From positions 744,001-808,000 of the forward strand of contig AP018269.1 in assembly GCA_003994795.1 (NCBI GenBank): a stretch of DNA of 64,000 nt, given 5' to 3'. Every line of letters starts with the position of its first letter. The first letter of the stretch is position 1. This document shows, in pieces, positions 1 through 64,000 of this stretch. Origin of the DNA: Cylindrospermum sp. NIES-4074. Lineage in GTDB: Bacteria > Cyanobacteriota > Cyanobacteriia > Cyanobacteriales > Nostocaceae. The position numbers were made by a program, and so were the translations under genes. A model generated the notes under the pieces. That model was not told the DNA's origin, made no database searches, and saw only the letters and a list, made by a program, of their open reading frames with translations.

Positions 1-1
1 A

Positions 2-469
2 TTACATAAATTGGAAACGGGGTTGACTGTCTCCAATGGTCTGGGGTGGAGTCCTGATCAAAAAACGTTTTACCTGACAGATTCTCCTGAGAAAAAGATT
101 TATGCTTACGATTTTGCGTCAATAACAGGTAATATTAACAACCGTCGGATTTTTGTTGATTTAAATGGAGAGTCCTTTTATCCCGATGGGTTGACTGTAG
201 ATAGTCAAGGTAATATCTGGTCAGCAATGTGGGCGGGAGGGTGTGTAATTCGCTTTAATTGTCAGGGTGAGGAGATATTGCGGATAACATTACCCGTAAA
301 GCTTGTCACTAGCTGCACCTTTGGTGGCGAAGATTTGCAAACGCTATATATCACTACCGCTTCAGTTGGACTTAGTGAAGAAGAGATAGAAAAAAACTTC
401 TACTCTGGTGATTTATTCGCCCTCCAAACTGATATCACAGGATTACCTGCGTCTGAGTTTCAGGGCTAG
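2..469 (+). CDS. SMP-30/gluconolactonase family protein, C-terminal part
   Basis: The reading frame is already open at the left edge, so the 5' end of the gene lies outside the window. About 156 C-terminal residues remain. They show the beta-propeller signatures of the SMP-30/gluconolactonase/LRE family: SNGLGWSPD, then YPDGLTVDSQGNIW, then TSCTFGGEDLQTLYITTA, which in family members carry the metal-binding Asn and Asp residues. Family members are Ca/Zn-dependent lactonases that hydrolyse sugar lactones. The stop codon overlaps the convergent pgsA stop by 4 bp. The family is clear; the substrate cannot be told. Confidence 0.85.
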   Translation, partial: LHKLETGLTVSNGLGWSPDQKTFYLTDSPEKKIYAYDFASITGNINNRRIFVDLNGESFYPDGLTVDSQGNIWSAMWAGGCVIRFNCQGEEILRITLPVKLVTSCTFGGEDLQTLYITTASVGLSEEEIEKNFYSGDLFALQTDITGLPASEFQG

Positions 470-972
470 ACTTTTTCTGGTAAAAGGTAAATCCCCCCAG
501 AAATTAGTGTCAAAGCGACAGATACCCAAAAAGCAATTAGGGATGGGATTTGCCATACTTCTGGAAGGGGTGCAATCAAAATGGCGATCGCGATTATTTG
601 ACTCACTGTTTTGAGTTTTCCCCAAATATTCGCCCCTGTAATTGTTGTCTGATTTACCCGCCAACCGGCGATCGCTAATTCTCGTCCAAAAATCAAAAAT
701 ACTCCCCAAGCAGGAATTCTGCCTAACTCAATCAAAACCAGTAACGGCGCTAAAACCAACAATTTATCTACCAAAGGATCAAGAAATTTTCCTAAATCGC
801 TAATTTGGTTGAGTTTCCGCGCTAAATAGCCATCTAACCAATCAGTTAAAGCAGCAATTAAAAATATTGTTAAACATATCCATTTAGCTTCATTTGTGGG
901 ATTGTATAAACCATAAAGTAAAAATGGTATTCCCAGGAGTCGAGAAAAAGTAATCCAGTTTGGTAAAGTCAT
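466..972 (-). CDS. pgsA: CDP-diacylglycerol-glycerol-3-phosphate 3-phosphatidyltransferase
   Basis: This integral membrane enzyme makes phosphatidylglycerol phosphate from CDP-diacylglycerol and glycerol-3-phosphate. It is the first step to phosphatidylglycerol, a thylakoid lipid needed by photosystem II. The CDP-alcohol phosphotransferase motif D-G-x2-A-R-x8-G-x3-D-x3-D is complete (D47, G48, A51, R52, G61, D65, D69). Several hydrophobic helices span the 168 residues, a normal length for PgsA. The start MTLPNWIT is the usual N-terminus. It converges on the upstream lactonase gene with a 4-bp overlap. Confidence 0.93.
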   Translation of the reverse strand: MTLPNWITFSRLLGIPFLLYGLYNPTNEAKWICLTIFLIAALTDWLDGYLARKLNQISDLGKFLDPLVDKLLVLAPLLVLIELGRIPAWGVFLIFGRELAIAGWRVNQTTITGANIWGKLKTVSQIIAIAILIAPLPEVWQIPSLIAFWVSVALTLISGGIYLLPEKV

Positions 973-1053
973 TAGATTGTAATCGTCAGGCTTAATCTTT
1001 ATTATTATCTGTTCGCGTAGTCATTAGCTGACAGCAGAATAATTGTATATATT

Positions 1054-1617
1054 CTACAGCTTTAACCAACCAAATAATTCTCCTAATGTCAAATGTAAAT
1101 CACTCACTAAATCGGGTACTACTAGCACATCTTCTTCTTTGTCTAAAAATATTGGTTGTTGGTGGTGAGGATAGATTAAAATATTATATTCTTCTGGGTC
1201 AATTAACCAACCTAAACTAGTGCCATGATTTAAACAATGTAAAATATTTTTAGTAACTTTGGTTGTACTTTGTTCAGGAGAGAGGATTTCAATTGTCCAA
1301 TCTGGATAGGTGTTAAAAACATTAGTAATATTACCTTTCTCATCTACAGGAATTCTCTCCCATGCAAATACTGCCACATCTGGGACTATTGAACGTCCAC
1401 CAAATGTACAGCGTAATTCTGGAAAAGCTAAAGCGATTTTTGCATTTTCGACTACATTATTAATCGCATTAACTGACTTAGCTTGCAATCTGCTATGTTT
1501 ACCTTGTGGCATGGGTTTTTGAATTATTTCTCCATTGATATATTCACTGGCTGGTTTAGTTTCTGGTAGTTTTAAAAATTCCTCTAAAGTTAGATCACGA
1601 GTTGGTGTTGTTACCAT
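1054..1617 (-). CDS. Uma2 family (DUF820) putative endonuclease
   Basis: This 187-residue protein belongs to the Uma2/DUF820 family, which is massively expanded in cyanobacteria and has a PD-(D/E)XK-like fold. Visible family marks are the N-terminal LTLEEFLKLPETKP, then EYINGEIIQKP, a central RSIVPDVAVF strand bearing the acidic active-site residue, and DWTIEILSPEQSTTKV, which supplies the second acidic position. GTSLGWLIDPEE follows as the usual C-terminal block. The biological role of Uma2 proteins is unknown. It stands alone; its start lies about 470 bp from the toxin-antitoxin pair. Confidence 0.9.
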   Translation of the reverse strand: MVTTPTRDLTLEEFLKLPETKPASEYINGEIIQKPMPQGKHSRLQAKSVNAINNVVENAKIALAFPELRCTFGGRSIVPDVAVFAWERIPVDEKGNITNVFNTYPDWTIEILSPEQSTTKVTKNILHCLNHGTSLGWLIDPEEYNILIYPHHQQPIFLDKEEDVLVVPDLVSDLHLTLGELFGWLKL

Positions 1618-1799
1618 AATTTTTTACCTCCTACTATTTAATTTCTATTATAACCTAAACTAAGCTTACTTGTATTTAGACGCAAAGGTAAAGGAATACA
1701 CAATATTATTGTATGATTTATTTTAAATATTTTGTAAATCTATGGCATTTTATGAATAAAATTTTACAAATTGGTACTTTTCTGAGATAACGTTACAAA

Positions 1800-1955
1800 A
1801 TTACCAATATTTTATCTAGCAATACTGGTTTTGGCTTTACTTATAAAATTAAAGACTCTAATCATCCAAATCAGCCAATTCAAATTTTAAAACAACTCAA
1901 AAAGCCTACTAGATCTAAATTAAATATTGAAAATTTACCTATTTTACAACAGTAA
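1800..1955 (+). pseudogene. Possible remnant of a serine/threonine kinase N-lobe
   Basis: In one frame this stretch reads a short open segment without a usable start. It contains NTGFGFTYKIKDSNHPNQP followed by IQILKQLKKPT. This resembles the glycine loop and following beta strands of cyanobacterial Ser/Thr kinases (GGFGxTY...D...P...xxIKQLKP). Only about 50 residues are left and the catalytic loop is absent. The rest of the 466-bp spacer (1618-2083) is AT-rich, and I see no other gene in it. The kinase origin is inferred from motif resemblance only. Confidence 0.4.
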
Positions 1956-2083
1956 TAAATATTAAATCAATACTGGCAATCGGGCATTGGAACGTCTAGA
2001 ATTTTACTAAGTTAGACAAACTGGTAGCCATGTTGTTAAAATAGCCCTGAGAATAAGCTAAAATTTACTTAGGAGGACAATTT

Positions 2084-2299
2084 ATGTTACAAACTATTCA
2101 AGGAATCTATAAAAACGGCAAAATTGAACTTGCCGAAACACCAAAGGGAATTACTGAAAGCTGTGTTTTTGTTACATTCTTGGAAACAAAACCCACCAAT
2201 TGGCCAGACATAATCAGGCAACATGAAGGAGTAGAAGAAAATATCGTCTTTGAATCTTATCGAGACGAACTCATACCACCTACCGAAGTACAATTTTAA
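2084..2299 (+). CDS. Putative antitoxin of a VapBC-type pair (DUF104-like)
   Basis: A 71-residue protein is encoded just before a PIN-domain toxin, with 2 bp between stop and start. Its N-terminus (TIQGIYKNGKIELAE) resembles the DUF104/AF2212-like antitoxin pattern, a beta-rich strand pair, and the C-terminal half is acidic and probably wraps the toxin. A strong AGGAGG ribosome site lies 7 bp before the ATG (2071-2076). Antitoxin function is inferred from size, order and partner. A DNA-binding domain is not evident. Confidence 0.7.
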   Translation: MLQTIQGIYKNGKIELAETPKGITESCVFVTFLETKPTNWPDIIRQHEGVEENIVFESYRDELIPPTEVQF

Positions 2300-2301
2300 T
2301 T

Positions 2302-2709
2302 ATGGGTTATCTACTTGATACCTGTGTAGTGAGCGATTTTGTTAAGGGAGAAAAAAACACATTAAAGCGATTAAAATCAATTGTTCCTGCTGATGTTTTT
2401 ATTTCATCTTTAACAGTGATGGAGGTGAAATATGGATTAGCAATTAATCCCGAAAGAGCAGTCAAAATCCAGCCCATAATTGAAACATTCTTAATTTCGA
2501 TTACAATTTTACCTTTTAGTTCACAAGAAGCAGAAAAAGCTGCGGAAATTAGAAGTATTCTCAAAATAGCAGGGTCTCCTATTGGTGCTTATGATGTACT
2601 TATTGCAGCAACAGCAATAAGCCATAATCATATTGTTGTCACCTCTAACATTCGGGAATTTCAAAGAGTACCTAATATACAAATTGAGAATTGGCGTTTT
2701 ACTGATTGA
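2302..2709 (+). CDS. VapC-like PIN-domain ribonuclease toxin
   Basis: This 135-residue protein has the PIN layout. MGYLLDTCVVSD carries the first catalytic Asp (D6), VMEVKYG the Glu (E41), GAYDVLIAATA the third acid (D98), and VVTSNIREF the last conserved polar motif. VapC toxins are Mg-dependent endoribonucleases that cut tRNA or rRNA until neutralised by their antitoxin. All catalytic acids are present, so the toxin looks intact. It is translationally coupled to the small gene before it and has no other operon partner. Confidence 0.9.
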   Translation: MGYLLDTCVVSDFVKGEKNTLKRLKSIVPADVFISSLTVMEVKYGLAINPERAVKIQPIIETFLISITILPFSSQEAEKAAEIRSILKIAGSPIGAYDVLIAATAISHNHIVVTSNIREFQRVPNIQIENWRFTD

Positions 2710-2724
2710 ATTGCTATATCAAAT

Positions 2725-2813
2725 TTATTCATCTAGAGATTGAATTTCTTCAGCTAATTCTTCAAAGGTATTTTTACCCCTAGCTTTTGAGTTTTGAGAC
2801 TGTGTTAGGAAAT
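2725..2813 (-). pseudogene. Short C-terminal gene remnant
   Basis: On the minus strand a short frame reads SKARGKNTFEELAEEIQSL and then stops. It has a protein-like composition but no start or conserved domain, and it looks like the tail of a lost gene. It may also be chance. Confidence 0.2.
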
Positions 2814-2910
2814 GCACCTTACATATCTGGGAAATATAAAGATTTCTAGATTAGGCTTTTAGTGTACTTGCATGGGATGATCTGTATTTTGAGATTATCC
2901 AAACCAGACT

Positions 2911-4341
2911 ATGACTGACAATTCTGATTTTCGCATTGAACGGGATTCGATGGGCGATCGCCAAATTCCGAGTAACGCATACTACGGAATCCAAACCCTG
3001 CGGGCGATTGAAAACTTTCCCATTAGTGGAATTAAGCCTTTACCTACTTACGTAGATGCTTGTTTAATCATTAAAAAAGCTACCGCTATTGTTAACGGTG
3101 AACTCGGCTGCATTCCTGAAGATATTAGTGGGGCGATTGTTAAAGCCACTGAAGAAATCCTGGCTGGGAAGTTACGCGATCAATTTGTGGTGGATGTTTA
3201 TCAAGCTGGGGCTGGGACTTCCCACCACATGAATGTTAACGAGGTTTTGGCAAATCGCGCCTTAGAAATTCTGGGGGAGGAAAAAGGCAATTACAAGCTG
3301 GTAAGTCCTAATGACCATGTTAACTACGGACAGTCTACCAATGATGTAATTCCTACAGCGATTCGCATTGGTGGTTTATTGGCCCTTTCTCATACATTAC
3401 ACCCAGCTTTAGAAAAGGCGATCGCATCTCTGGAAGAAAAAGCCGCAGAATTTCAAGATATCGTCAAATCTGGCAGAACCCACCTGCAAGACGCTGTACC
3501 AGTGCGTTTGGGCGATAATTTCCGGGCTTGGGCGCACATCCTCACAGAACACCAAAACCGCATTTACACCGCTTCAGGGGATTTAATGGTGTTGGGTTTG
3601 GGCGGTAGTGCAGCGGGAACGGGGATGAATACCCATCCTTTATATCGTGCCCGTGTGGTGGAAATTCTCTCAGAACTGCTGGATACTCCCCTAGAACCCG
3701 CCCCTCACCTAATGGCAGCTATGCAGAGTATGGCACCATTTGTCAATGTTTCCGGTGCTTTGCGGAATTTGGCACAGGATTTAGTTAAAGTATCTCATGA
3801 TTTGCGGTTGATGGATTCAGGGCCAAAAACTGGGTTTAAAGAAATTCAACTACCCCCTGTGCAACCCGGTTCCTCAATTATGCCAGGGAAATATAACCCA
3901 GTCATGGCAGAGATGACATCAATGGTATGTTTTCAGGTGATGGGTTACGATAATGCGATCGCCTTTGCTGCCCAAGCGGGACAATTAGAATTGAATGTGA
4001 TGATGCCGTTGATTGCCTATAATCTGATTCACAGCATCGAAATTTTGGGTAATACCATCAACGCCCTCTCTGACAGTTGTATCCAGGGAATTACCGCTAA
4101 CCGAGAACGTTGTTTAGCTTATGCAGAAGGCAGTTTAGCATTAGTTACCGCCCTTAATCCCCATATTGGTTATCTGAATGCTGCTGCTGTCGCTAAAGAA
4201 TCTTTAGAAACTGGTAAATCCCTGCGTCAGATTGTTCTAGAACGGGGGCTGATGAGTGAAGAGGAATTAGCCACAGTCTTGAATTTAGAACAAATGAGCG
4301 AAATTTCACCCCTGAAAACAGAAACAAACACCGAGGATTAA
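2911..4341 (+). CDS. aspA: Aspartate ammonia-lyase (aspartase)
   Basis: The enzyme interconverts L-aspartate with fumarate and ammonia. The 476-residue protein carries the fumarase/aspartase signature GSSIMPGKYNP. Other blocks favour aspartase over fumarase C: YYGIQTLRAIENFPISG near the N-terminus, DVYQAGAGTSHHMNVNEV, SPNDHVNYGQSTND, SGRTHLQDAVP and the C-terminal LNPHIGYLNAA. The signature has GKYNP where E. coli aspartase has AKVNP, so some fumarase activity cannot be excluded from sequence alone. It is followed after about 70 bp by the co-directional DUF362 gene. Confidence 0.87.
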   Translation: MTDNSDFRIERDSMGDRQIPSNAYYGIQTLRAIENFPISGIKPLPTYVDACLIIKKATAIVNGELGCIPEDISGAIVKATEEILAGKLRDQFVVDVYQAGAGTSHHMNVNEVLANRALEILGEEKGNYKLVSPNDHVNYGQSTNDVIPTAIRIGGLLALSHTLHPALEKAIASLEEKAAEFQDIVKSGRTHLQDAVPVRLGDNFRAWAHILTEHQNRIYTASGDLMVLGLGGSAAGTGMNTHPLYRARVVEILSELLDTPLEPAPHLMAAMQSMAPFVNVSGALRNLAQDLVKVSHDLRLMDSGPKTGFKEIQLPPVQPGSSIMPGKYNPVMAEMTSMVCFQVMGYDNAIAFAAQAGQLELNVMMPLIAYNLIHSIEILGNTINALSDSCIQGITANRERCLAYAEGSLALVTALNPHIGYLNAAAVAKESLETGKSLRQIVLERGLMSEEELATVLNLEQMSEISPLKTETNTED

Positions 4342-4414
4342 AACAACGTGGGAAAATAGAAAAAAGAAGCAATTCTTCTTGATTCTATTTTTCACAAATC
4401 CTCATTTATCATCC

Positions 4415-5386
4415 ATGCAGACTCAAAAACCATCTGTTAGCCTAATCCGGGCTACATCTTACGAACGAGAGGCTTTACGGGAATCCTTGGAAACGCTGTT
4501 AGAACCGTTGGGGGGAATAGCGGCTTTTGTGAAAAAAGGCGATCGCGTTTTACTCAAACCCAATTTACTTACAGGGTCGCGTCCTACTAAAGAGTGTACC
4601 ACCCGCCCCGAATTGGTTTATGCAGTTGCCCAGATGGTAATTGAAGTTGGTGGTAAACCATTTTTAGGAGACAGTCCCGCTTTTGGTAGCGCTAAGGGAG
4701 TAGCAGCAGCAAATGGCTTATTACCAATTTTAGCAGAATTAAATATCCCCATTGTTGAATTCCACGGACAGCGTTACCAAACCGTCAACGAAGAATTTAA
4801 CCACCTGCGACTCTGCAAAGAAGCAATGGAAGCAGATGTGGTGATTAACCTCCCCAAAGTCAAATCTCATATGCAATTAACATTAACTTTGGGAGTAAAA
4901 AACCTGTTTGGTTGCGTCCCCGGCAAAATGAAAGCTTGGTGGCATATGGAAGCAGGGAAAGATGCCAACCGCTTTGCTCAAATGTTAGTAGAAACTGCCA
5001 GAACAATTAACCCCAATTTAACCATTTTAGATGGTATTATTGGTCATGAAGGTAATGGGCCTAGTGGCGGTGAACCTCGTCAATTGGGGGTTTTAGCAGC
5101 AGCAGCAAATGTATTTGCCCTAGATCGGGCAATGGTGGAAGTCCTCAATGTCCCACCTGCACAAGTACCCACAGTTGCCGCTTCCCAAAAATTAGGAATT
5201 TGCCCAGAACTTGCTGATATTGAATTTCCTAATTTATCTCCCGATTTACTACAAATAGAAGATTGGCGACTACCAGACACATTGATGCCCATAGATTTTG
5301 CCATGCCCCGCGTGATTAAATCTACCTTTAAGCATCTCTACATTCGCTTTATTAAGGAACCAATGAGCACTTATGGTAAAGGTTAG
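4415..5386 (+). CDS. DUF362 domain-containing protein
   Basis: The product is about 323 residues from the ATG at 4415. An in-frame TTG 36 bp upstream would add a hydrophobic stretch and is less likely. DUF362 hallmarks are GDRVLLKPNLL near the N-terminus, VINLPKVKSHMQLTLTLGVKNLFG in the middle, and DGIIGHEGNGPSGGEPR, a glycine-rich loop. The protein has no cysteine clusters of the ferredoxin-fused members. The biochemical function of the family is not settled. It may share a transcript with aspA, and a good terminator lies 150 bp downstream. Confidence 0.85.
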   Translation: MQTQKPSVSLIRATSYEREALRESLETLLEPLGGIAAFVKKGDRVLLKPNLLTGSRPTKECTTRPELVYAVAQMVIEVGGKPFLGDSPAFGSAKGVAAANGLLPILAELNIPIVEFHGQRYQTVNEEFNHLRLCKEAMEADVVINLPKVKSHMQLTLTLGVKNLFGCVPGKMKAWWHMEAGKDANRFAQMLVETARTINPNLTILDGIIGHEGNGPSGGEPRQLGVLAAAANVFALDRAMVEVLNVPPAQVPTVAASQKLGICPELADIEFPNLSPDLLQIEDWRLPDTLMPIDFAMPRVIKSTFKHLYIRFIKEPMSTYGKG

Positions 5387-5538
5387 TTTATCTTGAGATT
5401 TAAAGGAAGTTAGGGGAAAATTAAACTTCAAAATTCCTCAATTTCCTTGAAATCAAGATAGTAACAAGCGCCAATTTTGCTACAGCAATTTAAAAATTAG
5501 CATAGTAAGCTAAAACTACCCTCCGATTACTTAACCAC

Positions 5539-5566
5539 ACCGCCCTCATTTAGTGGCGGTTTTTTT
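5539..5566 (+). terminator. Rho-independent terminator
   Basis: ACCGCC and GGCGGT form a 6-bp stem around a 10-nt loop and are followed directly by seven T. It ends the transcript of the DUF362 gene, 150 bp after its stop codon. Confidence 0.8.
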
Positions 5567-5575
5567 CTCAGCTGA

Positions 5576-5607
5576 ATGTAGAGACGTTACATGTAACGTC
5601 TCTACAT
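5576..5607. repeat. Perfect 32-bp palindrome, dispersed family
   Basis: Each half reads ATGTAGAGACGTTACA or its exact complement. A second member at 54307-54336 keeps the palindrome although its centre differs (TTGCATGCAA instead of TTACATGTAA). The 391-bp spacer 5387-5777 otherwise holds the terminator and another small hairpin. Confidence 0.85.
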
Positions 5608-5653
5608 TGTGTATTGCACACAACCGAGAAGCTATATAAACAGTCCAGTGTAG

Positions 5654-5678
5654 GTTGGGTTGAGGAACGAAACCCAAC
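5654..5678. repeat. Small hairpin repeat
   Basis: GTTGGGTT and AACCCAAC enclose a 9-nt loop. It is a short intergenic inverted repeat of a type I recall as common in Nostoc-like genomes. No T tract follows, so a terminator role is unlikely. Confidence 0.55.
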
Positions 5679-5777
5679 ATATATGAGAGAACTTCTACCG
5701 CTTGCTAGGACAACAACCATTAATTTGCTATAGTTACTAATCATTGTTTAACAACAATCGCACAAGGAGGTTGAGAA

Positions 5778-6356
5778 ATGAAACCAACAGCTAACTATCA
5801 AAATCAATTCAAGCATATTTTATTTATTGCTGGAACTAGCTTAGGCTTGGCAACTTTATTTGCACAATCATTAACTGTCCAAGCCTTACCAACAATTACC
5901 ACTACTAATTATCAAATTGCCCAAAATACTAAGCAATCAAGAAAATTACCTTATAACCGCTTAGTAATTGGTGGTGTAAGTCTTTCTATGTCTGAAACCC
6001 AAGTCAAAAAAGTTTTAGGTAAACCTCTAAGCGTAAAAAATGGCAACGAGGCAGTTGCTGGGAAAACACGCACTCTTCAATATTCAGGAATTACAGTTAA
6101 GTTGCTAGAAGATGTTAAGCCAACAGGTAAATTTTTTGTTTATGAAATAGAAGCAACAAGTCCTAAATACGCCACCATCGATGGCATAAGAGTAGGTGAT
6201 AGCGCCGCAAAAGTAATGAAAATTTACGGAAAACCTTCACCAGGCAGTACTACTAGATTAGGTTATGCTGTTGATTATTCCACTCCTACATATTTTTACT
6301 TCAACCTGGAAAAGACGAAAGTCAAATCAATTATTTTCGGTGACTTTTTGGGATAA
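5778..6356 (+). CDS. Secreted protein with two BamE/SmpA-like repeats
   Basis: The 192-residue protein has an N-terminal signal peptide (hydrophobic run IAGTSLGLATLFAQSLTV, then an Ala cleavage region). The mature part has two copies of one motif: GGVSLSMSETQVKKVLGKP and DGIRVGDSAAKVMKIYGKP, each followed by a strand-rich segment. The pattern 'G-x-S/R-V/L-G-x-s-xx-V-xxxLGKP' recalls SmpA/OmlA (BamE-like) folds, as in periplasmic or outer-membrane-associated proteins. An AAGGAGG ribosome site is well placed before the ATG. The exact function is unknown. Confidence 0.7.
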   Translation: MKPTANYQNQFKHILFIAGTSLGLATLFAQSLTVQALPTITTTNYQIAQNTKQSRKLPYNRLVIGGVSLSMSETQVKKVLGKPLSVKNGNEAVAGKTRTLQYSGITVKLLEDVKPTGKFFVYEIEATSPKYATIDGIRVGDSAAKVMKIYGKPSPGSTTRLGYAVDYSTPTYFYFNLEKTKVKSIIFGDFLG

Positions 6357-6399
6357 TTATAGAAGCCTTGGCGATGAGAAATCGCAGCTACACAGACAA

Positions 6400-6455
6400 A
6401 ACCCGCCTGCGCGGGTTAAAAACCTTTATTTCCTTTTAGTCCACGCAGGTGGACT
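6400..6455. repeat. Two adjacent small hairpins
   Basis: AACCCGC/GCGGGTT (6400-6417) and AGTCCAC/GTGGACT (6438-6455) each form a 7-bp stem with a 4-nt loop. They lie between two convergent genes. They could stall or end transcription from either side but lack clear T tracts. Confidence 0.55.
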
Positions 6456-6506
6456 TCGTTCTGGTAGCCGTGAATTCTATTCGTTCGGCATTTTCCAGTA
6501 TATTTC

Positions 6507-9500
6507 CTACAACTCAATACTATACGAATCCAGGGACGATTTCCCCGCACCTTGACCCCAACGTGCATCCGGTTTCCACGCACCATTTTCTTCTTCACGG
6601 CGACGGGTGCGGACTGTTAACTTATCGCTTTCAAACTGTAGCAGGTTATATTGCCAGGGATAAGCGGGGATGAGTTCTTTGGTGGGTGCGCCGAATGTGC
6701 CTGCACAGATGCGATCGCATTTTCGCCCCTCTTTACTCATATCATAGCGGTATAAGCTGGTTTCTGCTTTGTGAATGTGACCGTGAAGAAACAAGCGGAA
6801 CCCAGCCACAGCTAACTGTTCCATAAAACCTTTATCTTTAATACGGTCATCCCAAGCACTATCAAGGGGATGATGCCAGACAGCAATTTTCATGCAATTC
6901 TTATACTCTGGATGGCGGCGAATATCAGTTAGGGCATTACTCAAAGCATCCATATTGATACTAGCGCGGGATTTGTAATGGTGATCTAATTGCCAAGCCG
7001 AGTTTAGACCGAGTATAAGGATGTTTTGGGACGGGAGATGGTCTAAGGTGTATTGCTGGCGATATTCTAGGGGATAGGGTTGATTTTTGATGGCTTGGTA
7101 GAAGTTGCTGAAATTGACAAAACGCTGTTTATATTTCTCTTCATCTCGCACTCGAATAACGCTTGTACTTTCTTGGATGTAATGACCTTCTTTGAGTTGT
7201 CCTTCATATTCATCGCGGTCAAATAGTTGGTAAGCTTGTTTTGCCATTTTCCAATTCAGGTCATGGTTCCCTGGAACAATGATAATTTGCTCAGGTTTGA
7301 GGGGGAAATCTTGGCAGAATTTGACAATAAACTCTTCAGCGGCTTGGTATTCTTCCGGGGTGGAAAAGTTAGCGATATCACCGGAAAGAATGAGAACATC
7401 AAGATGAGGAATTTTGAGGTCGTTATGTAAATCTTCTGCTAATTGGTTAGACCAAATTTGAGCTTGTTGGGAATTGCTGAAGTGCAAGTCTGAGAGGTGA
7501 AGGATATTCATTAATGTGGTAGATATGTTTTGTTTAATAATCGAAATTGTTTCTGATTTAAGCTGTAGTTGAGCGCCTATAAATTCATTACGCCAATTTT
7601 CGGCAGTAATAGCTCTGATGTCTGCACTTAATCTCGTTAATTTCTCTTTATTCTCGATTCCTAGAAAGTCACTCTTAGCTAAGTTATCAATAAAATTCAG
7701 GAGTGTATCCCGTCCTTCCAACTCTAGCACTTGGATTAAATTAACAGTGAATTGTTGGGGAGTGCCTGCTAAAGTTATTTTTTTAATTAGGGAATCGTAA
7801 CCGAAGTATAATAGTAATGTTTGGCGGTCTCTCTCTGTGTTAAGAATTGAGGAATTTAACAAAAAGTCTATTAATTGCGATCTAAGTGACATATTTTTTA
7901 ACAAAGGATTGTAGAATTTATAATGTTCTTGAATTGTTTCAATTACTTGGATAGCATGGTTGAATGTATCCCCATTATTAGCAATTACAAACTCGTCAGT
8001 ATTTAATATTTTAATTAAATCAATAACTATCTTTTCAGATTTTATTTCTCCTAGAGCAGATGCGGCACTGGAACGAACATAAAATTCTGGATATTTTAAA
8101 AGTTTAATTAATCCAGTAATAGCCTGCTCTGATTTGATTTTTCCCAGAGCAGATGCGGCAATACCACAAACATAATATTTCGGATCTTCTAGAAGTTTAA
8201 TTAATCCAGGAATAGCCTGCTCTGATTTGATTTTTCCCAGAGCGGATGCTGCACTTAGACGAACATAAGATTCTGGATCTTCTAGAAGTTTAATTAATTT
8301 GGAAACTATTCTTGCTGATTTTATTTTTCCTAGACTATATATAGCATTAGTACGAACAGAATAATCTGGGTCTTCTAAAAGTTCAATTAAGCCATTTACC
8401 ACCTGTGCTGATTTTATTCTTCCCAGAGTATCTGCGGATCTACTACGAAGATCATGTTTTGGGTATTTTCGAGTTCCAATTAAGTCAGAAATTACCTGTG
8501 AAGATTTTGTCTTTCCTAAAAGAGCAGATACGGCAATAGTACGAGCATCAGATTTTGGGTGTTTTAGAGTTTTAATTAAGCCAGAAATTGCTTGTGGGGA
8601 TTTTATTTTTTCTAGAGCATATGCGGCTCTCCCTCGAACATATGCTTCTGGATGTTCTAAAAGTTTAATTAAGCCAGGAATTGCCTCCTCTGATTTGATT
8701 TTCTCTAGTAAAGATATGGTAGTATTACGAATATCAGATTCTGGATGTTCTAAAAATTTAATTAGGACACGAATTGCTTGCGACGATTTAGTAATACCAA
8801 AAAGTCTGATTTCCAATAACTGAGGAAGTTTTAAATCAGCAATTAAATTAACTGTTTGCTCCTGCCACTCTGATTTTACCTCACCTGCTAACCTTGCCCC
8901 TAACTGCCAATCTACCTCTAAGGCTAACTTCACCACTCGCACCGCTTGCGCTTCATTCTCTATCAATTCCGCCATTAGTGACAGGGGTTCTGTCCATTTT
9001 AAATAATTCAAATAATCTCGTTTTAAACAATCATCACTGAGTTTTGGTAACAGCTTCAGCAAATATTCCGCCGTGTAATATTCCTGAATGAGTTGGTGGC
9101 GAAATTCAATTTGGTCATTTGCACCAAGTTGAATTAGATGATGGTTGAGTAAATCTTGCAGCAATTCTAAAGAACGGTCACGAGGTCTATCAAATTTTTC
9201 TTCATTCAAAAATTTGGTCAAAAGCTCTTCAGCTTCGCTTCTGGGAATGGCAACATTTAAATCTGTTCTTGTTGTTCCCTTAGTCATCACCCAGGCTAAT
9301 TGTTGCAAAAGTCGGGAACTCCAACGGCGAAACTCTACGGAAACAGGAATATCTCGTTTAAGTTTTTCGTTATAACTCTGGGTAAACAACCGAAACACAG
9401 ATCCCAAATTTGAGGGTACTTTATTCTGATTTTGCACAAAAACAGAACACAACATCCACAACAGCAAAGGCGTTTGTCCAAATTCCTGCAACCTTGTACC

Positions 9501-10229
9501 TAACTGCTTCAGCATTTCTTCACCCTGTTCTGGCAGATAAGCACAAACAAATTCTTGCATTTGTGTTTCTGTCAGGGGTTGCATTTCCAGCTTTTTGCTA
9601 ATATCTAAATCGCCACCTATCCCTAAATCTCTGGTGGTGAAAATCATCGGCGTTTGGCGATAGTCTTGGCGAAATGCTTGCAAATTCCTCCTCGCTTCTT
9701 CTGAGGGTAATTCGTTTAAACCATCCACCAGCAGCAAGAATTGTCCCTGAAATAGTAACTCTTCAATTTCGGCATTCTTGAATAACAACCGATGGCGCTT
9801 GCAAAAATTTCGTATCAAGTCAATTATTGAGGTCTGGTAATAGCGCAACTCTACCAACACGGGTATCTGACCTAACCCCCCAACCCCCTTAAGTGCTAGG
9901 GAATGGGGAGCTAATTCTTCCCTCTCCGCTTCTTCCAGCAACAACCTCAACAGCGCTGTTGATTTTCCTGAACCTGGTTTTCCCACCAACAGCACATGGT
10001 CAGATTTATATTTCCGCAAACCTTCCAAGACGCTGTATTGTTCAATTTTTTCTTGCTGTTCACGTTGCTCATCTCGCGGTTTAATTGTCTGCACCTGCAA
10101 GTCAAAATTCCACAGGGGAGCTTCCTGTTCTACCTGCCGGTGTCCGACTACATCGGTAAATGTATAAACTTTCCACCACTGGGCGTAAGTTTGGCGAACT
10201 GACTCTAGATATTCACTCCAATTCACCAT
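6507..10229 (-). CDS. NACHT ATPase - HEAT repeat - metallophosphoesterase fusion
   Basis: One uninterrupted 1240-residue protein has three parts. Residues about 75-400 are a STAND/NACHT NTPase: P-loop GKPGSGKST at 83-91, Walker B FLLLVDGLNEL at 164-174, and sensor-like MIFTTRD. Residues about 483-770 hold at least eight HEAT/PBS-lyase-type repeats of 31 residues ('xxAIxGLIKLLEHPExxVRxxAAxALGKIKS'). Residues 907-1240 are a calcineurin-like phosphoesterase with DLH, SGDIAN, PGNHD, WHHP and HGHIH metal-binding motifs all intact. STAND proteins are signal-activated switches, and HEAT repeats usually sense a ligand. The phosphoesterase may be the effector, acting on nucleotides or nucleic acid. 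An internal Met at 907 could also give a separate phosphoesterase. There are no operon partners. Confidence 0.88.
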   Translation of the reverse strand: MVNWSEYLESVRQTYAQWWKVYTFTDVVGHRQVEQEAPLWNFDLQVQTIKPRDEQREQQEKIEQYSVLEGLRKYKSDHVLLVGKPGSGKSTALLRLLLEEAEREELAPHSLALKGVGGLGQIPVLVELRYYQTSIIDLIRNFCKRHRLLFKNAEIEELLFQGQFLLLVDGLNELPSEEARRNLQAFRQDYRQTPMIFTTRDLGIGGDLDISKKLEMQPLTETQMQEFVCAYLPEQGEEMLKQLGTRLQEFGQTPLLLWMLCSVFVQNQNKVPSNLGSVFRLFTQSYNEKLKRDIPVSVEFRRWSSRLLQQLAWVMTKGTTRTDLNVAIPRSEAEELLTKFLNEEKFDRPRDRSLELLQDLLNHHLIQLGANDQIEFRHQLIQEYYTAEYLLKLLPKLSDDCLKRDYLNYLKWTEPLSLMAELIENEAQAVRVVKLALEVDWQLGARLAGEVKSEWQEQTVNLIADLKLPQLLEIRLFGITKSSQAIRVLIKFLEHPESDIRNTTISLLEKIKSEEAIPGLIKLLEHPEAYVRGRAAYALEKIKSPQAISGLIKTLKHPKSDARTIAVSALLGKTKSSQVISDLIGTRKYPKHDLRSRSADTLGRIKSAQVVNGLIELLEDPDYSVRTNAIYSLGKIKSARIVSKLIKLLEDPESYVRLSAASALGKIKSEQAIPGLIKLLEDPKYYVCGIAASALGKIKSEQAITGLIKLLKYPEFYVRSSAASALGEIKSEKIVIDLIKILNTDEFVIANNGDTFNHAIQVIETIQEHYKFYNPLLKNMSLRSQLIDFLLNSSILNTERDRQTLLLYFGYDSLIKKITLAGTPQQFTVNLIQVLELEGRDTLLNFIDNLAKSDFLGIENKEKLTRLSADIRAITAENWRNEFIGAQLQLKSETISIIKQNISTTLMNILHLSDLHFSNSQQAQIWSNQLAEDLHNDLKIPHLDVLILSGDIANFSTPEEYQAAEEFIVKFCQDFPLKPEQIIIVPGNHDLNWKMAKQAYQLFDRDEYEGQLKEGHYIQESTSVIRVRDEEKYKQRFVNFSNFYQAIKNQPYPLEYRQQYTLDHLPSQNILILGLNSAWQLDHHYKSRASINMDALSNALTDIRRHPEYKNCMKIAVWHHPLDSAWDDRIKDKGFMEQLAVAGFRLFLHGHIHKAETSLYRYDMSKEGRKCDRICAGTFGAPTKELIPAYPWQYNLLQFESDKLTVRTRRREEENGAWKPDARWGQGAGKSSLDSYSIEL

Positions 10230-10461
10230 GTTCAGCGAGTTGAGCTAATAGGTTTTCTCTTCCTGCGGGAAGATGCTTTTTTCATTGTGGCATTTCTAAC
10301 AGTCAGCCTGGGAATGAATTCTCAGAAATAAGCCAAAAATCATCTAATTTGCATAATCAAATTAACTCAGGACTTACGCAAGAACTCTCTGAAACTCTTA
10401 TTCCTTTGCGTTCTTTGCGTCCTTTGCGGTTCGTTTTTTCATGCTTTTGTGTAAGTCCTGT

Positions 10462-10529
10462 AACTAAAACTCTTGTGGGGTGGGCATCTTGCCCGCCCAA
10501 TTAATGCAAATTAAATGGCGAACAGCTTA
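10462..10529. repeat. Dispersed intergenic repeat, copy 1
   Basis: The reverse complement of this 68-bp block recurs at 57155-57267 with only a few differences and one insertion of about 45 bp. It includes an internal hairpin GGGC...GCCC. Confidence 0.75.
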
Positions 10530-10627
10530 TTTTTTAACCACAGATAAACACAGATAAACACAGATAAATTCGTACCTCAGCAGACTAGTAACCGCTATAC
10601 ACCATTCTCGGTTAGCCCCCTCACCCA

Positions 10628-10739
10628 CCTGGGAATGAATTCCCAGGCTAATAGCTCAAGTACGTTGAAACGCACTAAAAACCTTTCTCAGTCGTCTTGA
10701 GACGACTTTTGTTATTAGCCTCAGAATTCATTCTGAGGC
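10628..10739. repeat. Composite of three hairpins with outer inverted repeats
   Basis: CCTGGGAAT...ATTCCCAGG (10628-10647), GTCGTC-TTGA-GACGAC (10691-10706) and GCCTCAGAAT..ATTCTGAGGC (10718-10739) follow one another. GGCTAATA (10646-10653) and TATTAGCC (10713-10720) form an outer inverted repeat around the middle hairpin. The last hairpin recurs at 39654-39675. The middle hairpin on the plus strand is followed by TTTT. Confidence 0.65.
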
Positions 10740-10767
10740 GGTTTGGAACTGACGCAAGATATTAGTA

Positions 10768-12834
10768 TTACACTCTCACTTGACTTTGCTGGACTTGCTT
10801 TAACATCTGTTCTACACTTTCAGCCGGTGCAAGGCATTTTAAACCTTGGCAAACTAAGCCAATGCTATTCTCTGGTAAACGTGCTGCTACTGCAAAGGCT
10901 GATGTAGGCAGATACTTGGGGATCAATGATGTTATCTGCTCGGTGTTGCTGCGAATTAAAGTTGAGTTACGATACCAATCTAAGGCTGTAAACAAGCTGG
11001 GGCAAGCTTGGGGAGCGCTACTCATTACGCTTCTAAAGGCTTTTAAACCTTGTTCTGCTAAATCTAGATAATGCAGATTATCTGTGAGGAGGGCAAGACG
11101 GACAAGATTTGCGATCGCCACTCCATTCGCTGATGGTGTAGCATTATCAGCATAACTCCGCTCTCGCACAATTAAATCTTGACTATTATCGCTGGATGTG
11201 TTAAAATAACCACCTAATTCTACACTCCAGAGAAATTCATCAAATTCATCTTGAAGCGTTACGGCTTTTTCTAACCAAAAAGAATGTAGATTATTGATTA
11301 TGGAAGCTTGGTATAAATCCAGCAATGCCTTAATAAAAAAGGCGTAATCTTCAGACTGAGCTAAAACAGTCACTTCACCACCATAATTAAGTCGGTGGAA
11401 ACGCCCATCTACAAACTGATTATCTAGAATAAAATTCGCCGCTTTTGCTGCTAGTTCCAAATACAACGGTTCTCGAAAAACCCCAGCAGCCTTAGCCAAA
11501 CCAGAAATCATCAAACTATTCCAGGCGACAATCATTTTAGTATCTGTCACCGAAGGAATGCGACCAGGCCAATTAGTGGTTTTTGCTTCCAGGTTATCCC
11601 GTGCTGGGGGGAAAGTTGCTAAAGAATCAGGTGCAGCCCCATAACGAGCAGTAAACAGCTTACTCAGTGCGACTTCCAAACTTTGACTCAATGCGCCGGA
11701 ATGACGCCTTTGCAACACATTTTTACCTTCAAAATTGCCATTAGGGGTGACAGTAAACTGCTGTTGTAATTCTGTTAGTTCTTCTGCTGTTAACAGTTGC
11801 TGTAATTCGTTATAACTCCAGACGTAAAAAGCCCCTTCCTCTGGTTCCACGTCTGTGGGTTTGGTGAAGCTATCAGCATCTTGAGCAGCATAGAAGTAAC
11901 CCTCTGGTGCTGTCATTTCCCGTTGCAGCCATTGCACAGTCCCAGCCACAGCCCTTACAAAAGCAGGTTCTTCTAATCCCGCACTCCACAAAGACGCTAA
12001 ATATTCGACAATCTGCCCATTATCATAGAGCATCTTTTCAAAATGGGGCACAGTCCAAGTGGGGTCAACAGTGTAGCGATGAAAACCTCCACCCACATGG
12101 TCATAAATTCCCCCCAGTGCTAAGTCTAGCCCCCGTTGGGTACAAACTTGCTTGCCATCATATTGAGATCCAAAATTAAACCGAGTTCCCCGCAATACTA
12201 ATTCGCTGTATGGGATCATCGGGAAACTATTACCCTGTTGCTTAGGAGTAATTATAGCCGTGCTAGTTTCCCAGCCTTTTCGGAGTAATTCGTTATCTTG
12301 AACTTCAGCCGTAGCGCCATCTTGCAATATCGCAGAGGTGAGAAGTGACTCAATAATCAAAGCTTTGCGATCGCGCAAATCTTCCTTCTCTACATCATAA
12401 TATCGGCGCAACGCTTCCAACACCTGAAAAAACCCAGGACGACCATAACGCGGTTCCAAAGGAAAGTAAGTTCCCGCATAAAACGGTACTAAATCTTCTG
12501 GAGAAAGAAAAACATTCAAAGGCCAACCCCCTTGACCACTCATCATCTGCAAAGCCTGCATATAGATACTGTCGAGGTCAGGTCTTTCTTCCCTGTCTAC
12601 TTTGATGGGAAGAAAATTGGCGTTCATATATTCGGCGAGAGCTAAATCAGAAAAAGCTTCGCCTTCCATCACAGTACACCAGTGGCAACTAGAATAGCCA
12701 ATGGAAAGAAAAATCGGTTTGTTTTGCGCCTTTGCAGTGGCTAGCGCTTCATCACACCAAGGCCACCAATCAATCGGGTTTTCGGCGTGTTTGCGGAGAT
12801 AGAGACTCTTAGCTTCAGCAAGGCGATTAGTCAT
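10768..12834 (-). CDS. Thioredoxin-domain protein of the YyaL/DUF255 (SSP411) family
   Basis: The product is about 688 residues from the ATG at 12834. The N-terminal thioredoxin-like domain has the family signature [16 protein letters not shown], then [18 protein letters not shown] with a CxxC pair, and [15 protein letters not shown]. The rest forms an alpha/alpha six-barrel like glycosidases or epimerases, with [20 protein letters not shown] and [13 protein letters not shown] blocks. The family is widespread from bacteria to animals (spermatogenesis-associated protein 20), but its reaction is not established. The length is normal and the gene stands alone. Confidence 0.92.
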
Positions 12835-12956
12835 GATCAATAGCGGGTAGTTGCCTTCTTTGCCCAGTCTACCCTTTTCCCAGGAATGTTAGCCTGGGCG
12901 TCTGTCCACATTTCAAAAACCCGACGAGAGACTTATCCCTGAAGAGGGTGGTATTA

Positions 12957-13112
12957 TTACTCAAAAGAGCGCAACATAGAACTGATGACTGGCCCTTGCA
13001 TTTCCGACATAGGTGATACCGTCTTTGTGGGAATTTGAGTATTAACGCTCAGTCCAGCTATTAAGTGGAGTAAAAAAGTAATAAAAGCGGCTTGTATAAG
13101 TCGTTCCAGCAT
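12957..13112 (-). CDS. Small hydrophobic protein, 51 residues
   Basis: An ATG at 13112 opens a frame of 51 codons. Residues 7-24 are strongly hydrophobic (AAFITFLLHLIAGLSV), giving either a membrane anchor or a signal peptide, and a polar tail ends in MLRSFE. AGAGG lies about 6 bp before the start. I do not recognise a family. The support is the ribosome site and the coherent membrane-then-polar layout; it could be chance. Confidence 0.4.
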   Translation of the reverse strand: MLERLIQAAFITFLLHLIAGLSVNTQIPTKTVSPMSEMQGPVISSMLRSFE

Positions 13113-13748
13113 AGTAGACCTCTCTGGAGGATAACATTTAAAGTAAAACTGATTATTCTAAATACACTTCGTAGTATTGATTTACCAGAGTTAGTGAGAA
13201 CACCCGGACAATTGCCCAGAAAATTGCTGAAAAAATGTGGAAAAAGTTACCAACATCTGACAAATCACTTCAGCTAGTGGTATTTAGTTATTGGGCTGGT
13301 CACTACCTACTAAAGTTATGCAGCAAACCCTGGACTAGGCGCCTGTCAACCAAGAAATGACTGGTGTAGACTGACGTAGAGAATGGGAGGCGTGGTGAAG
13401 AGGTGATTACATTTATTACATTCCCCATGTCCCCGTGTTAGTCTCAACCCCTCAAAGTTGCCTTCACAGACTACTAGGATTTGGCGACTTAGGAACAGTC
13501 GGAAATTTTTTAATTTCCCTCTGTCCACATAAACATACCCACTTAGACCTCACTTATTGTCAAAAAGTGCCCGTCACAGAATTTTGGATTTTAGACTTGT
13601 CGTGAGTGCTCAGTCGAACGATTTTAAATTTTAGATTGTCCTCAGAGATGAATTTGCTTGCTCAACACCAGTAATTGAGATTTGGGATTTTTCCTTTCAC
13701 CCAAAATCTCAACTGGGAATGGCATCCAATTTGCTGTAACAACACAAT
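13113..13748. other. Spacer without a recognised gene
   Basis: About 640 bp lie between the small minus-strand frame and the miniature element in front of clpP. I see no coding pattern, RNA gene or strong terminator in it. Confidence 0.5.
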
Positions 13749-13927
13749 GTAAGCATTCAGCCGTCAGCTATCAGCTATCAGCTATCTTCAGGGATTTATG
13801 AGCATTCTGACAGATGGATTACTAATCGCTTTTAGTGTAAGTCTCCTCTCTCCAACTCAAAACCCTTAAACTTCAGTCTAAAAAACGGTTTTAGCTGACT
13901 GCTGACCGCTGATAGCTGAATGCTTAC
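13749..13927. mobile_element. Miniature IS66-like element (MITE), copy A, 179 bp
   Basis: It begins GTAAGCATTCAGC and ends GCTGAATGCTTAC. It is flanked by a perfect 8-bp duplication AACACAAT (13741-13748 and 13928-13935). The terminal repeats contain heptamer runs (CAGCTAT/CAGCCGT). No coding capacity. GTAA ends and 8-bp target duplications are IS66-family traits. It ends 58 bp before the clpP start codon. Confidence 0.9.
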
Positions 13928-13985
13928 AACACAATTCCCCGTTGTCGTCTATAGAATAGATGTAAAATAGCTACAAGCACGCTCC

Positions 13986-14591
13986 ATGATTCCCATCGTT
14001 ATTGAACAATCCGGTCGCGGCGAACGCGCCTTTGACATCTACTCACGGCTGTTGCGTGAGCGCATCGTCTTTTTGGGACAACAGGTTGATAACAGCATTG
14101 CTAACCTGATTGTTGCCCAGCTGCTGTTTTTAGATGCTGAAGACTCGGAGAAAGACATTTATTTATATATCAATTCTCCCGGTGGTTCAGTGACAGCAGG
14201 GATGGGCATCTTTGACACTATGAAGCACATTCGTCCCGATGTCTGTACTATTTGTACCGGTTTGGCGGCGAGTATGGGCGCTTTTCTTCTGAGCGCTGGT
14301 GCTAAGGGTAAGCGGATGAGTCTACCCCATTCGCGGATTATGATCCATCAACCTCTAGGTGGCGCTCAGGGACAAGCGACTGATATTGAAATTCAGGCGC
14401 GAGAAATTATCTACCACAAGCGCCGGCTCAACGACTATTTAGCCGAACACACTGGCCAGCCAATTGAGCGCATTGCGGAAGATACTGAACGTGACTTCTT
14501 CATGTCGCCAGAGGAAGCCAGGGAATATGGCTTGATTGACCAAGTGATTGACCGTCACGCCGCAGGTAGTCGTCCGCTAGCGGTTGTGTAG
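13986..14591 (+). CDS. clpP: ATP-dependent Clp protease proteolytic subunit
   Basis: This serine protease subunit forms the tetradecameric barrel that degrades proteins fed by ClpC or ClpX. The 201-residue sequence has the full triad: Ser96 in [11 protein letters not shown], His121 in [13 protein letters not shown], and Asp170 in [11 protein letters not shown]. The YINSPGGSV oxyanion-side motif is present. It is one of several ClpP paralogues expected in a cyanobacterium; since all catalytic residues are kept, it is not the inactive ClpR. A miniature element occupies the upstream promoter region and may affect expression. Confidence 0.96.
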
Positions 14592-14777
14592 TCATTGGTC
14601 ATTGGTCATTAGTCATTGGTCATTGGTTATAAAAGCTTTAACAACTGACTACTGACAGCAGAGGAGGCATTGTTGCAGGCTAGCAAGAGGCAATAGTATT
14701 TATCTCCTGCCTCATGCCACCTGCCCCCTGCCACCTGCCCCCTGCCTCCTGTGCCTCCTGCCCCCTGCCCCCTGCCT
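14592..14777. repeat. Heptanucleotide tandem repeats
   Basis: Five TCATTGG-type heptamers (14592-14626) and a run of CTGCCCC/CTGCCTC-type heptamers (about 14706-14777) fill the spacer between clpP and the convergent gene. Such short tandem repeats are typical of filamentous cyanobacteria. Confidence 0.85.
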
Positions 14778-14780
14778 AAT

Positions 14781-15644
14781 TTAAAATCCGGCGATGGGGT
14801 CTGGCTGAGATTCCAGGTATCTCAGGAAGTCTAGTAATTCTTCTTCACTGAGTAAAGAGCGTCCTAACTTACCGTAGGTTTTTTTTAGATGTTCCTTTCC
14901 CTGCTCTTTTGTCCAGCCTAAGCGCTCGATTTGGACATCGGTTTTGGCAATGACATCAGACAAATTCACAGGTTCACTTTTCTTTTTTCGCTTTCCTATC
15001 CCTGACTGAGCGCCCATTTCCTCTTGAGCAGCATAACTGCGCGGCGTAAATGGTGTAACATTACTGGCAGCTATTCCTGGTAAAGGTTGACTGTCAGGCT
15101 CGTTACTAGAAAAAGTTCCCACGTTTTCGACTGGGGTATCAAACTGGTTTTCCCAGCTGCTTGTTGACGGAAAGCGTTGATCTAAGTCTTGGTTGTAGGT
15201 ATCAATTTTGCTTTGGTTGGGTGTGTCATTTAAGACTAAATTTGGTTTAATATCCCGTCCACTAGAAAAGGGTGGAGATGTTTCTTTGCCACTAACCACA
15301 GACAACGGACTACTGAGAAAATCTCCATCTTTTGTGGAACTATAAGCGGATTCATGCAATCCACTTGGAGTATTCAAGGGGGGGGTTAGCTGCACTTGGG
15401 TAATGGGTTTTGGGGAAGATGCTACCGCTCCTGCTGGTGCATTTGTGATTCCCAACACTGTCAGCGCCCTATTTCTGGCTTGGTCTTCGGCTGCTTCTAC
15501 TGTTTCTGCTGCTGCCATACCAGTAGCACGGGTGACGCCTTCAATTTGCACACTGGCCCGGACAATATATTTGCCTTGAAAAATTTGCACTAATTCTGAT
15601 GTGAGACTGCCGTTGGGATACAAGCTCTGGAATTGAGCCAACAT
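14781..15644 (-). CDS. Conserved cyanobacterial protein, possibly Rad52-like
   Basis: The 287-residue protein has two conserved ends and a long low-complexity Ser/Pro/Thr middle (about 75-225). The N-terminal part, SLYPNGSLTSELVQIFQGKY then VRASVQIEGVTRATGMA and EDQARNRALTVLGI, resembles the strand-strand-helix of Rad52-type annealing proteins. The C-terminal part reads GWTKEQGKEHLKKTYGKLGR and then SLLSEEELLDFLRYLES. I recall that motif from the tail of phage and cyanobacterial single-strand annealing proteins. The Rad52 link is a motif-level inference. A hairpin lies upstream at 15678-15719. Confidence 0.6.
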   Translation of the reverse strand: MLAQFQSLYPNGSLTSELVQIFQGKYIVRASVQIEGVTRATGMAAAETVEAAEDQARNRALTVLGITNAPAGAVASSPKPITQVQLTPPLNTPSGLHESAYSSTKDGDFLSSPLSVVSGKETSPPFSSGRDIKPNLVLNDTPNQSKIDTYNQDLDQRFPSTSSWENQFDTPVENVGTFSSNEPDSQPLPGIAASNVTPFTPRSYAAQEEMGAQSGIGKRKKKSEPVNLSDVIAKTDVQIERLGWTKEQGKEHLKKTYGKLGRSLLSEEELLDFLRYLESQPDPIAGF

Positions 15645-16320
15645 AATACTGCCACCAATCTAAGTCTGTTTAATTACGGGGTTGATGCTACCTGTTTGCT
15701 CAAGCTACGTAGCATCCCCTTGTGATATCCTCTCCAACTTAAGTTGCAAATGCAGCTGTGCTGGATTTCAAACTATGACAGGAGATGATTAACCTTGCCC
15801 AGAGTGGATATCTAGAGGTATTTTAATTTTACGTCCACCTGTGGGACTTCAAGGTGCTATTCGCGTCTTGAGGAATGTGTCCCGACTGTAGCAGCAGCTG
15901 TTTCCAACAAATTTTTGGCTACTGCTGTCCTACTCTGAGTGGTCTTCTCTTCAATGCTATACTAAATACCCAATTCGTTATTCAGAACTATTTTCTGGAA
16001 GTGTAGTCTAAATCTACAATAATGAAGATAAGGTTCGCCCTCACTGTTTGTTATGCTGCTTACCTAATTGTTACCGATTCTACATATGGGAAAATTGGGT
16101 TTACCAGCAGTTTCTCCTAGTCAAAAATCAGAGTTTCATGGCGTAAAATTACCTTCAATCTAGACAATCAAACACCTGTGGTTTACCCTGCATAGCGCTT
16201 TTGGGCAGCGTGGGGAGTTCTCCAAACCAAGCCTCTTAAAAACCCGTTGTGTAATTACTTAGTGGGGCAAAATCGAGTATCAGGAGTGCTTTGTCAGATT
16301 GGTTAGGTGAAGGAAGTTGA
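15645..16320. other. Spacer between divergent genes, with one hairpin
   Basis: No gene is seen in this part of the 911-bp divergent spacer. A hairpin GATGCTAC...GTAGCATC with flanking GGG/CCC (15678-15719) lies about 35 bp upstream of the minus-strand start and could be an operator or leader structure. The promoter of the downstream RNB gene probably lies near 16200-16300. Confidence 0.5.
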
Positions 16321-16323
16321 ACG

Positions 16324-16516
16324 CTCTCGAACTCTGAGAGAGTCGTGCAGTGAGAAGTTTGAGCAGAGGCTAACTCTCTTGCGGAACTTCGGCAGCCTTG
16401 CCTCCGGGCAATTTGTTTGCACCAAGTGTGTGTGTAAGCCGTGAGGGTACACAGGGAAGAACCAGATTAAACCGGACACTTGCGTGCGTGGGTTTTACCC
16501 CGTTGAGCTAAGTGTC
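16324..16516 (+). ncRNA. Structured leader or small RNA upstream of the RNB gene
   Basis: Several hairpins follow each other: CTCTC/GAGAG (16324-16340); GAAGTT/AACTTC (16354-16390) with an inner AGAG/CTCT; TTGCC-TCCG-GGCAA (16398-16411); and GACACTT/AAGTGTC (16475-16516) enclosing GGG/CCC. The last ends 39 bp before the start codon. I do not recognise a known RNA family. It may be a regulatory 5' leader, or a separate RNA. Confidence 0.45.
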
Positions 16517-16555
16517 TTCAAAAAATGATGTTTTGACCAAAGGTCGGTTCACTGC

Positions 16556-18910
16556 ATGGAATTTTCAATCGCTACACTCCTTGCCAATTTCACCGATGAT
16601 AAATTGGTAGCCCGTAAAGTTCTGGAAAAGAAACTTGGTTGCGAAGATGAACAGAGTTTACAAAAACTTCACATTGCCCTGGAGGTTTTGGAAAAAACCG
16701 GGATTTTGGTGAAAGAACGGGGTAAGTATCGCCGTGTGTCAGAAGAGGGATTGATTGAAGCAAAACTCCGTTGTTCTAGTAAGGGCTTTTGCTTTGCTAT
16801 TCAAGATGTCGAGGGGGCTGAGGATATTTATATCCGTGAAAGCCACCTGAGTAATGCTTGGAATGGCGATCGCGTTTTGGTGAGGGTTCTCAAAGAAGGT
16901 AGTCGTCGTCGCTCTCCCGAAGGGGAGGTGAAGCTGATTCTGGAACGCTCTAATCACACTTTGCTGGCACGGATTAAACAGGTAGAAGGCGGTTTCCGTG
17001 CTGTCCCCCTAGACGATCGCTTGCTGTTTGAACTCAAGCTGCAAACAAACGGCATGAAATTGGAAGAAGCGATCGATCACCTGGCCCATGTAGAAGTCTT
17101 GCGTTACCCCTTAGCCCAATATCCCCCACTGGGTCGGGTGGTGCAAATTTTGGGTAGCGATGCCGAAGCTGCTGCTGATATAGACTTGGTAACTTGTAAG
17201 CATGATTTAGCGCGTACATTCTCGGATAACGTCCTCGATGCAGCCTCAAAGTTACCCAAAAGGCTGTTGAAAGCAGACCTGAAAAATCGGCTGGATTTAC
17301 GTAATTTGTTTACCCTGACCATTGAAGGTGTCAATGGTGACTCCACTGTGGTAGAAAATGCTTTTAGCTGGGAAAAAACCTCAGATGGAGATTGGCGTTT
17401 GGGTGTTCACATTACTGATATTTCCCATTACATTCTACCTGATGAACCCTTAGATAGAGAAGCAATCAAGCGGGGTAAATCTGTGTATTTGGGAGAGTTA
17501 GTGTTGCCGATGTTGCCTGAAGCCGTAGCAGAACGCTGTTCTTTGGTTACCGGAAGCGATCGCCTAGCTCTTTCTTTTTTGATTACCATCGAACCGCAAT
17601 CAGGTGAAGTGCTAGATTGGGAAATTCAACCCAGTGTGATTAATGTAGACACTGCTGTCAGCAAACAACAAGCCCAAGCTATTCTCAACGCTAAACCAAC
17701 GAATGAATCTCCCCAGGTCATTAAAATCATCCAAGACCTGGAAAACTTAAGAAAAGCAGTCAAACAAGCCCGATTAGCTCGTGGTAGCTTGCAGTTGAAT
17801 CTGCCACCCAGCCAAAACCCCTACTATGATGAGGGGATTCTAGGGGCTGTGGTCGTGAATGATTTACCTGTGCGATCGCTTTTAACAGAGTTAGTGCTGC
17901 TAGTAAATCAATTGATAGCTAATCACTTGAGCGCCTTGGGAGTTCCCGCCATTTGGCGAGTTCAAGGCACACCCGATCCCGAAGATGTCCAAGAAATGCT
18001 GAAATTGGCGATTAATTTAGGTGTGGAACTGTCACTAGACCCAGAACTAGATATCCAACCCCTAGATTATCAACACTTAACCAGGGCTTTTGGCGAATCG
18101 GTATCTGAGCAAGTCCTCACCTACTTATTGCAAGATACCCTCAAGCCATCTGTCTACAGCACCACCAAAGGACAGCACTTCGGACTGGCTCTGCCACAAT
18201 ATATCCACTTTACTGCTCCTTTGCGGCGCTACCCAGATTTGCTCATGCAAAGGGTGTACCATACACTACTGGAACACGGGCGCGATCGCCGCAATACTCG
18301 TGTGAGAGACCGTGTTAACCTGCGCCATTCCTCTTGTCATGAGGAAATTAACTGGAATGTTCTCCCTCCCGAATTGCAACAAGAACTCCAAAGCGATTTA
18401 ACTAGGGTAATTATCCAGATTAACGACAGGGAGAAAGAAGTCCAAGAAGCCGAAGCCGATTTAGCTGGACTGCAAAAAGCCCAACTGATGAAACAGCGTA
18501 TTGGCCAAGTGTTTCATGGCGTCATCACTGGTGTTCAATCCTACGGTTTCTTTGTCGAAATTGAAGTCCCAGCCCCAGAAGTTGAAGCTGGTGCTAACCC
18601 TGGTGTACCCCTAAGAGTAGAAGGACTGGTACACGTCAGTTCCCTCAAAGACGATTGGTATGAATATCGCGCTAGACAACAAGCGTTATTTGGGCGGAAA
18701 AATCGCGCTTCCTATAGATTAGGCGATCGCGTAGCCGTGCAAGTTAAGAGTGTCGATTACTATCGTCAGCAAATTGATTTGGTCACCGTCGGCAGTGATG
18801 GCGTACCCAAAGGCTTGGGGATCAATGCTCATAATGAAGATATATCAGACATTTATTTAGCAAATGACATTGAGCCAGGTGACTTAGATCCTTATGGTGA
18901 TGATGAGTAA
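16556..18910 (+). CDS. RNB-domain protein of the ribonuclease II/R family (Zam-like)
   Basis: The 784-residue protein has an N-terminal winged-helix/cold-shock region, a central RNB domain (GVHITDISHYI, RGKSVYLGELVLPMLPE, and HFTAPLRRYPDLLMQR) and a C-terminal S1 domain from about residue 655. RNase II/R enzymes degrade RNA from the 3' end. Here the usual catalytic motif D-x5-D-x-D-D reads IEGVNGDSTVVENAF (256-270), so the metal-binding Asp residues are replaced (E257, E267, N268). That suggests weak or no nuclease activity. The length fits the Synechocystis Zam protein (acetazolamide resistance), which I recall as RNB-like. ubiX follows after 17 bp. Confidence 0.85.
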   Translation: MEFSIATLLANFTDDKLVARKVLEKKLGCEDEQSLQKLHIALEVLEKTGILVKERGKYRRVSEEGLIEAKLRCSSKGFCFAIQDVEGAEDIYIRESHLSNAWNGDRVLVRVLKEGSRRRSPEGEVKLILERSNHTLLARIKQVEGGFRAVPLDDRLLFELKLQTNGMKLEEAIDHLAHVEVLRYPLAQYPPLGRVVQILGSDAEAAADIDLVTCKHDLARTFSDNVLDAASKLPKRLLKADLKNRLDLRNLFTLTIEGVNGDSTVVENAFSWEKTSDGDWRLGVHITDISHYILPDEPLDREAIKRGKSVYLGELVLPMLPEAVAERCSLVTGSDRLALSFLITIEPQSGEVLDWEIQPSVINVDTAVSKQQAQAILNAKPTNESPQVIKIIQDLENLRKAVKQARLARGSLQLNLPPSQNPYYDEGILGAVVVNDLPVRSLLTELVLLVNQLIANHLSALGVPAIWRVQGTPDPEDVQEMLKLAINLGVELSLDPELDIQPLDYQHLTRAFGESVSEQVLTYLLQDTLKPSVYSTTKGQHFGLALPQYIHFTAPLRRYPDLLMQRVYHTLLEHGRDRRNTRVRDRVNLRHSSCHEEINWNVLPPELQQELQSDLTRVIIQINDREKEVQEAEADLAGLQKAQLMKQRIGQVFHGVITGVQSYGFFVEIEVPAPEVEAGANPGVPLRVEGLVHVSSLKDDWYEYRARQQALFGRKNRASYRLGDRVAVQVKSVDYYRQQIDLVTVGSDGVPKGLGINAHNEDISDIYLANDIEPGDLDPYGDDE

Positions 18911-18927
18911 ATACCCTGTATACCCGT

Positions 18928-19548
18928 GTGTCCAATAACATCAAACCCTTAATTTTAGGCGTATCAGGCGCATCGGGCCTGATTTACGCCGTTCGCGCTC
19001 TCAAATTTCTGCTAGAAGCAGAGTATGGGATTGAACTGGTTGCTTCCAAATCAAGCTATATGGTTTGGCAAGCAGAGCAGGATCTCCGGATGCCCCCAGA
19101 ACCAACTCAACAAGAGCAATTCTGGCGGGAGCAAGCCGGAGTTCCGCTATTGGGTAAACTACAATGCCATCCTTGGAGTGATGTTGGCGCCAATATCGCT
19201 AGTGGTTCCTTTCGGACTCTGGGGATGGTGATTATGCCCTGTAGTATGAGTACGGTAGCCAAGCTAGCAGGGGGCTTAAGTTCCGACTTACTAGAACGGG
19301 CAGCAGATGTTCAAATTAAAGAAGGTCGCAAGCTAGTCTTAGTCCCTCGTGAAACTCCTTTTAGCCTGATTCACCTGCGTAACTTAACAACCTTAGCCGA
19401 AGCTGGCGTGAGAGTTGTTCCCGCCATTCCTGCCTGGTATCACAACCCCCAAACCATTGAGGATTTAGTTGACTTTGTGGTTGCCCGTGCTTTAGATCAA
19501 CTAGATATTGACTGCATCCCTATTCAGCGCTGGCAAGGAAGAAAGTAA
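18928..19548 (+). CDS. ubiX: Flavin prenyltransferase UbiX
   Basis: UbiX attaches a dimethylallyl group to FMN, making the prenylated flavin cofactor used by UbiD-type decarboxylases. The 206-residue protein starts at GTG with LILGVSGASGLIYAVRAL, the FMN-binding glycine loop. It also has GSFRTLGMVIMPCSMSTVA and LVPRETPFSLIHLRN, the family's phosphate- and prenyl-binding blocks, and PAIPAWYHNPQTI near the end. It lies 17 bp after the RNB gene and is probably co-transcribed with it. Confidence 0.95.
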   Translation: MSNNIKPLILGVSGASGLIYAVRALKFLLEAEYGIELVASKSSYMVWQAEQDLRMPPEPTQQEQFWREQAGVPLLGKLQCHPWSDVGANIASGSFRTLGMVIMPCSMSTVAKLAGGLSSDLLERAADVQIKEGRKLVLVPRETPFSLIHLRNLTTLAEAGVRVVPAIPAWYHNPQTIEDLVDFVVARALDQLDIDCIPIQRWQGRK

Positions 19549-19660
19549 AAAGGTAAAAGTAAAAAGGTAAAACAAAGATAGAGTAACTTTTTACTTTTGC
19601 CCTTTACCTTTAACCTTTTACTTTCAAGAAATGACTTTTTACTTTTGCCTTTAACCTTTT
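19545..19660. repeat. AAAAGGTAAAAGT-type direct and inverted repeats
   Basis: Short AAAAGGTAAAAGT units are followed by their complement (ACTTTTGCCTTTAACCTTTT units). A long A/T stem between ubiX and the next gene can form. The last unit ends just before the next ATG. Confidence 0.75.
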
Positions 19661-19662
19661 CT

Positions 19663-20337
19663 ATGGCTGTAATTCGCTTAATTTTGTTAGTAGCGGTACT
19701 GGGAGGACTAACGCTGTTGTTAGCTCAAAATTGGTCGCCTCCCCTCTCCCTGGTATTTTTGGGTATGCGGACTCAAGCATTACCCCTTTCACTATGGATT
19801 TTGTTCAGTGCTACCGCTGGGGGTTTCACTTCCATATTGATTACCACTTTGTTTAAATTGTCCAACTTATTTCCAGGACAACAGCAAAAAATTTCATCCC
19901 CATCCCCATCAGCAGCAACTTCACGACCTGGGAAGGCAAATAGAAGAGAAGAACCTACACCCCCCCCTAAGAGTCCACCACCACCCGCTAGTAAAACTAA
20001 TTACACTACCAGTCAGGAATTTGATGATTGGGATACAAGTCGAAATCAAAATGACGATTGGGACTTTGAGGAAGAATCAGAGGAACAACCTACTCCCAAA
20101 ACGTCAGAACGAGGAAAAGCACCTGAAAGTGGCTCTCGATCCGGTTCAGTTTACTCCTACAGCTCCCAGGAACCAAAAAATACGGCTGTGGGCAAAACCG
20201 AATCTGTTTATGATGCTGATTATCGGGTAATCATCCCTCCTTATAAACCACCAACTACCAATCAGACAGATGAAGATGATTGGGATTTCTTTGATGACAA
20301 CGATTCTGAGGATGAAGATGAACGTCCCCGTCGGTGA
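19663..20337 (+). CDS. LapA-like membrane protein with acidic tail
   Basis: Reading from the ATG at 19663 gives 224 residues. Two transmembrane helices (LILLVAVLGGLTLLLAQN and LSLWILFSATAGGFTSILI) resemble the LapA/DUF1049 two-helix domain. The remaining two thirds are a disordered, Pro/Ser-rich, strongly acidic cytoplasmic or lumenal tail with repeated DDWD motifs. An upstream TTG is in frame but would place repeat DNA in the coding region. The function is unknown. Confidence 0.7.
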   Translation: MAVIRLILLVAVLGGLTLLLAQNWSPPLSLVFLGMRTQALPLSLWILFSATAGGFTSILITTLFKLSNLFPGQQQKISSPSPSAATSRPGKANRREEPTPPPKSPPPPASKTNYTTSQEFDDWDTSRNQNDDWDFEEESEEQPTPKTSERGKAPESGSRSGSVYSYSSQEPKNTAVGKTESVYDADYRVIIPPYKPPTTNQTDEDDWDFFDDNDSEDEDERPRR

Positions 20338-20424
20338 GCCTAGTGCAGTATAGCGAAAATTACTAACTACTGATATTCAACTCAAAAGCTTCATATCTAA
20401 AGATTTCTTTTTTTTGCCCCTTGC

Positions 20425-20652
20425 CTATTTGATGCCACACTGCTCTCGTGACTCTTGCTTGACTTTACCTGTCATAGCAGCTTCCTGCAAAGTCATAAAA
20501 GCATTAAAATCTTCCAAGTCATACTGGGTAGTTAAAAGTTGTCGTAGTTTATTTTCTGCTTCCACAGTCAAATAGCCAGTTACTAAAGCTTTTTGCACAA
20601 CATCCCGAATTCGAGTCATGGCTGAGACCTCATTCATACCACATTGATTCAT
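20425..20652 (-). CDS. Small conserved cyanobacterial protein
   Basis: The 75-residue soluble protein has a helix-rich core, TRIRDVVQKALVTGYLTVEA then LRQLLTTQYDLEDFNAFMTL, that I recall from many cyanobacterial genomes without a known function. AAGG precedes the first ATG; inner Met codons at residues 6 and 12 are possible starts. It is monocistronic, and the upstream spacer carries its promoter. Confidence 0.7.
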   Translation of the reverse strand: MNQCGMNEVSAMTRIRDVVQKALVTGYLTVEAENKLRQLLTTQYDLEDFNAFMTLQEAAMTGKVKQESREQCGIK

Positions 20653-21038
20653 TTGGCCTTACTCAGGTGAGAACAGTTACTGTAGACAATCTCGGAAAGT
20701 TAGTCATGCTTTACACTTTCACGAAAACACTTAATTGATTGTGGCTTGCTATAACTAAATTTTAGAAGGATAACACTGTGCTTTAAAAAACAATGTATTG
20801 TATGCAACTAAAATTCACCTGCCATAGATAGTCCTGCTTTTTATATAGACATAATATATTTCCTTAAAGTTTCAAACAAGCTATATTAAATTTCCGTTAA
20901 GTCTAACGATACCGAAACAGCAACGGCTAAGTCACCTAACGACAGTTATTAAATTCGTTAGAATTTCATCGTTAATTTATTCTCACTTCATTAAATAATC
21001 GTTAATATATTGTTTGAGTTACTTTCACTACACCAAAA
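20653..21038. other. Divergent promoter spacer
   Basis: The 386-bp AT-rich stretch lies between divergent genes. Near-identical CGTTAATTTATT and CGTTAATATATT segments occur at about 20970-21010, just before the NB-ARC gene, and could be regulator sites. No gene is seen. Confidence 0.5.
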
Positions 21039-22628
21039 ATGCTAATGTCAGCAGGTGATTCAACGCAAAAAGAAACGGAATTTATAGAAGCTAAAAATAA
21101 CTGGGAGTTAGAGAAATTATACGTAGATTTAGCTTCAGCAAAGGGAAAAGCTCTAACACCTGTAGAAAAGAAATTTCTCAGAGGTTTGCTTTGTGGTTGT
21201 AGCCCTGCGGAAATTGCTAGCATAGTTTATAAAAGTCGTAGTAGCAGCACCGTTAGAGTTTATCTTTCTAATGGTTTATACAAATACATAGAAGAGATGC
21301 TGAGTAACGAAGTGGGATACTCAGTTAAGGTAAAAAATTGGAGTCGCGTAACTCATTTGCTAGAAAAAGCTGGATACAAGAAAAATTGGTTTCAAGTACA
21401 ACCAACAATTACCCTAATAAAAACAACCATAGATCAAGATACAGATTTACTAGAAATTAAATCCGCGCAAGTCCAAGATTGGGGTGAAGCAATTGATGTT
21501 AGTGGATTCTTCGGCAGGACGGCAGAACTGACAACGGTTGCAGAATGGGTGGTGCAAGACCGCTGTCGGTTAGTGGTAGTTTTAGGTATGGGTGGAATTG
21601 GTAAAACTGCTTTTTCAATCAAGCTGGCGGAGGATATCCAAAACAATTTCGATTATGTTATCTGGCGATCGCTAAGTTTTGCATCCCCCCTAGAGGGGAT
21701 GTTGAATCAACTCATAGAAATTTTATCCCCAAATGCACAGATCAGCAGCGCAGATACTATTGAGAGCAAAATTTCCCAACTAATTGATTGTTTGCGCCGT
21801 TCCCGTTGTCTTTTAGTCTTAGATAATTTTGATGCAATTTTGGGTAGTAGCGATGGAAATGAAACACCAGCATCATCTTACGTCCTTTCTCAAATTCGCT
21901 GTCGCCAAGGTTATGAAGGTTATGGGGAGTTAATTCGACGGATAGGAGACTCCCAACATCAAAGCTGCTTATTGTTAACCAGTCGAGAAAAACCGCCAGA
22001 AATTGCGGCAATTGAAGGAAAAAAGCTACCTGTTCGCTCTTTTAAAATGACTGGTTTAAGTAAAAAAGAAAGTATTTTAATCCTCAAAACTAAAGGATTT
22101 GCAGACTGCAAACAGGAAGAATGTAGAGTATTAATTGACTGGTATGCAGGTAATCCGTTATTTATTAAATTAGTTGCTTCTACAATTCAAGAATTATTTG
22201 GTGGCAGTATCTATGAATTTGTCGAACAAGGAACTATAGTTTTTGGCGATATTCGCAGGATTTTGGATCAGCAATTTAATCGTTTATCTGATTTAGAAAG
22301 GCAGGTGATGTACTGGCTAGCACTTAATCAAGATTTTGTCCCTGTGCAGAATTTACCAAGAGATATCATACCAGGGTTATCGCCCCGACTATCCCAAAGA
22401 TTAATATTAGAGGCAATAGAATTATTACAAAAGCGTTCGCTCATCGAAAAACAAGCCGCCAACTTTTACTCAACGCCAGTGTGGATGGAGTATGTAATTC
22501 AACGCTTATTGGAGGAAAATTTTAAATTAAGTGAAGAGAAAGAGAAGGGCTTATTGATGGGTAATACAATTTTTGCAGCACAACTAAAAAACTACATTCG
22601 TGAAAATTGCCTTAATGCGGAGAAGTAA
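21039..22628 (+). CDS. NB-ARC (STAND) ATPase with N-terminal helix-turn-helix, no WD40 tail
   Basis: The 529-residue protein begins with a domain like those heading cyanobacterial NB-ARC/WD40 proteins (residues about 15-110: LTPVEKKFLRGLLCGCSPAE, then VRVYLSNGLYKYIEE). An NB-ARC domain follows, with FFGRTAELTTVAEW, P-loop GMGGIGKT at 183-190, Walker B RCLLVLDNFDAIL, and LLLTSREKPPE. A winged-helix region ends the protein. The usual C-terminal repeat sensor is absent and the frame ends cleanly, so this is either a short form or a natural truncation. STAND proteins act in signalling, defence or cell death. aroK starts 6 bp after its stop. Confidence 0.88.
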   Translation: MLMSAGDSTQKETEFIEAKNNWELEKLYVDLASAKGKALTPVEKKFLRGLLCGCSPAEIASIVYKSRSSSTVRVYLSNGLYKYIEEMLSNEVGYSVKVKNWSRVTHLLEKAGYKKNWFQVQPTITLIKTTIDQDTDLLEIKSAQVQDWGEAIDVSGFFGRTAELTTVAEWVVQDRCRLVVVLGMGGIGKTAFSIKLAEDIQNNFDYVIWRSLSFASPLEGMLNQLIEILSPNAQISSADTIESKISQLIDCLRRSRCLLVLDNFDAILGSSDGNETPASSYVLSQIRCRQGYEGYGELIRRIGDSQHQSCLLLTSREKPPEIAAIEGKKLPVRSFKMTGLSKKESILILKTKGFADCKQEECRVLIDWYAGNPLFIKLVASTIQELFGGSIYEFVEQGTIVFGDIRRILDQQFNRLSDLERQVMYWLALNQDFVPVQNLPRDIIPGLSPRLSQRLILEAIELLQKRSLIEKQAANFYSTPVWMEYVIQRLLEENFKLSEEKEKGLLMGNTIFAAQLKNYIRENCLNAEK

Positions 22629-22634
22629 ATTATA

Positions 22635-23216
22635 GTGAGTAGCTTATTACAAGGAGTCAATCTATACTTAATTGGGATGATGGGTGTTGGTAAGACGACG
22701 GTAGGACGCTTACTAGCTCAACAGCTTGGTTATGGGTTTGTGGATACGGATAATGTGATTGTCCAAGCGGCAGGTAAATCTATCAATGAAATATTTGCTG
22801 ATCAAGGGGAAGCGGCTTTTCGCCAGTTGGAGAGTGATGTACTGGCACAAGTCTGTGCTTTTACTAAGTTAACTATAGCAACTGGTGGGGGCATTGTTCT
22901 GCGGCGAGAAAACTGGAGTTATCTGCACCACGGTTTGATTGTGTGGTTAGATGTGCCTGTGGATTTGCTTTTGACCCGTTTAGCAGAGGATAACACCAGA
23001 CCTTTGTTGCAAGATGCTGATCCGAGTGGTAAATTGCGATCGCTTCTTGAACAACGCCAACCACTTTACAAACAAGCAGATTTACGCATCACTGTACAAG
23101 CAGAAGAAACGCCAGAACAAGTTGCTGCGAGAGTTATGGAAGCCATTCCCAGCGTTCTCAAACCACAAGTTGCTCACAATCACATCTCTACAGAGGAGCA
23201 AAGTCATAGCCAGTAG
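22635..23216 (+). CDS. aroK: Shikimate kinase
   Basis: The enzyme phosphorylates shikimate at O3 in the pathway to chorismate and aromatic amino acids. The 193-residue protein begins at GTG and shows the P-loop GMMGVGKTT, the shikimate-binding DTDNVI and FRQLE, ATGGGIVLR, and the LID region RPLL. The length is typical with a short C-terminal extension. It is 6 bp downstream of the NB-ARC gene and may be translated from the same transcript. Its last 29 bp overlap the convergent solute-binding gene. Confidence 0.95.
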   Translation: MSSLLQGVNLYLIGMMGVGKTTVGRLLAQQLGYGFVDTDNVIVQAAGKSINEIFADQGEAAFRQLESDVLAQVCAFTKLTIATGGGIVLRRENWSYLHHGLIVWLDVPVDLLLTRLAEDNTRPLLQDADPSGKLRSLLEQRQPLYKQADLRITVQAEETPEQVAARVMEAIPSVLKPQVAHNHISTEEQSHSQ

Positions 23217-24582
23217 CAGAATTGCTTTTTGGTTGCACCTTAACTAATATAGCTTTGCCTTTGATATCACCTGATGGCTGAAATGCGATTTGGCCTGTAG
23301 CACCATTGACTGAGAAACTGGGACTATGCAGCACTTTTTGTAATTCTTCTCGGTTGTTACTTTGCTGCAAACCTTTAGTAATTGCCGTAGTCGCATCATA
23401 AGCTGTTGCTGTTCGCCAATTAACGGTTCCACCCCAAAGTTTTGCGGCATTTTGGGAAAAAGGATTGTTGGGAATAGCTGTAGGATGCCAAGGTACAGTA
23501 ATTACCATGCCGTTGATATCTCCTTTCCCCTCTTTGAGAGTCTGGAAGGTGTATAAAGTGGGACTGGCAAACAGTGTTAATTTGCCTTGATTTGCTGCTG
23601 CTAGTTCTAAAGCTTTGTTAATTCTGCCGATATAAGGAGCTAACACCAAACTATCAGCACCACTACTAATTAATTGAGACATCATTACAGTAGAGTTAAA
23701 ATTGGCAGCAGAAAGATCGCAATTGGTAGGATTAATCTTGCCACCTCCTGCTGTGATATTTTTGACTAACTCATCCCTAAAAGACTGATTATCAATCGAT
23801 TTAGAATCCGCACAAATGGCAATATTGGTTTTGCGGGCTGTTTTAAGAGTATATGCAGCAAGCTGTTCCGCTTGGGAGCCAATATTGGGAACAGTGCGGA
23901 ATACATAGCTGCCAATACCAGAAAGATTTTGGGCAAAACTGGTGGGAGAGATCATGACTAACTCTCCCTGTTGATATGTTGGAGCCGCAGCAATGGAAGC
24001 GTTGCTGGCATTATGTCCGACTACAGCCAGAATGCGAGAATCCTTGACAAATTGGCTGGCTACCTGTTGAGCAAGGTTGGGATCATTATCATCATTAGCG
24101 ATCGCCACCTGCAACAGCTTACCATTGATGCCACCACTGCGATTGATCTCATCTTGGGCCTGCGCCACACCCCGGAGGATTTCTTTCGCTACATCTAGAT
24201 TGCCACCAATCGGCACACTTACCCCAATTTTGAGATATTTACTACTGTCACCCAGAGAATTATTTCAATAAATTAATGTTTCTGGATCGTTGCGATTTTT
24301 GAGCAGGGATGCTTGAAAATTATTTTTAGCAGTGGCTAAATCACCTTTAGCAAAAGCCTGTACTCCTGCTTCTTTCTCACGACTTGTGTCAGCTGTAACT
24401 AAAATTTTCTCACCTAAACTGATCTGCGCTGATGTCGAACCCAAATTTGGTTGAGGATTCGTGCTTAATGTTGGAGTAGTCGTTCCGGAAAATTGTTTCC
24501 ACAACCAGAAGCCAGCACCCAGAAAAACACTGGTACACAACAGAGAGAGAATCAGCAGTTTCGTTTCCTTCTGAGAATTCAT
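23188..24582 (-). pseudogene. ABC transporter substrate-binding protein (LIV family), interrupted by one stop
   Basis: Reading from 24582, residues 1-105 give a membrane anchor (ILSLLCTSVFLGAGFWLW), a linker and a helical segment ending DPETLIY. A TGA follows (24265-24267). The same frame then continues without a break as NNSLGDSSKYLKIGVSVPIG and a complete periplasmic-binding domain of the branched-chain amino acid receptor type (DDNDPNLAQQVASQFV, VVGHNASNASIAAAP, MISPTSFAQ). Family members I recall read LIYLNN here, so one T-to-G change (TTA to TGA) would explain the break. A GTG at 24216 could start the downstream part, but that product lacks the export signal. Confidence 0.85.
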
Positions 24583-24940
24583 AGGTTAATTAATACCTTT
24601 AAAAGTAAAATTAATACTTAGTGAATATCCTCATATCAATAATATAAGAAGTATCTCACCATTATCTTCTGGTTCCATTGTTAACCTGTGTGAGGAGATG
24701 AGGCAAGTATAAAAATAAATATTAAATGACTGATGTACACCCTAATATCTACATTCCGAATTGTCTAGTTATTTTTTCACCAGAAAAATTTAGCTTGAAT
24801 TTCCCACTCTAACAGCTTAATTTCTTGGTCGGCAAATATACCAAGATTAAATTTGTTACTCGACTTTAGCAAGAGAGATTGTTACAGGCTCCAAAGTCTT
24901 CTACACTGACTTGATAGGTTTTAAGTCTCAACAGCTCTTC
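24583..24940. other. Spacer upstream of argB
   Basis: The 358-bp AT-rich divergent spacer has no gene. It must hold promoters for argB and for the broken solute-binding gene. I see no clear regulator site. Confidence 0.5.
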
Positions 24941-25837
24941 ATGATGGTTAACGATAGAGAGTACATCAGGCAAGCTGAAGCCACCCGCGTGCGCGTTCTA
25001 AGCGAAGCACTACCTTACATTCAACAGTTCGCTGGTCGTACCGTTGTTGTCAAGTACGGTGGCGCAGCGATGAAAGAAAGCACCCTTAAAGATAAAGTCA
25101 TCCGCGACATTGTATTTTTATCTTGCGTCGGCCTGCGACCAATATTAGTACATGGTGGTGGGCCAGAAATTAACAGTTGGTTAGATAAACTGGGTATCGA
25201 ACCACAGTTTAAAAATGGTCTGCGAGTTACTGATGCTGCCACAATGGATGTGGTAGAAATGGTTTTAGTGGGTCGAGTTAATAAAGAGATTGTTTCGCTG
25301 ATTAACCAAGCTGGAGGTTTGGCGGTGGGGCTTTGCGGCAAAGATGGTAACTTGTTTACAGCCCGTCCCCAAGGCCAAGAAGGCATCGGTTTTGTGGGCG
25401 AAGTCAGCAATGTGAATATCAAAATTTTGGATACTCTATCTAAAAATGGCTATATTCCGGTAGTTTCGAGTGTCGCTGCTGACGAAACGGGGCAAGCTTA
25501 CAACATTAATGCTGATACTGTAGCTGGGGAAATAGCTGCTGCACTAGGGGCAGAGAAATTGATTTTGCTGACGGATACCCAAGGTATTCTCAAGGATTAT
25601 AAAGACCCGTCTACCTTGATTCCTAAATTAGATATTCGGGAAGCTCGCGAACTGATTACCAGCGGTGTAGTTAGTGGGGGGATGATTCCCAAAGTGAATT
25701 GTTGTGTGCGATCGCTTGCTCAAGGAGTAAAAGCCGCACACATCATTGATGGACGCATTCCCCATGCTTTACTGCTAGAAATCTTTACTGATGTGGGGAT
25801 CGGCAGCATGATTCTCGGTTCTCAGTACGCTTCCTAA
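24941..25837 (+). CDS. argB: Acetylglutamate kinase
   Basis: The enzyme phosphorylates N-acetyl-L-glutamate, the controlling step of arginine synthesis. In cyanobacteria it is activated by binding PII (GlnB) and inhibited by arginine. The 298-residue protein from ATG 24941 keeps the N-terminal helix of the arginine-sensitive hexameric class ([20 protein letters not shown]). It also has [40 protein letters not shown] and GVSGGMIPK-type motifs (here [10 protein letters not shown]). The closely spaced ATGATG is chosen over an upstream TTG because it matches family N-termini. Confidence 0.96.
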
Positions 25838-25844
25838 ACCTGAT

Positions 25845-25862
25845 GGTGGGCACTTGCCCACC
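25845..25862. repeat. Short hairpin after argB
   Basis: GGTGGGC and GCCCACC form a 7-bp stem with a 4-nt loop 7 bp after the argB stop. No T tract follows on the plus strand, so termination is uncertain. Confidence 0.5.
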
Positions 25863-25981
25863 TAAAAAATACTGTATAAATAAAAATCTGAATCTAACTT
25901 AATGTTGCCATCTGCCAAAAAGATGCCAAAAAGCTATGTGGCATTGGCAAAATAAAGGTATTGCCGATTGGTGTAGGAATC

Positions 25982-26503
25982 GTGAGTGCAGAAAAAAGTA
26001 TAGAACTTGCCAGAACTCGTTACCAGAGTGGAAAAACTGCCTTTGAAAATGGGCAATACCGAGAAGCTGTAGAAAATTTAGAAAAAGCCAGCGCCTTATT
26101 AGCTCGGAATTCCCGCTTGGGGGGTGAAGTAGAAATTTGGTTGGTGACAGCTTATGAAGCTGCTGGGCGCACAGAAGAAGCGATCGCCCTTTGTCAAAAA
26201 CTCCAACGCCATCCCTTCTCAGAAACTAGCCAACAAGCTCGGCGCTTACTCTACATTTTACAAGCACCGAAGCTAGTCAGACCAAGCGAGTGGATGACCG
26301 AAATCCCCGATTTAGGAGCACTTCCTGACAATGAGTCAAAAATTCGTGTCACCGCCAAACCCCAAAAATCCCAACCCAAAAAGTCTGCTGAACCAGAATA
26401 TGTTGACCTCAGTCAAGTCAATACAAGCGATAATCGCTTTATCTGGGTAGCTATGATTGCTATTGGTTTAACCATCTCCTACTTGGTTTGGTTAAGTTTT
26501 TAA
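25982..26503 (+). CDS. TPR-like protein with C-terminal membrane anchor
   Basis: The product is about 173 residues from GTG 25982; an upstream TTG at 25961 is also possible. Helical repeats of the tetratricopeptide type occupy residues 5-95 (SGKTAFENGQYREAVENLEK and VTAYEAAGRTEEAIALCQKL). A Lys/Pro-rich linker and one C-terminal transmembrane helix (FIWVAMIAIGLTISYLVWL) follow. It is probably a tail-anchored scaffold on a cyanobacterial membrane. Its partner is unknown, but the next gene encodes a lipoprotein. Confidence 0.75.
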   Translation: MSAEKSIELARTRYQSGKTAFENGQYREAVENLEKASALLARNSRLGGEVEIWLVTAYEAAGRTEEAIALCQKLQRHPFSETSQQARRLLYILQAPKLVRPSEWMTEIPDLGALPDNESKIRVTAKPQKSQPKKSAEPEYVDLSQVNTSDNRFIWVAMIAIGLTISYLVWLSF

Positions 26504-26639
26504 TGCAGGAGCTTGGGGATTGGAGATTAAGAAAAGAAAAAATTATCAATCAGGATTTAAGGATGAAAGGATGATGAGGATTAATACTAATTCATTCTCA
26601 AATAAATCCTGTTAATCTTCCAATCCTCTAATCCTGATC

Positions 26640-26662
26640 CCCATTACCCATTACCCATTACC
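26640..26662. repeat. CCCATTA heptamer repeat
   Basis: Three heptamers CCATTAC stand directly before the DUF3153 start codon. They are part of the dispersed TAATGGG family also seen at 34922 and 37706. Confidence 0.75.
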
Positions 26663-26667
26663 AAATT

Positions 26668-27447
26668 ATGAATATGTATATTTTCAGAAAAGGTCTTCTA
26701 TGGCTGGTAATCTCAGCATCTCTGCTGTTGTCTGGGTGTGTGCAATATGATTTGGGGCTTAACTTTGATAACGCCAACAATGGTCAACTAGTCCAGCATA
26801 TTAAATTGGCAGAACAGCTAACTAGTTTTAGTGGTGATTATGTCTACGAATGGTTAAACAGCATCGAACGTCGTGCCCGTAAACTAGAAGGTTCAGCACA
26901 GCGAATTTCCCAAGAAGAAATTATTGTGAAAATTCCCTTTAGTGATGGTCGGGAATTGCAAGATAAGTTTAACGAATTTTTTAACTACCGGACACCGCAA
27001 AAAGCTGATTCTGTAGAGGGTGAATCTAATTTAGAATTGCCGAATATTACATCTAACTTGGTCTTGGAGCAGAATAATTTTTTACTTTTAGTCAGGAATC
27101 GGTTGGTTTATGATTTGGATTTGCGATCGCTGGCTCTAATTGCTAATAAAGGTAATGTCTTAGCTAATGCTGGTTCCATTATTGACTTGGATTTTAGCTT
27201 GCAGACTCCTTGGGGAGCGAGAAATATTCAACAGACTGAAGAAGCTATCGAGCCAGAAAAGAACGGTAAGCAATTGATCTGGCAACTCCACCCTGGTGAG
27301 TTAAACCATATAGAAGTGGTTTTCTGGCTTCCCAGTCCCTTGGGTATTGGGACTTTGTTGATTATCCTGTTTATCTGGGCTGGATTTTATCTGAGATACA
27401 CTTTTATGCCAGATCCCAGGATTCAGTTTGCTCCCAAACAGTCATAA
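26668..27447 (+). CDS. DUF3153 lipoprotein
   Basis: The 259-residue protein has a lipoprotein signal peptide with lipobox LLLSGC (Cys about residue 24). The mature domain (YDLGLNFDNANNGQLVQHIK onwards) fits DUF3153, found in cyanobacteria and chloroplasts. A C-terminal transmembrane helix (GIGTLLIILFIWAGFYLRY) follows, so the protein is anchored twice. The function is unknown; a thylakoid or plasma-membrane location is likely. Confidence 0.82.
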   Translation: MNMYIFRKGLLWLVISASLLLSGCVQYDLGLNFDNANNGQLVQHIKLAEQLTSFSGDYVYEWLNSIERRARKLEGSAQRISQEEIIVKIPFSDGRELQDKFNEFFNYRTPQKADSVEGESNLELPNITSNLVLEQNNFLLLVRNRLVYDLDLRSLALIANKGNVLANAGSIIDLDFSLQTPWGARNIQQTEEAIEPEKNGKQLIWQLHPGELNHIEVVFWLPSPLGIGTLLIILFIWAGFYLRYTFMPDPRIQFAPKQS

Positions 27448-27464
27448 GTGTTAAGTGCTGAAGT

Positions 27465-27572
27465 GAGGAGTGAGGAGTGTGGGGAGTACGAGGAGTGTGG
27501 GGAGTGCTGGGAAAAGACAGAGAAAAAGTATTTCCTCCCCCTCTCCCCCCTCTTCCCCCTCTTCCCCACACC
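27465..27572. repeat. GAGGAGTGTGGGGAGT tandem repeats and C/T-rich tract
   Basis: Imperfect GAGGAGTG/GGGGAGTG units (27465-27509) are followed by a CCCCCTCTT-type tract (27534-27572). The G-rich and C-rich parts face each other and could pair. They fill the gap between convergent genes. Confidence 0.75.
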
Positions 27573-27596
27573 CAGCAACTTTGTGATCTACTGAAT

Positions 27597-28247
27597 TTAT
27601 GGTGATAAACGTTCGATTTTCCAACTACCATCATCTAAACGGCGATAGAGTAAGCGATCGTGTAATCGGCTAGAACGTCCTTGCCAAAACTCAATTTCTG
27701 TGGGGATCACGCGCAAGCCGCCCCAATGAGGAGGTCGAGGAATTTCTTGATTGGCATATTGGTGCTGGAATTCCTGCAAGCGCCGTTCTAATTCTTCACG
27801 ATTCGCGATCGCCTCACTTTGATTAGATACCCACGCACCCAAGCGACTATTCGCCGGACGGCTGTAAAAATACTGATCAGAATCGGCTGCTGAAACCTGC
27901 TCCACACGCCCAGAAATCCGTACTTGACGTTCCAGTTCAGCCCACCAGAAAACCAATGCTGCCTGGGGATTAGCGGCTAGTTCTTGTCCTTTGTGGCTGT
28001 TATAGTTGGTGAAGAAAACAAAGCCTCGTTCATCAAAATCCTTTAACAGCACCATTCTCGCTGAGGGCTTACCGTCTGGTGTGGCGCTGGCAATAGTCAT
28101 AGCATTAGGTTCAGGAAGTTGGGCTGCTAATGCCTGGGCGAACCATGCTTTAAATTGTATAAAAGGATTGGGATCAATTTCGCTTTCATGCAAATCTTGC
28201 AAGGTGTAGTCTTTGCGAAGGTCAGCTATATTTTTATCCATCATCAT
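27597..28247 (-). CDS. pdxH: Pyridoxamine 5'-phosphate oxidase
   Basis: The FMN-dependent oxidase makes pyridoxal 5'-phosphate from pyridoxine or pyridoxamine phosphate. Motifs seen are [62 protein letters not shown] and the C-terminal [18 protein letters not shown]. Of several start codons, the ATG at 28247 has AGGA five bases upstream and is preferred; an ATG 15 bp earlier lacks a ribosome site. The length of about 216 is normal. Confidence 0.95.
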
Positions 28248-28728
28248 TTGCTTCCTGGTCATTAGATCAGCCTAGACTCTATCCGAAAACCAAAAGTTAT
28301 ACATAAGAGTAACCGACAACAATATTGTGACATTTAGATTTCTGTTGGCAAAAGTTCCTAAAAATAAGATTCCTAGATTATTCTCTGGTGAGAGAAATAA
28401 AAGAGGTATTATTGTCAACGTTAAAATTACTATAAATAAGCTTGTATTATAGATATGTATAATCTACAATAATCACTGAGACTTTGAACCGTTTGGGAAC
28501 ACGTCCGACGTGAAATAAGTTAAACACACTACTATTTTATTGATAGCAGTGTAAATTTGCCATAGTCAAGATATACAGCACTTTGCGCGACTAACTGGGA
28601 TAGGTTTTATCTTATTTTCCAGTTGATGTCCTCAACACTTGTACTTAAACCTTGTGGAAGTTGCTATATAAATAACTGTTTTTTTGCACCAGCTATAGAA
28701 TTCAAGTCAGCCAATTTTCCGTTTTATG
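28248..28728. other. Spacer without a gene
   Basis: The AT-rich divergent spacer upstream of pdxH runs up to the miniature element copy B. No gene or RNA is seen. Confidence 0.5.
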
Positions 28729-28874
28729 GTAAGCATTCAGCCGTCAGCAATCAGCAATCAGCTATTAACTTTTGTCATTATCTACTGTGTAACTTTTTCC
28801 CACTCAACACGCCCGAAATGGGGTGGTGATTGGGTTAAGGCTCAAAGCTGACCGCTGAAATGCTGAGTGCTTAC
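28729..28874. mobile_element. Miniature IS66-like element, copy B, 146 bp
   Basis: It starts GTAAGCATTCAGC and ends GAGTGCTTAC. A perfect 8-bp duplication GTTTTATG flanks it (28721-28728 and 28875-28882). The middle differs from copies A, C and D while the ends are shared, so only the termini define the family. It ends 54 bp before the PhyH gene. Confidence 0.9.
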
Positions 28875-28928
28875 GTTTTATGCCTTTCTAATTCCTCAAT
28901 CTTATTCCGGAATTTTTCCAGTAAAATT

Positions 28929-29861
28929 ATGTCAACATCTTTTTTACCAGATCAAATCCAAGACATAAAAAACTACTACGAAGAATATGGCTATGTCGTA
29001 GTGAGGAATGTAATATCTCAGAGCCAAATTGCCACATTTTATAAAAATTATGAAACTCTGAAAACCTCCAAAAATTATTATTTTTGGTCTCAAGCTACCA
29101 ACAGAACAGAAAAACTCGAAATCAATGAACAAGGATTTATAGAGCACTCAATTTTGCAACCAATTGACTTAATTTTCCAGCAAAAATTTCGAGAATGTTC
29201 ATTAAATATAGTAGCTTCTCATGAAGTTTCAAAGCTATTGACTGCCCTGACTGATCGTCAGAAACATATAATATGGCAGACCATGTTTTTTGATAAGTCT
29301 ACTGGCACTGTAGCTCACCAAGATCACTACTATCTTGACAGTGATCCTCCTGGTAATTTAGTTGCCTGCTGGTTTGCGTTGGAAAACATTCACCAAGAAG
29401 CGGGACCTTTCTTTGTTGTACCCAAGAGTCATAAAAGAGCTTTAATTGCAAGAGATCCGAATAATACAACAGCAGGTGGACATAAGGAATACGTCAGTAA
29501 AATTCAGAATTTAATCGAAGAGGAGAATTACACTCCACAACCAATGCTACTCGATAAAGGTTCTGTCTTATTCTGGCATCCTTTTCTCATTCACGGTGCT
29601 TTTCCAAACGTTAATGCACAGTATTCTAGAAAATCTTTTACCGCACATTATCTACCAGATGGCTACGGAAGGTTAAACGTATCTACTACTGTCAGAAGTC
29701 GTGCTTCATTCAATCCAAACATTCTTGTTAGCCATAAAAGTATTTTTGAGCGCATGAAAATCAGCTTGCGATATATGCGCTCTTTGGTGATGTACTCTTT
29801 ACGATCCAAAAACGAACTCGTGAAGATGGAAATGCGTTCAGAACAGTATCAAAAGTCTTGA
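28929..29861 (+). CDS. Phytanoyl-CoA dioxygenase (PhyH) family protein
   Basis: This is a 2-oxoglutarate/Fe(II)-dependent oxygenase of about 310 residues from ATG 28929. The iron ligands are visible as HQDHYY (HxD) and the distal His in HPFLIHGAFPN, with RKSFTAHYLPD after it supplying the oxoglutarate Arg. The N-terminal QIQDIKNYYEEYGYVVVRNV is the family's opening helix-strand. Substrates of bacterial PhyH proteins vary (secondary metabolites, compatible solutes, lipids) and cannot be told here. The frame is open further upstream into miniature element B, but that part is not coding-like. Confidence 0.88.
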   Translation: MSTSFLPDQIQDIKNYYEEYGYVVVRNVISQSQIATFYKNYETLKTSKNYYFWSQATNRTEKLEINEQGFIEHSILQPIDLIFQQKFRECSLNIVASHEVSKLLTALTDRQKHIIWQTMFFDKSTGTVAHQDHYYLDSDPPGNLVACWFALENIHQEAGPFFVVPKSHKRALIARDPNNTTAGGHKEYVSKIQNLIEEENYTPQPMLLDKGSVLFWHPFLIHGAFPNVNAQYSRKSFTAHYLPDGYGRLNVSTTVRSRASFNPNILVSHKSIFERMKISLRYMRSLVMYSLRSKNELVKMEMRSEQYQKS

Positions 29862-30245
29862 TCCAGTTTTTAGCTTTACCTAACTTTTTATCCTCACGGA
29901 TGAGTAACCGCTGACAACAATTGCTCCCTGAATAGTTTACGTATAATTGTTAAAGTCTGCGTACATTATGAGCTATCAGCTTATGATCATCTTTTGAGAG
30001 GATAGATTCCGGTTTGTTCCTGGTGGTAAATCATCAGCAATCATTGAGATATGTGCCATCAACTTCTCTAGTGGACAGTAGTACGGTGATCAAAATTCTG
30101 TTAGTTGCTTATCGAGCACAGATTTTCGGATAGCCTCTTAATACACTTCTTGATGAAAACTATTATGATGAGGATCAGCACCAATTCTAGTGCAGGCTAA
30201 TCCTCCCCATTTATCTCAAGGAGTCTCTCAAAGAGATCGCACCAG
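29862..30245. other. Spacer without a gene
   Basis: The 384 bp separate two co-directional genes. I see no reading frame, strong terminator or repeat. Confidence 0.5.
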
Positions 30246-31343
30246 ATGCGCCGTTCGACTTCCTTTCAAAGTCTGTTAATCTATGGTCTGAGCGGCCCGA
30301 TAATCGCTCTCAATGTCTGGCTGCTATCTGTATTTTTTCGCTATTTCCAACATCCAATTACCATCCTGAGTATTGCCGCCATTCTGGCTTTTTTACTTAA
30401 TTACCCGGTGAAGTTTTTTAAACGTGCGCGCATTACTCACACCCAGGCAGTGATTATCGTTTTGCTCATAACGTTAACCCTGTTAATTATCCTGGGTGTA
30501 ACTCTCGTACCGATGGTAATTGACCAAACAATCCAATTATTAAATAAGATTCCTGATTGGTTAGCCACAAGTCAAGCTAACCTGGCAGAGTTTGAGGCAT
30601 TGGCAAAGCAGCGGCGCTTACCCATTGATTTGCGGGTGGTGAGTAATCAAATCAATGCGAATATTCAAAATTTAGTACAACAGATAGCTTCTGGGGCAGT
30701 GGGATTTGCTGGGACACTGTTGTCAGGATTACTTGATATGGTGCTGGTGGTCGTGTTGGCATTTTATATGCTGCTATATGGCGATCGCGTTTGGACTGGT
30801 TTAGCCAATCTCTTACCATCCAATATTGGCGTCCCCTTAACCAAATCCTTGCAGCTAAATTTCCAGAGATTTTTCCTCAGCCAGTTATTGCTGGGGCTGT
30901 TTATGATCATTACCCTCACCCCGATTTTCTTATTCTTGAGAGTGCCATTTGCCCTATTATTTGCCTTACTGATTGGTATGAGCGAACTCATTCCCTTTAT
31001 CGGGGCTACTCTAGGCATTGGTTTAGTGACAATTTTGGTACTACTGCAAAATTGGTGGTTAGCGTTTCCAGTAGCAGCAGCGGCAATAATCATGCAACAA
31101 ATTAAAGATAATTTGTTAGCACCTAAGTTATTAGGTGACTTTATAGGACTAAATCCCATCTGGATTTTTGTGGCTATTTTGATGGGATTTGAAATTGCTG
31201 GGCTGTTGGGAACACTAGTTGCTGTGCCAATTGCTGGTACTATCAAAGGTACTTTTGATGCTATAAAAAACAGCAAGACTGACAATTTTGTATCCACCGT
31301 AACTATTGGTCATGACTCGCCACCCAACAGAGACGAGAATTGA
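30246..31343 (+). CDS. AI-2E family transporter (PerM/YdbI-like permease)
   Basis: The 365-residue membrane protein has about eight hydrophobic helices in the pattern of the AI-2 exporter/PerM superfamily. Helix pairs lie at both ends, with a soluble amphipathic region in the middle (about residues 95-145). Family motifs include LLNYPVKFFKR, then GMSELIPFIGATLGIG and IMQQIKDNLLAPKLLGDFIGLNPIWIF, the last being the most conserved block. Members are linked to export of signals or to Na+/H+ exchange; the substrate here is unknown. It has no close operon partner. Confidence 0.9.
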   Translation: MRRSTSFQSLLIYGLSGPIIALNVWLLSVFFRYFQHPITILSIAAILAFLLNYPVKFFKRARITHTQAVIIVLLITLTLLIILGVTLVPMVIDQTIQLLNKIPDWLATSQANLAEFEALAKQRRLPIDLRVVSNQINANIQNLVQQIASGAVGFAGTLLSGLLDMVLVVVLAFYMLLYGDRVWTGLANLLPSNIGVPLTKSLQLNFQRFFLSQLLLGLFMIITLTPIFLFLRVPFALLFALLIGMSELIPFIGATLGIGLVTILVLLQNWWLAFPVAAAAIIMQQIKDNLLAPKLLGDFIGLNPIWIFVAILMGFEIAGLLGTLVAVPIAGTIKGTFDAIKNSKTDNFVSTVTIGHDSPPNRDEN

Positions 31344-31727
31344 GGATTAGAAACTGCAAAGGAATTCCCACTAACGCTAATCTACGAAAATACACTGTGT
31401 AGGATGAATTCTTTGTAAAGTTCATAGCTAACATTAATTATTTATTCTCGAAAAGCTGTAGAATTATCTAAAAAGCTGTAAAAACAGCGAATGTCCGGAA
31501 AAAAAAGCATTTTTTGCGATTGCTGAGTTGAGCAAAATACTTCGTAACGCATCTGCATGACATTTTAGACATTCTCTTGCAGGAATGTGAACTTATTAAT
31601 TTGCGACTTTTGATGTAGTGGTTGTTAGTTTAACATACCGCACAAATTGTTGCGTTTTAGTTGCCTCATGTTCCTGCAAATTATGTTTTTTCTAGTTCAC
31701 TTAACGGTTTAAGTAAGGAAATTTTTG
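31344..31727. other. Spacer upstream of the PEP-CTERM-like gene
   Basis: 384 bp, no gene seen. Two near copies of AAAAAGCTGTA occur near 31450-31480. AAGGAA precedes the next ATG. Confidence 0.5.
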
Positions 31728-32393
31728 ATGAAGTTTACAAGTATTCGTTCTGTAATAATTGGTTGTGGTGCTGCGGCTGGTATCCTTGCCAGTACATCTT
31801 CAGCCCATGCTTTAACATGGACTTTGCAGAATGTCACATTTTACGATAAACAGGGAGTTAATACAACTGATACCACCGCAACTGGTTCTTTTGACTTTGA
31901 TGGCTCTAGTTACAGTAATGTGAATATTAACGTCGTGTCTAACGCTACTGGAACTGGGGCTGGTGGAGAAGGAGGTCTTTTCTTTCCTCCAGGAGTAATA
32001 TTCACTGAAGTTTTGACAGCCCAGAGTAATAGTAGCAGGCTTGTTTTAAGTAAAAATTTAGGACTAGATCCAAATACAGCGCTTGTTAATACGGGTCAAC
32101 TTAGATTAACCTTCTCATCTTCATTAACATCCGCTGGAGGGATAATAGCAATACTCGACCAGAGAGATGTAAACAATCAACTCAATAGCTACTACGGGTA
32201 TTTTGACAACACTCAAGATCATTTCCAATCCTTGGTAACTGGATCTGTGACAGCAGTTCCCTTTGAAGTCCCTGGAGGTGCAACAATTCCCTCTATGGGG
32301 GCCCTGTTTGCTTTGGGTATTATGAGAAGTGTTAGGAAAAACACAGCATCGAAAACTCGCATCACCTGCCCCATCAGCGAGGTGGTTAGCTAG
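31728..32393 (+). CDS. Secreted protein with a PEP-CTERM-like sorting tail
   Basis: The 221-residue protein has a signal peptide (SVIIGCGAAAGILASTSSAHA) and a Gly/Ser/Thr/Asn-rich mature domain of beta type. The C-terminus is PFEVPGGATIPSMGALFALG followed by a basic RSVRKN. This matches the layout of cyanobacterial PEP-CTERM proteins (PFE-P motif, hydrophobic helix, basic end), with a slightly extended motif and a further 16-residue tail. In known systems the tail is processed by an exosortase. The role is probably in the cell surface or matrix. Confidence 0.75.
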   Translation: MKFTSIRSVIIGCGAAAGILASTSSAHALTWTLQNVTFYDKQGVNTTDTTATGSFDFDGSSYSNVNINVVSNATGTGAGGEGGLFFPPGVIFTEVLTAQSNSSRLVLSKNLGLDPNTALVNTGQLRLTFSSSLTSAGGIIAILDQRDVNNQLNSYYGYFDNTQDHFQSLVTGSVTAVPFEVPGGATIPSMGALFALGIMRSVRKNTASKTRITCPISEVVS

Positions 32394-32669
32394 CAGCTAA
32401 TTTGTCCAGTTTCAGATCTGCCTTTTTTTTAGCACTCCCAGCCGGGAAACTGTTGGGGTGATACTTTGTATTTTCTAGAAACCTTGGGTGGTGTACTACT
32501 ATTTCTACCCAAGGTGCTAACTCCCATTTTCCCCATCCACAGCAGTTATCAGTTCCGGATATTAATTAATAAGGCTACTTCTCCTGCTGCCGTTTCAATC
32601 TTATTTTTGCTATTGTAAAAATTCGGTTCTAGTGAGTTTTTCTAGACCGCCCTATATTTTAAGCTGAAA

Positions 32670-33506
32670 ATGGATGCTGCCGAGCTATTAGAAACAATTA
32701 AACACCTCATTGAGCAAGCAGAACAAGGAGAAATAGACCCTTGGGATGTGCAGGTGATTGAAGTGATTGACCGTTACTTAGAATTAATGGCACCGGAGGC
32801 AACAGCAAGAGGCTACGAAGCTGACTTATCTCAATCTGGACAGGCTTTTTTATCAGCATCAATGCTAGTGTTATTCAAGGCTAATACCTTGATGCAATTG
32901 TCAATAGTAGGTGATGCGCCAGAAGATGTGATCGATGATGCCCTAGTTGAAAGTGAGGATGGGATATTACATCCAGCTCATCGTCTGCAATTAGAGCGGC
33001 ACTTGCGGCGTCGTCCAGCGGCAATGCCACCACCAAAACGCCGCGTCACCCTGCAAGAGTTAATTGATCAATTGCAGGTGATGGCAAACCAGCTAAAACT
33101 TGTCCAAAAAGTCAATAAGCCCAACCGGATCAAGCGTCAGCCTAGTGTCCAAACGATGCGGGAGGCACTAGAATTAGCTCACCAGGAAAATCTGACCCAA
33201 GTAGCTGTTGAACTCGAACAGGTGTTGCATCGTTGTGCAAGTGAGCTACCCTCAGATCAAAGTTGGTTTAACCTAGAACAGCTTGTACAGTTGTGGACTC
33301 AAACAAAGCGATCGCACCAAACAGCTTCTGCTTCTGCTCACGAATCAGAACATGGCTACCTAGTTAGTGTTTTCTGGGCGCTACTACTACTTTCGGCTCA
33401 ATCGAAAGTAGAGCTATTTCAAGAAGAATTTTACCAGGAGATTAAAATTCGTTTACCCCAAGATTCGGCTAACACCCGCAAAACCTGCGAACAGCAGATC
33501 AACTGA
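32670..33506 (+). CDS. scpA: Segregation and condensation protein A
   Basis: ScpA is the kleisin that bridges the SMC heads and ScpB in the bacterial condensin complex. The 278-residue protein opens with ETIKHLIEQAEQGEIDPWDV, QVIEVIDRYLE and FLSASMLVLFKANTLM, which match ScpA's N-terminal SMC-binding region. The middle is the expected variable linker (RRRPAAMPPPKRRVTLQELI). The C-terminal winged helix ends ALLLLSAQSKVELFQEEFYQ. No scpB is adjacent. Confidence 0.88.
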   Translation: MDAAELLETIKHLIEQAEQGEIDPWDVQVIEVIDRYLELMAPEATARGYEADLSQSGQAFLSASMLVLFKANTLMQLSIVGDAPEDVIDDALVESEDGILHPAHRLQLERHLRRRPAAMPPPKRRVTLQELIDQLQVMANQLKLVQKVNKPNRIKRQPSVQTMREALELAHQENLTQVAVELEQVLHRCASELPSDQSWFNLEQLVQLWTQTKRSHQTASASAHESEHGYLVSVFWALLLLSAQSKVELFQEEFYQEIKIRLPQDSANTRKTCEQQIN

Positions 33507-33754
33507 GTCTGTTCAAATCTGCTATTACAGAGCATTTACTGACTTTTACGGCTGCTGCTTCAGCACAACCCAGAATCTGAGTAAATGGAAATAGATAGGC
33601 GATCGCTTATCATCATGGCTATACCTATGGTTGCAACAACCAGCAAATTCCTGTTATCCCTGTTTTTATGGGTTACTTAGAGATGAAATTAAAACTGATG
33701 ATTAAGTCTGACTCGATGAAAGTAAACTGGCTTGTGGTTGAGGAATAAAATCTT

Positions 33755-34921
33755 ATGAAAGCGATGATTCTCGCTGCGGGTAAGGGTACTCGCGTGCGTC
33801 CTATTACCTATACCATTCCCAAACCGATGATTCCCATCCTGCAAAAGCCAGTGATGGAATTTTTGCTGGAATTATTACGCCAACATGGATTTGACCAGAT
33901 TATGGTCAATGTTAGCCATTTAGCTGAGGAAATAGAAAACTATTTCCGTGACGGTCAGCGGTTTGGTGTGCAGATTGCCTATTCTTTTGAAGGGCAAATT
34001 GTTGATGGTAAGCTGGAGGGCGAAGCCATCGGTTCTGCTGGGGGGATGCGCCGCATCCAAGACTTCTCTCCGTTTTTTGATGATACCTTTGTGGTGTTGT
34101 GCGGTGATGCTTTAATTGACTTGGATTTAACTGCGGCAGTTAAATGGCATAAATCCAAAGGGTCAATTGCTACGATCATCACCAAATCCGTGCCATTGGA
34201 AGAAGTTTCTAGCTACGGTGTGGTTGTTACTGATGAAGATAATCGTGTTAAAGCTTTCCAAGAAAAACCCTTAACAGAAGAAGCTCTCAGTACCAACATC
34301 AACACAGGTATTTACATCTTTGAGCCAGAGGTTTTTAATTATATCCCCTCGGAAGTAGAGTATGACATTGGTAGTCAGTTGTTCCCTAAACTAGTGGAAA
34401 TCAATGCTCCCTTCTACGCGATCCCGATGGATTTTGAATGGGTAGATATCGGTAAAGTACCAGACTACTGGCGGGCAATTCGTGGGGTGTTGCTAGGTGA
34501 AATCAAAAATGTGCAAATTCCCGGTCATGAAGTCGCCCCTGGGATCTACACTGGCTTAAATGTGGCGGTGAATTGGGACAAAGTGGATATCACAGGCCCA
34601 GTTTACATCGGCGGTATGACCAGAATTGAAGATGGAGCCAAAATTGTCGGGCCAGCGATGATCGGCCCCAATTGCTGGATCTGTAGTGGTGCAACTGTAG
34701 AAAACAGCGTGATTTTTGAATGGTCGCGCTTAGGCCCTGGAGTCCGCTTGGTTGACAAGCTGGTGTTTGGACGTTATTGCGTAGATAAGACAGGGGCAGC
34801 GATAGATGTCCAAGCTGCTGCTTTAGACTGGCTGATTACCGATGCCCGTCAGACGTTGCCATCAAATACCCCTGTTGAGCGACAAGCGATCGCTGAATTG
34901 TTAGGGACAAATGCCAATTAG
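33755..34921 (+). CDS. NDP-sugar pyrophosphorylase (nucleotidyltransferase)
   Basis: The 388-residue protein makes a nucleotide sugar. The N-terminal Rossmann-like domain has AAGKGTRVRPITYTIPKPMI (pyrophosphorylase signature), GSAGGMRRIQDF, FVVLCGDALIDLD and NTGIYIFEP. The C-terminal part is a left-handed beta helix with hexapeptides (VYIGGMTRIEDGAKIVGPAM). Sequence cannot decide between mannose-1-phosphate guanylyltransferase and glucose-1-phosphate types; I favour the former or a close relative, used for exopolysaccharide or glycolipid sugars. Confidence 0.9.
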   Translation: MKAMILAAGKGTRVRPITYTIPKPMIPILQKPVMEFLLELLRQHGFDQIMVNVSHLAEEIENYFRDGQRFGVQIAYSFEGQIVDGKLEGEAIGSAGGMRRIQDFSPFFDDTFVVLCGDALIDLDLTAAVKWHKSKGSIATIITKSVPLEEVSSYGVVVTDEDNRVKAFQEKPLTEEALSTNINTGIYIFEPEVFNYIPSEVEYDIGSQLFPKLVEINAPFYAIPMDFEWVDIGKVPDYWRAIRGVLLGEIKNVQIPGHEVAPGIYTGLNVAVNWDKVDITGPVYIGGMTRIEDGAKIVGPAMIGPNCWICSGATVENSVIFEWSRLGPGVRLVDKLVFGRYCVDKTGAAIDVQAAALDWLITDARQTLPSNTPVERQAIAELLGTNAN

Positions 34922-35039
34922 GTAATGGGTAATGGGTAATGGGTGATGGGTAATGGGTAATGGGTAATAGGTACTGCTTTCTGTTGACTGTTGCCTACTG
35001 TTTTGCTCTTCTCCAATTACCAATTACCAATTACCAATC
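34922..35039. repeat. GTAATGG heptamer repeats with complementary CCAATTA repeats
   Basis: A run of TAATGGG heptamers (34922-34970) is followed by three CCAATTA heptamers (35014-35039). The spacer lies between two convergent genes and could fold as partly complementary arms. Confidence 0.8.
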
Positions 35040-37058
35040 CTAACTATTTAGATACGTGTATCTGCGTAAACTTTGTTCGTAAGTTTGTAGCAATCTCTGA
35101 GATTCGGCGAGGGTGATGCGTTTTTCTTCTAGAGCGCGTTCGCAACGCTGGCGAATGTTTTCCACCATATCCTCAGAGTCGTACTGCACGTAGCTGACTA
35201 CCTCGCTCATGGTATCACCTTTGACGACGTGTTCAATCTGGTAGCCTTTGGGTGTCAATTGGATATGAACTGCATTGGTATCGCCAAAGAGGTTGTGCAA
35301 ATTGCCCATGATTTCTTGGTAAGCTCCATTCAGGAACATACCCATATAATAGGGTTCTCCTGGCTTGAAGGTGTGCAGTTCTAAAACCGATTTGACATCG
35401 CGCAGGTCGATAAAGCGGTCGATTTTGCCATCACTGTCGCAGGTGAGGTCTGCTAAAATTGCCCGCCGTGTTGGTTCTTCATCTAGGCGGTGGATGGGCA
35501 TGATCGGGAATAGCTGGTCGATCGCCCAACAATCAGGTGCTGATTGAAACACAGAAAGATTGATGTAGTAGATGGAAGCCATGATTTTCTCCAGGTCTTC
35601 CAGTTCATCAGGTACGTATTCCTGCTGTCTAGTGATGTTAAGAATTTTTTGACAACAAGCCCAATAGAGCCGTTCTGCTTTGGCTCGTTCTCTGAGGCGC
35701 AAAATTCCCAAGTTAAAGCGGCTAATTGCTTCTTCTTTGAATTGCGCGGCGTCGTGATAGAACTCTTGATAGTTTTCTTGGTTAATGGATTGGTAGGTTT
35801 CCCAAAGGTAATTAATGATTGGGGATTCTCCCTCTTGTGGGGGTTCTGGCAAATCCAGAGGGACATCGCTGGTACTAAGAACATCAAAGATGAGTACGGA
35901 CTGATGGGAAGCGATCGCCCTGCCACTTTCACTAACCAGTGTTGGTACGGGAATTTGCCGCTCGGCACAGGTATCTTTTAACTCTGCCACGATGTCGTTG
36001 GCATAGTTCTGCATATTGTAATTTTTCGAGGCGTAGAAGTTCGTTTGCGAACCGTCGTAATCTACACCTAAACCACCGCCAACATCAAGATATTTCATAT
36101 TTCCGCCCAGCATCGCCAATTCCACATAAATGCGGCTAGCTTCTTGGATGGCATCTTTAATGACGTTAATGGCGGAGATTTGCGAACCGATATGGAAGTG
36201 CAACAACTGCAAGGAATCCAGCAGGTCAGCATCCCGTAACTTGTCCACTGCTTCGATAATTTCGGGAATTGTCAGCCCAAATTTAGCGCGATCGCCAGTC
36301 GAGGTTCCCCAACGTCCCATACCTTGGGTACTTAATTTAGCGCGAACACCCAAAATTGGCTTAATTCCCAATTGCTTATTAGCAGCAATCACTAAATCGA
36401 CTTCTTCAACCTGCTCTAAGACGATAATTGGCGTTTGCCCTAGTCTTTGGGCTAACATCGCAGTTTCAATGTATTCCTGGTCTTTGTAGCCGTTGCAAAT
36501 GAGCAATGCTCCGGGTGTATCCAACAGAGCTAGAGCAATCATCAATTCTGGCTTGGAACCGGCTTCTAAGCCAAATTGATGGGGTTTGCCAAAGCGGACT
36601 AAATCTTCAATTAAGTGCCGCTGCTGGTTGCACTTGACGGGAAACACACCACGATAAACACCAGGATAGTTGTAACGGGCGATCGCTTTAGCAAAACAAG
36701 CGTTCAACCGCTCAATCCGGTCTTCCAAAATATCGGAAAAGCGAATGAGCATTGGCAGTCCCAAATTACGCTGCTTCAAGGAGTTGACTAATTCAAACAA
36801 ATCTAAAGAACCCCCGCGATCGCCTTTGGGGGAAACAGTGACATGACCAGCAGCACTAATGGAAAAATAAGGCTGTCCCCAACCTTCAATCCGGTAAAGG
36901 TCTTCACTATCCTCAATTTTCCAAGAGCGAGGTAAATCGCTCGTAGTGGTACTAGGTGGTAACAACTTCTTTTGCTTATGATTTTTTACTTCAGACTTAT
37001 GTCCGCTGCTCGGTAGTTTGACCACCTCATTTGATGTAGCACTTGATTCAACACCCAT
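35040..37058 (-). CDS. speA: Biosynthetic arginine decarboxylase
   Basis: This PLP enzyme converts arginine to agmatine, the first step of polyamine synthesis in cyanobacteria. The 672-residue length and N-terminal block (SEDLYRIEGWGQPYFSISAA) match the SpeA class. PLP binding is at VFPVKCNQQRHLIEDLV (the Lys), and GLEAGSKPELMIAL, HFHIGSQISAI, YLDVGGGLGVDYDGS and DAAQ-type segments follow. An N-terminal extension of about 45 residues is low complexity. It is divergent from ndk across a 188-bp spacer. Confidence 0.96.
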   Translation of the reverse strand: MGVESSATSNEVVKLPSSGHKSEVKNHKQKKLLPPSTTTSDLPRSWKIEDSEDLYRIEGWGQPYFSISAAGHVTVSPKGDRGGSLDLFELVNSLKQRNLGLPMLIRFSDILEDRIERLNACFAKAIARYNYPGVYRGVFPVKCNQQRHLIEDLVRFGKPHQFGLEAGSKPELMIALALLDTPGALLICNGYKDQEYIETAMLAQRLGQTPIIVLEQVEEVDLVIAANKQLGIKPILGVRAKLSTQGMGRWGTSTGDRAKFGLTIPEIIEAVDKLRDADLLDSLQLLHFHIGSQISAINVIKDAIQEASRIYVELAMLGGNMKYLDVGGGLGVDYDGSQTNFYASKNYNMQNYANDIVAELKDTCAERQIPVPTLVSESGRAIASHQSVLIFDVLSTSDVPLDLPEPPQEGESPIINYLWETYQSINQENYQEFYHDAAQFKEEAISRFNLGILRLRERAKAERLYWACCQKILNITRQQEYVPDELEDLEKIMASIYYINLSVFQSAPDCWAIDQLFPIMPIHRLDEEPTRRAILADLTCDSDGKIDRFIDLRDVKSVLELHTFKPGEPYYMGMFLNGAYQEIMGNLHNLFGDTNAVHIQLTPKGYQIEHVVKGDTMSEVVSYVQYDSEDMVENIRQRCERALEEKRITLAESQRLLQTYEQSLRRYTYLNS

Positions 37059-37246
37059 TTCTTCCTGACCTCTGTGTTTCGCCCACGAATTAACAATTTA
37101 GCGTATTCATCTGGTAACGGATATGCACCGAAAGATTATTTCTGAGATAAACTCTGATTGGTCATTGATTTAGTAGTCAGCGGAAACACAACTCAACTAC
37201 TAACAACTGACTAAATAAAAATTTTATTAAGTTTTGGGAGATAGCT

Positions 37247-37696
37247 TTGGAACGCACATTTTTAGCAATTAAGCCTGATGGTGTACAACGCGGACTGGTA
37301 GCGGAAATTATCGGTCGCTTTGAAACAAAAGGCTTTACCCTCGTTGGCTTAAAGTTCCTCAAGGTCAGCCAGGAATTAGCTCAACAACACTACGATGTTC
37401 ACCGGGAAAGACCCTTTTTTGCGGGTTTAGTCGAATTTATCACTTCCGGGCCTGTGGTGGCGATGGTGTGGGAAGGTGATGGCGTTATTGCCTCTGCCAG
37501 AAAAATTATTGGAGCGACAAACCCCTTAACAGCAGAACCGGGAACCATCCGGGGAGATTTTGGGATTAATATTGGTCGCAACCTGATCCACGGTTCTGAT
37601 GCTCCAGAAACGGCACAAAAGGAAATTGCTCTCTGGTTTAAGGATGAAGAATTAGTCAGTTGGCAACCTCAGTTAACGCCTTGGTTGCACGAGTAA
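37247..37696 (+). CDS. ndk: Nucleoside diphosphate kinase, TTG start
   Basis: The enzyme balances NTP pools by transferring the gamma phosphate from ATP to NDPs. The 149-residue protein is typical: [48 protein letters not shown] and the catalytic His in NLIHGSD. The start is a TTG with GGGAG 6 bp upstream (37236-37240); no ATG lies nearby, and [11 protein letters not shown] matches the family N-terminus exactly. TAATGGG repeats (37706-37728) follow. Confidence 0.96.
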
Positions 37697-37771
37697 TTTA
37701 GGCTAGGTAATGGGTAATGGGTAATTGGGGAAGAGGAAAACACTCTTACCCATGACCCATTACACACCTGC

Positions 37772-38494
37772 TTATTTTGACACTTCGGTTTTTTCTGGTT
37801 CCTCTTGGGGGATTTCAACAACAGTGCGCTTGGAAAATCCCCAGATGAAGATGAGGGCGATCGCACTCACTACAAGCCATTCTGGTGGTACTAAATCATC
37901 GTTGACGACTTTCAAGAACAGACGCAAGCCCACAAATGCTACAGTGATATAGCCTGCATCCTCTAGATTTTCATATTCATCTAGCCAGCGGATAAACAAT
38001 CCCGCCATGAACCGCAGTATGATAATGCCCAGTGTTGCACCTGTGAGTACCAACCACTTTTCTTGAGAAACGGCGATCGCAGTTGTGACGCTATCCAAAG
38101 AAAAAGCCAAATCCGTAAAAGCTAACACGGGGATTGCTTGCCACAAGGTGTTAAAACGTGGGCCGTGATGGTGATTCTCTTCGCTTTCGTCAGAGGTAAA
38201 GTGCTGGAATACTAGCCACAGCAGGTAAGCAGCCCCCAATAGTTCAAATTGCCAGAATTGTTGTACCCAAGTGGCAGTAAGAATCAGGCTGATTCGCAGC
38301 ACGTAAGCAACCACCAAGCCAATGTTTAGGGCTTGACGCTCAAGTTTTTTGTCTTCCAGTCCTTGAGCGATCGCAGCGAGGGCGATCGCATTGTCAGCTG
38401 ATAGCACTGCTTCTAACATCACCAAGACCAGCAAGACTATCAGGGCTTCAATGCTGAAGTGAAAGTTCAGGTAATCAAAAATTTGGTCTAGCAT
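37772..38494 (-). CDS. TerC family integral membrane protein
   Basis: This 240-residue polytopic protein carries the TerC signatures: MLEAVLSADNAIALAAIA, with the acidic SADN motif, and the second half's AFTDLAFSLDSVTTAIAV. A His-rich loop (ENHHHGP) lies between the halves and may bind metal. TerC proteins take part in metal (manganese) export or homeostasis; the chloroplast member is needed for thylakoid membrane-protein insertion. Both roles are plausible here. The start MLDQIFDYL is the only good ATG. Confidence 0.9.
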   Translation of the reverse strand: MLDQIFDYLNFHFSIEALIVLLVLVMLEAVLSADNAIALAAIAQGLEDKKLERQALNIGLVVAYVLRISLILTATWVQQFWQFELLGAAYLLWLVFQHFTSDESEENHHHGPRFNTLWQAIPVLAFTDLAFSLDSVTTAIAVSQEKWLVLTGATLGIIILRFMAGLFIRWLDEYENLEDAGYITVAFVGLRLFLKVVNDDLVPPEWLVVSAIALIFIWGFSKRTVVEIPQEEPEKTEVSK

Positions 38495-38772
38495 CCAAGT
38501 TTCTCAAGCACAAAAAATTAAAAATTAACAGGAACAGAGATTTGCATACTACAAAAGTGCAATAAATTGCTACCTTAATTCAGCTTAACTTGATTGTGAC
38601 GCATTCTGAAGGCATTGTAGGCGATCGCATCTAGATGATTTTTGAGTTCCCTTGAGGCGTTGTCAATCTAGCACTTGTAGAAACACTACAAATTATATAC
38701 TGATAGCCGAAATTCATGTTAGATATAGTGTAATCAGGCTGAAATTAATACTTAGGACTCAGGATATATACC

Positions 38773-39195
38773 ATGCGTATTAGTAAGACTAAGTTGCATC
38801 CACAAAGATTACTTTTGTGTCTGGGTATGGTTTTTGGGGTTTTAGCTACTGCCGATACCGTATCTTCTCAAACTCCTCCCATACGGCTTTTAAGGGTAAC
38901 AGTGCAGGGTGGGACTACTTTCAAGCAGCGAGAAAGCTGGTTTCAACAATCAACTCAGATATCAAATGACAAAAAATGCGGTGTTAAACAAGGTGAGAGA
39001 TTTTTTGTCTCCGCTATTAGAAGAAATATTACTAATAGTCCAACACCTCCTAAAGGTAACAGCGAACGCATTGCTGACTACTGGGAAGTAACATTTGAGG
39101 AACCACTTTTATGCAATCAGCAAAGTGAAGGTAAGCAAACCTGGTTTGTTTATCGCAAACACGTACAAGAATTAAAAACTGTGGTTGTTCCCTAG
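38773..39195 (+). CDS. Small secreted protein, possible SH3-like surface domain
   Basis: The 140-residue protein has a signal peptide (LLLCLGMVFGVLATADTVSS). The mature part reads TVQGGTTFKQRESWF, then KKCGVKQGERFFVSA, YWEVTFEEP and KQTWFVYRKHVQEL. This resembles SH3-like modules I recall in cyanobacterial wall hydrolases and hydrolase-linked proteins (pattern TxFKQ...K..V..G..F...W.V...TWYVY..HV). No catalytic domain is present. The homology is inferred. A partner is not seen. Confidence 0.6.
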   Translation: MRISKTKLHPQRLLLCLGMVFGVLATADTVSSQTPPIRLLRVTVQGGTTFKQRESWFQQSTQISNDKKCGVKQGERFFVSAIRRNITNSPTPPKGNSERIADYWEVTFEEPLLCNQQSEGKQTWFVYRKHVQELKTVVVP

Positions 39196-39284
39196 TGGGT
39201 TAACAATAGAACTTACGCACTATACAAATTGAACATGATATGAATCAGCGATAATTGGTCATTTCCGGCTTTTGAATATGGCTT

Positions 39285-39355
39285 TGTAGAGTGCGTCAGA
39301 CTCAATCAATAATTTGGCAATCATGAACAGATTTTTCCATCTGACGCACCCTACA
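39285..39355. repeat. Inverted repeat of 16 bp with one mismatch
   Basis: TGTAGAGTGCGTCAGA (39285-39300) and TCTGACGCACCCTACA (39340-39355) enclose 39 bp. It lies just left of miniature element C and could be the relic of another small element or a long hairpin. Confidence 0.7.
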
Positions 39356-39361
39356 AGAAAT

Positions 39362-39583
39362 GTAAGCATTCAGCTATCAGCGGTCAGCAGTCAGCGTTCG
39401 ACTGAGCTCACGCCGTTCGCGTAGCGTTCCGCAGGAAAGTCTAAAACCAGTTTTTAGGCTGAGTTTAAGGATTTTGAGTTGGGGAAACTGACACCAAAAG
39501 CAATTATTAGCAGTCCCTCTGCCAAAATGCTCATAAATTCTTTAATATTGCTGATAGCTGATAGCTGACTGCTGAGTGCTTAC
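39362..39583. mobile_element. Miniature IS66-like element, copy C, 222 bp
   Basis: Ends are GTAAGCATTCAGC and GAGTGCTTAC, with a perfect 8-bp duplication CAAGAAAT at both sides (39354-39361 and 39584-39591). The inside is the reverse complement of copies A and D. A nested, GC-rich palindromic insert (about 39398-39445, GCCGTTCGCGTAGCG...) is missing in copy A. Confidence 0.9.
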
Positions 39584-39653
39584 CAAGAAATTTGACCAAT
39601 ACTACATATTTGGTGTTTACTGTCAATGCGTAAGTCATAAACAATTAAACTTG

Positions 39654-39675
39654 GCCTCAGAATGGATTCTGAGGC
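39654..39675. repeat. Hairpin repeat, second copy
   Basis: GCCTCAGAAT and ATTCTGAGGC with a 2-nt loop are the same arms as at 10718-10739. It is an intergenic palindrome with no T tract. Confidence 0.7.
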
Positions 39676-39735
39676 TGAATGGCAACAAAGCACCGAATTC
39701 TGGTTTTCGGGAGATTGGTAACAAAATTCCAAATC

Positions 39736-40173
39736 TCACAAAATTTCTGCCAACTTTGCCAAAAGACTATCTGCTAATTCATCTATTTTACAAGTTAGAT
39801 TTTGGCTATTTTCTTCACTAACTAACAAGTTTTTTACAGCATATAGCTTGAGATTCACTTCAGTAATTCTCCAAGATTCTTCTAAGTTCACGGCAAAATC
39901 AAAAAGTGAACTTTCTCCCAAATGCTGTCTTACCCTCACAGCTACAGCATCATCACTTACCAGAAATTCTTTAATAGCATCTAATCGAGAATTACCTATT
40001 ATGTCATCACTTCCCCAATTTTCCAACCAATCCCCATCTACATCTTCAACATAAAGATGGACAAAATCAAGCCCATAAGTCAGCCATTCTTGCTGCATTT
40101 TGCGAGCTGCTTCTAAAGATTCAGCAAACTTGTCTAATTGCTCGCTGGTGTTAGTCTGTTGTTGGTTCACCAT
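39736..40173 (-). CDS. Acidic hypothetical protein
   Basis: The 145-residue, probably all-helical protein is rich in Asp and Glu (VEDVDGDWLENWGSDD). It has two likely helices at the ends and no signal peptide. I do not recognise a family. It follows the nuclease-like gene on the same strand after 66 bp, so the two may form a unit. An inhibitor or partner of that protein is possible but unproven. Confidence 0.65.
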   Translation of the reverse strand: MVNQQQTNTSEQLDKFAESLEAARKMQQEWLTYGLDFVHLYVEDVDGDWLENWGSDDIIGNSRLDAIKEFLVSDDAVAVRVRQHLGESSLFDFAVNLEESWRITEVNLKLYAVKNLLVSEENSQNLTCKIDELADSLLAKLAEIL

Positions 40174-40239
40174 ATATGCCGTTTTTCGGGGGTAATTTTG
40201 TAGGCTACTACAGGAATATTTGGGATTAACGTTGGAATC

Positions 40240-40947
40240 TCATGAATAAAAACTTAAATACTTACTATTAGCAAGGTAATCACTGTTGTAAAGTGCCACG
40301 TTGACTAATTGGTTGACAAAGTTGCCATTTCCAGGGTTGTAACTTAAAAACAGCCCTCGTTCTATTTCCCATAATTGCAGTGTATTTTGCCAATCTTGAT
40401 ACTTTTGGCGATTAAATTCTTCCCCAACACTGGTAACTTGTATGCAGAGTGGTTTGTTTTGATGACTGCTGATGATTAAATCGGTTGCCATAGAGAGGTC
40501 GGCAATATAGCGCTGCCAAAAACTCCCTTCACGACGGACAATATTCTGAGCTACTGCTCTAATAATATCACCATCAACCTGGTTAAAGTCACCTGCCATC
40601 ATTTTTTTCTTCCAAACATAAAACTTGGAGTCAGTTGCATTGATCCACCGAGGAAAGAGGTAACTGTACCAATATCTTTCATTAGGTGTCATTTGCGCGA
40701 ACTTTAATTTTTGTTCTGCTTCTGAAGGTAGAGATTTAATTACCAGCCAAATTGTAGAATCCGTAATCACCTCTAGGAGAAAGGCCAGGACAAATGGTTT
40801 GGCAGTCAGTGAACCAGGCTTGATATTTTTTACCCAACGGTTGATCTCATCTAATCGTCTTGCTAAGTTCGGGTCTATCGAGGAGGCTTGCTCAATGAGT
40901 AACTTTAGCTTATCCTTTATTTCTTTTGCTTGCAAACTATGCCCCAC
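40240..40947 (-). CDS. Hypothetical protein, possible PD-(D/E)XK-like fold
   Basis: The 235-residue protein starts at GTG 40947 (a later TTG is possible). The N-terminal half is helical and hydrophobic in part (PFVLAFLLEVITDSTIWLVI). The C-terminal half contains TDLIISSHQNKPLCIQVTS, a strand with Asp, a turn, then Q-x-T. This recalls the D...(E/Q)xK core of PD-(D/E)XK nucleases and restriction-like proteins, with the third residue changed. Otherwise no family is recognised. It is the first gene of a two-gene unit with the acidic protein. Confidence 0.6.
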   Translation of the reverse strand: MGHSLQAKEIKDKLKLLIEQASSIDPNLARRLDEINRWVKNIKPGSLTAKPFVLAFLLEVITDSTIWLVIKSLPSEAEQKLKFAQMTPNERYWYSYLFPRWINATDSKFYVWKKKMMAGDFNQVDGDIIRAVAQNIVRREGSFWQRYIADLSMATDLIISSHQNKPLCIQVTSVGEEFNRQKYQDWQNTLQLWEIERGLFLSYNPGNGNFVNQLVNVALYNSDYLANSKYLSFYS

Positions 40948-41218
40948 TTTTCAGTAAATAACGCTTTTGGAAAAAATTTATACCAATTGCCAGCAGTTTG
41001 GTTAAAAGGTGCTAACCTGCACGAACCCGCTACATCTGTTGTAGGTTTTTGAGCGATCATTCATCTGTTTACTAAACAGATTGCTGTGATGGCAAAAGCA
41101 TGGTATAGCCTTTAGGTAACTTGGCAATTACCTCCTAGCTTAATGAAAAGCTAAAAACTGTCTGGTACAACTGGCCTAAAAATAGTCTTAAGTAACAATA
41201 CGAATTGCATTCATAACT

Positions 41219-43189
41219 ATGTCTCAACCGACTATAGAATCAATCCTACAAGAGAAGCGCCTATTTCATCCCACCGCTCAATTCTCTCAAAATGCTTATG
41301 TCAGAAGTTTGGAAGACTATCAGAGTCTCTACGATAAAGCCAAAGAAGACCCCCAGCAATTCTGGGCAGAATTGGCAGAAATCGAGTTGCACTGGTTCCG
41401 TAATTGGGATACGGTGCTAGACTGGCAACCACCTTTTGCTAAGTGGTTTGAGGGTGGAAAAATTAATATTTCTTACAATTGCCTTGACAGACACCTGGCT
41501 ACATGGCGCAAGAATAAAGCCGCTTTGATTTGGGAAGGGGAACCTGGGGATTCGCGTACCCTCACCTATGCCCAACTGCACCGAGAAGTTTGCCAGTTTG
41601 CCAATGTGTTGAAGCAATTGGGGGTACAAAAAGGCGATCGCGTGGGAATTTATATGCCCATGATTCCGGAAGCGGCGATCGCTATGTTAGCTTGTGCGAG
41701 AATTGGCGCACCCCACAGTGTTGTCTTTGGCGGTTTTAGTGCGGAGGCTTTGCGCGATCGCTTAAATGACGCTGAAGCTAAATTAGTGATTACAGCCGAT
41801 GGTGGTTGGCGTAAAGATGCGATCGTCCCCCTCAAAGAACAGGTAGACAAAGCTTTAGCCAATAACGCTGTCCCCAACCTCACAGACGTGCTAGTGGTGC
41901 AGCGCACGGGGCAAAATACCCACATGGAACCAGGGCGCGATCATTGGTGGCACGATTTGCAAAAAGGTGTCTCTGCCCATTGTCCCGCAGAACCGATGGA
42001 CAGCGAAGATATGCTGTTTGTCCTCTACACTTCTGGCAGTACAGGCAAACCGAAGGGCGTTGTGCATACTACTGCTGGCTATAACTTATACACCCACATG
42101 ACCACCAAATGGATCTTTGACATCCAAGATTCTGATGTATATTGGTGTACCGCAGATGTAGGCTGGATTACTGGGCATAGTTACATAGTTTATGGGCCGC
42201 TTTCCAACGGTGCAACGGTGCTGATGTATGAAGGTGCGCCTCGTGCCTCCAATCCTGGCTGTTTCTGGGATGTGATTGAGAAATACGGCGTTACGGTTTT
42301 TTATACTGCGCCAACGGCAATTCGGGCATTTATCAAAATGGGTGAACATCATCCCAAATCCCGTAACTTGTCTTCGCTGCGGTTGTTGGGGACAGTTGGG
42401 GAACCGATTAATCCAGAAGCTTGGATGTGGTACCACAAAGTAATTGGTCGGGAACGCTGCCCAATTGTGGATACTTGGTGGCAAACTGAGACTGGGGGAA
42501 TTATGATTACACCGCTACCGGGTGCGATCGCCACTAAACCCGGTTCCGCAACTCGTCCCTTCCCTGGAATTATTGCCGATGTAGTGGATTTGGAAGGCAA
42601 CACTGTACCTGAAAACGAAGGCGGTTATTTAGCGGTGCGTCACCCTTGGCCGGGAATGATGCGGACTGTCTACGGCGATCCTGAACGATTCCGGCGCACT
42701 TATTGGGAACATATCCCCCCCAAAGATGGCAACTATGTCTACTTTGCTGGTGATGGTGCTAGGCGTGATGAGGATGGCTATTTCTGGGTGATGGGTAGGG
42801 TTGATGATGTGTTGAACGTCTCAGGACACCGTTTGGGGACTATGGAAGTAGAATCTGCTTTGGTGTCTCATCCAGCGGTGGCTGAAGCTGCGGTGGTGGG
42901 TAAACCGGATGAGTTGAAGGGTGAAGAAGTCGTGGCTTTTGTGACGCTGGAAGGGACTTTCCAGCCGAGTGAGGAATTGAGTAAGGAACTGAAATTGCAC
43001 GTTGTCAAAGAAATTGGTGCGATCGCCCGTCCTGGCGAGATTCGCTTCACTGACGCTTTGCCAAAAACGCGATCGGGTAAGATTATGCGGCGCTTACTGC
43101 GAAATCTAGCATCTGGGCAAGAGGTATCTGGTGATACTTCTACTTTAGAAGATCGCGGTGTGTTGGATAAGCTGCGAGAAGGAAATTAA
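41219..43189 (+). CDS. acs: Acetyl-coenzyme A synthetase
   Basis: The AMP-forming enzyme activates acetate to acetyl-CoA. The 656-residue protein has the full set: [19 protein letters not shown] (AMP motif), [44 protein letters not shown], and the C-terminal [13 protein letters not shown]. This last block carries the Lys that is acetylated in homologues to switch the enzyme off. The start [10 protein letters not shown] fits the family. A strong terminator follows. Confidence 0.97.
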
Positions 43190-43203
43190 TTTAGGTTAGT
43201 TTC

Positions 43204-43254
43204 ACGCAAAGACGCAAAGGCGCAAAAGAGTTTTTTAGCGTCTTTGCGTTTTTT
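43204..43254 (+). terminator. Rho-independent terminator of acs
   Basis: ACGCAAAGACGC and GCGTCTTTGCGT form a perfect 12-bp stem around 22 nt and are followed by six T. It is placed 15 bp after the acs stop codon. Confidence 0.85.
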
Positions 43255-43344
43255 AATGGCGTACCAGCATGGGCGATAAAGAGAGTATTAAGATATACTA
43301 GAAGCCAGTAAGATGCTTAATAACTCTCAACTACGTTTATTTTT

Positions 43345-44550
43345 ATGGTTAATGCAAAACAGGAAGCGATCGCGATCTTGAAAGGTGCTTTAAATGAACT
43401 GGAATCACAAAATGGTAGTGTTGCATCAGGTGTTCAAAAACTCTTGCGTGCATCTCATATGCTGGAAGAAAAAGATATTGTAGTGTGGTGTGATATTCAG
43501 CTTGGTAAGCAAGATTATATAGACCTCATATTATATTATGTAAAAGTTTTAAATTCCATAAAAGATAAAAACAATGTATTAGCAAAAGAAAAAATTTTAG
43601 CAACTGAGAAATTTTTAAAAGACTCAGGATTAGAAGTTGGTTTACACATTGATAAGGATGATATTAATGTTATGTGTAATACAAAAATTGGAGTCTGGAG
43701 TATAAGTCGAGTAGAAGATGAGTATACAGATTTAGTAAAAAATAAAACGGTTGATAAGATATTACGACAATTAGAAAAATCTCTGATTCAGCCACATTTA
43801 TCAGAAAGAATAAACCATGTCCGAAGAAAAACGCATGAAAAAGCCTTGACTATATATAATAAATATGCATTTACAGACGCAATAAAAACAAATTTTGATT
43901 TTCTCAAAGAAGAAGTTGATGATAAGCTTCTAGATTTAAATCCTGAACTTGCAGAAAGGCTTATGGTAGCTTTTAAGTCTGTCTCTAGTGAAAATCCAGA
44001 AGAATGGTCACACGCTTTAACTTCTTGTAGACGACTTATTGAAGGACTTGCAGATGAGCTTTTTCCACCAGATGATAACCAAATTAATGGCAGACAACTA
44101 GGTAAACCGCAATACATAAATAGACTTTGGGCTTTTATGGATAAAGCTATAGAAAGTGATTCTAATAAAGCTTTAGCTAAATCTCATGTTGACTTTTTAG
44201 GCAGTTATCTAGAAAAAACACATAAACTCAATAACAAGGGTGTTCATGCTTCAATAACGAAAATAGAAGCTATTAAAACAGTTTTTCATACTTATTTATT
44301 AATTGCTGACATTTTAGGATATCTAGATAAAAGTCTAGTTAAAAGAGAAGCTAAACTTAATATCCATACAGCAACACTTGATGAAATAGAAAGTATGCTA
44401 AATATTAAACGAACAACAGCCAAAGAAATTATCAAGTTGCGAGTAGAGCATGGTACATTAACACCCGAACTATTAGCAACTGTGCAGGGTATAGGGTCGA
44501 AAACAGTTGCTAAATCCCAAGAGTTATTTTCATTTGATTCTGCTGAATAG
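43345..44550 (+). CDS. AbiTii-like / HEPN-like / helix-hairpin-helix protein
   Basis: The 401-residue protein is built in three parts by motif. Residues 1-75 (QEAIAILKGALNELES, then LLRASHMLEEKDIVVWCDIQ) resemble the AbiTii abortive-infection helical domain. Residues about 170-330 are helical with NNKGVHASITKIEAI, like the C-terminal end of HEPN/DUF4145 helical domains. Residues about 340-395 form ComEA-type helix-hairpin-helix repeats (LNIHTATLDEIESMLNI and VQGIGSKTVAKSQ), which bind DNA. A nuclease-like gene starts 2 bp after its stop. The coding region is AT-richer than acs upstream. Defence is inferred; domain calls are by resemblance. Confidence 0.7.
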   Translation: MVNAKQEAIAILKGALNELESQNGSVASGVQKLLRASHMLEEKDIVVWCDIQLGKQDYIDLILYYVKVLNSIKDKNNVLAKEKILATEKFLKDSGLEVGLHIDKDDINVMCNTKIGVWSISRVEDEYTDLVKNKTVDKILRQLEKSLIQPHLSERINHVRRKTHEKALTIYNKYAFTDAIKTNFDFLKEEVDDKLLDLNPELAERLMVAFKSVSSENPEEWSHALTSCRRLIEGLADELFPPDDNQINGRQLGKPQYINRLWAFMDKAIESDSNKALAKSHVDFLGSYLEKTHKLNNKGVHASITKIEAIKTVFHTYLLIADILGYLDKSLVKREAKLNIHTATLDEIESMLNIKRTTAKEIIKLRVEHGTLTPELLATVQGIGSKTVAKSQELFSFDSAE

Positions 44551-44552
44551 GT

Positions 44553-45029
44553 ATGGTAAAAAAAGAGCCTTGGTACATTAAACTACGTTCAAATGCTCTG
44601 GCAATAGTGTACTTAACCCGTCGTGATGACTTGATTGTTTCTCAACAACAAAAAGGGACAGGACTTGATTTATTAGTCACAATCACAAAAGATGGTAATC
44701 ATAGGGGTAGAATTTTTGGTGTAGAAGTCAAAGCAACAGTTTCTAGTTCTGAATTAATTCAGCATCAAAATTCTTTTAGGCTAAAAAACATCAGACATAA
44801 CATAGAATCTTTCAAAGATTTACCATTTCCATTTTGCCTATTTTTCTTTACATTAGATAATGATAAAACTTATTACAAATGGATTTTAGAACCTATTGTC
44901 AAATATGAAAATGATGTCACATTAAAGTTTAATGGAAATACTGTATTAAAAAACCTAAATGATGAATCAATAGATAATATTATTACAATTGTAAATAGAT
45001 GGTATGACAGCAAAAATAAATTATTATAA
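44553..45029 (+). CDS. DUF4365-like PD-(D/E)XK nuclease-fold protein
   Basis: The 158-residue protein carries KGTGLDLLVTI, then GRIFGVEVKATVS. This is the D...E-x-K core of PD-(D/E)XK nucleases as in DUF4365: Asp in GLD, Glu and Lys in VEVKAT. FPFCLFFFTLDNDKTYYKWI follows as the family's next strands. It begins 2 bp after the previous gene, so the two are translationally coupled. Family members occur in defence islands; the target here is unknown. All catalytic positions are kept. Confidence 0.75.
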   Translation: MVKKEPWYIKLRSNALAIVYLTRRDDLIVSQQQKGTGLDLLVTITKDGNHRGRIFGVEVKATVSSSELIQHQNSFRLKNIRHNIESFKDLPFPFCLFFFTLDNDKTYYKWILEPIVKYENDVTLKFNGNTVLKNLNDESIDNIITIVNRWYDSKNKLL

Positions 45030-45075
45030 GTATAATACAGGGTATTTAGGTTGCAACCTTTGAGGTATAAATATC

Positions 45076-45657
45076 ATGACTATTGCACAGGAAAAACGCT
45101 ACTATTCACCTGAAGAATACCTAGAATTAGAGGTAAATTCTGAACTACGTCATGAATATATTGATGGATTAATTATACCAATGACAGGCGGAACACCAAA
45201 CCACAATAAAATAGCTGGCAATTTATATGTTGCCATACATTTTGCACTCAAACGTCAGCCTTATGAAGTGTATTATACTGACCAACGGCTTTGGATTCCT
45301 AAAAGACGAATTCATACTTATCCTGATGTGATGGTTGTCCAAACTCCCCTAGTTTTTGAAGAAGGAAGAAATGACACTATCACTAACCCAGTGATGATTG
45401 CTGAGGTGTTATCAAAATCTACTAAAGGTTATGATAGAGACGAAAAGTTTGCAGCTTATCGCACTATTGCCAATTTTCAAGAGTATATTTTAATTGACCA
45501 ATATACAATGCACGTTGAACAATACGTTAAAACTAATAATAAAAAATGGATTTTTTCAGAGTATGAAGAGAGTAGCGATTTTTTAAATTTTGCCTCTATT
45601 CCTTGTCAAATTTCTCTGGCTGATATTTATGAAAAGGTGGATTTTAATGCTGAATAA
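45076..45657 (+). CDS. Uma2 family (DUF820) putative endonuclease
   Basis: The 193-residue protein shows the family pattern: RYYSPEEYLELEVNSELRHE, YIDGLIIPMTGGTPNHNKI, RIHTYPDVMVVQ with the active-site Asp, VMIAEVLSKSTKGYDRDEKF with the Glu, and FQEYILIDQYTMHVEQY. It is the second of three Uma2 proteins in the window and lies 46 bp after the nuclease-like gene on the same strand. It may be coincident with, or part of, that unit. Confidence 0.92.
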   Translation: MTIAQEKRYYSPEEYLELEVNSELRHEYIDGLIIPMTGGTPNHNKIAGNLYVAIHFALKRQPYEVYYTDQRLWIPKRRIHTYPDVMVVQTPLVFEEGRNDTITNPVMIAEVLSKSTKGYDRDEKFAAYRTIANFQEYILIDQYTMHVEQYVKTNNKKWIFSEYEESSDFLNFASIPCQISLADIYEKVDFNAE

Positions 45658-45690
45658 AAACACAATTAAAGTGTAATTACTATTTTGCTT

Positions 45691-46449
45691 ATGACTTCCC
45701 TAAAAGTATTGACATTACCAGACCACACCCAGTTACCAGACTCAGATGGGACATTTGTGAAAAATTGGCAAGAACATCCCCAAAGCATCCTACTCACTGA
45801 CTCTATTACCCCCATCCTTGAGGAAATTCATCCTGATAATCAATACTGCATCGGTCAAGACTTAGGGATTTACTGGCGACTAACTGACCCACCAGAAAAA
45901 GGTGCAGAAGCACCAGATTGGTTTTATGTCGCTAATGTACCACCCACTCTCAAGGGTAAAACCCGTCGTTCTTATGTGTTATGGAAGGAATACGTTGCAC
46001 CTTTAATTGTGATTGAATTTGTGTCTGGTGATGGTGCAGAAGAACGAGATAAAACACCACCATCTCCAGGAAATGATGGAAAGGTGGGTAAATTTTGGGT
46101 TTATGAGCAAGCTATTCGTGTTCCCTATTATGCGATTTATGAAGTTGCAAAAGCACAAGTCGAAGTTTATCACTTGGTTGATATGAATTATCAATTAATG
46201 ACACCCAATGAACGGGGACATTACCCCATTGCACCTTTAGGAGTAGAGTTGGGAATTTGGCAAGGTTTATATCAAAATGCAGAATTACCTTGGTTGCGCT
46301 GGTGGGATGCAAAAGGAAATTTACTATTAACAGGTGAGGAACGTGCAGGTGTTGAAAAACAAAAACGAGAAAAACTTGTTGAAAAATTGCGTTACCTTTC
46401 TCCTGAGCAACTTAATGCTTTAGGAATTGACCTAGAAATGCTGGAATAA
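45691..46449 (+). CDS. Uma2 family (DUF820) protein, long form with basic coil
   Basis: The product is 252 residues from ATG 45691; a TTG two codons earlier is less likely. The Uma2 core shows as DLGIYWR, EAPDWFYVAN, APLIVIEFVSGDGAEERD and YYAIYEVAKAQVEVYHL. The C-terminal 60 residues add a Glu/Lys-rich helical coil (RAGVEKQKREKLVEKL) and LSPEQLNALGIDLE, a tail I recall from many cyanobacterial Uma2 proteins. It follows the preceding Uma2 gene on the same strand after 33 bp. Confidence 0.9.
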   Translation: MTSLKVLTLPDHTQLPDSDGTFVKNWQEHPQSILLTDSITPILEEIHPDNQYCIGQDLGIYWRLTDPPEKGAEAPDWFYVANVPPTLKGKTRRSYVLWKEYVAPLIVIEFVSGDGAEERDKTPPSPGNDGKVGKFWVYEQAIRVPYYAIYEVAKAQVEVYHLVDMNYQLMTPNERGHYPIAPLGVELGIWQGLYQNAELPWLRWWDAKGNLLLTGEERAGVEKQKREKLVEKLRYLSPEQLNALGIDLEMLE

Positions 46450-46473
46450 ATTAATTACCCAAATTTAATAAAA

Positions 46474-47271
46474 ATGAATAAAACCAACTTCTTTTATTCC
46501 TTCTTTTTTGGATTTGAACCACGCGCAAAAATCAGCAGCACAAATAGCGAATGGGAATCACACGTATTCGCTCATAGTCCCATTGAAGAATTAGCACCTA
46601 ATCTTTGGCACGTTACAGGACTTTTCCCTAATGAATCAATGGTTCCCAGGGAAATGATACTTTATAGGTTACCAGATTCTAGCTTGTTAATCCATAGTGC
46701 GATCGCACTAGATGAACCAACAATGACACAATTAGAATCTTTGGGGAAACCCAAGATTATGATTATACCTAACCCTATTCACAAACTAGATGCGCGAGTT
46801 TATAAACAACGCTACCCTGATTTAATAGTGGTTTCTCCTGCCGTCGTCAAACCTTATGCAGAGCAAGTAGTTACTGTAGATGCGATAGCAGAAGAAATCC
46901 TTCCCCAATATGGTATCACTTGTCATCAACCTGCGGGCATAAATCCCCAAGAATTAGTATATGAATTACCCTTAACTACAGGGAAAGCATTAATTTTTAC
47001 AGATATCTTATTTAATCTCACAGATGAATATTTAGAAAAGTATGTTCCTAAGAAGAAACACCTTATCTATTGGATAGGTGCAGCAGGTTTTTTTGGGATC
47101 ACTTTTTTAGGAAAAACATTTTTTGTAAACGACAGAAACGCCTATCGTCAATGGTTGGAAACCCTAGCTAATAGCGTGCAACCTTTAAAAGTTATTTCTG
47201 TAGCTCATGGGGAACCAATAACCAATAATTGCACTCAAAAATTACGCGAAGCATCTGCACGTTTATTGTAG
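46474..47271 (+). CDS. DUF4336 protein (metallo-beta-lactamase-like fold)
   Basis: The 265-residue protein fits DUF4336: IEELAPNLWHVTGLFP, REMILYRLPDSSLLIHSAIA, IMIIPNPIHKLDARVYKQRY, YELPLTTGKALIFTDILFNL, then VISVAHGEPI near the end. The family resembles metallo-beta-lactamase folds, with His and Asp residues that may bind metal, but its reaction is not known. It follows the long Uma2 gene after 24 bp, possibly in the same transcript. Confidence 0.72.
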   Translation: MNKTNFFYSFFFGFEPRAKISSTNSEWESHVFAHSPIEELAPNLWHVTGLFPNESMVPREMILYRLPDSSLLIHSAIALDEPTMTQLESLGKPKIMIIPNPIHKLDARVYKQRYPDLIVVSPAVVKPYAEQVVTVDAIAEEILPQYGITCHQPAGINPQELVYELPLTTGKALIFTDILFNLTDEYLEKYVPKKKHLIYWIGAAGFFGITFLGKTFFVNDRNAYRQWLETLANSVQPLKVISVAHGEPITNNCTQKLREASARLL

Positions 47272-47330
47272 AGTTTATCAGCACTGAGATTCTAGTTTAT
47301 ATCAAGATATGTTCAAGCATCAGAGCTAAC

Positions 47331-47675
47331 TTATATATCTGATATTTTTGTGGCGAATTGTACACCAAAACCATCGGGATCTACAATGATAAAATCTCTT
47401 AAGCCGTAGTCGCGATCGCTAATCGGATTAATGACACTAGCGCCTAATTCTTGTACTAAATGCCAATAATCATCGACATTGGGAACCATTACCCGGATAT
47501 TTGGTGGCGGAAAAACAGATGTTTGGGGTAAGTTTCGTTGTTCAGCTAAAAAAAGCAGATGACTGTCCCATTTGAATTCAGCAAAGGTGCTGTTTTCTCG
47601 AATTAACTCAAATCCTAATCGACGGTAAAACTCAGTTGAGCGTTTGATGTTGTGTACAGGGATTTCGACTACCAT
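47331..47675 (-). CDS. VOC family (glyoxalase-like) protein
   Basis: The 114-residue single-domain protein has the vicinal-oxygen-chelate pattern: VVEIPVHNIKRSTEFYRRLG opening helix-strand, FAEFKWDSHLLFLAE, and VDPDGFGVQFATKI, the typical D-P-D-G-xxx-x-F closing strand with the metal Glu position here as Gln. Members range from glyoxalases to fosfomycin or bleomycin resistance proteins; the substrate is not known. It is convergent with the DUF4336 gene. Confidence 0.85.
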   Translation of the reverse strand: MVVEIPVHNIKRSTEFYRRLGFELIRENSTFAEFKWDSHLLFLAEQRNLPQTSVFPPPNIRVMVPNVDDYWHLVQELGASVINPISDRDYGLRDFIIVDPDGFGVQFATKISDI

Positions 47676-47777
47676 TTTCTTACCTCTTTCTATGTAAAGT
47701 AATTAGTTGCTCTGGATGATGACAAACCAACATTTTGAGAACACAGACTATATATATCTGTATCTATTTGTCCTTAC

Positions 47778-49061
47778 TTATCCAACAGGTGTTTCACTCT
47801 TTAATATGCCCTTTTGCTCATAAATTGGGCGGATAATATGCCTCAAAGTAGGCAATTGTCTGTAGAAAATAATCGAACCTAGAATACAAGCTATCCCTGC
47901 AATAATTAATGTATTAGGAGTGCCGATATAATTTGCTAAAACACCTCCCCATAAATTACCTAAAGGTATCATCCCCAAAAATGACATTCCATATAAGCTC
48001 ATCACTCGTCCGCGTTTATCATCTTCAACAATTGTTTGTAAAATTGTGTTAGCAGAGGCAATTTGCAGGATTGTGCCTAAGCCAACAAACAACATTGTGA
48101 ATAAAGAAAGTGGTAAGGAGCGAGATAAAGAAAAACCAATCAACCCGATTCCTAAAGTTGCTGGAGCAAAAGCTAACAATTTTCCTAACCCCACTACTGT
48201 GCGTCGCGTAGTTAAATAAATTCCTCCACTTAAAGCTCCGACTCCTGATGCTGCCATCAAATAACCTTGGGCTTCTGGCCCGCCGTTAAGAATTTTGACT
48301 GTAAATATGGGGATAAAAATCATGTATTGCATTCCCATAAAACTCACTAAAGCCGATAGCAATAAGATGGCGCGGATGGGTGGAGAACTAAAGGAATAAA
48401 CCAATCCCTCTTTGACTTTTTGCCAGAGATTACCGTTACTTACTGGAATTTGCTTTTGCTGAACTTTCATGGCTAATAAAGCAGCTATGACAGCGATGTA
48501 ACTGAGTCCATCAAGTAAAAAACAGTAAGCTACACCGATACCGGCTATCAATAAACCCCCAATCGCTGGGCCAATTAACCGCGCACCGTTTACCATTGTG
48601 GAATTAATGGCGATCGCATTTGCTAAGTCGTCTCGATGCTCAACTAGTTCTGGCACAAGGGCTTGACGCGCTGGCATATCTACAGCATTAATAAACCCTT
48701 GAAACAAGCTTAAGGCGATAATATGCCAAATCTCAATCACCCCAGTCAGCGCCAGCACAGCCAGCACTAAGGACTGAATCATCGCTAATATCTGCGTACC
48801 AATTAAGGTACGATAGGTAGAAAATCTATCCACAAACACACCACCAAAGGGAGCGAGAAAAAAGCTAGGAATTTGACTGGTAAATCCCACAATTCCTAGC
48901 ATCAATGGTGAGTTTGTTAAGTGATAAACTAGCCAAACTGTCGCTAGTTGTGTCATCCATGTCCCAATTAGAGATATACCTTGTCCGGCAAAAAACAATT
49001 GGTAGTTTCTTGACCTGAATGCAGGTAGAATTGGCTGTTTTGGAGGTGGTTTCGTAAGCAT
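47778..49061 (-). CDS. MFS transporter of the EntS/PF05977 group
   Basis: The 427-residue protein has 12 predicted helices. NYQLFFAGQGISLIGTWMTQ, LVYHLTNSPLMLGIVGF, and FGGVFVDRFSTYRTLIGTQ are the opening blocks of the drug/siderophore exporter group. RQALVPELV and LFVGLGTILQIASANTILQ follow. Its product is likely a drug or siderophore exporter. A MarR-family gene lies upstream on the same strand, and both genes share the sequence motif described at 49198 and 49751, suggesting MarR control. Confidence 0.9.
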   Translation of the reverse strand: MLTKPPPKQPILPAFRSRNYQLFFAGQGISLIGTWMTQLATVWLVYHLTNSPLMLGIVGFTSQIPSFFLAPFGGVFVDRFSTYRTLIGTQILAMIQSLVLAVLALTGVIEIWHIIALSLFQGFINAVDMPARQALVPELVEHRDDLANAIAINSTMVNGARLIGPAIGGLLIAGIGVAYCFLLDGLSYIAVIAALLAMKVQQKQIPVSNGNLWQKVKEGLVYSFSSPPIRAILLLSALVSFMGMQYMIFIPIFTVKILNGGPEAQGYLMAASGVGALSGGIYLTTRRTVVGLGKLLAFAPATLGIGLIGFSLSRSLPLSLFTMLFVGLGTILQIASANTILQTIVEDDKRGRVMSLYGMSFLGMIPLGNLWGGVLANYIGTPNTLIIAGIACILGSIIFYRQLPTLRHIIRPIYEQKGILKSETPVG

Positions 49062-49197
49062 AAATAATGAGCAGCAACTGTTTTGATATCTTATTAAGTA
49101 TCAGCGCTTATAAAGTATTAATTAACATTTTCCTGAAAATTTGTGCTACTTATTAAGGCAGATTTATGCAGGTATGTCAAAACTTGATCGGGTTTAG

Positions 49198-49216
49198 TTA
49201 GTATGCGTACTATTGT
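49198..49216. promoter_or_regulatory. Candidate MarR operator upstream of the MFS gene
   Basis: TTAGTATGCGTACTATTGT holds the inverted arms TAGTA/TACTA. The same 19-bp pattern with five changes stands in front of the marR-type gene (49751-49769). The site is 137 bp upstream of the exporter start. Confidence 0.4.
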
Positions 49217-49240
49217 GCCAAAATTATCTATAATCAAGCT

Positions 49241-49256
49241 TCACCCAGTTGGGTGA
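49241..49256. repeat. Short palindrome after the MarR gene
   Basis: TCACCCA and TGGGTGA face each other across 2 bp, 14 bp past the MarR stop codon. It could be a weak terminator or an extra operator half. The following T content on the minus strand is poor. Confidence 0.4.
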
Positions 49257-49269
49257 TTATAGAATCATC

Positions 49270-49737
49270 TTAAGAAAGGTTGGCGATCGCGCGATTTAAA
49301 ATTTGAGAAAATATTTCCCTGTCAGTAGCAGAAATACCTTGCATGGCTTCGTCTCGCATTTCTGCGGCAATTGGGGGCAATACCCGTTCGAGCTCCTTAC
49401 CGGCATTAGTCAGCCAAATCCGCCAAATGCGGCGATCGTGAGCGTCCCTTTCTCGACGCACTAAACCGCGCTCTTCCATTCGGTCTAAGACCCCTGTTAA
49501 AGTGCCTCCCACCTGTTTAAGTTGATCGCCGATGCTAGAAGTCGGTAAACCATCTTCTCGCCATAAACAACATAAAACTAACCAGTGAAATGATGTTAGT
49601 CCAAACGGTTCTAGCTTTTCATTAAACTTGCGACTGAGCAGTTGTGATAGCAATTTAATTCTGTAACCCATACCGTGTGGTGCGAGAACTTGCTGCCATG
49701 TCTCCAATGCTGGGGAATAATCGGATTGAGCAACCAT
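49270..49737 (-). CDS. MarR family transcriptional regulator
   Basis: The 155-residue protein has the winged-helix layout: FHWLVLCCLWREDGLPTSSI as helices 2-3, LKQVGGTLTGVLDRMEERGL as the recognition helix, and VRRERDAHDRRIWRIWLTN as the wing with the conserved D-x-R. Long helices at both ends form the dimer. MarR proteins repress efflux genes until a ligand binds; the exporter gene downstream is the likely target, and the shared motif supports autoregulation. Confidence 0.92.
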   Translation of the reverse strand: MVAQSDYSPALETWQQVLAPHGMGYRIKLLSQLLSRKFNEKLEPFGLTSFHWLVLCCLWREDGLPTSSIGDQLKQVGGTLTGVLDRMEERGLVRRERDAHDRRIWRIWLTNAGKELERVLPPIAAEMRDEAMQGISATDREIFSQILNRAIANLS

Positions 49738-49750
49738 TTACCAAAATTAC

Positions 49751-49769
49751 TTAGTGTACGTAATATTAT
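49751..49769. promoter_or_regulatory. Candidate MarR operator upstream of the MarR gene
   Basis: TTAGTGTACGTAATATTAT stands 13 bp before the start codon. ATTAC and GTAAT arms surround it. It matches the motif before the exporter gene at 14 of 19 bases. Confidence 0.4.
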
Positions 49770-49815
49770 CATAGCTAGATAAATCTGTCTTGACAACTAA
49801 CGCTTTCCATCTACC

Positions 49816-51435
49816 CTACGGCAGGACTTGAATCAACTGGGACTTTTGCACAGTACCCAGAACATGGTGAGGTGTGGATAATTCAGCAGACCGTTGAGTA
49901 GAGATCCAAGCATAGCTAAAAGCTGGTAATTCGGAAATTGAGTTTACCTTCTTACCATGAATCGGAGTGTAGAAATTGAGCAGCACAGCAGTTTTTCCTT
50001 CCACTTCCACAAAGTAGATCGGATGATTTTGGAGAATTTTAGCGATCGCCGGTTGTTGGAGAAAAGTTCTAAAAACCGGATTATAATCCCCCAAGAAACC
50101 AAAGCTACCAGCCACAGCTAACGCCAGCCAACAGGGAATTAACCAACCCGCCACCCAGTAATCAGATGTCAGCCACTTATTACCAAAGTGATAACGACTA
50201 ATCCACACCACAGGTAAAATTAACCAACCTAACCCCATAGTTAAGCCAAAAATTGCATACTTGCGAAACTCAGCATTACCTCCAGCCAAAGCCACTACAC
50301 CCCCTAGCAAAAGTAAAACACCTAACACACCACAGGCATAACTGAGGTTACGGAGAATCATCCAAATATAGTGATGGGGTGGTTTTTTCCTGTCTTCATA
50401 AACTTGTCCCAGCCAATTTAAACCCACAGCCGCCAGCATGGCAATAAAGGGATAAAGAGTTAAACTATAGTGAGACAAACGAGTGGAGAAAATACTTATT
50501 TCTAAAAATAAGGTCAGGGGAAACCCAACTAATATCAATTGATGGCGAGGGATAGGACGACGGATTGTTACAAATAAGCCAAAAAGACTAAAAAAGAACC
50601 AAGGAAACGATTTTAAAGGGACATTCCAAAAATAGAATATAATCCCATTATGATTACGTTCTTTGGAACCTAATTCAACAACAAAATTGAATAAATGCTG
50701 AAAGCTTTGATTGCCGTAACGCAGCCAATCAAACCACAGCCAAACAAAAGCAGGAATTAAACCTACTACAAAACCTAAATACAAAATTGGGTTGAGCAGA
50801 TGGCGATGGCGGCGATGCTCCCAAATTAAATAAGGTAATAATGCTATGATGGGCAAGAAAATCATAAAGCTTCTGAGTAAGAAGCCTAAGCCAAAACTTA
50901 AGCCGGCAATAAAACTCCAAATATAAGCATATTTAGGATGTAATTCGGCTTTTAGCAAAGACCAAATCGCTAAAAGCACCAATAAAATCATTGGGACATC
51001 TGGCGTACCTAAGCGACAGTATTGTAGCCAGAGAAATTCTACACTCAAAATTGCCCCAGCTAGCCATGCTACCTTTTTTCCTAATAGTATTTTACCGATT
51101 TCATATACTAGTAATAATGCTAAAATACCAGCAATCATCACAGGTAGTCGCGTACTAAATTCACTGATGCCAAAAAGCTGGTAAAAACTGGCAATTAGCC
51201 AATAGAATCCAGGTGTCTTGTGATGGGCATTGTCCCAAGGGGCTACCCAATCACCCGAATCAAACATCTGGCGCGATCGCCAAGCATAAAGCCCCTCATC
51301 ATGTGCCATTAGGCTATTCTCCCCAGAACTGAAGAGTAATAAGGGGAGTATCCAAACCAACAAACTGATATACGGTAATGGCATCACTAGGCGCATTTGT
51401 GACCAAATCGGCTGTAAAAATTGTAGTTTAAACAA
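49816..51435 (-). CDS. Glycosyltransferase family 39 (ArnT-like) membrane protein
   Basis: The 539-residue protein has about 12 hydrophobic helices, with the family's first loop acidic motif (HDEGLYAWRSRQMFDSGDWV) and NAHHKTPGFYWLIASFYQLF right after it. GT39/ArnT/PMT-type enzymes move a sugar from a polyprenyl phosphate carrier to lipid or protein on the outer face of the membrane. The acceptor is not known. TTG 51435 is the longest start; ATG at 51396 (MRLVMPLPYIS) is an alternative. Neither has a good ribosome site. Confidence 0.88.
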   Translation of the reverse strand: MFKLQFLQPIWSQMRLVMPLPYISLLVWILPLLLFSSGENSLMAHDEGLYAWRSRQMFDSGDWVAPWDNAHHKTPGFYWLIASFYQLFGISEFSTRLPVMIAGILALLLVYEIGKILLGKKVAWLAGAILSVEFLWLQYCRLGTPDVPMILLVLLAIWSLLKAELHPKYAYIWSFIAGLSFGLGFLLRSFMIFLPIIALLPYLIWEHRRHRHLLNPILYLGFVVGLIPAFVWLWFDWLRYGNQSFQHLFNFVVELGSKERNHNGIIFYFWNVPLKSFPWFFFSLFGLFVTIRRPIPRHQLILVGFPLTLFLEISIFSTRLSHYSLTLYPFIAMLAAVGLNWLGQVYEDRKKPPHHYIWMILRNLSYACGVLGVLLLLGGVVALAGGNAEFRKYAIFGLTMGLGWLILPVVWISRYHFGNKWLTSDYWVAGWLIPCWLALAVAGSFGFLGDYNPVFRTFLQQPAIAKILQNHPIYFVEVEGKTAVLLNFYTPIHGKKVNSISELPAFSYAWISTQRSAELSTPHHVLGTVQKSQLIQVLP

Positions 51436-51578
51436 AATTTAATTGCTGAACATCGAATTTTGCTGTCTAGAATCATTTAGACGCCTTATGCTTATTAAAA
51501 TATGTTACATATTCCTAATTCTCAAAAATACCTGATATTGAAGCAATTTTGCTCAAAATCTTTCCAGAATAGACTTTT

Positions 51579-52232
51579 ATGCCACTTAGACCAAATCAAC
51601 GCCTGAAGCTAGATGATACAGACGACAAGCTGTTTTACGCTTACCCGCGCTTTGTCACTCATGTCGATGACGGCTTTATTCAACAGCTAACGGATTTATA
51701 TCGTCAGCGACTAAAACCTAACACGCGCATCTTTGATATGATGAGCAGCTGGGTGTCTCATCTACCAGATGATATGGAGTTTGACCATGTTGAGGGTCAT
51801 GGACTCAATGCTGAGGAACTATCACGTAATCCTCGGCTAAATCATTATATTGTGCAAAATCTCAACGAAAATCCCCAACTAACTTTACCAGATCAAAGTT
51901 TTGATGCCGTTCTTAACTGCGTTTCTGTGCAGTATGTGCAATATCCAGAGGCAGTATTTTCGGAAATTTACCGCATCCTCAAACCTGGTGGCATCGCCAT
52001 TATCAGCTTTTCTAACCGGATGTTTTTTCAAAAGGCGATTCAAGCTTGGCGGGATGCAACAGAATCTACTAGAGTCGAATTAGTCAAACGCTACTTTGCC
52101 TCAGTACCGGGATTTACTACTCCAGAAGTTATTGCCCATAAGTCAACAGTACCGAATTTCTTGCAGTGGGTGGGCATACCTGGAGGAGATCCGTTTTATG
52201 CTGTCATAGCTTATCGGCGTGAAGCACAATAG
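51579..52232 (+). CDS. SAM-dependent methyltransferase-like protein, degenerate motif I
   Basis: The 217-residue protein shows class I methyltransferase motifs in the second half: DQSFDAVLNCVSVQYVQYPE, EIYRILKPGGIAIISFSNRM. The SAM-binding glycine loop, usually DxGxGxG, reads RIFDMMSSWVSHLP, so its glycines are lost. FDHVEGHGLNAEEL follows as motif II. This variant may bind SAM differently or have lost activity. The substrate is unknown. It is divergent from the glycosyltransferase gene. Confidence 0.8.
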   Translation: MPLRPNQRLKLDDTDDKLFYAYPRFVTHVDDGFIQQLTDLYRQRLKPNTRIFDMMSSWVSHLPDDMEFDHVEGHGLNAEELSRNPRLNHYIVQNLNENPQLTLPDQSFDAVLNCVSVQYVQYPEAVFSEIYRILKPGGIAIISFSNRMFFQKAIQAWRDATESTRVELVKRYFASVPGFTTPEVIAHKSTVPNFLQWVGIPGGDPFYAVIAYRREAQ

Positions 52233-52403
52233 TTAGTTATTTAGTTGTTTAAGGCGATTAATTGCTGATTAATCCAGCAAAAAACCAGAAATTCAGGAAT
52301 TCTAGACACCCAGCGATAATTATCGAAAAGTAAATTTTCTGGGTTAAACACCACACAAACACTGATAATTGCCTCAAAGCTCAAGCATCAAGGAGACCAT
52401 TCC

Positions 52404-52919
52404 GTGACTTTACTCGGTGGACGCAGAATTTTAGCCGCTTTATTACTGTCAGTTCTACTACTGACCACAACTACAGCCTGTTCGACAAAAGCTCCTAGTC
52501 GTTTTGACCAGGTACAACAGGAAAGCACCAAGAAGAAAAGCGGGCAAGCAGTTGACAAAAATGCAACTCAGGGAAGCAAGTTAAATAAATTCTTCCCTGC
52601 TGGAGGAGATGGCTACCAGCGTGTCTATACTCAAGAGAAAAAAGGCTTTTCTGAAGCGAACTTGAAAAAAGGTGGCAAAACTGTAGCTCAACTTGCTATT
52701 TCTGACACCAGCAGCACACCAACCACAGCGTCAAAATTCGCTAATAGCACCAAAAAGATTGGTGGTTATCCAGCAGTGGAGCAAGGTAAAACTCAAACTT
52801 CGGTTTTGGTGGGTAAGTACCAAGTGAAAGTGATTTCTAAAGATCCCACATTTACAGCAAGCGATCGCGCAGATTGGATCGAGAAATTTAATCTTGCTGG
52901 TCTAGCTAAATTGAAATAA
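52404..52919 (+). CDS. Hypothetical lipoprotein
   Basis: A GTG start opens 171 residues with a lipoprotein signal peptide ending in TTTTACS (lipobox Cys about residue 26). The mature part is Lys/Ser/Thr/Gln-rich with SGQAVDKNATQGSKLNKFFP and a beta-rich tail (SVLVGKYQVKVISKDPTF). No known domain. It is followed after 49 bp by another gene of unknown function on the same strand, probably co-expressed. Confidence 0.75.
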   Translation: MTLLGGRRILAALLLSVLLLTTTTACSTKAPSRFDQVQQESTKKKSGQAVDKNATQGSKLNKFFPAGGDGYQRVYTQEKKGFSEANLKKGGKTVAQLAISDTSSTPTTASKFANSTKKIGGYPAVEQGKTQTSVLVGKYQVKVISKDPTFTASDRADWIEKFNLAGLAKLK

Positions 52920-52968
52920 GCTACACTACACGGATTTCAGATAACAAACCTTAAATAAGGAGATTGCT

Positions 52969-53856
52969 GTGAGTAAATCGATTTTTGAGTTAGTTGATGA
53001 ATTGCCAACCAGTAACTTGACTGTTTCTGTGTTGAAGTCTCTTGATTTTGTGGCTCCTGGTGAGTGGCAAAATACCGTCGGTTTTGTGAATACTATTAAA
53101 ACAGTTACTGGCGAAACTGACGAAGACTTAATTCAACAAATTGGCGAACGAGCGATTTATCTTTTCAACGACAAATCCCAAGGATACCAAAGGGCATTAT
53201 GGCTCTATCAAACTGTTGATGGTACAGATAAAGCCCTTGGTGCAGCAGCTTTGGCTAATAAAGTTGGTGAGAACGTTGCTTTTTTGGGTTTTTTAAACAG
53301 TCTTACTCCCAAACCAGACAAAGCCCAAACCATAGACCTAACATTGAAGGTAGTGGTTGAATTGGTAGCTTTCTGCCAAATTAATGGCATTCCCGGAGAC
53401 AGCATTGGAGATTTTGTCGCCTCTTTAGGTGAGTATAGTGGTGAGTCTCTAATTCGGATGGTGGCGTTAATTTGCCTTGATGGTTTGATACCTCTAGGCC
53501 CAGATTTTATCACCAAGGCTTTATCTGGAATTAGTCAGACCAACCCCCAAGAGTTAGCACAAAACTCGACTTTCCAAAACATCAAGGACACAATTCCTGG
53601 TGGCAATGACGCTGGCAAACTCAACTTTATTGGCGAAAGTTTTGACTCAGTTAAAGGTTGGATGAGTGGAATTGTCACCGCCAATAATTTAACGCCACAA
53701 AAAGTTGTCAGTAATGTGCAAAGTTTTGTCCAACTTGCTGATGATAAGTTAGACTACCTGGCAGCGTTTCTGGATGTAGCTACAAATTACTATGAGCATA
53801 CAGGTACGCAAACTTTAGCTCGGCGCTTGATTGAACGAGCAGTAGCTGAAATTTAG
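52969..53856 (+). CDS. Conserved cyanobacterial protein of unknown function
   Basis: The 295-residue protein starts at GTG with an AAGGAG site 7 bp upstream. It is mostly helical with FVNTIKTVTGETDEDLIQQI, ANKVGENVAFLGFLNSLTP, GEYSGESLIRMVALICLDGL and a helical C-terminus (LDYLAAFLDVATNYYEH). There is no signal peptide or transmembrane helix. I do not recognise a family name. The preceding lipoprotein may be its partner. Confidence 0.7.
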   Translation: MSKSIFELVDELPTSNLTVSVLKSLDFVAPGEWQNTVGFVNTIKTVTGETDEDLIQQIGERAIYLFNDKSQGYQRALWLYQTVDGTDKALGAAALANKVGENVAFLGFLNSLTPKPDKAQTIDLTLKVVVELVAFCQINGIPGDSIGDFVASLGEYSGESLIRMVALICLDGLIPLGPDFITKALSGISQTNPQELAQNSTFQNIKDTIPGGNDAGKLNFIGESFDSVKGWMSGIVTANNLTPQKVVSNVQSFVQLADDKLDYLAAFLDVATNYYEHTGTQTLARRLIERAVAEI

Positions 53857-53912
53857 TTTGATTTAGTAATGGGTAATGCTGGTAATTACCCATTACCAAG
53901 CATTGATTTAAT

Positions 53913-54179
53913 GTAAGCATTCAGCCGTCAGCCGTCAGCTATCAGCAATCTTCAAGAATTTATGAGCATTATGACAGAGAGATTACTAATTGTTTTTAGT
54001 GTAATTATCCCTTGAGAAAAACCCTTAAACTCAGTCTAAAACTCTGTTTTAGACTTTCCTGCGGAACGCTACGCGTTGGCGGTTCGCGGAGCGTGTCGCA
54101 GACAAGCCTGCGCTTTGCGCTTACGGCGTGAGCGAGCGTCGAACGCTGACTGCTGACCGCTGAAGTGCTGAATGCTTAC
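53913..54179. mobile_element. Miniature IS66-like element, copy D, 267 bp
   Basis: It runs from GTAAGCATTCAGC to GAATGCTTAC and is flanked by a perfect 8-bp duplication GATTTAAT (53905-53912 and 54180-54187). The inside matches copy A up to about 54050. A GC-rich nested palindromic insert of about 90 bp (GCGGAACGCTACGCG...GGCGTGAGCGAGCG) then follows, longer than the one in copy C. Confidence 0.9.
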
Positions 54180-54306
54180 GATTTAATTCCCCAGGAAGTA
54201 TAAACACTACTAACTGTAAGTTGCTAGTTATTTAGTTGCGGCCGATGAGAGGCAATAAGGCTATAGACATAGCAGTGAAAATTAAATATGCATTATGCAG
54301 AATACT

Positions 54307-54336
54307 TGTAGAGACGTTGCATGCAACGTCTCTACA
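54307..54336. repeat. Perfect 30-bp palindrome, second member
   Basis: The halves TGTAGAGACGTTGCA and TGCAACGTCTCTACA are exact complements. It is the same family as 5576-5607 with a compensated change at the centre. The remaining 54337-54571 holds no gene I can support. Confidence 0.85.
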
Positions 54337-54571
54337 TTTTTTCCCACCAAATGTCTAATAAGTAATGGGGAATAGATAATCAATAGTTTCTCTTGCCTCT
54401 TGCATGAATTGCCTCTTCCTAATTAGCAACTTGGATTACTAGCTAAAAACTTGATTAGTGTCTGCTAATTATATGTGGCTAACTAGATATATAGCCACAA
54501 AGAACAGAATCATGAAGAGATGCAGACTGGATAAGAAATCACAGCGAATAGCGAATATGGAACTAGAGTTA

Positions 54572-54766
54572 TTAATTGAAGCGAGAACGTTGGTTACGAC
54601 GTTGCTTGTGTCTGGCGATCGCTTTGCGCTTCTCTTTTTCTATTGGCGTCTCAAAGTGACGCTTCTTTCGCATATCTTGGAAAATTCCGGCTTTGGAAAC
54701 TTCCCGCTTAAATCTTCGCAAAGCGGATTCAATTCCTTCATTTTCTCCTAAAACTACTTGCGTCAT
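54572..54766 (-). CDS. rpsU: 30S ribosomal protein S21, copy 1 (rbp-linked)
   Basis: The 64-residue protein (start [20 protein letters not shown] at 54766) is S21, with the conserved [12 protein letters not shown] and [13 protein letters not shown] blocks and a basic tail. GAGGAG lies 8 bp before this ATG and supports it over an ATG 6 bp upstream. It lies 124 bp after the RNA-binding protein gene on the same strand. That rbp-rpsU order is known in Anabaena, where the pair responds to cold. A second S21 gene is at 59719. Confidence 0.95.
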
Positions 54767-54890
54767 TCTCATTTCTCCTCAATGTAGATGAATAGTTGCA
54801 GGCTAGATGATAAAATAAGATATTCCAGCAGAATTGAGCCTTTGGCTTGATCTGCTGGAGACTCTAGATGTGAAATTTTCAGTAAAGGAC

Positions 54891-55196
54891 TTAGTAACGG
54901 TTACGGCGGGCATTATTGCCGCCCCAGCTACCACGAGGAGAACTACCTCTGTCCTCACGGGGTTTAGCCTTGTTCACCTTTAAATCACGTCCCATCCACT
55001 CCGCACCATCAAGTGCATCAATGGCAGCTTGCTCTTGCGCTTCGGTTTCCATTTCCACAAAGGCAAACCCACGTGGACGGCCTGTTTCCCGATCTGTGGG
55101 TACTTGCACACTACTAACTTTACCATACTCAGCAAAAGCTTGCTTCAGGTCTTCTTCTGTTACCTGATAGGACAAGTTTCCAACGTAAATCGACAT
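54891..55196 (-). CDS. RRM-type RNA-binding protein
   Basis: The 101-residue protein has one RNA recognition motif: RNP2 IYVGNLSY at 3-10 and RNP1 RGFAFVEM at about 42-49, then a Gly/Ser/Arg/Asn-rich tail (SPRGSWGGNNARRNRY). This is the cyanobacterial Rbp family with a glycine-rich end, whose members in Anabaena accumulate at low temperature. The long upstream spacer probably includes a cold-responsive leader. rpsU lies downstream on the same strand. Confidence 0.94.
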   Translation of the reverse strand: MSIYVGNLSYQVTEEDLKQAFAEYGKVSSVQVPTDRETGRPRGFAFVEMETEAQEQAAIDALDGAEWMGRDLKVNKAKPREDRGSSPRGSWGGNNARRNRY

Positions 55197-55581
55197 AGAA
55201 GAGTTTCTCCCAAATCAGAGAGTGTAGAGAGTTAGATTCGGAGAGACTCATTTAAAAAAATTAAAACGACTTACTCAACCGAATATAATCTTTATGCCCC
55301 CAAGTATATCACAGCCTTTGAATATAGCCTTCTACGGAGTAATTTCCCCACATAAAACTTATAGGCGGAGCCATTGAAAGCTGCCAATAAGAGGCTTTTG
55401 TCGCTTGTACTACAATTTCTCTTAATGAAGGAACTTTGTATAAAGTAGCGATCGCCTTGGAGTTTGTATCCGGGGAATCAGGCTTCAGCCTGAGGAATCT
55501 AGGGAGTAATGATCTTTATTAATTGTGTGAGCAATTTTATCATGGCTAATTGTCCTCAAAGTGATTCCCGCACAAATTTTC
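55197..55581. other. Leader and promoter region of the RNA-binding protein gene
   Basis: Of the 385-bp spacer, the first 140 bp upstream of the rbp start are pyrimidine-rich on the coding strand and likely form a long leader, as reported for cold-regulated rbp genes. A small inverted repeat (TCAGGCTTCAGCCTGA, about 55479-55494) lies further out. No gene seen. Confidence 0.5.
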
Positions 55582-56442
55582 CTAAGTTGAGCTAGGAGTG
55601 AATTCTGCTAAAATCTTTTCTGCTTGTTTGCACAGTGCCTCTTGATACTGACCATTGCTAGCCAGCAAACCGCCCCACTGATTGATATCATCAGTGTTGT
55701 AGGTCAAGGGAGTGCCGTCAAAATGTGTAAACTTACCACCTGCTTCTGTTAAAATTAACTCAGGGGCGGCCATGTCCCAGTCTTTAGGGGCAGACTTGCC
55801 AGAAAGGGAAATATAAATATCTGCCTGTTGTTCAACAATGGCGGCAATTTTGCAACCTACACTGCCGATCGCCTTTTGATTTTTACAAGGTAAGTTTTGC
55901 AGCAAATAATCTAACTGTTCATAGCGGTGAGAACTACTCACGACTAGGGTTAAATCCTCAACTCGTTTACCGACAGAGACTTGCAAAGGAGTAGTTTTAT
56001 AAAGAGTTTCCAAAAAAGTACCGCCGCCCTTGGTAGCAAAATATAGCTTTTCTGCCTCCGGCACTGCCACCACAGCTAATACTGGGCGTGTGTTTTTTAC
56101 CAAAGCGATGTGAACCGCATAGTTCCCAGTTCTGGTGATAAAGTCTCGCGTTCCATCTAGCGGATCAATGATCCATACCCACTCAGCAGGGTGTTGACCC
56201 TGTGAAGATTTATAGGTTTCTTCGCTAACATAACCAAAGTCTTCGTCACCGAAAGCTGCTTGTAAATTTGTCAAAATATATTGACTTACAGCAATATCGG
56301 CAACGGTGACGGGTTCATTTTGTTTATATTTAATATCGAGATTTGGGTCTTTGACAGTTCCGTGATAGTAAGAACGCAGTATATTTGCTGCACCCCAACC
56401 GACATCACGGGCAATTTTCAATATTTCTTGTAAGTCGTACAT
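55582..56442 (-). CDS. CysQ/inositol monophosphatase family phosphatase
   Basis: The 286-residue protein is a metal-dependent phosphatase. It has SEETYKS for the first acid pair, the core IIDPLDGTRDFI with the metal-binding Asp residues, and KDWDMAAPELILTEAGG with the second motif (WDxAAPELI). The details resemble CysQ, 3'(2'),5'-bisphosphate nucleotidase, more than inositol monophosphatase; the natural substrate would then be PAP from sulfate assimilation. It is divergent from the YdcF gene. Confidence 0.88.
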   Translation of the reverse strand: MYDLQEILKIARDVGWGAANILRSYYHGTVKDPNLDIKYKQNEPVTVADIAVSQYILTNLQAAFGDEDFGYVSEETYKSSQGQHPAEWVWIIDPLDGTRDFITRTGNYAVHIALVKNTRPVLAVVAVPEAEKLYFATKGGGTFLETLYKTTPLQVSVGKRVEDLTLVVSSSHRYEQLDYLLQNLPCKNQKAIGSVGCKIAAIVEQQADIYISLSGKSAPKDWDMAAPELILTEAGGKFTHFDGTPLTYNTDDINQWGGLLASNGQYQEALCKQAEKILAEFTPSST

Positions 56443-56492
56443 TTACTCGTGCCTAAAAACTAGATCCACAACTGACGTAGACCATTTTAGCC

Positions 56493-57098
56493 ATGTTCAA
56501 GCGGCGAATTAAAAAACAAAGGCTAGTTTTGATTGTACTTGGCTTAGTATCGGCGCTACTGCTGGCGATGGCATCCACAGCAAGTAGTATTTATGTATAT
56601 GGTCGCAGTAGTGCTACTTTGCGGGCAGATGCAGCAATTGTTCTCGGTGCAGCCGTTTGGGGCAAACAACCATCTCCAGTATTCCGAGAACGAATTAACC
56701 ACGCCATTAATCTTTATCAAAATGGGTATGTTAGCACCCTCATTTTTACGGGTGGGGTGGGTGCTAGAGATGAACTCGCCGAAGCGATAGTTGGTAAACG
56801 CTATGCTATGGCAAAAGGTGTAAAAGACTCTGATATTCTCACCGAAACTCAATCGCGCACAACTCACCAAAACCTCAAAAATGCCTTAAAAGTGGCTTCT
56901 GCTTACCCATTAACCAAGTTTCTCATTGTTAGTGACCCATTGCATATGAAGCGATCGGTTTTGATGGCGCAAGATTTAGGAATCGATGCATATCCATCTC
57001 CTACACCGACTACTCGCTATCAAAGTTTAAATAGTCAGATACCATTTTTGATGCGGGAAACTTATTTTTATTGTGTTTATTTGGTGTTTAAAATTTAA
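56493..57098 (+). CDS. YdcF/SanA (DUF218) family membrane protein
   Basis: The 201-residue protein has one N-terminal transmembrane helix (LVLIVLGLVSALLLAMASTA) and the DUF218 domain: ADAAIVLGAAVWGKQPSPVF, HAINLYQNGYVSTLIFTGG, ESQSRTTHQN-like (here TETQSRTTHQNLKNA) and FLIVSDPLHMKRSVLMA. Members act in envelope or vancomycin-tolerance phenotypes in E. coli (SanA) or bind SAM (YdcF); the exact reaction is not known. It is outward-facing by the positive-inside rule. Confidence 0.88.
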   Translation: MFKRRIKKQRLVLIVLGLVSALLLAMASTASSIYVYGRSSATLRADAAIVLGAAVWGKQPSPVFRERINHAINLYQNGYVSTLIFTGGVGARDELAEAIVGKRYAMAKGVKDSDILTETQSRTTHQNLKNALKVASAYPLTKFLIVSDPLHMKRSVLMAQDLGIDAYPSPTPTTRYQSLNSQIPFLMRETYFYCVYLVFKI

Positions 57099-57154
57099 TT
57101 ATGGGTTTGGGACTGGGACAGGCGAGACGCCCGTCCTACGTGGAAATGCAATAT

Positions 57155-57267
57155 TAAGCTGTTCGCCATTTAATTTGCATTAATCGGGCAGGCAAGATGG
57201 CTAACGCCACTTGCTACAAGTCGGGGAACCCGCCCAACGCAGTGGCTCCCCCACAAGAGTTTTAGTT
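57155..57267. repeat. Dispersed intergenic repeat, copy 2, with nested insert
   Basis: It is the reverse complement of 10462-10529. About 45 bp (57199-57243, beginning GCTAACGCCACTTGC and ending CAGTGG) are inserted, with GCCACT and AGTGGC as complementary ends. The rest of the 57099-57306 spacer has GGCGAGACGCC-like hairpin halves. Confidence 0.75.
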
Positions 57268-57306
57268 AATTTGAGTATGCAAATTAGATATGTTTTAGCT
57301 TAATAC

Positions 57307-58170
57307 TTAGCCTAATTTCTCCATCCAACGACGAGTACCAAAAGATTGACAAGCATCAGCTGCGGTGTTAGCGGCTAAGGCTAAGGCATCGGTAAAGTTT
57401 TGCTGTAAGATGTAATGGCAAAAAGCACCGTGGAAAATATCACCAGCCCCCAGAGTATCAACTGGCTGAATATTTGGTACATCTACAACGCCAGTGTTAC
57501 CGCAACTTAAATATTGAATGGCTTTTTCTCCGTGGGTAATGGCGATGTGAGGAATATTAAAGGCGTTGAGATAGGCAAAAACTTCTGTTTCTGTTTGACA
57601 GTTGGGAGGATAAAAATTAGCTGAACAAATGGCATAATCTACAAAAGGCAAAATTTGCTCAAATCCTGGTTTCCAGCTACCACCATCAATTACAACTGGA
57701 ATATTCTCGGTTTTAGCCATTTGGGCAATTTCACACCCAACTGTCATCTGATGCCCATCAATTAAAACGATATCGACATTTTGCAAAATTTCTGCTGGGA
57801 TAGATGTGCTGCTGGCTTGAGTTTTGACAGCATTAATGGAAACCACAGCCCTTTCACCTGTCGCTTGGGTAACAATGATGGAAGAAACAGGTGGTACTGC
57901 ATTGGTGTTGGGGTGCAGATCAGCGATCGCCACTTTGTAATTTAGCAAATCTTCTCTAATTAATTGTGTCATCGGGTGCAAACCCAACACACCCAAGATT
58001 TTCGCGTCATTACCTAAATAGCTAAAAGTAACAGCGGCATTTGTCGCCGGGCCGCCTGCTGCCACGGTATAGTCAGTAGCAACCAGCTTTTGATTATTTC
58101 TGGGGGCAGACTCGGCAAGGTAAATTAAATCTAAGGTGACTAAACCCACAAATAAGCCAAAATTAGTCAT
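57307..58170 (-). CDS. PfkB family carbohydrate kinase
   Basis: The 287-residue protein belongs to the ribokinase/PfkB family: the opening GLVTLDLIYLAESAPRNNQK, AAGGPATNAAVTFSYLG, and the C-terminal DTLGAGDIFHGAFCHY with the catalytic Asp and anion-hole GAGD. The sugar or nucleoside substrate cannot be told. The start MTNFGLFVGLV is preferred, with a repeat-rich spacer upstream. It is divergent from rsmI. Confidence 0.9.
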   Translation of the reverse strand: MTNFGLFVGLVTLDLIYLAESAPRNNQKLVATDYTVAAGGPATNAAVTFSYLGNDAKILGVLGLHPMTQLIREDLLNYKVAIADLHPNTNAVPPVSSIIVTQATGERAVVSINAVKTQASSTSIPAEILQNVDIVLIDGHQMTVGCEIAQMAKTENIPVVIDGGSWKPGFEQILPFVDYAICSANFYPPNCQTETEVFAYLNAFNIPHIAITHGEKAIQYLSCGNTGVVDVPNIQPVDTLGAGDIFHGAFCHYILQQNFTDALALAANTAADACQSFGTRRWMEKLG

Positions 58171-58179
58171 TGGGAATGG

Positions 58180-58305
58180 GTAATTGGTAATTGGTAATTG
58201 GTAATTGATCTCCCCACACTTCCCACACTCCCCACACTTCCCACACTCCCCACACTTCCCACACTCCCCACACCCCCCACACTCCCCACACTCCCCACAC
58301 TCCCC
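58180..58305. repeat. TAATTGG heptamers and 9-bp ACTTCCCAC/ACTCCCCAC tandem array
   Basis: Four TAATTGG heptamers (58180-58206) are followed by about ten 9-bp units alternating ACTTCCCAC and ACTCCCCAC (58210-58305). The array ends 11 bp before the rsmI start codon, so it forms the leader of that message. Read in frame it would give Leu-Pro-Thr repeats, which I consider non-coding. Confidence 0.85.
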
Positions 58306-58316
58306 TGCCTCTACTC

Positions 58317-59177
58317 ATGGAAACTGAACCAAAACCAGGAACACTTTACGTTGTCGGCACACCCATTGGCAACCTGGAAGATATGACCTTTCGGGCGGTG
58401 CGAATTTTGCAAACGGTTGATTTAATTGCGGCGGAAGATACGCGCCACACGGGGAAACTTTTACAGCATTTTCAAGTAAAGACGCCCCAGGTGAGTTACC
58501 ACGAGCACAATAGTAGCACCCGCATCCCAGAGATATTAGAGCAATTAGTTAATGGTAAAGCGATCGCACTTGTGAGTGATGCCGGAATGCCGGGAATTTC
58601 TGATCCGGGATATGAACTGGTGAAAGCTTGTGTTGAGGCGGGGATCACAGTTGTACCAATTCCTGGTGCGAGTGCGGCAATTACAGCTTTAAGTGCAGCT
58701 GGACTACCGACAGATAGATTTATTTTTGAAGGCTTTTTACCAGCTAAAACTCAACAACGGCGAGAACATTTAGAATCTCTGCAAGCAGAACCCCGGACAT
58801 TGATTTTCTATGAGTCGCCCCACCGCTTGCGGGATACCTTGCAAGACTTAGGAGAAGTTTGGGGAAGCGATCGCCAAATTGTGCTGGCGCGGGAGCTAAC
58901 TAAATTATATGAGGAATTTTGGCGCGGGACAATTGCCGATGCGATCGCCCACTACAACCAACGAGAACCCCAAGGGGAATATACTCTTGTACTAGCGGGA
59001 ACTCCACCCAGCCAACCACATCTGACAGAAGAACAACTCAAAGCCGAACTATTACAATTGATGAAACAGGGAATTTCGCGATCGCAAGCTAGCCGACAGT
59101 TAGCAAAAGAAACTTCCCTTCCTCGTCGCCATCTTTATCAACTAGCCCTTGCTATAGTCATGAGTTCTGAGTCTTGA
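58317..59177 (+). CDS. rsmI: 16S rRNA 2'-O-ribose C1402 methyltransferase
   Basis: RsmI methylates the ribose of C1402 in the decoding centre. The 286-residue tetrapyrrole-methylase-fold protein has TLYVVGTPIGNLEDMTFRAV, DLIAAEDTRHTGKLL, LVSDAGMPGISDPGYELV, and PIPGASAAITALSAAGLPTD, all typical. ESPHRLRDTLQDL and ARELTKLYEEFWRGT follow. The ATG sits directly after the tandem array and lacks a clear ribosome site. Confidence 0.96.
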   Translation: METEPKPGTLYVVGTPIGNLEDMTFRAVRILQTVDLIAAEDTRHTGKLLQHFQVKTPQVSYHEHNSSTRIPEILEQLVNGKAIALVSDAGMPGISDPGYELVKACVEAGITVVPIPGASAAITALSAAGLPTDRFIFEGFLPAKTQQRREHLESLQAEPRTLIFYESPHRLRDTLQDLGEVWGSDRQIVLARELTKLYEEFWRGTIADAIAHYNQREPQGEYTLVLAGTPPSQPHLTEEQLKAELLQLMKQGISRSQASRQLAKETSLPRRHLYQLALAIVMSSES

Positions 59178-59718
59178 TTGAGTTAACACAGCCCAGAAAT
59201 GACGGGTTAGCTTGAGCCATAGATTGGCAGACGTGGTGACGAGGGGAATAGATGAAAATTAATTACTGAGTCCCTATGTTCCCGTGTCAACCTCAATTCC
59301 TCACGGTTATGGCAGTTACCAGGGTAATGAGGACAACCATTATTCTTAGATATTGAATCGCTTGCGCCACGCTGCGCGGTAAGCGTAGCTATCTAGGGCT
59401 TGACAGAAAAGAGTTTTAAAAAGCTGACTGCTGATAGCTGACTGCTGACTGCTATATCTTGACAGACCATTACATTCTTCTGTTGTTTATGCTATATTTC
59501 TAAAAATTTGACAGTGTGATTTATCAATCTTCTCGACTTTCGTTGAGACTGTGTTGAGGCACAAGAAGCAATTATTAGCTGAGTGCCAGTTTCATGCACA
59601 AATAGTCCACCTACATCCGCTGAATCACCTCTCATCCCCGTCTTAGTCCAAGGGGTTTGGTTAAGTCTGAGGCTAATATTACAATGGGAATTATTGCTAA
59701 ATTGAGGACAAGTTAAGA
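59178..59718. other. Spacer with decayed miniature-element end
   Basis: The 541 bp between rsmI and rpsU have no gene. Around 59422-59452 a run of GCTGACT/GCTGATA heptamers resembles the end of the miniature elements without the GCTTAC terminus, so it looks like a decayed copy. A GCGCCACGCTGCGCGG palindromic segment lies near 59365. Confidence 0.5.
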
Positions 59719-59898
59719 ATGACCCAAGTGCTTCTAGGAGAAAACGAAGGAATAGACTCAGCTCTGCGTCGGTTTAAACGCCAGGTTTCCAAAGCCGGTA
59801 TCTTGGCTGATGTCAAATATCATCGGCACTTTGAAACCCCGCAGGAAAAGCGCAAACGTAAGGCAGTGGCAGCTAGACGCAAACGTCGTTTTAAATAA
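59719..59898 (+). CDS. rpsU: 30S ribosomal protein S21, copy 2
   Basis: A 59-residue S21 was read directly: [40 protein letters not shown], then a basic end with PQEKRKRKA. It differs from copy 1 in the middle (ILADVKYH against IFQDMRKK) and has a shorter tail. AGTTAAGAATG precedes the frame without a strong ribosome site. It is not linked to an RNA-binding protein gene, so it is probably the constitutive copy. A terminator-like structure follows at about 60000. Confidence 0.95.
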
Positions 59899-59992
59899 AC
59901 CACTATGGTTTGGTATTGGCGTTGCTTGAGGATATAATCTGGAACAAGTAATAGCTCGTTGCCATTATTCTTACAATAATTCAGCAAGGTGT

Positions 59993-60028
59993 ACCGCACC
60001 CCAAATTACAGTGTGGGTGGTTTTTTTT
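59993..60028 (+). terminator. Probable terminator of rpsU copy 2
   Basis: ACCGCACCCC and GTGGGTGGT can pair with a small bulge, and eight T follow. It is placed about 95 bp after the stop codon. Confidence 0.45.
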
Positions 60029-60153
60029 ATCCTTATATGGGGTGCATCAATTGTTTTATTTTGGTCTGAGATGGGCAAGATAAAAACACTGCCCATCAGC
60101 CAAAATAACGGCTTACCAAAACTCTGGAGTTTTCAGAGCAGCAACTCTAAACC

Positions 60154-60795
60154 TTAAGCCTCAGAAAGATCGAGAGTCCGACTATTACAACGATTCATCG
60201 CCTTTTCTACCCCTTGTTTGAGACTAAGTTCTACACACTCAACCACAAACTGAAGTACAAGAGACATTAATTTAGTTTCAGCGGTGGAAAATCGCCCCAG
60301 CACATGGGATATAGTTTCTGAATCATCGCTATTAGCCGCACCTTTTGGTTTACCAATGCCGATGCGTAAACGGGGGAAGTCTTGAGTACTCAAATGCGCG
60401 ATCGCACTTTTCATCCCATTATGTCCCCCAGCAGAACCAGATAAACGCAAGCGAGTTTTTCCCAAAGGTAAATCCATATCGTCATAAATCACCAGCACCG
60501 ACTCTGGCGGCAATTTATACCAATTAGTTACAGATTGGATAGACTGTCCAGAGCGATTCATATAAGTCAACGGCTTCAGCAAGCGGATTTTTTCGCCACC
60601 GAATGCAATTCCTTCACCATACTCTCCTTGAAACTTGCGATTTTCCGCGAGGGAAATTTTCCAGGAACGTGAAAGAGCATCCACAGCCGCAAAGCCAATA
60701 TTATGGCGAGTTTGGTCATACTTCGGCTCTGGATTCCCCAACCCGACAATTAGCTGGGGAATCACCAAAGCTGGTTGGGTAACAGCTTCTGTCAT
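60154..60795 (-). CDS. pth: Peptidyl-tRNA hydrolase
   Basis: The enzyme releases tRNA from stalled peptidyl-tRNA. The 213-residue protein carries LIVGLGNPEPKYDQTRHNIG with catalytic His, FQGEYGEG, KPLTYMNRSGQS, VIYDDMDLPLGKTRLRLSG and SAGGHNGMKSAIAHL, all complete. The start has a short N-terminal extension (MTEAVTQPALV). It overlaps no gene and lies 15 bp after tatA on the same strand, so the two are probably co-transcribed. Confidence 0.97.
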   Translation of the reverse strand: MTEAVTQPALVIPQLIVGLGNPEPKYDQTRHNIGFAAVDALSRSWKISLAENRKFQGEYGEGIAFGGEKIRLLKPLTYMNRSGQSIQSVTNWYKLPPESVLVIYDDMDLPLGKTRLRLSGSAGGHNGMKSAIAHLSTQDFPRLRIGIGKPKGAANSDDSETISHVLGRFSTAETKLMSLVLQFVVECVELSLKQGVEKAMNRCNSRTLDLSEA

Positions 60796-60810
60796 TTACG
60801 CAGCACTTTC

Positions 60811-61083
60811 CTAATGAGTTGAGGAAGAACCACCTGCATCTTGCTGTGATGTCACAGCTTCGATTTGCTTGGGTTCAAGTTCAGCAGTAGTCTTCACAGC
60901 TTGTTCCAAATTTTCCGCTTCTCGCTTAAACTCATTTTGAAATTCATTAGAAGCTTCTTGAAAACCACGAATTGTTTTACCCAAACTCCGACCAATTTCT
61001 GGTAGCTTCTTCGGGCCAAAGATTAACAGCGCCACTACCATAATTAGACCCATTTCCGGCAGACCGATACCAAATATATTCAT
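60811..61083 (-). CDS. tatA: Twin-arginine translocase subunit TatA/E
   Basis: The 90-residue protein has the TatA layout. One transmembrane helix (GLPEMGLIMVVALLIFGPKK) includes the conserved FGPKKLPE hinge. An amphipathic helix (IGRSLGKTIRGFQEA) and a charged tail follow. TatA oligomers form the pore that moves folded proteins, including those with cofactors, across cytoplasmic and thylakoid membranes. It precedes pth on the same strand by 15 bp. Confidence 0.94.
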   Translation of the reverse strand: MNIFGIGLPEMGLIMVVALLIFGPKKLPEIGRSLGKTIRGFQEASNEFQNEFKREAENLEQAVKTTAELEPKQIEAVTSQQDAGGSSSTH

Positions 61084-61188
61084 TTCTGTCTCCAGTAAAC
61101 TCTAAAACCACCGCAGAAACTCACATTTGTAGTTTAGTCAATAGTTGAGCAGTCAGCAGAAAATCATCACCAACAACTAACAACTGAC

Positions 61189-61212
61189 AAAAAAACCCGG
61201 ATGAACCGGGTA
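61189..61212 (-). terminator. Rho-independent terminator of psbH
   Basis: On the minus strand ACCCGG and CCGGGT form a stem with a 5-nt loop and are followed by seven T. It stands about 40 bp after the psbH stop. Confidence 0.85.
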
Positions 61213-61252
61213 TCGATTAACTTGTTATCCAAGCTGAATAGCTGTACATCAG

Positions 61253-61456
61253 TTAGCCGCCTAAGCTCCGCCAATCTACAAGTACATCCTGAACCAACAG
61301 TGACTTATTGTAAAGTTGCAGAATAATTAGCAGAAATACCAAAAATAGCGCCATAAAAATGCCCATTACGGGGGTAGTACCCCAACCGGGAGCTACCTTA
61401 CCATATTCAGCGTTTAGGGGTCTGAGGATATCTCCCAACCTAGTCCGTTGTGCCAT
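61253..61456 (-). CDS. psbH: Photosystem II reaction centre protein H
   Basis: The 67-residue one-helix thylakoid protein has a short basic N-terminus ([20 protein letters not shown]), [12 protein letters not shown] and a transmembrane helix ([15 protein letters not shown]), then [14 protein letters not shown]. PsbH is needed for PSII stability and repair after photodamage. It is divergent from psbN across 294 bp, a known cyanobacterial arrangement, and has its own terminator. Confidence 0.97.
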
Positions 61457-61750
61457 AGTTCACCTAAGATTTGTTGCCAAAGCTTTTTTTAATTTTTTTG
61501 GAAATTCCCAGCCCTTAAGGGGTTGAGATTCTTGGGTTGAACCCGCCTCTTTCAGGTTGCCCTGATTATCGGTCTTACAGTTCATCAAACTTTGTGGTTC
61601 GTTGTCGCTTATCCGAGCCATAGTTTTTAACCATGACTATGATACCAAGGAACGTGTTAACAAAACTAAGCTTAATTAACAGTTGTGGGCTTTTGCTTCA
61701 AATTTTGTAATACTCTATTAATAATAGCAATCACAATTTTTCCCTAATTT
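61457..61750. promoter_or_regulatory. Divergent promoter region of psbH and psbN
   Basis: The 294-bp spacer must hold both promoters. It has no gene. I cannot place the -10 boxes with confidence. Confidence 0.5.
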
Positions 61751-61882
61751 ATGGAACCTGCAATAGTTCTTAGCATTTCCTTCGGTGCCGCCTTAGTCGC
61801 CATCACTGGTATGGCGATTTATACAGCCTTTGGTCCTCCTAGCAAGCAACTAGATGATCCTTTTGAAGACCACGAAGACTAA
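61751..61882 (+). CDS. psbN: Photosystem II biogenesis protein PsbN
   Basis: The 43-residue protein was read directly: [20 protein letters not shown], then [20 protein letters not shown] and a short acidic end. It is a single transmembrane helix protein that aids PSII assembly rather than being a core subunit. The [17 protein letters not shown] tail is diagnostic. Confidence 0.96.
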
Positions 61883-61917
61883 GAGTAGTCCACTTTCATA
61901 AATTATCCCGTAGGGCG

Positions 61918-61951
61918 GGCGTCTCGCCTGCCCCCGAACAGGCGAGACGCC
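61918..61951. repeat. Hairpin with 13-bp arms
   Basis: GGCGTCTCGCCTG and CAGGCGAGACGCC surround an 8-nt loop after psbN. A related half occurs at 57119-57133. A TTCTAC tail follows but no T tract. Confidence 0.8.
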
Positions 61952-62014
61952 TGTTCTACAATGAAGTTGGAACAGTCTAAAACAGCTGTAACCGAAAATG
62001 TGGGCAACGCCCAC

Positions 62015-64000
62015 CTACAAATTATCTGCTGGGTTGATTTGGAAACTAGCAATTTTCCAAGGCTGTATTGTGAAGGTTTGTTGCAAAGATGAGAATTCGG
62101 TAGTAGCTGGGGAACGCTCCAATAAATCTACCGCATCTCCTAGAACCAAACCCAAATCACTTTGCAAAGATAACTCGGCTGTTTGACCGTGAGATTCATA
62201 AAAACGCAGTATTAATTGTTGTGGGTTGTCTTCTGCTGGCTTTAGCGCCATCAAGATTAAATTTTCTGCACCTAAATCTAGGAAACTTCCCCCTGAACCC
62301 GTGGGGAGTTGTGAGTTGTGAGTTGTGGGTGGGTTGACTATCACTTGCAGAGGGATGTTTAATTCATATCCACGTCGTACCGTGTGGGCTAATTCCCAGC
62401 TATCAGCGTGAGGATACAAAGCATAGGTAAATTCATGAATGCCTCGGTCGGCTTCTGGGTCAGGCCAATTGGGACTTCTCAGCAGTGTGAGCCGTAGTTG
62501 ATTTGGTTGAGCATCGTAACCATATTTACAATCATTCAGTAAACTTACTCCGTAAATTCCGCTGGCTGTCTCTGCTGTTAAATCAGCCCAACGTAAAGCG
62601 GGAACTTCCCATTTTGCTTTTTGGGCGGGGGTTTGGGGGTTTGTGGGGCGACGAATGACACCACAGGGTATTTCATAGGTAGCAAAGTCTGCTGTGACGT
62701 TGAGAGGAAAGGCAGTTTTTACTAAGACTTGATTTTCTTGCCAATTTATGGTATTAGCGATTTTCAGCAGTGGTACACCAGCTTGGAGGATGTAATCTTG
62801 GCAAAATTCCGATGCACCCAACTGACGCACGACACGGACACGATATTGTACTGGGCCTTGTTCTAGCCACTGAATAGATTTAAGCTGGGTTGGGGGTAAA
62901 GGATGTTGAGCATAATTGGGGTCAATATTCCAAGCATCCCAATATTGACCGCTGTCTTTAAAGGCTTGTAGTTGATTTCCTGCACCACTCAAAACTTCTT
63001 TTTGATGCGTTTTGTCAAAAACACTTGCTAAATCACCTGTTTCGTGATTTACCACCACCTGCAAGAATTCATTTTCTAGAACCCATTCCGGGGGAGTTGG
63101 GGGAGTGGAGGAGTGGGAGGGAGTGGGGGAAAGCCAAAAGATGCTGTAACCGACAGGTGGGATGTCGGTAGCGAGGAATAGCAAGGTTGACGGTTCAGAT
63201 AACTGAGAGACAAGCTGCTTTCCGGAAATGTCAAAAACCTGATATTCTTGGTTAGGTAGAGAGAGGGCGACAACTTCAGAACGCACCCAATTGAGAGAGT
63301 TAAAAACTATAACAGGAATACTATTGGCTTGGGGTGGGTTTGGTAGAGTGATGTGAGAAGCGATCGCACCCAACGACTCATTTAATATCTTAGTTCCCAC
63401 CTGTTCCACTTGCTGCCACTCGGTTAGAGCATCTTGATAAACTTGGGTAATGGAAGAACCAGGTAAAATATCGTGAAACTGTTGAAATAAAACTTGCTTC
63501 CAAGCCGTTTCGATTTCCGCTTGCGGATAAGTCACCCCGCAAATTATATTTGCCAAAGTCGCAAACAATTCCGCTTGATACAATAAATTTTCACTAAAAC
63601 GGTTCCAGCGTTTTTGGTCAGCGTGACTAGTGTAACAACCACGATGGAATTCTAGATAAAGTTCATCTTCCCAAACAGGGAAATTTTGACTTTGAGATTT
63701 TATTTGCTGTAAATACTTTTCTGCTGTAGTAAATTCCAACTCTGGAAAGACAGGCGATTGTTGCCAACGTCGGGCAGTTTCTAACATATCACGAGTAGGG
63801 CCGCCGCCGTGGTCGCCAACACCAGGAAGCCAGAGAGATTCCTGTAAACCAGTTTGGGCATACCATTCACAAGCATACTCCGCCATTTTAACAGGTTCAA
63901 TACTTTGACCGATGAGTGCAGACATCAAACTAAAGATTTCGCTACCATCAGGCGATCGCCACCAAAAAGCGCCATAATCAAACTTAGTGGTATCATTCCA
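62015..64000 (-). CDS. Alpha-mannosidase (glycoside hydrolase family 38), C-terminal part
   Basis: The frame is open to the right edge, so the N-terminus with the catalytic nucleophile domain lies outside. About 661 C-terminal residues are present. They show the family's LFQQFHDILPGSSITQVYQD and, further on, beta-sandwich domains (VFNSLNWVRSEVVALSLPNQ, RGIHEFTYALYPHADSW). GH38 enzymes remove alpha-mannose from glycans. TGG-AAT-GAT at the edge continues the frame, and no stop is found. An internal TTG-ATG at 63928 should not be taken as the start. Confidence 0.93.
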   Translation of the reverse strand, partial: WNDTTKFDYGAFWWRSPDGSEIFSLMSALIGQSIEPVKMAEYACEWYAQTGLQESLWLPGVGDHGGGPTRDMLETARRWQQSPVFPELEFTTAEKYLQQIKSQSQNFPVWEDELYLEFHRGCYTSHADQKRWNRFSENLLYQAELFATLANIICGVTYPQAEIETAWKQVLFQQFHDILPGSSITQVYQDALTEWQQVEQVGTKILNESLGAIASHITLPNPPQANSIPVIVFNSLNWVRSEVVALSLPNQEYQVFDISGKQLVSQLSEPSTLLFLATDIPPVGYSIFWLSPTPSHSSTPPTPPEWVLENEFLQVVVNHETGDLASVFDKTHQKEVLSGAGNQLQAFKDSGQYWDAWNIDPNYAQHPLPPTQLKSIQWLEQGPVQYRVRVVRQLGASEFCQDYILQAGVPLLKIANTINWQENQVLVKTAFPLNVTADFATYEIPCGVIRRPTNPQTPAQKAKWEVPALRWADLTAETASGIYGVSLLNDCKYGYDAQPNQLRLTLLRSPNWPDPEADRGIHEFTYALYPHADSWELAHTVRRGYELNIPLQVIVNPPTTHNSQLPTGSGGSFLDLGAENLILMALKPAEDNPQQLILRFYESHGQTAELSLQSDLGLVLGDAVDLLERSPATTEFSSLQQTFTIQPWKIASFQINPADNL

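What the first reader, a model, noticed from the sequence alone, without database searches (positions are those of the whole stretch)
13749..54179. Four-copy miniature element family with IS66-type ends and perfect 8-bp target duplications
Copies at 13749-13927, 28729-28874, 39362-39583 and 53913-54179 each start GTAAGCATTCAGC and end with GCTTAC after a GCTGA heptamer-type run. Each is flanked by a different perfect 8-bp direct repeat: AACACAAT, GTTTTATG, CAAGAAAT and GATTTAAT. That is direct evidence of transposition, not just repeats. They encode nothing, so they depend on a transposase elsewhere. IS66 elements start GTAA and make 8-bp duplications, so an IS66 relative is the likely mover. 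Copy B shares only the ends, meaning the family is defined by its termini. The ends contain heptamers (CAGCTAT type), linking the short tandem repeats of such genomes to transposable elements.
Basis: partly seen in the sequence, partly recalled or inferred. Interest (0 to 1): 0.78.

Follow-up and report, generated by a model that had tools for sequence, protein, structure and literature searches.

The report
IS66-ended miniature elements with shuffled arms
These are four copies of a larger family of short, gene-less jumping DNA pieces in a cyanobacterium, very probably moved by the enzyme of IS66-type insertion sequences, and the copies look as if they were built from interchangeable parts.

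Summary
All four copies sit at the stated coordinates, begin GTAAGCATTCAGC and have perfect, mutually different 8-bp target duplications. They belong to a genome-wide family: 144 exact tips in the 7.70-Mb genome, 0 for the reversed control. At 71 places two tips face each other; 61 have duplications of at least 7/8. One of 12 sites tested has a clean empty site in a relative. The IS66 assignment is well supported. The genome carries seven near-identical IS66 copies with GTAAGGATTCAGGT ends, five of them with perfect 8-bp duplications. IS66 copies or remnants elsewhere carry GTAAGCATTCAGG, identical to the MITE tip over 12 bp, and one plasmid-sized-contig copy of the MITE itself begins GTAAGCATTCAGGT. 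No intact IS66 with the exact CAGC tip at both ends was found. This is a MITE family, a new member of a known kind; the mobilising transposase is inferred, not shown.

The parts
13749..13927 (.). Copy A, 179 bp, no insert; 58 bp lie between it and the start of a clpP-type ORF (13986-14591 +)
13741..13748 (+). Left target duplication of A, AACACAAT (right copy 13928-13935)
28729..28874 (.). Copy B, 146 bp, second core type (one other member among 76 copies, C1:6378304); 54 bp before the likely start (28929, my choice of start codon) of a PhyH-domain ORF
28721..28728 (+). Left target duplication of B, GTTTTATG (right copy 28875-28882)
39362..39583 (.). Copy C, 222 bp, main core type in reverse orientation, with a short form of the palindromic insert
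39354..39361 (+). Left target duplication of C, CAAGAAAT (right copy 39584-39591)
53913..54179 (.). Copy D, 267 bp, main core type with the full palindromic insert; 56 bp after ORF 52969-53856
53905..53912 (+). Left target duplication of D, GATTTAAT (right copy 54180-54187)
13755..13782 (+). Left heptamer arm of A (NNTCAGC x4); right arm 13894-13921 on - strand
28735..28762 (+). Left heptamer arm of B; shorter right arm 28847-28860 on - strand
39368..39395 (+). Left heptamer arm of C; right arm 39550-39577 on - strand
53919..53946 (+). Left heptamer arm of D; right arm 54145-54165 on - strand

Best explanation
[quoted passage not shown] Shown: conserved 12-13 bp inverted tips (GTAAGCATTCAG-C), 8-bp target duplications, recent movement, an empty site, strong avoidance of coding sequence, heptamer arms that pair across the element, and modular reassortment of arms and insert. 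Inferred: an IS66-family DDE transposase (single-ORF type, about 490 aa) binds the tips in trans, cuts the element out or copies it, and joins it to AT-rich intergenic target DNA with an 8-base stagger. The source is either the resident seven-copy IS66 or a relative, not found here, whose tips read GTAAGCATTCAGG. Also inferred: copies exchange arms and insert by recombination or gene conversion within the family, and the heptamer number changes by slippage, while only the outermost 12-13 bp are held constant by transposase recognition.
For: Copies and duplications. Control tip counts. Recent activity: four identical 176-bp copies (C1:282261, 1419751, 3545650, 4881867) and two identical 266-bp copies (C1:468880, 3587735) at different sites. 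Empty site: G002 runs 398 bp across the joined flanks of the C1:4881867 copy without the element; no tip is present at the G001/G002 places of copies A and D. Resident IS66: 7 PF03050 genes, 1547 bp, ends GTAAGGATTCAGGTC, perfect 8-bp duplications in 5 of 7. IS66 ends elsewhere. IS66 sequence with the GTAAGCATTCAGG tip: L182 right end, L302/L349, L299, L322, L351/L358, L356. A MITE copy in this genome with a GTAAGCATTCAGGT tip and perfect duplication TTAAATTT, C4:168743, 286 bp. Sites: 4 of 61 copies lie inside an ORF of 100 aa or more, against 716 of 1220 random positions in the same flanks. Folding: z -5.5 to -7.2 against dinucleotide shuffles. All eight left arm x right arm x insert combinations present.
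Against: The resident IS66 tip differs from the usual MITE tip at positions 6 and 13. None of the 44 IS66 elements reads GTAAGNATTCAGC. Two of the seven resident IS66 copies have no matching duplication. Blast found no internal homology between MITE copies and resident IS66 beyond one 20-bp match in a single copy (E 5e-5) and three of 11-12 bp. Genomes G032, G222, G098, G198 and G199 have 9 to 50 tips but no PF03050 match. Tip-rich genomes carry IS66 more often than others, 13 of 18 against 108 of 199, but not significantly (Fisher p 0.21). No tip pair with matching duplications in this genome is long enough to hold a transposase gene.
Confidence: 0.86

Rival explanations
1. A MITE family moved by a transposase of another family (or by an undescribed one) that happens to make 8-bp duplications and to recognise tips resembling those of IS66.
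For: No autonomous element with the exact tip was found; 5 of 18 tip-rich genomes lack PF03050; the resident IS66 tip is 11/13, not 13/13.
Against: Given GTAA, at most one mismatch over the next 8 bases has a chance of about 4e-4 (my arithmetic), and IS66 elements or remnants with the identical 12-mer exist in several genomes, three of them rich in the MITE tip (G210, G238, G016). The duplication length also matches. I searched for no other transposase family, so this rival is not excluded by a direct test.
Confidence: 0.09
2. REP/REPIN-like or other palindromic repeats spread without a classical cut-and-insert transposase.
For: Strong hairpin folding, intergenic location.
Against: 8-bp target duplications of at least 7/8 at 61 of 71 tip pairs, sharp boundaries at GTAA/TTAC, and one clean empty site.
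Confidence: 0.02
3. Copies dispersed by recombination or segmental duplication, not transposition.
For: Modular shuffling shows that recombination probably acts on the family; one pair on contigs C3 and C4 shares its flanks; 10 of 71 tip pairs lack a duplication.
Against: Identical copies have different flanks and different duplications.
Confidence: 0.02

Closest known systems
Single-ORF IS66-family elements of Nostocaceae and relatives (PF03050 with a DUF6444 N-terminal region), e.g. the seven resident copies
   Same: GTAA...TTAC ends, GTAAGNATTCAG core, 8-bp target duplications
   Different: They carry a transposase of about 490 aa, have CAGGT instead of CAGC after the core, and show no heptamer arms
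MITEs of Anabaena sp. 90 (PMC3542288, passages seen)
   Same: 77-541 bp, 147 complete or partial copies, 132 of them intergenic, folded structure predicted; no similarity to the inverted repeats of the genome's ISs, hence called type II by the authors
   Different: Sequences and duplications were not in the passages I saw, so identity could not be tested
Nezha MITE of cyanobacteria (Zhou et al. 2008; seen only as a citation)
   Same: Active MITE in cyanobacteria, by its title
   Different: Paper not seen; its ends could not be compared
Short tandemly repeated repetitive (STRR) heptamers of heterocystous cyanobacteria (recalled)
   Same: 7-bp tandem units in intergenic DNA
   Different: Here the units are arms of a mobile element, in inverted orientation at its two ends

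Membership tests
MITE | Short (<about 500 bp), multicopy | tested here: met
   130-437 bp, 76 copies scored
MITE | Terminal inverted repeats | tested here: met
   106 of 122 ends of 61 pairs read GTAAGCATTCAGC exactly
MITE | Target-site duplications of constant length | tested here: met
   8 bp; 61 of 71 tip pairs match at >=7/8, the other 10 at most 5/8
MITE | No transposase gene | tested here: met
   No listed ORF >=100 aa lies within the four window copies (one ORF frame starts 15 bp inside copy B); the longest of 76 copies is 437 bp
IS66-mobilised (type I) MITE | Ends begin GTAA (IS66 hallmark, recalled) | tested here: met
   the genome-wide scripts required GTAA
IS66-mobilised (type I) MITE | 8-bp duplication as in IS66 | tested here: met
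   5 of 7 resident IS66 copies and other IS66 elements also show 8 bp
IS66-mobilised (type I) MITE | Tip shared with an IS66 in the same genome | tested here: inconclusive
   11 of 13 bases for the usual tip; 13 of 14 for the copy at C4:168743
IS66-mobilised (type I) MITE | Tip shared with IS66 in relatives | tested here: met
   12 of 12 bases of GTAAGCATTCAG at one end of L182, L299, L302, L322, L351/L358, L356; base 13 is G there, C in most MITE copies; only L182 is a complete element, and its other end is GTAAGGATTCAGGT
IS66-mobilised (type I) MITE | Movement depends on IS66 transposase | not testable with these tools
   needs an assay
Nezha MITE | Same inverted ends and duplication | not tested
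   paper not seen
MITEs of Anabaena sp. 90 | Same inverted ends | not tested

The most novel reading that the evidence does not exclude
The heptamer repeats scattered through heterocystous cyanobacterial genomes are, at least for the NNTCAGC type, the expandable arms of IS66-mobilised MITEs, and the MITE is a combinatorial platform: only the outer 12-13 bp are fixed by the transposase, while arms, core and a palindromic insert are exchanged between copies by recombination, so that one transposase drives an open-ended set of hairpin cassettes into promoters and 3' ends.
Probability: 0.3. Interest if true: 0.6.

Novelty: new member of a known kind. Interest (0 to 1): 0.42.

Why it matters
MITEs of a cyanobacterium were reported without a matching insertion sequence (Anabaena sp. 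90, PMC3542288, called type II there; passages). Here a parent family is proposed from tip sequence, duplication length and natural tip variants, which makes a trans-mobilisation test possible. The modular copies give a natural data set on how short mobile repeats recombine. Two window copies lie within 60 bp upstream of likely start codons (a clpP-type gene and a PhyH-domain gene), where they could alter expression; that is inference.

Tried and rejected
Autonomous element with exact tips in this genome: all 144 exact tips lie in the fetched stretches. Tip pairs with matching duplications were sought up to 6 kb apart within those stretches, which reach about 1-3 kb beyond the tips; the longest found is 437 bp. 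A looser search from 38 lone tips over up to 2.9 kb gave only MITE-sized partners, apart from one weak 1109-bp pairing at C4:14382 with 7 tip mismatches that I took as chance. Both searches required matching duplications, so an autonomous element without them would be missed. The first 60 bases inside the lone tips look like MITE in nearly all cases; for two that do not (C1:5329876, C1:1014751) I listed the ORFs inside and saw no transposase by eye, without a family search. The one-mismatch tips were not listed one by one beyond those that turned up as partners.

Long tip spacings in relative G032 (957 and 3028 bp) were unrelated tips without matching duplications; between the 3-kb pair lie two ORFs of 412 and 363 aa that I did not identify.

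Plasmid collection: no match to copy D. Rfam at gathering threshold: no family at the MITEs. Text searches: the 13-mer tip is in no held paper, and in the listings and passages I saw no IS66-linked MITE with heptamer arms. Of the 10 papers holding both 'IS66' and 'MITE' I looked at passages of two. Wolk et al. 2010 (PMC2950511), which I wanted, is not held. Of all papers used I saw search listings or passages only.

Association of tip-rich genomes with IS66: tested, not significant (with counts taken). No search was made for other transposase families as movers.

Of 12 joined-flank queries, one gave a clean contiguous empty site (G002, C1:4881867). For three more (copies A and D, and C1:1731448) a relative has the place without a MITE tip but with divergence or gaps; for copy A in G001 the two flank matches lie about 0.8 kb apart, so that place differs in other ways too. 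For the other eight I did not establish an orthologous empty site; several of these flanks hit dispersed repeats.

Full report
OBSERVATION. The four copies were read directly. Each begins GTAAGCATTCAGC; A and D end in its exact inverse, B and C with one mismatch (GTAAGCACTCAGC). Each is bounded by a different perfect 8-bp direct repeat. In the whole genome (7,704,857 bases, 5 contigs) the tip occurs 76 times forward and 68 times reverse, 0 for the control pattern (the tip read backwards), and 215 times with up to one mismatch, 2 for the control. I fetched the surroundings of the tips; all 144 exact tips are in the fetched stretches. At 71 places a left and a right tip with at most 2 mismatches face each other within 500 bp: 61 have target duplications of at least 7 of 8, and 10 have at most 5 of 8. 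Nine further copies with one damaged tip were recognised by their duplication, so they are a selected set. Of 76 copies scored (61, those nine, and 6 of the 10), 55 match 8/8, 15 match 7/8 and 6 match 4/8 or less; sliding the right flank by 8 bp gives at most 5/8. Expected 8/8 by chance is 1.9e-5 per site.

IT MOVES. Four copies of the 176-bp form are identical yet lie at four sites with four different duplications, and two 266-bp copies are identical. Joined flanks of 12 copies were searched in the other two genomes of the genus that are held. In G002 the flanks of the C1:4881867 copy align over 398 bp across the junction (78% identity, small gaps), with no element and one, diverged, target region. 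For copy D, G001 keeps the left flank to within a few bases of the target and has no tip in 3.2 kb. For copy A, the clpP side is conserved in G001 and G002 with no tip nearby; in G001 the other flank lies about 0.8 kb further off. C1:1731448 is present in G001 without the element but with gaps. For the remaining eight of 12 I did not establish an empty site. Insertions avoid genes: 4 of 61 lie inside an ORF of at least 100 aa, against 716 of 1220 random positions in the same flanks.

ANATOMY. Behind the tip, which itself fits the pattern, run heptamers NNTCAGC, mirrored as GCTGANN at the other end, so the constant TCAGC pairs with GCTGA while the two variable bases need not pair. All four copies fold into one long hairpin, z -7.2, -5.5, -7.2 and -6.7 against 100 dinucleotide shuffles each. 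Sizes cluster near 165-179 and 264-274 bp. The difference is a palindromic insert of about 92 bp (GACTTTCCTGCGG...GTCGAACG) at one fixed spot; shorter forms exist, as in copy C. Copies are mosaic. The left arm is of NNTCAGC type or of TTGTAGCTTCAAGC type, the right arm ends AAGT or ATA before the tip, and the insert is present or absent. All eight combinations occur (10, 10, 16, 12, 9, 4, 1 and 6 copies; 68 of 76, the other 8 carry other variants), and copies with an identical core differ in arms or insert. The insert label in that script catches only two insert forms, so the 'none' class holds some copies with unusual inserts (for example C1:3707762), and one combination rests on a single copy. 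The simplest reading is recombination or gene conversion between copies; this is inferred. Copy B and one other of the 76 copies (C1:6378304, 91% identical) have a different core behind the same ends.

THE LIKELY MOVER. The genome carries seven near-identical IS66 copies (PF03050 and DUF6444 regions in a 490-aa protein). Each is 1547 bp, begins GTAAGGATTCAGGTC and ends in the inverse; five have a perfect 8-bp duplication, two (L034, L037) match at only 3 and 2 of 8. From 80 loci in named genomes, 28 gave element-like ends with duplications, 27 of them plausible IS66 ends and one (L230) a spurious pair. Pooling the 172 IS66 loci non-redundant elements with duplications of at least 7/8 have 88 ends. 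Of these 64 read GTAAGGATTCAGG; the rest are variants such as GTAAGCGTTCAGG, GTAACCGTTCAGG and one GTAAGCATTCAGG; 82 of 88 match the MITE tip at 10 or more of its first 12 bases (GTAA was required by that script). The MITE tip thus differs from the resident IS66 at base 6 and base 13. Both differences occur as natural variants. IS66 copies or remnants with GTAAGCATTCAGG at one end beside transposase sequence: cyanobacterium SU3 (L182, right end), G210 (L302/L349), G238 (L299 and L356), G016 (L351/L358), G060 (L322). G183 (L343) has the tip with the typical IS66 leader but no tblastn match. These are 7 of the places found; most of the 37 listed places of GTAAGCATTCAGGK in the family show no transposase match and many may be chance. 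G210, G238 and G016 are themselves rich in MITE tips (39, 44 and 47). Conversely, a MITE copy in this genome (C4:168743, 286 bp, perfect duplication TTAAATTT) begins GTAAGCATTCAGGT, 14 of 14 bases as in several of those IS66 remnants and 13 of 14 as in the resident IS66. Two more such copies, at C3:253935 and C4:157033, share their flanks with each other, so one is a segmental duplicate.

WHAT SPEAKS AGAINST. No intact IS66 with the CAGC tip at both ends was found. In the family (217 genomes held), 18 genomes have at least 8 exact tips; 13 of these have an IS66 match against 108 of 199 others, p 0.21. Five tip-rich genomes (G032, G222, G098, G198, G199) have none. Single tips in many other genomes are near chance (a 13-mer is expected about 0.2 times in a 7.5-Mb genome, my arithmetic). 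No other transposase family was searched for as mover, and the searches for an autonomous element here required matching duplications. The IS66 link is therefore strong on ends and duplication length, but not proven functionally, and the resident copy need not be the one that moved the MITEs.

HEPTAMERS. In the window 8 of 9 arrays of at least two NNTCAGC units are MITE arms; the ninth, 59423-59450, has no tip and may be a remnant. MITEs seen in G016 and G238 (140 bp, perfect duplications) have no such heptamers behind the GTAAGCATTCAG tip, and their other end reads GTAAGAATTCAGGAGTCAGG, so these arms are not universal.

VERDICT. An ordinary kind of element, a MITE family, here with clear evidence for IS66-type ends and a modular, shuffled build. 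The literature passages I saw report cyanobacterial MITEs without a known parent (Anabaena sp. 90, PMC3542288) or only mention Nezha; I could not compare sequences with either.

Noticed in passing
window 59423-59450 (-): Array of four NNTCAGC heptamers without MITE tips; possible remnant of a MITE arm.
   Followed up: partly
G000:C1:4651392-4651828 (L077): A 437-bp MITE copy contains a nested insert with inverted ends (GGGAACTCCAAC...GTTGGAACTCCC) flanked by TAA on both sides: apparently another small element inside the MITE (read by eye).
   Followed up: no
G000:C1:5211256-5211514 (L086): A MITE copy holds a nested palindrome of roughly 100 bp (GGGACTTACGCA...GCGTAAGTCC), read by eye.
   Followed up: no
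L112, L127 and other PF03050 matches in open frames of about 900-940 aa: IS66 transposase domain at the C-terminal side of a much longer protein whose N-terminal part looks nuclease-like (my recall, no family search); possibly a composite enzyme.
   Followed up: no
genome G016: 33 scored PF03050 matches, many of them partial with stops inside, plus 47 MITE tips in a 5.5-Mb genome: looks like a burst and decay of IS66.
   Followed up: partly
L034 and L037 (G000:C1:2475050, C2:313628): Two of the seven resident IS66 copies lack matching duplications; recombination between copies is one possible cause.
   Followed up: no
window 5497-5562 (+) and 61355-61415 (+): Rfam matches: NsiR4 nitrogen-stress sRNA, and Plastid-psbN 5'UTR.
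   Followed up: no
L322 (G060): An internally deleted IS66: 5' leader joined to the C-terminal 50 codons, an IS66-derived miniature element of another make, with the GTAAGCATTCAGGT tip.
   Followed up: partly
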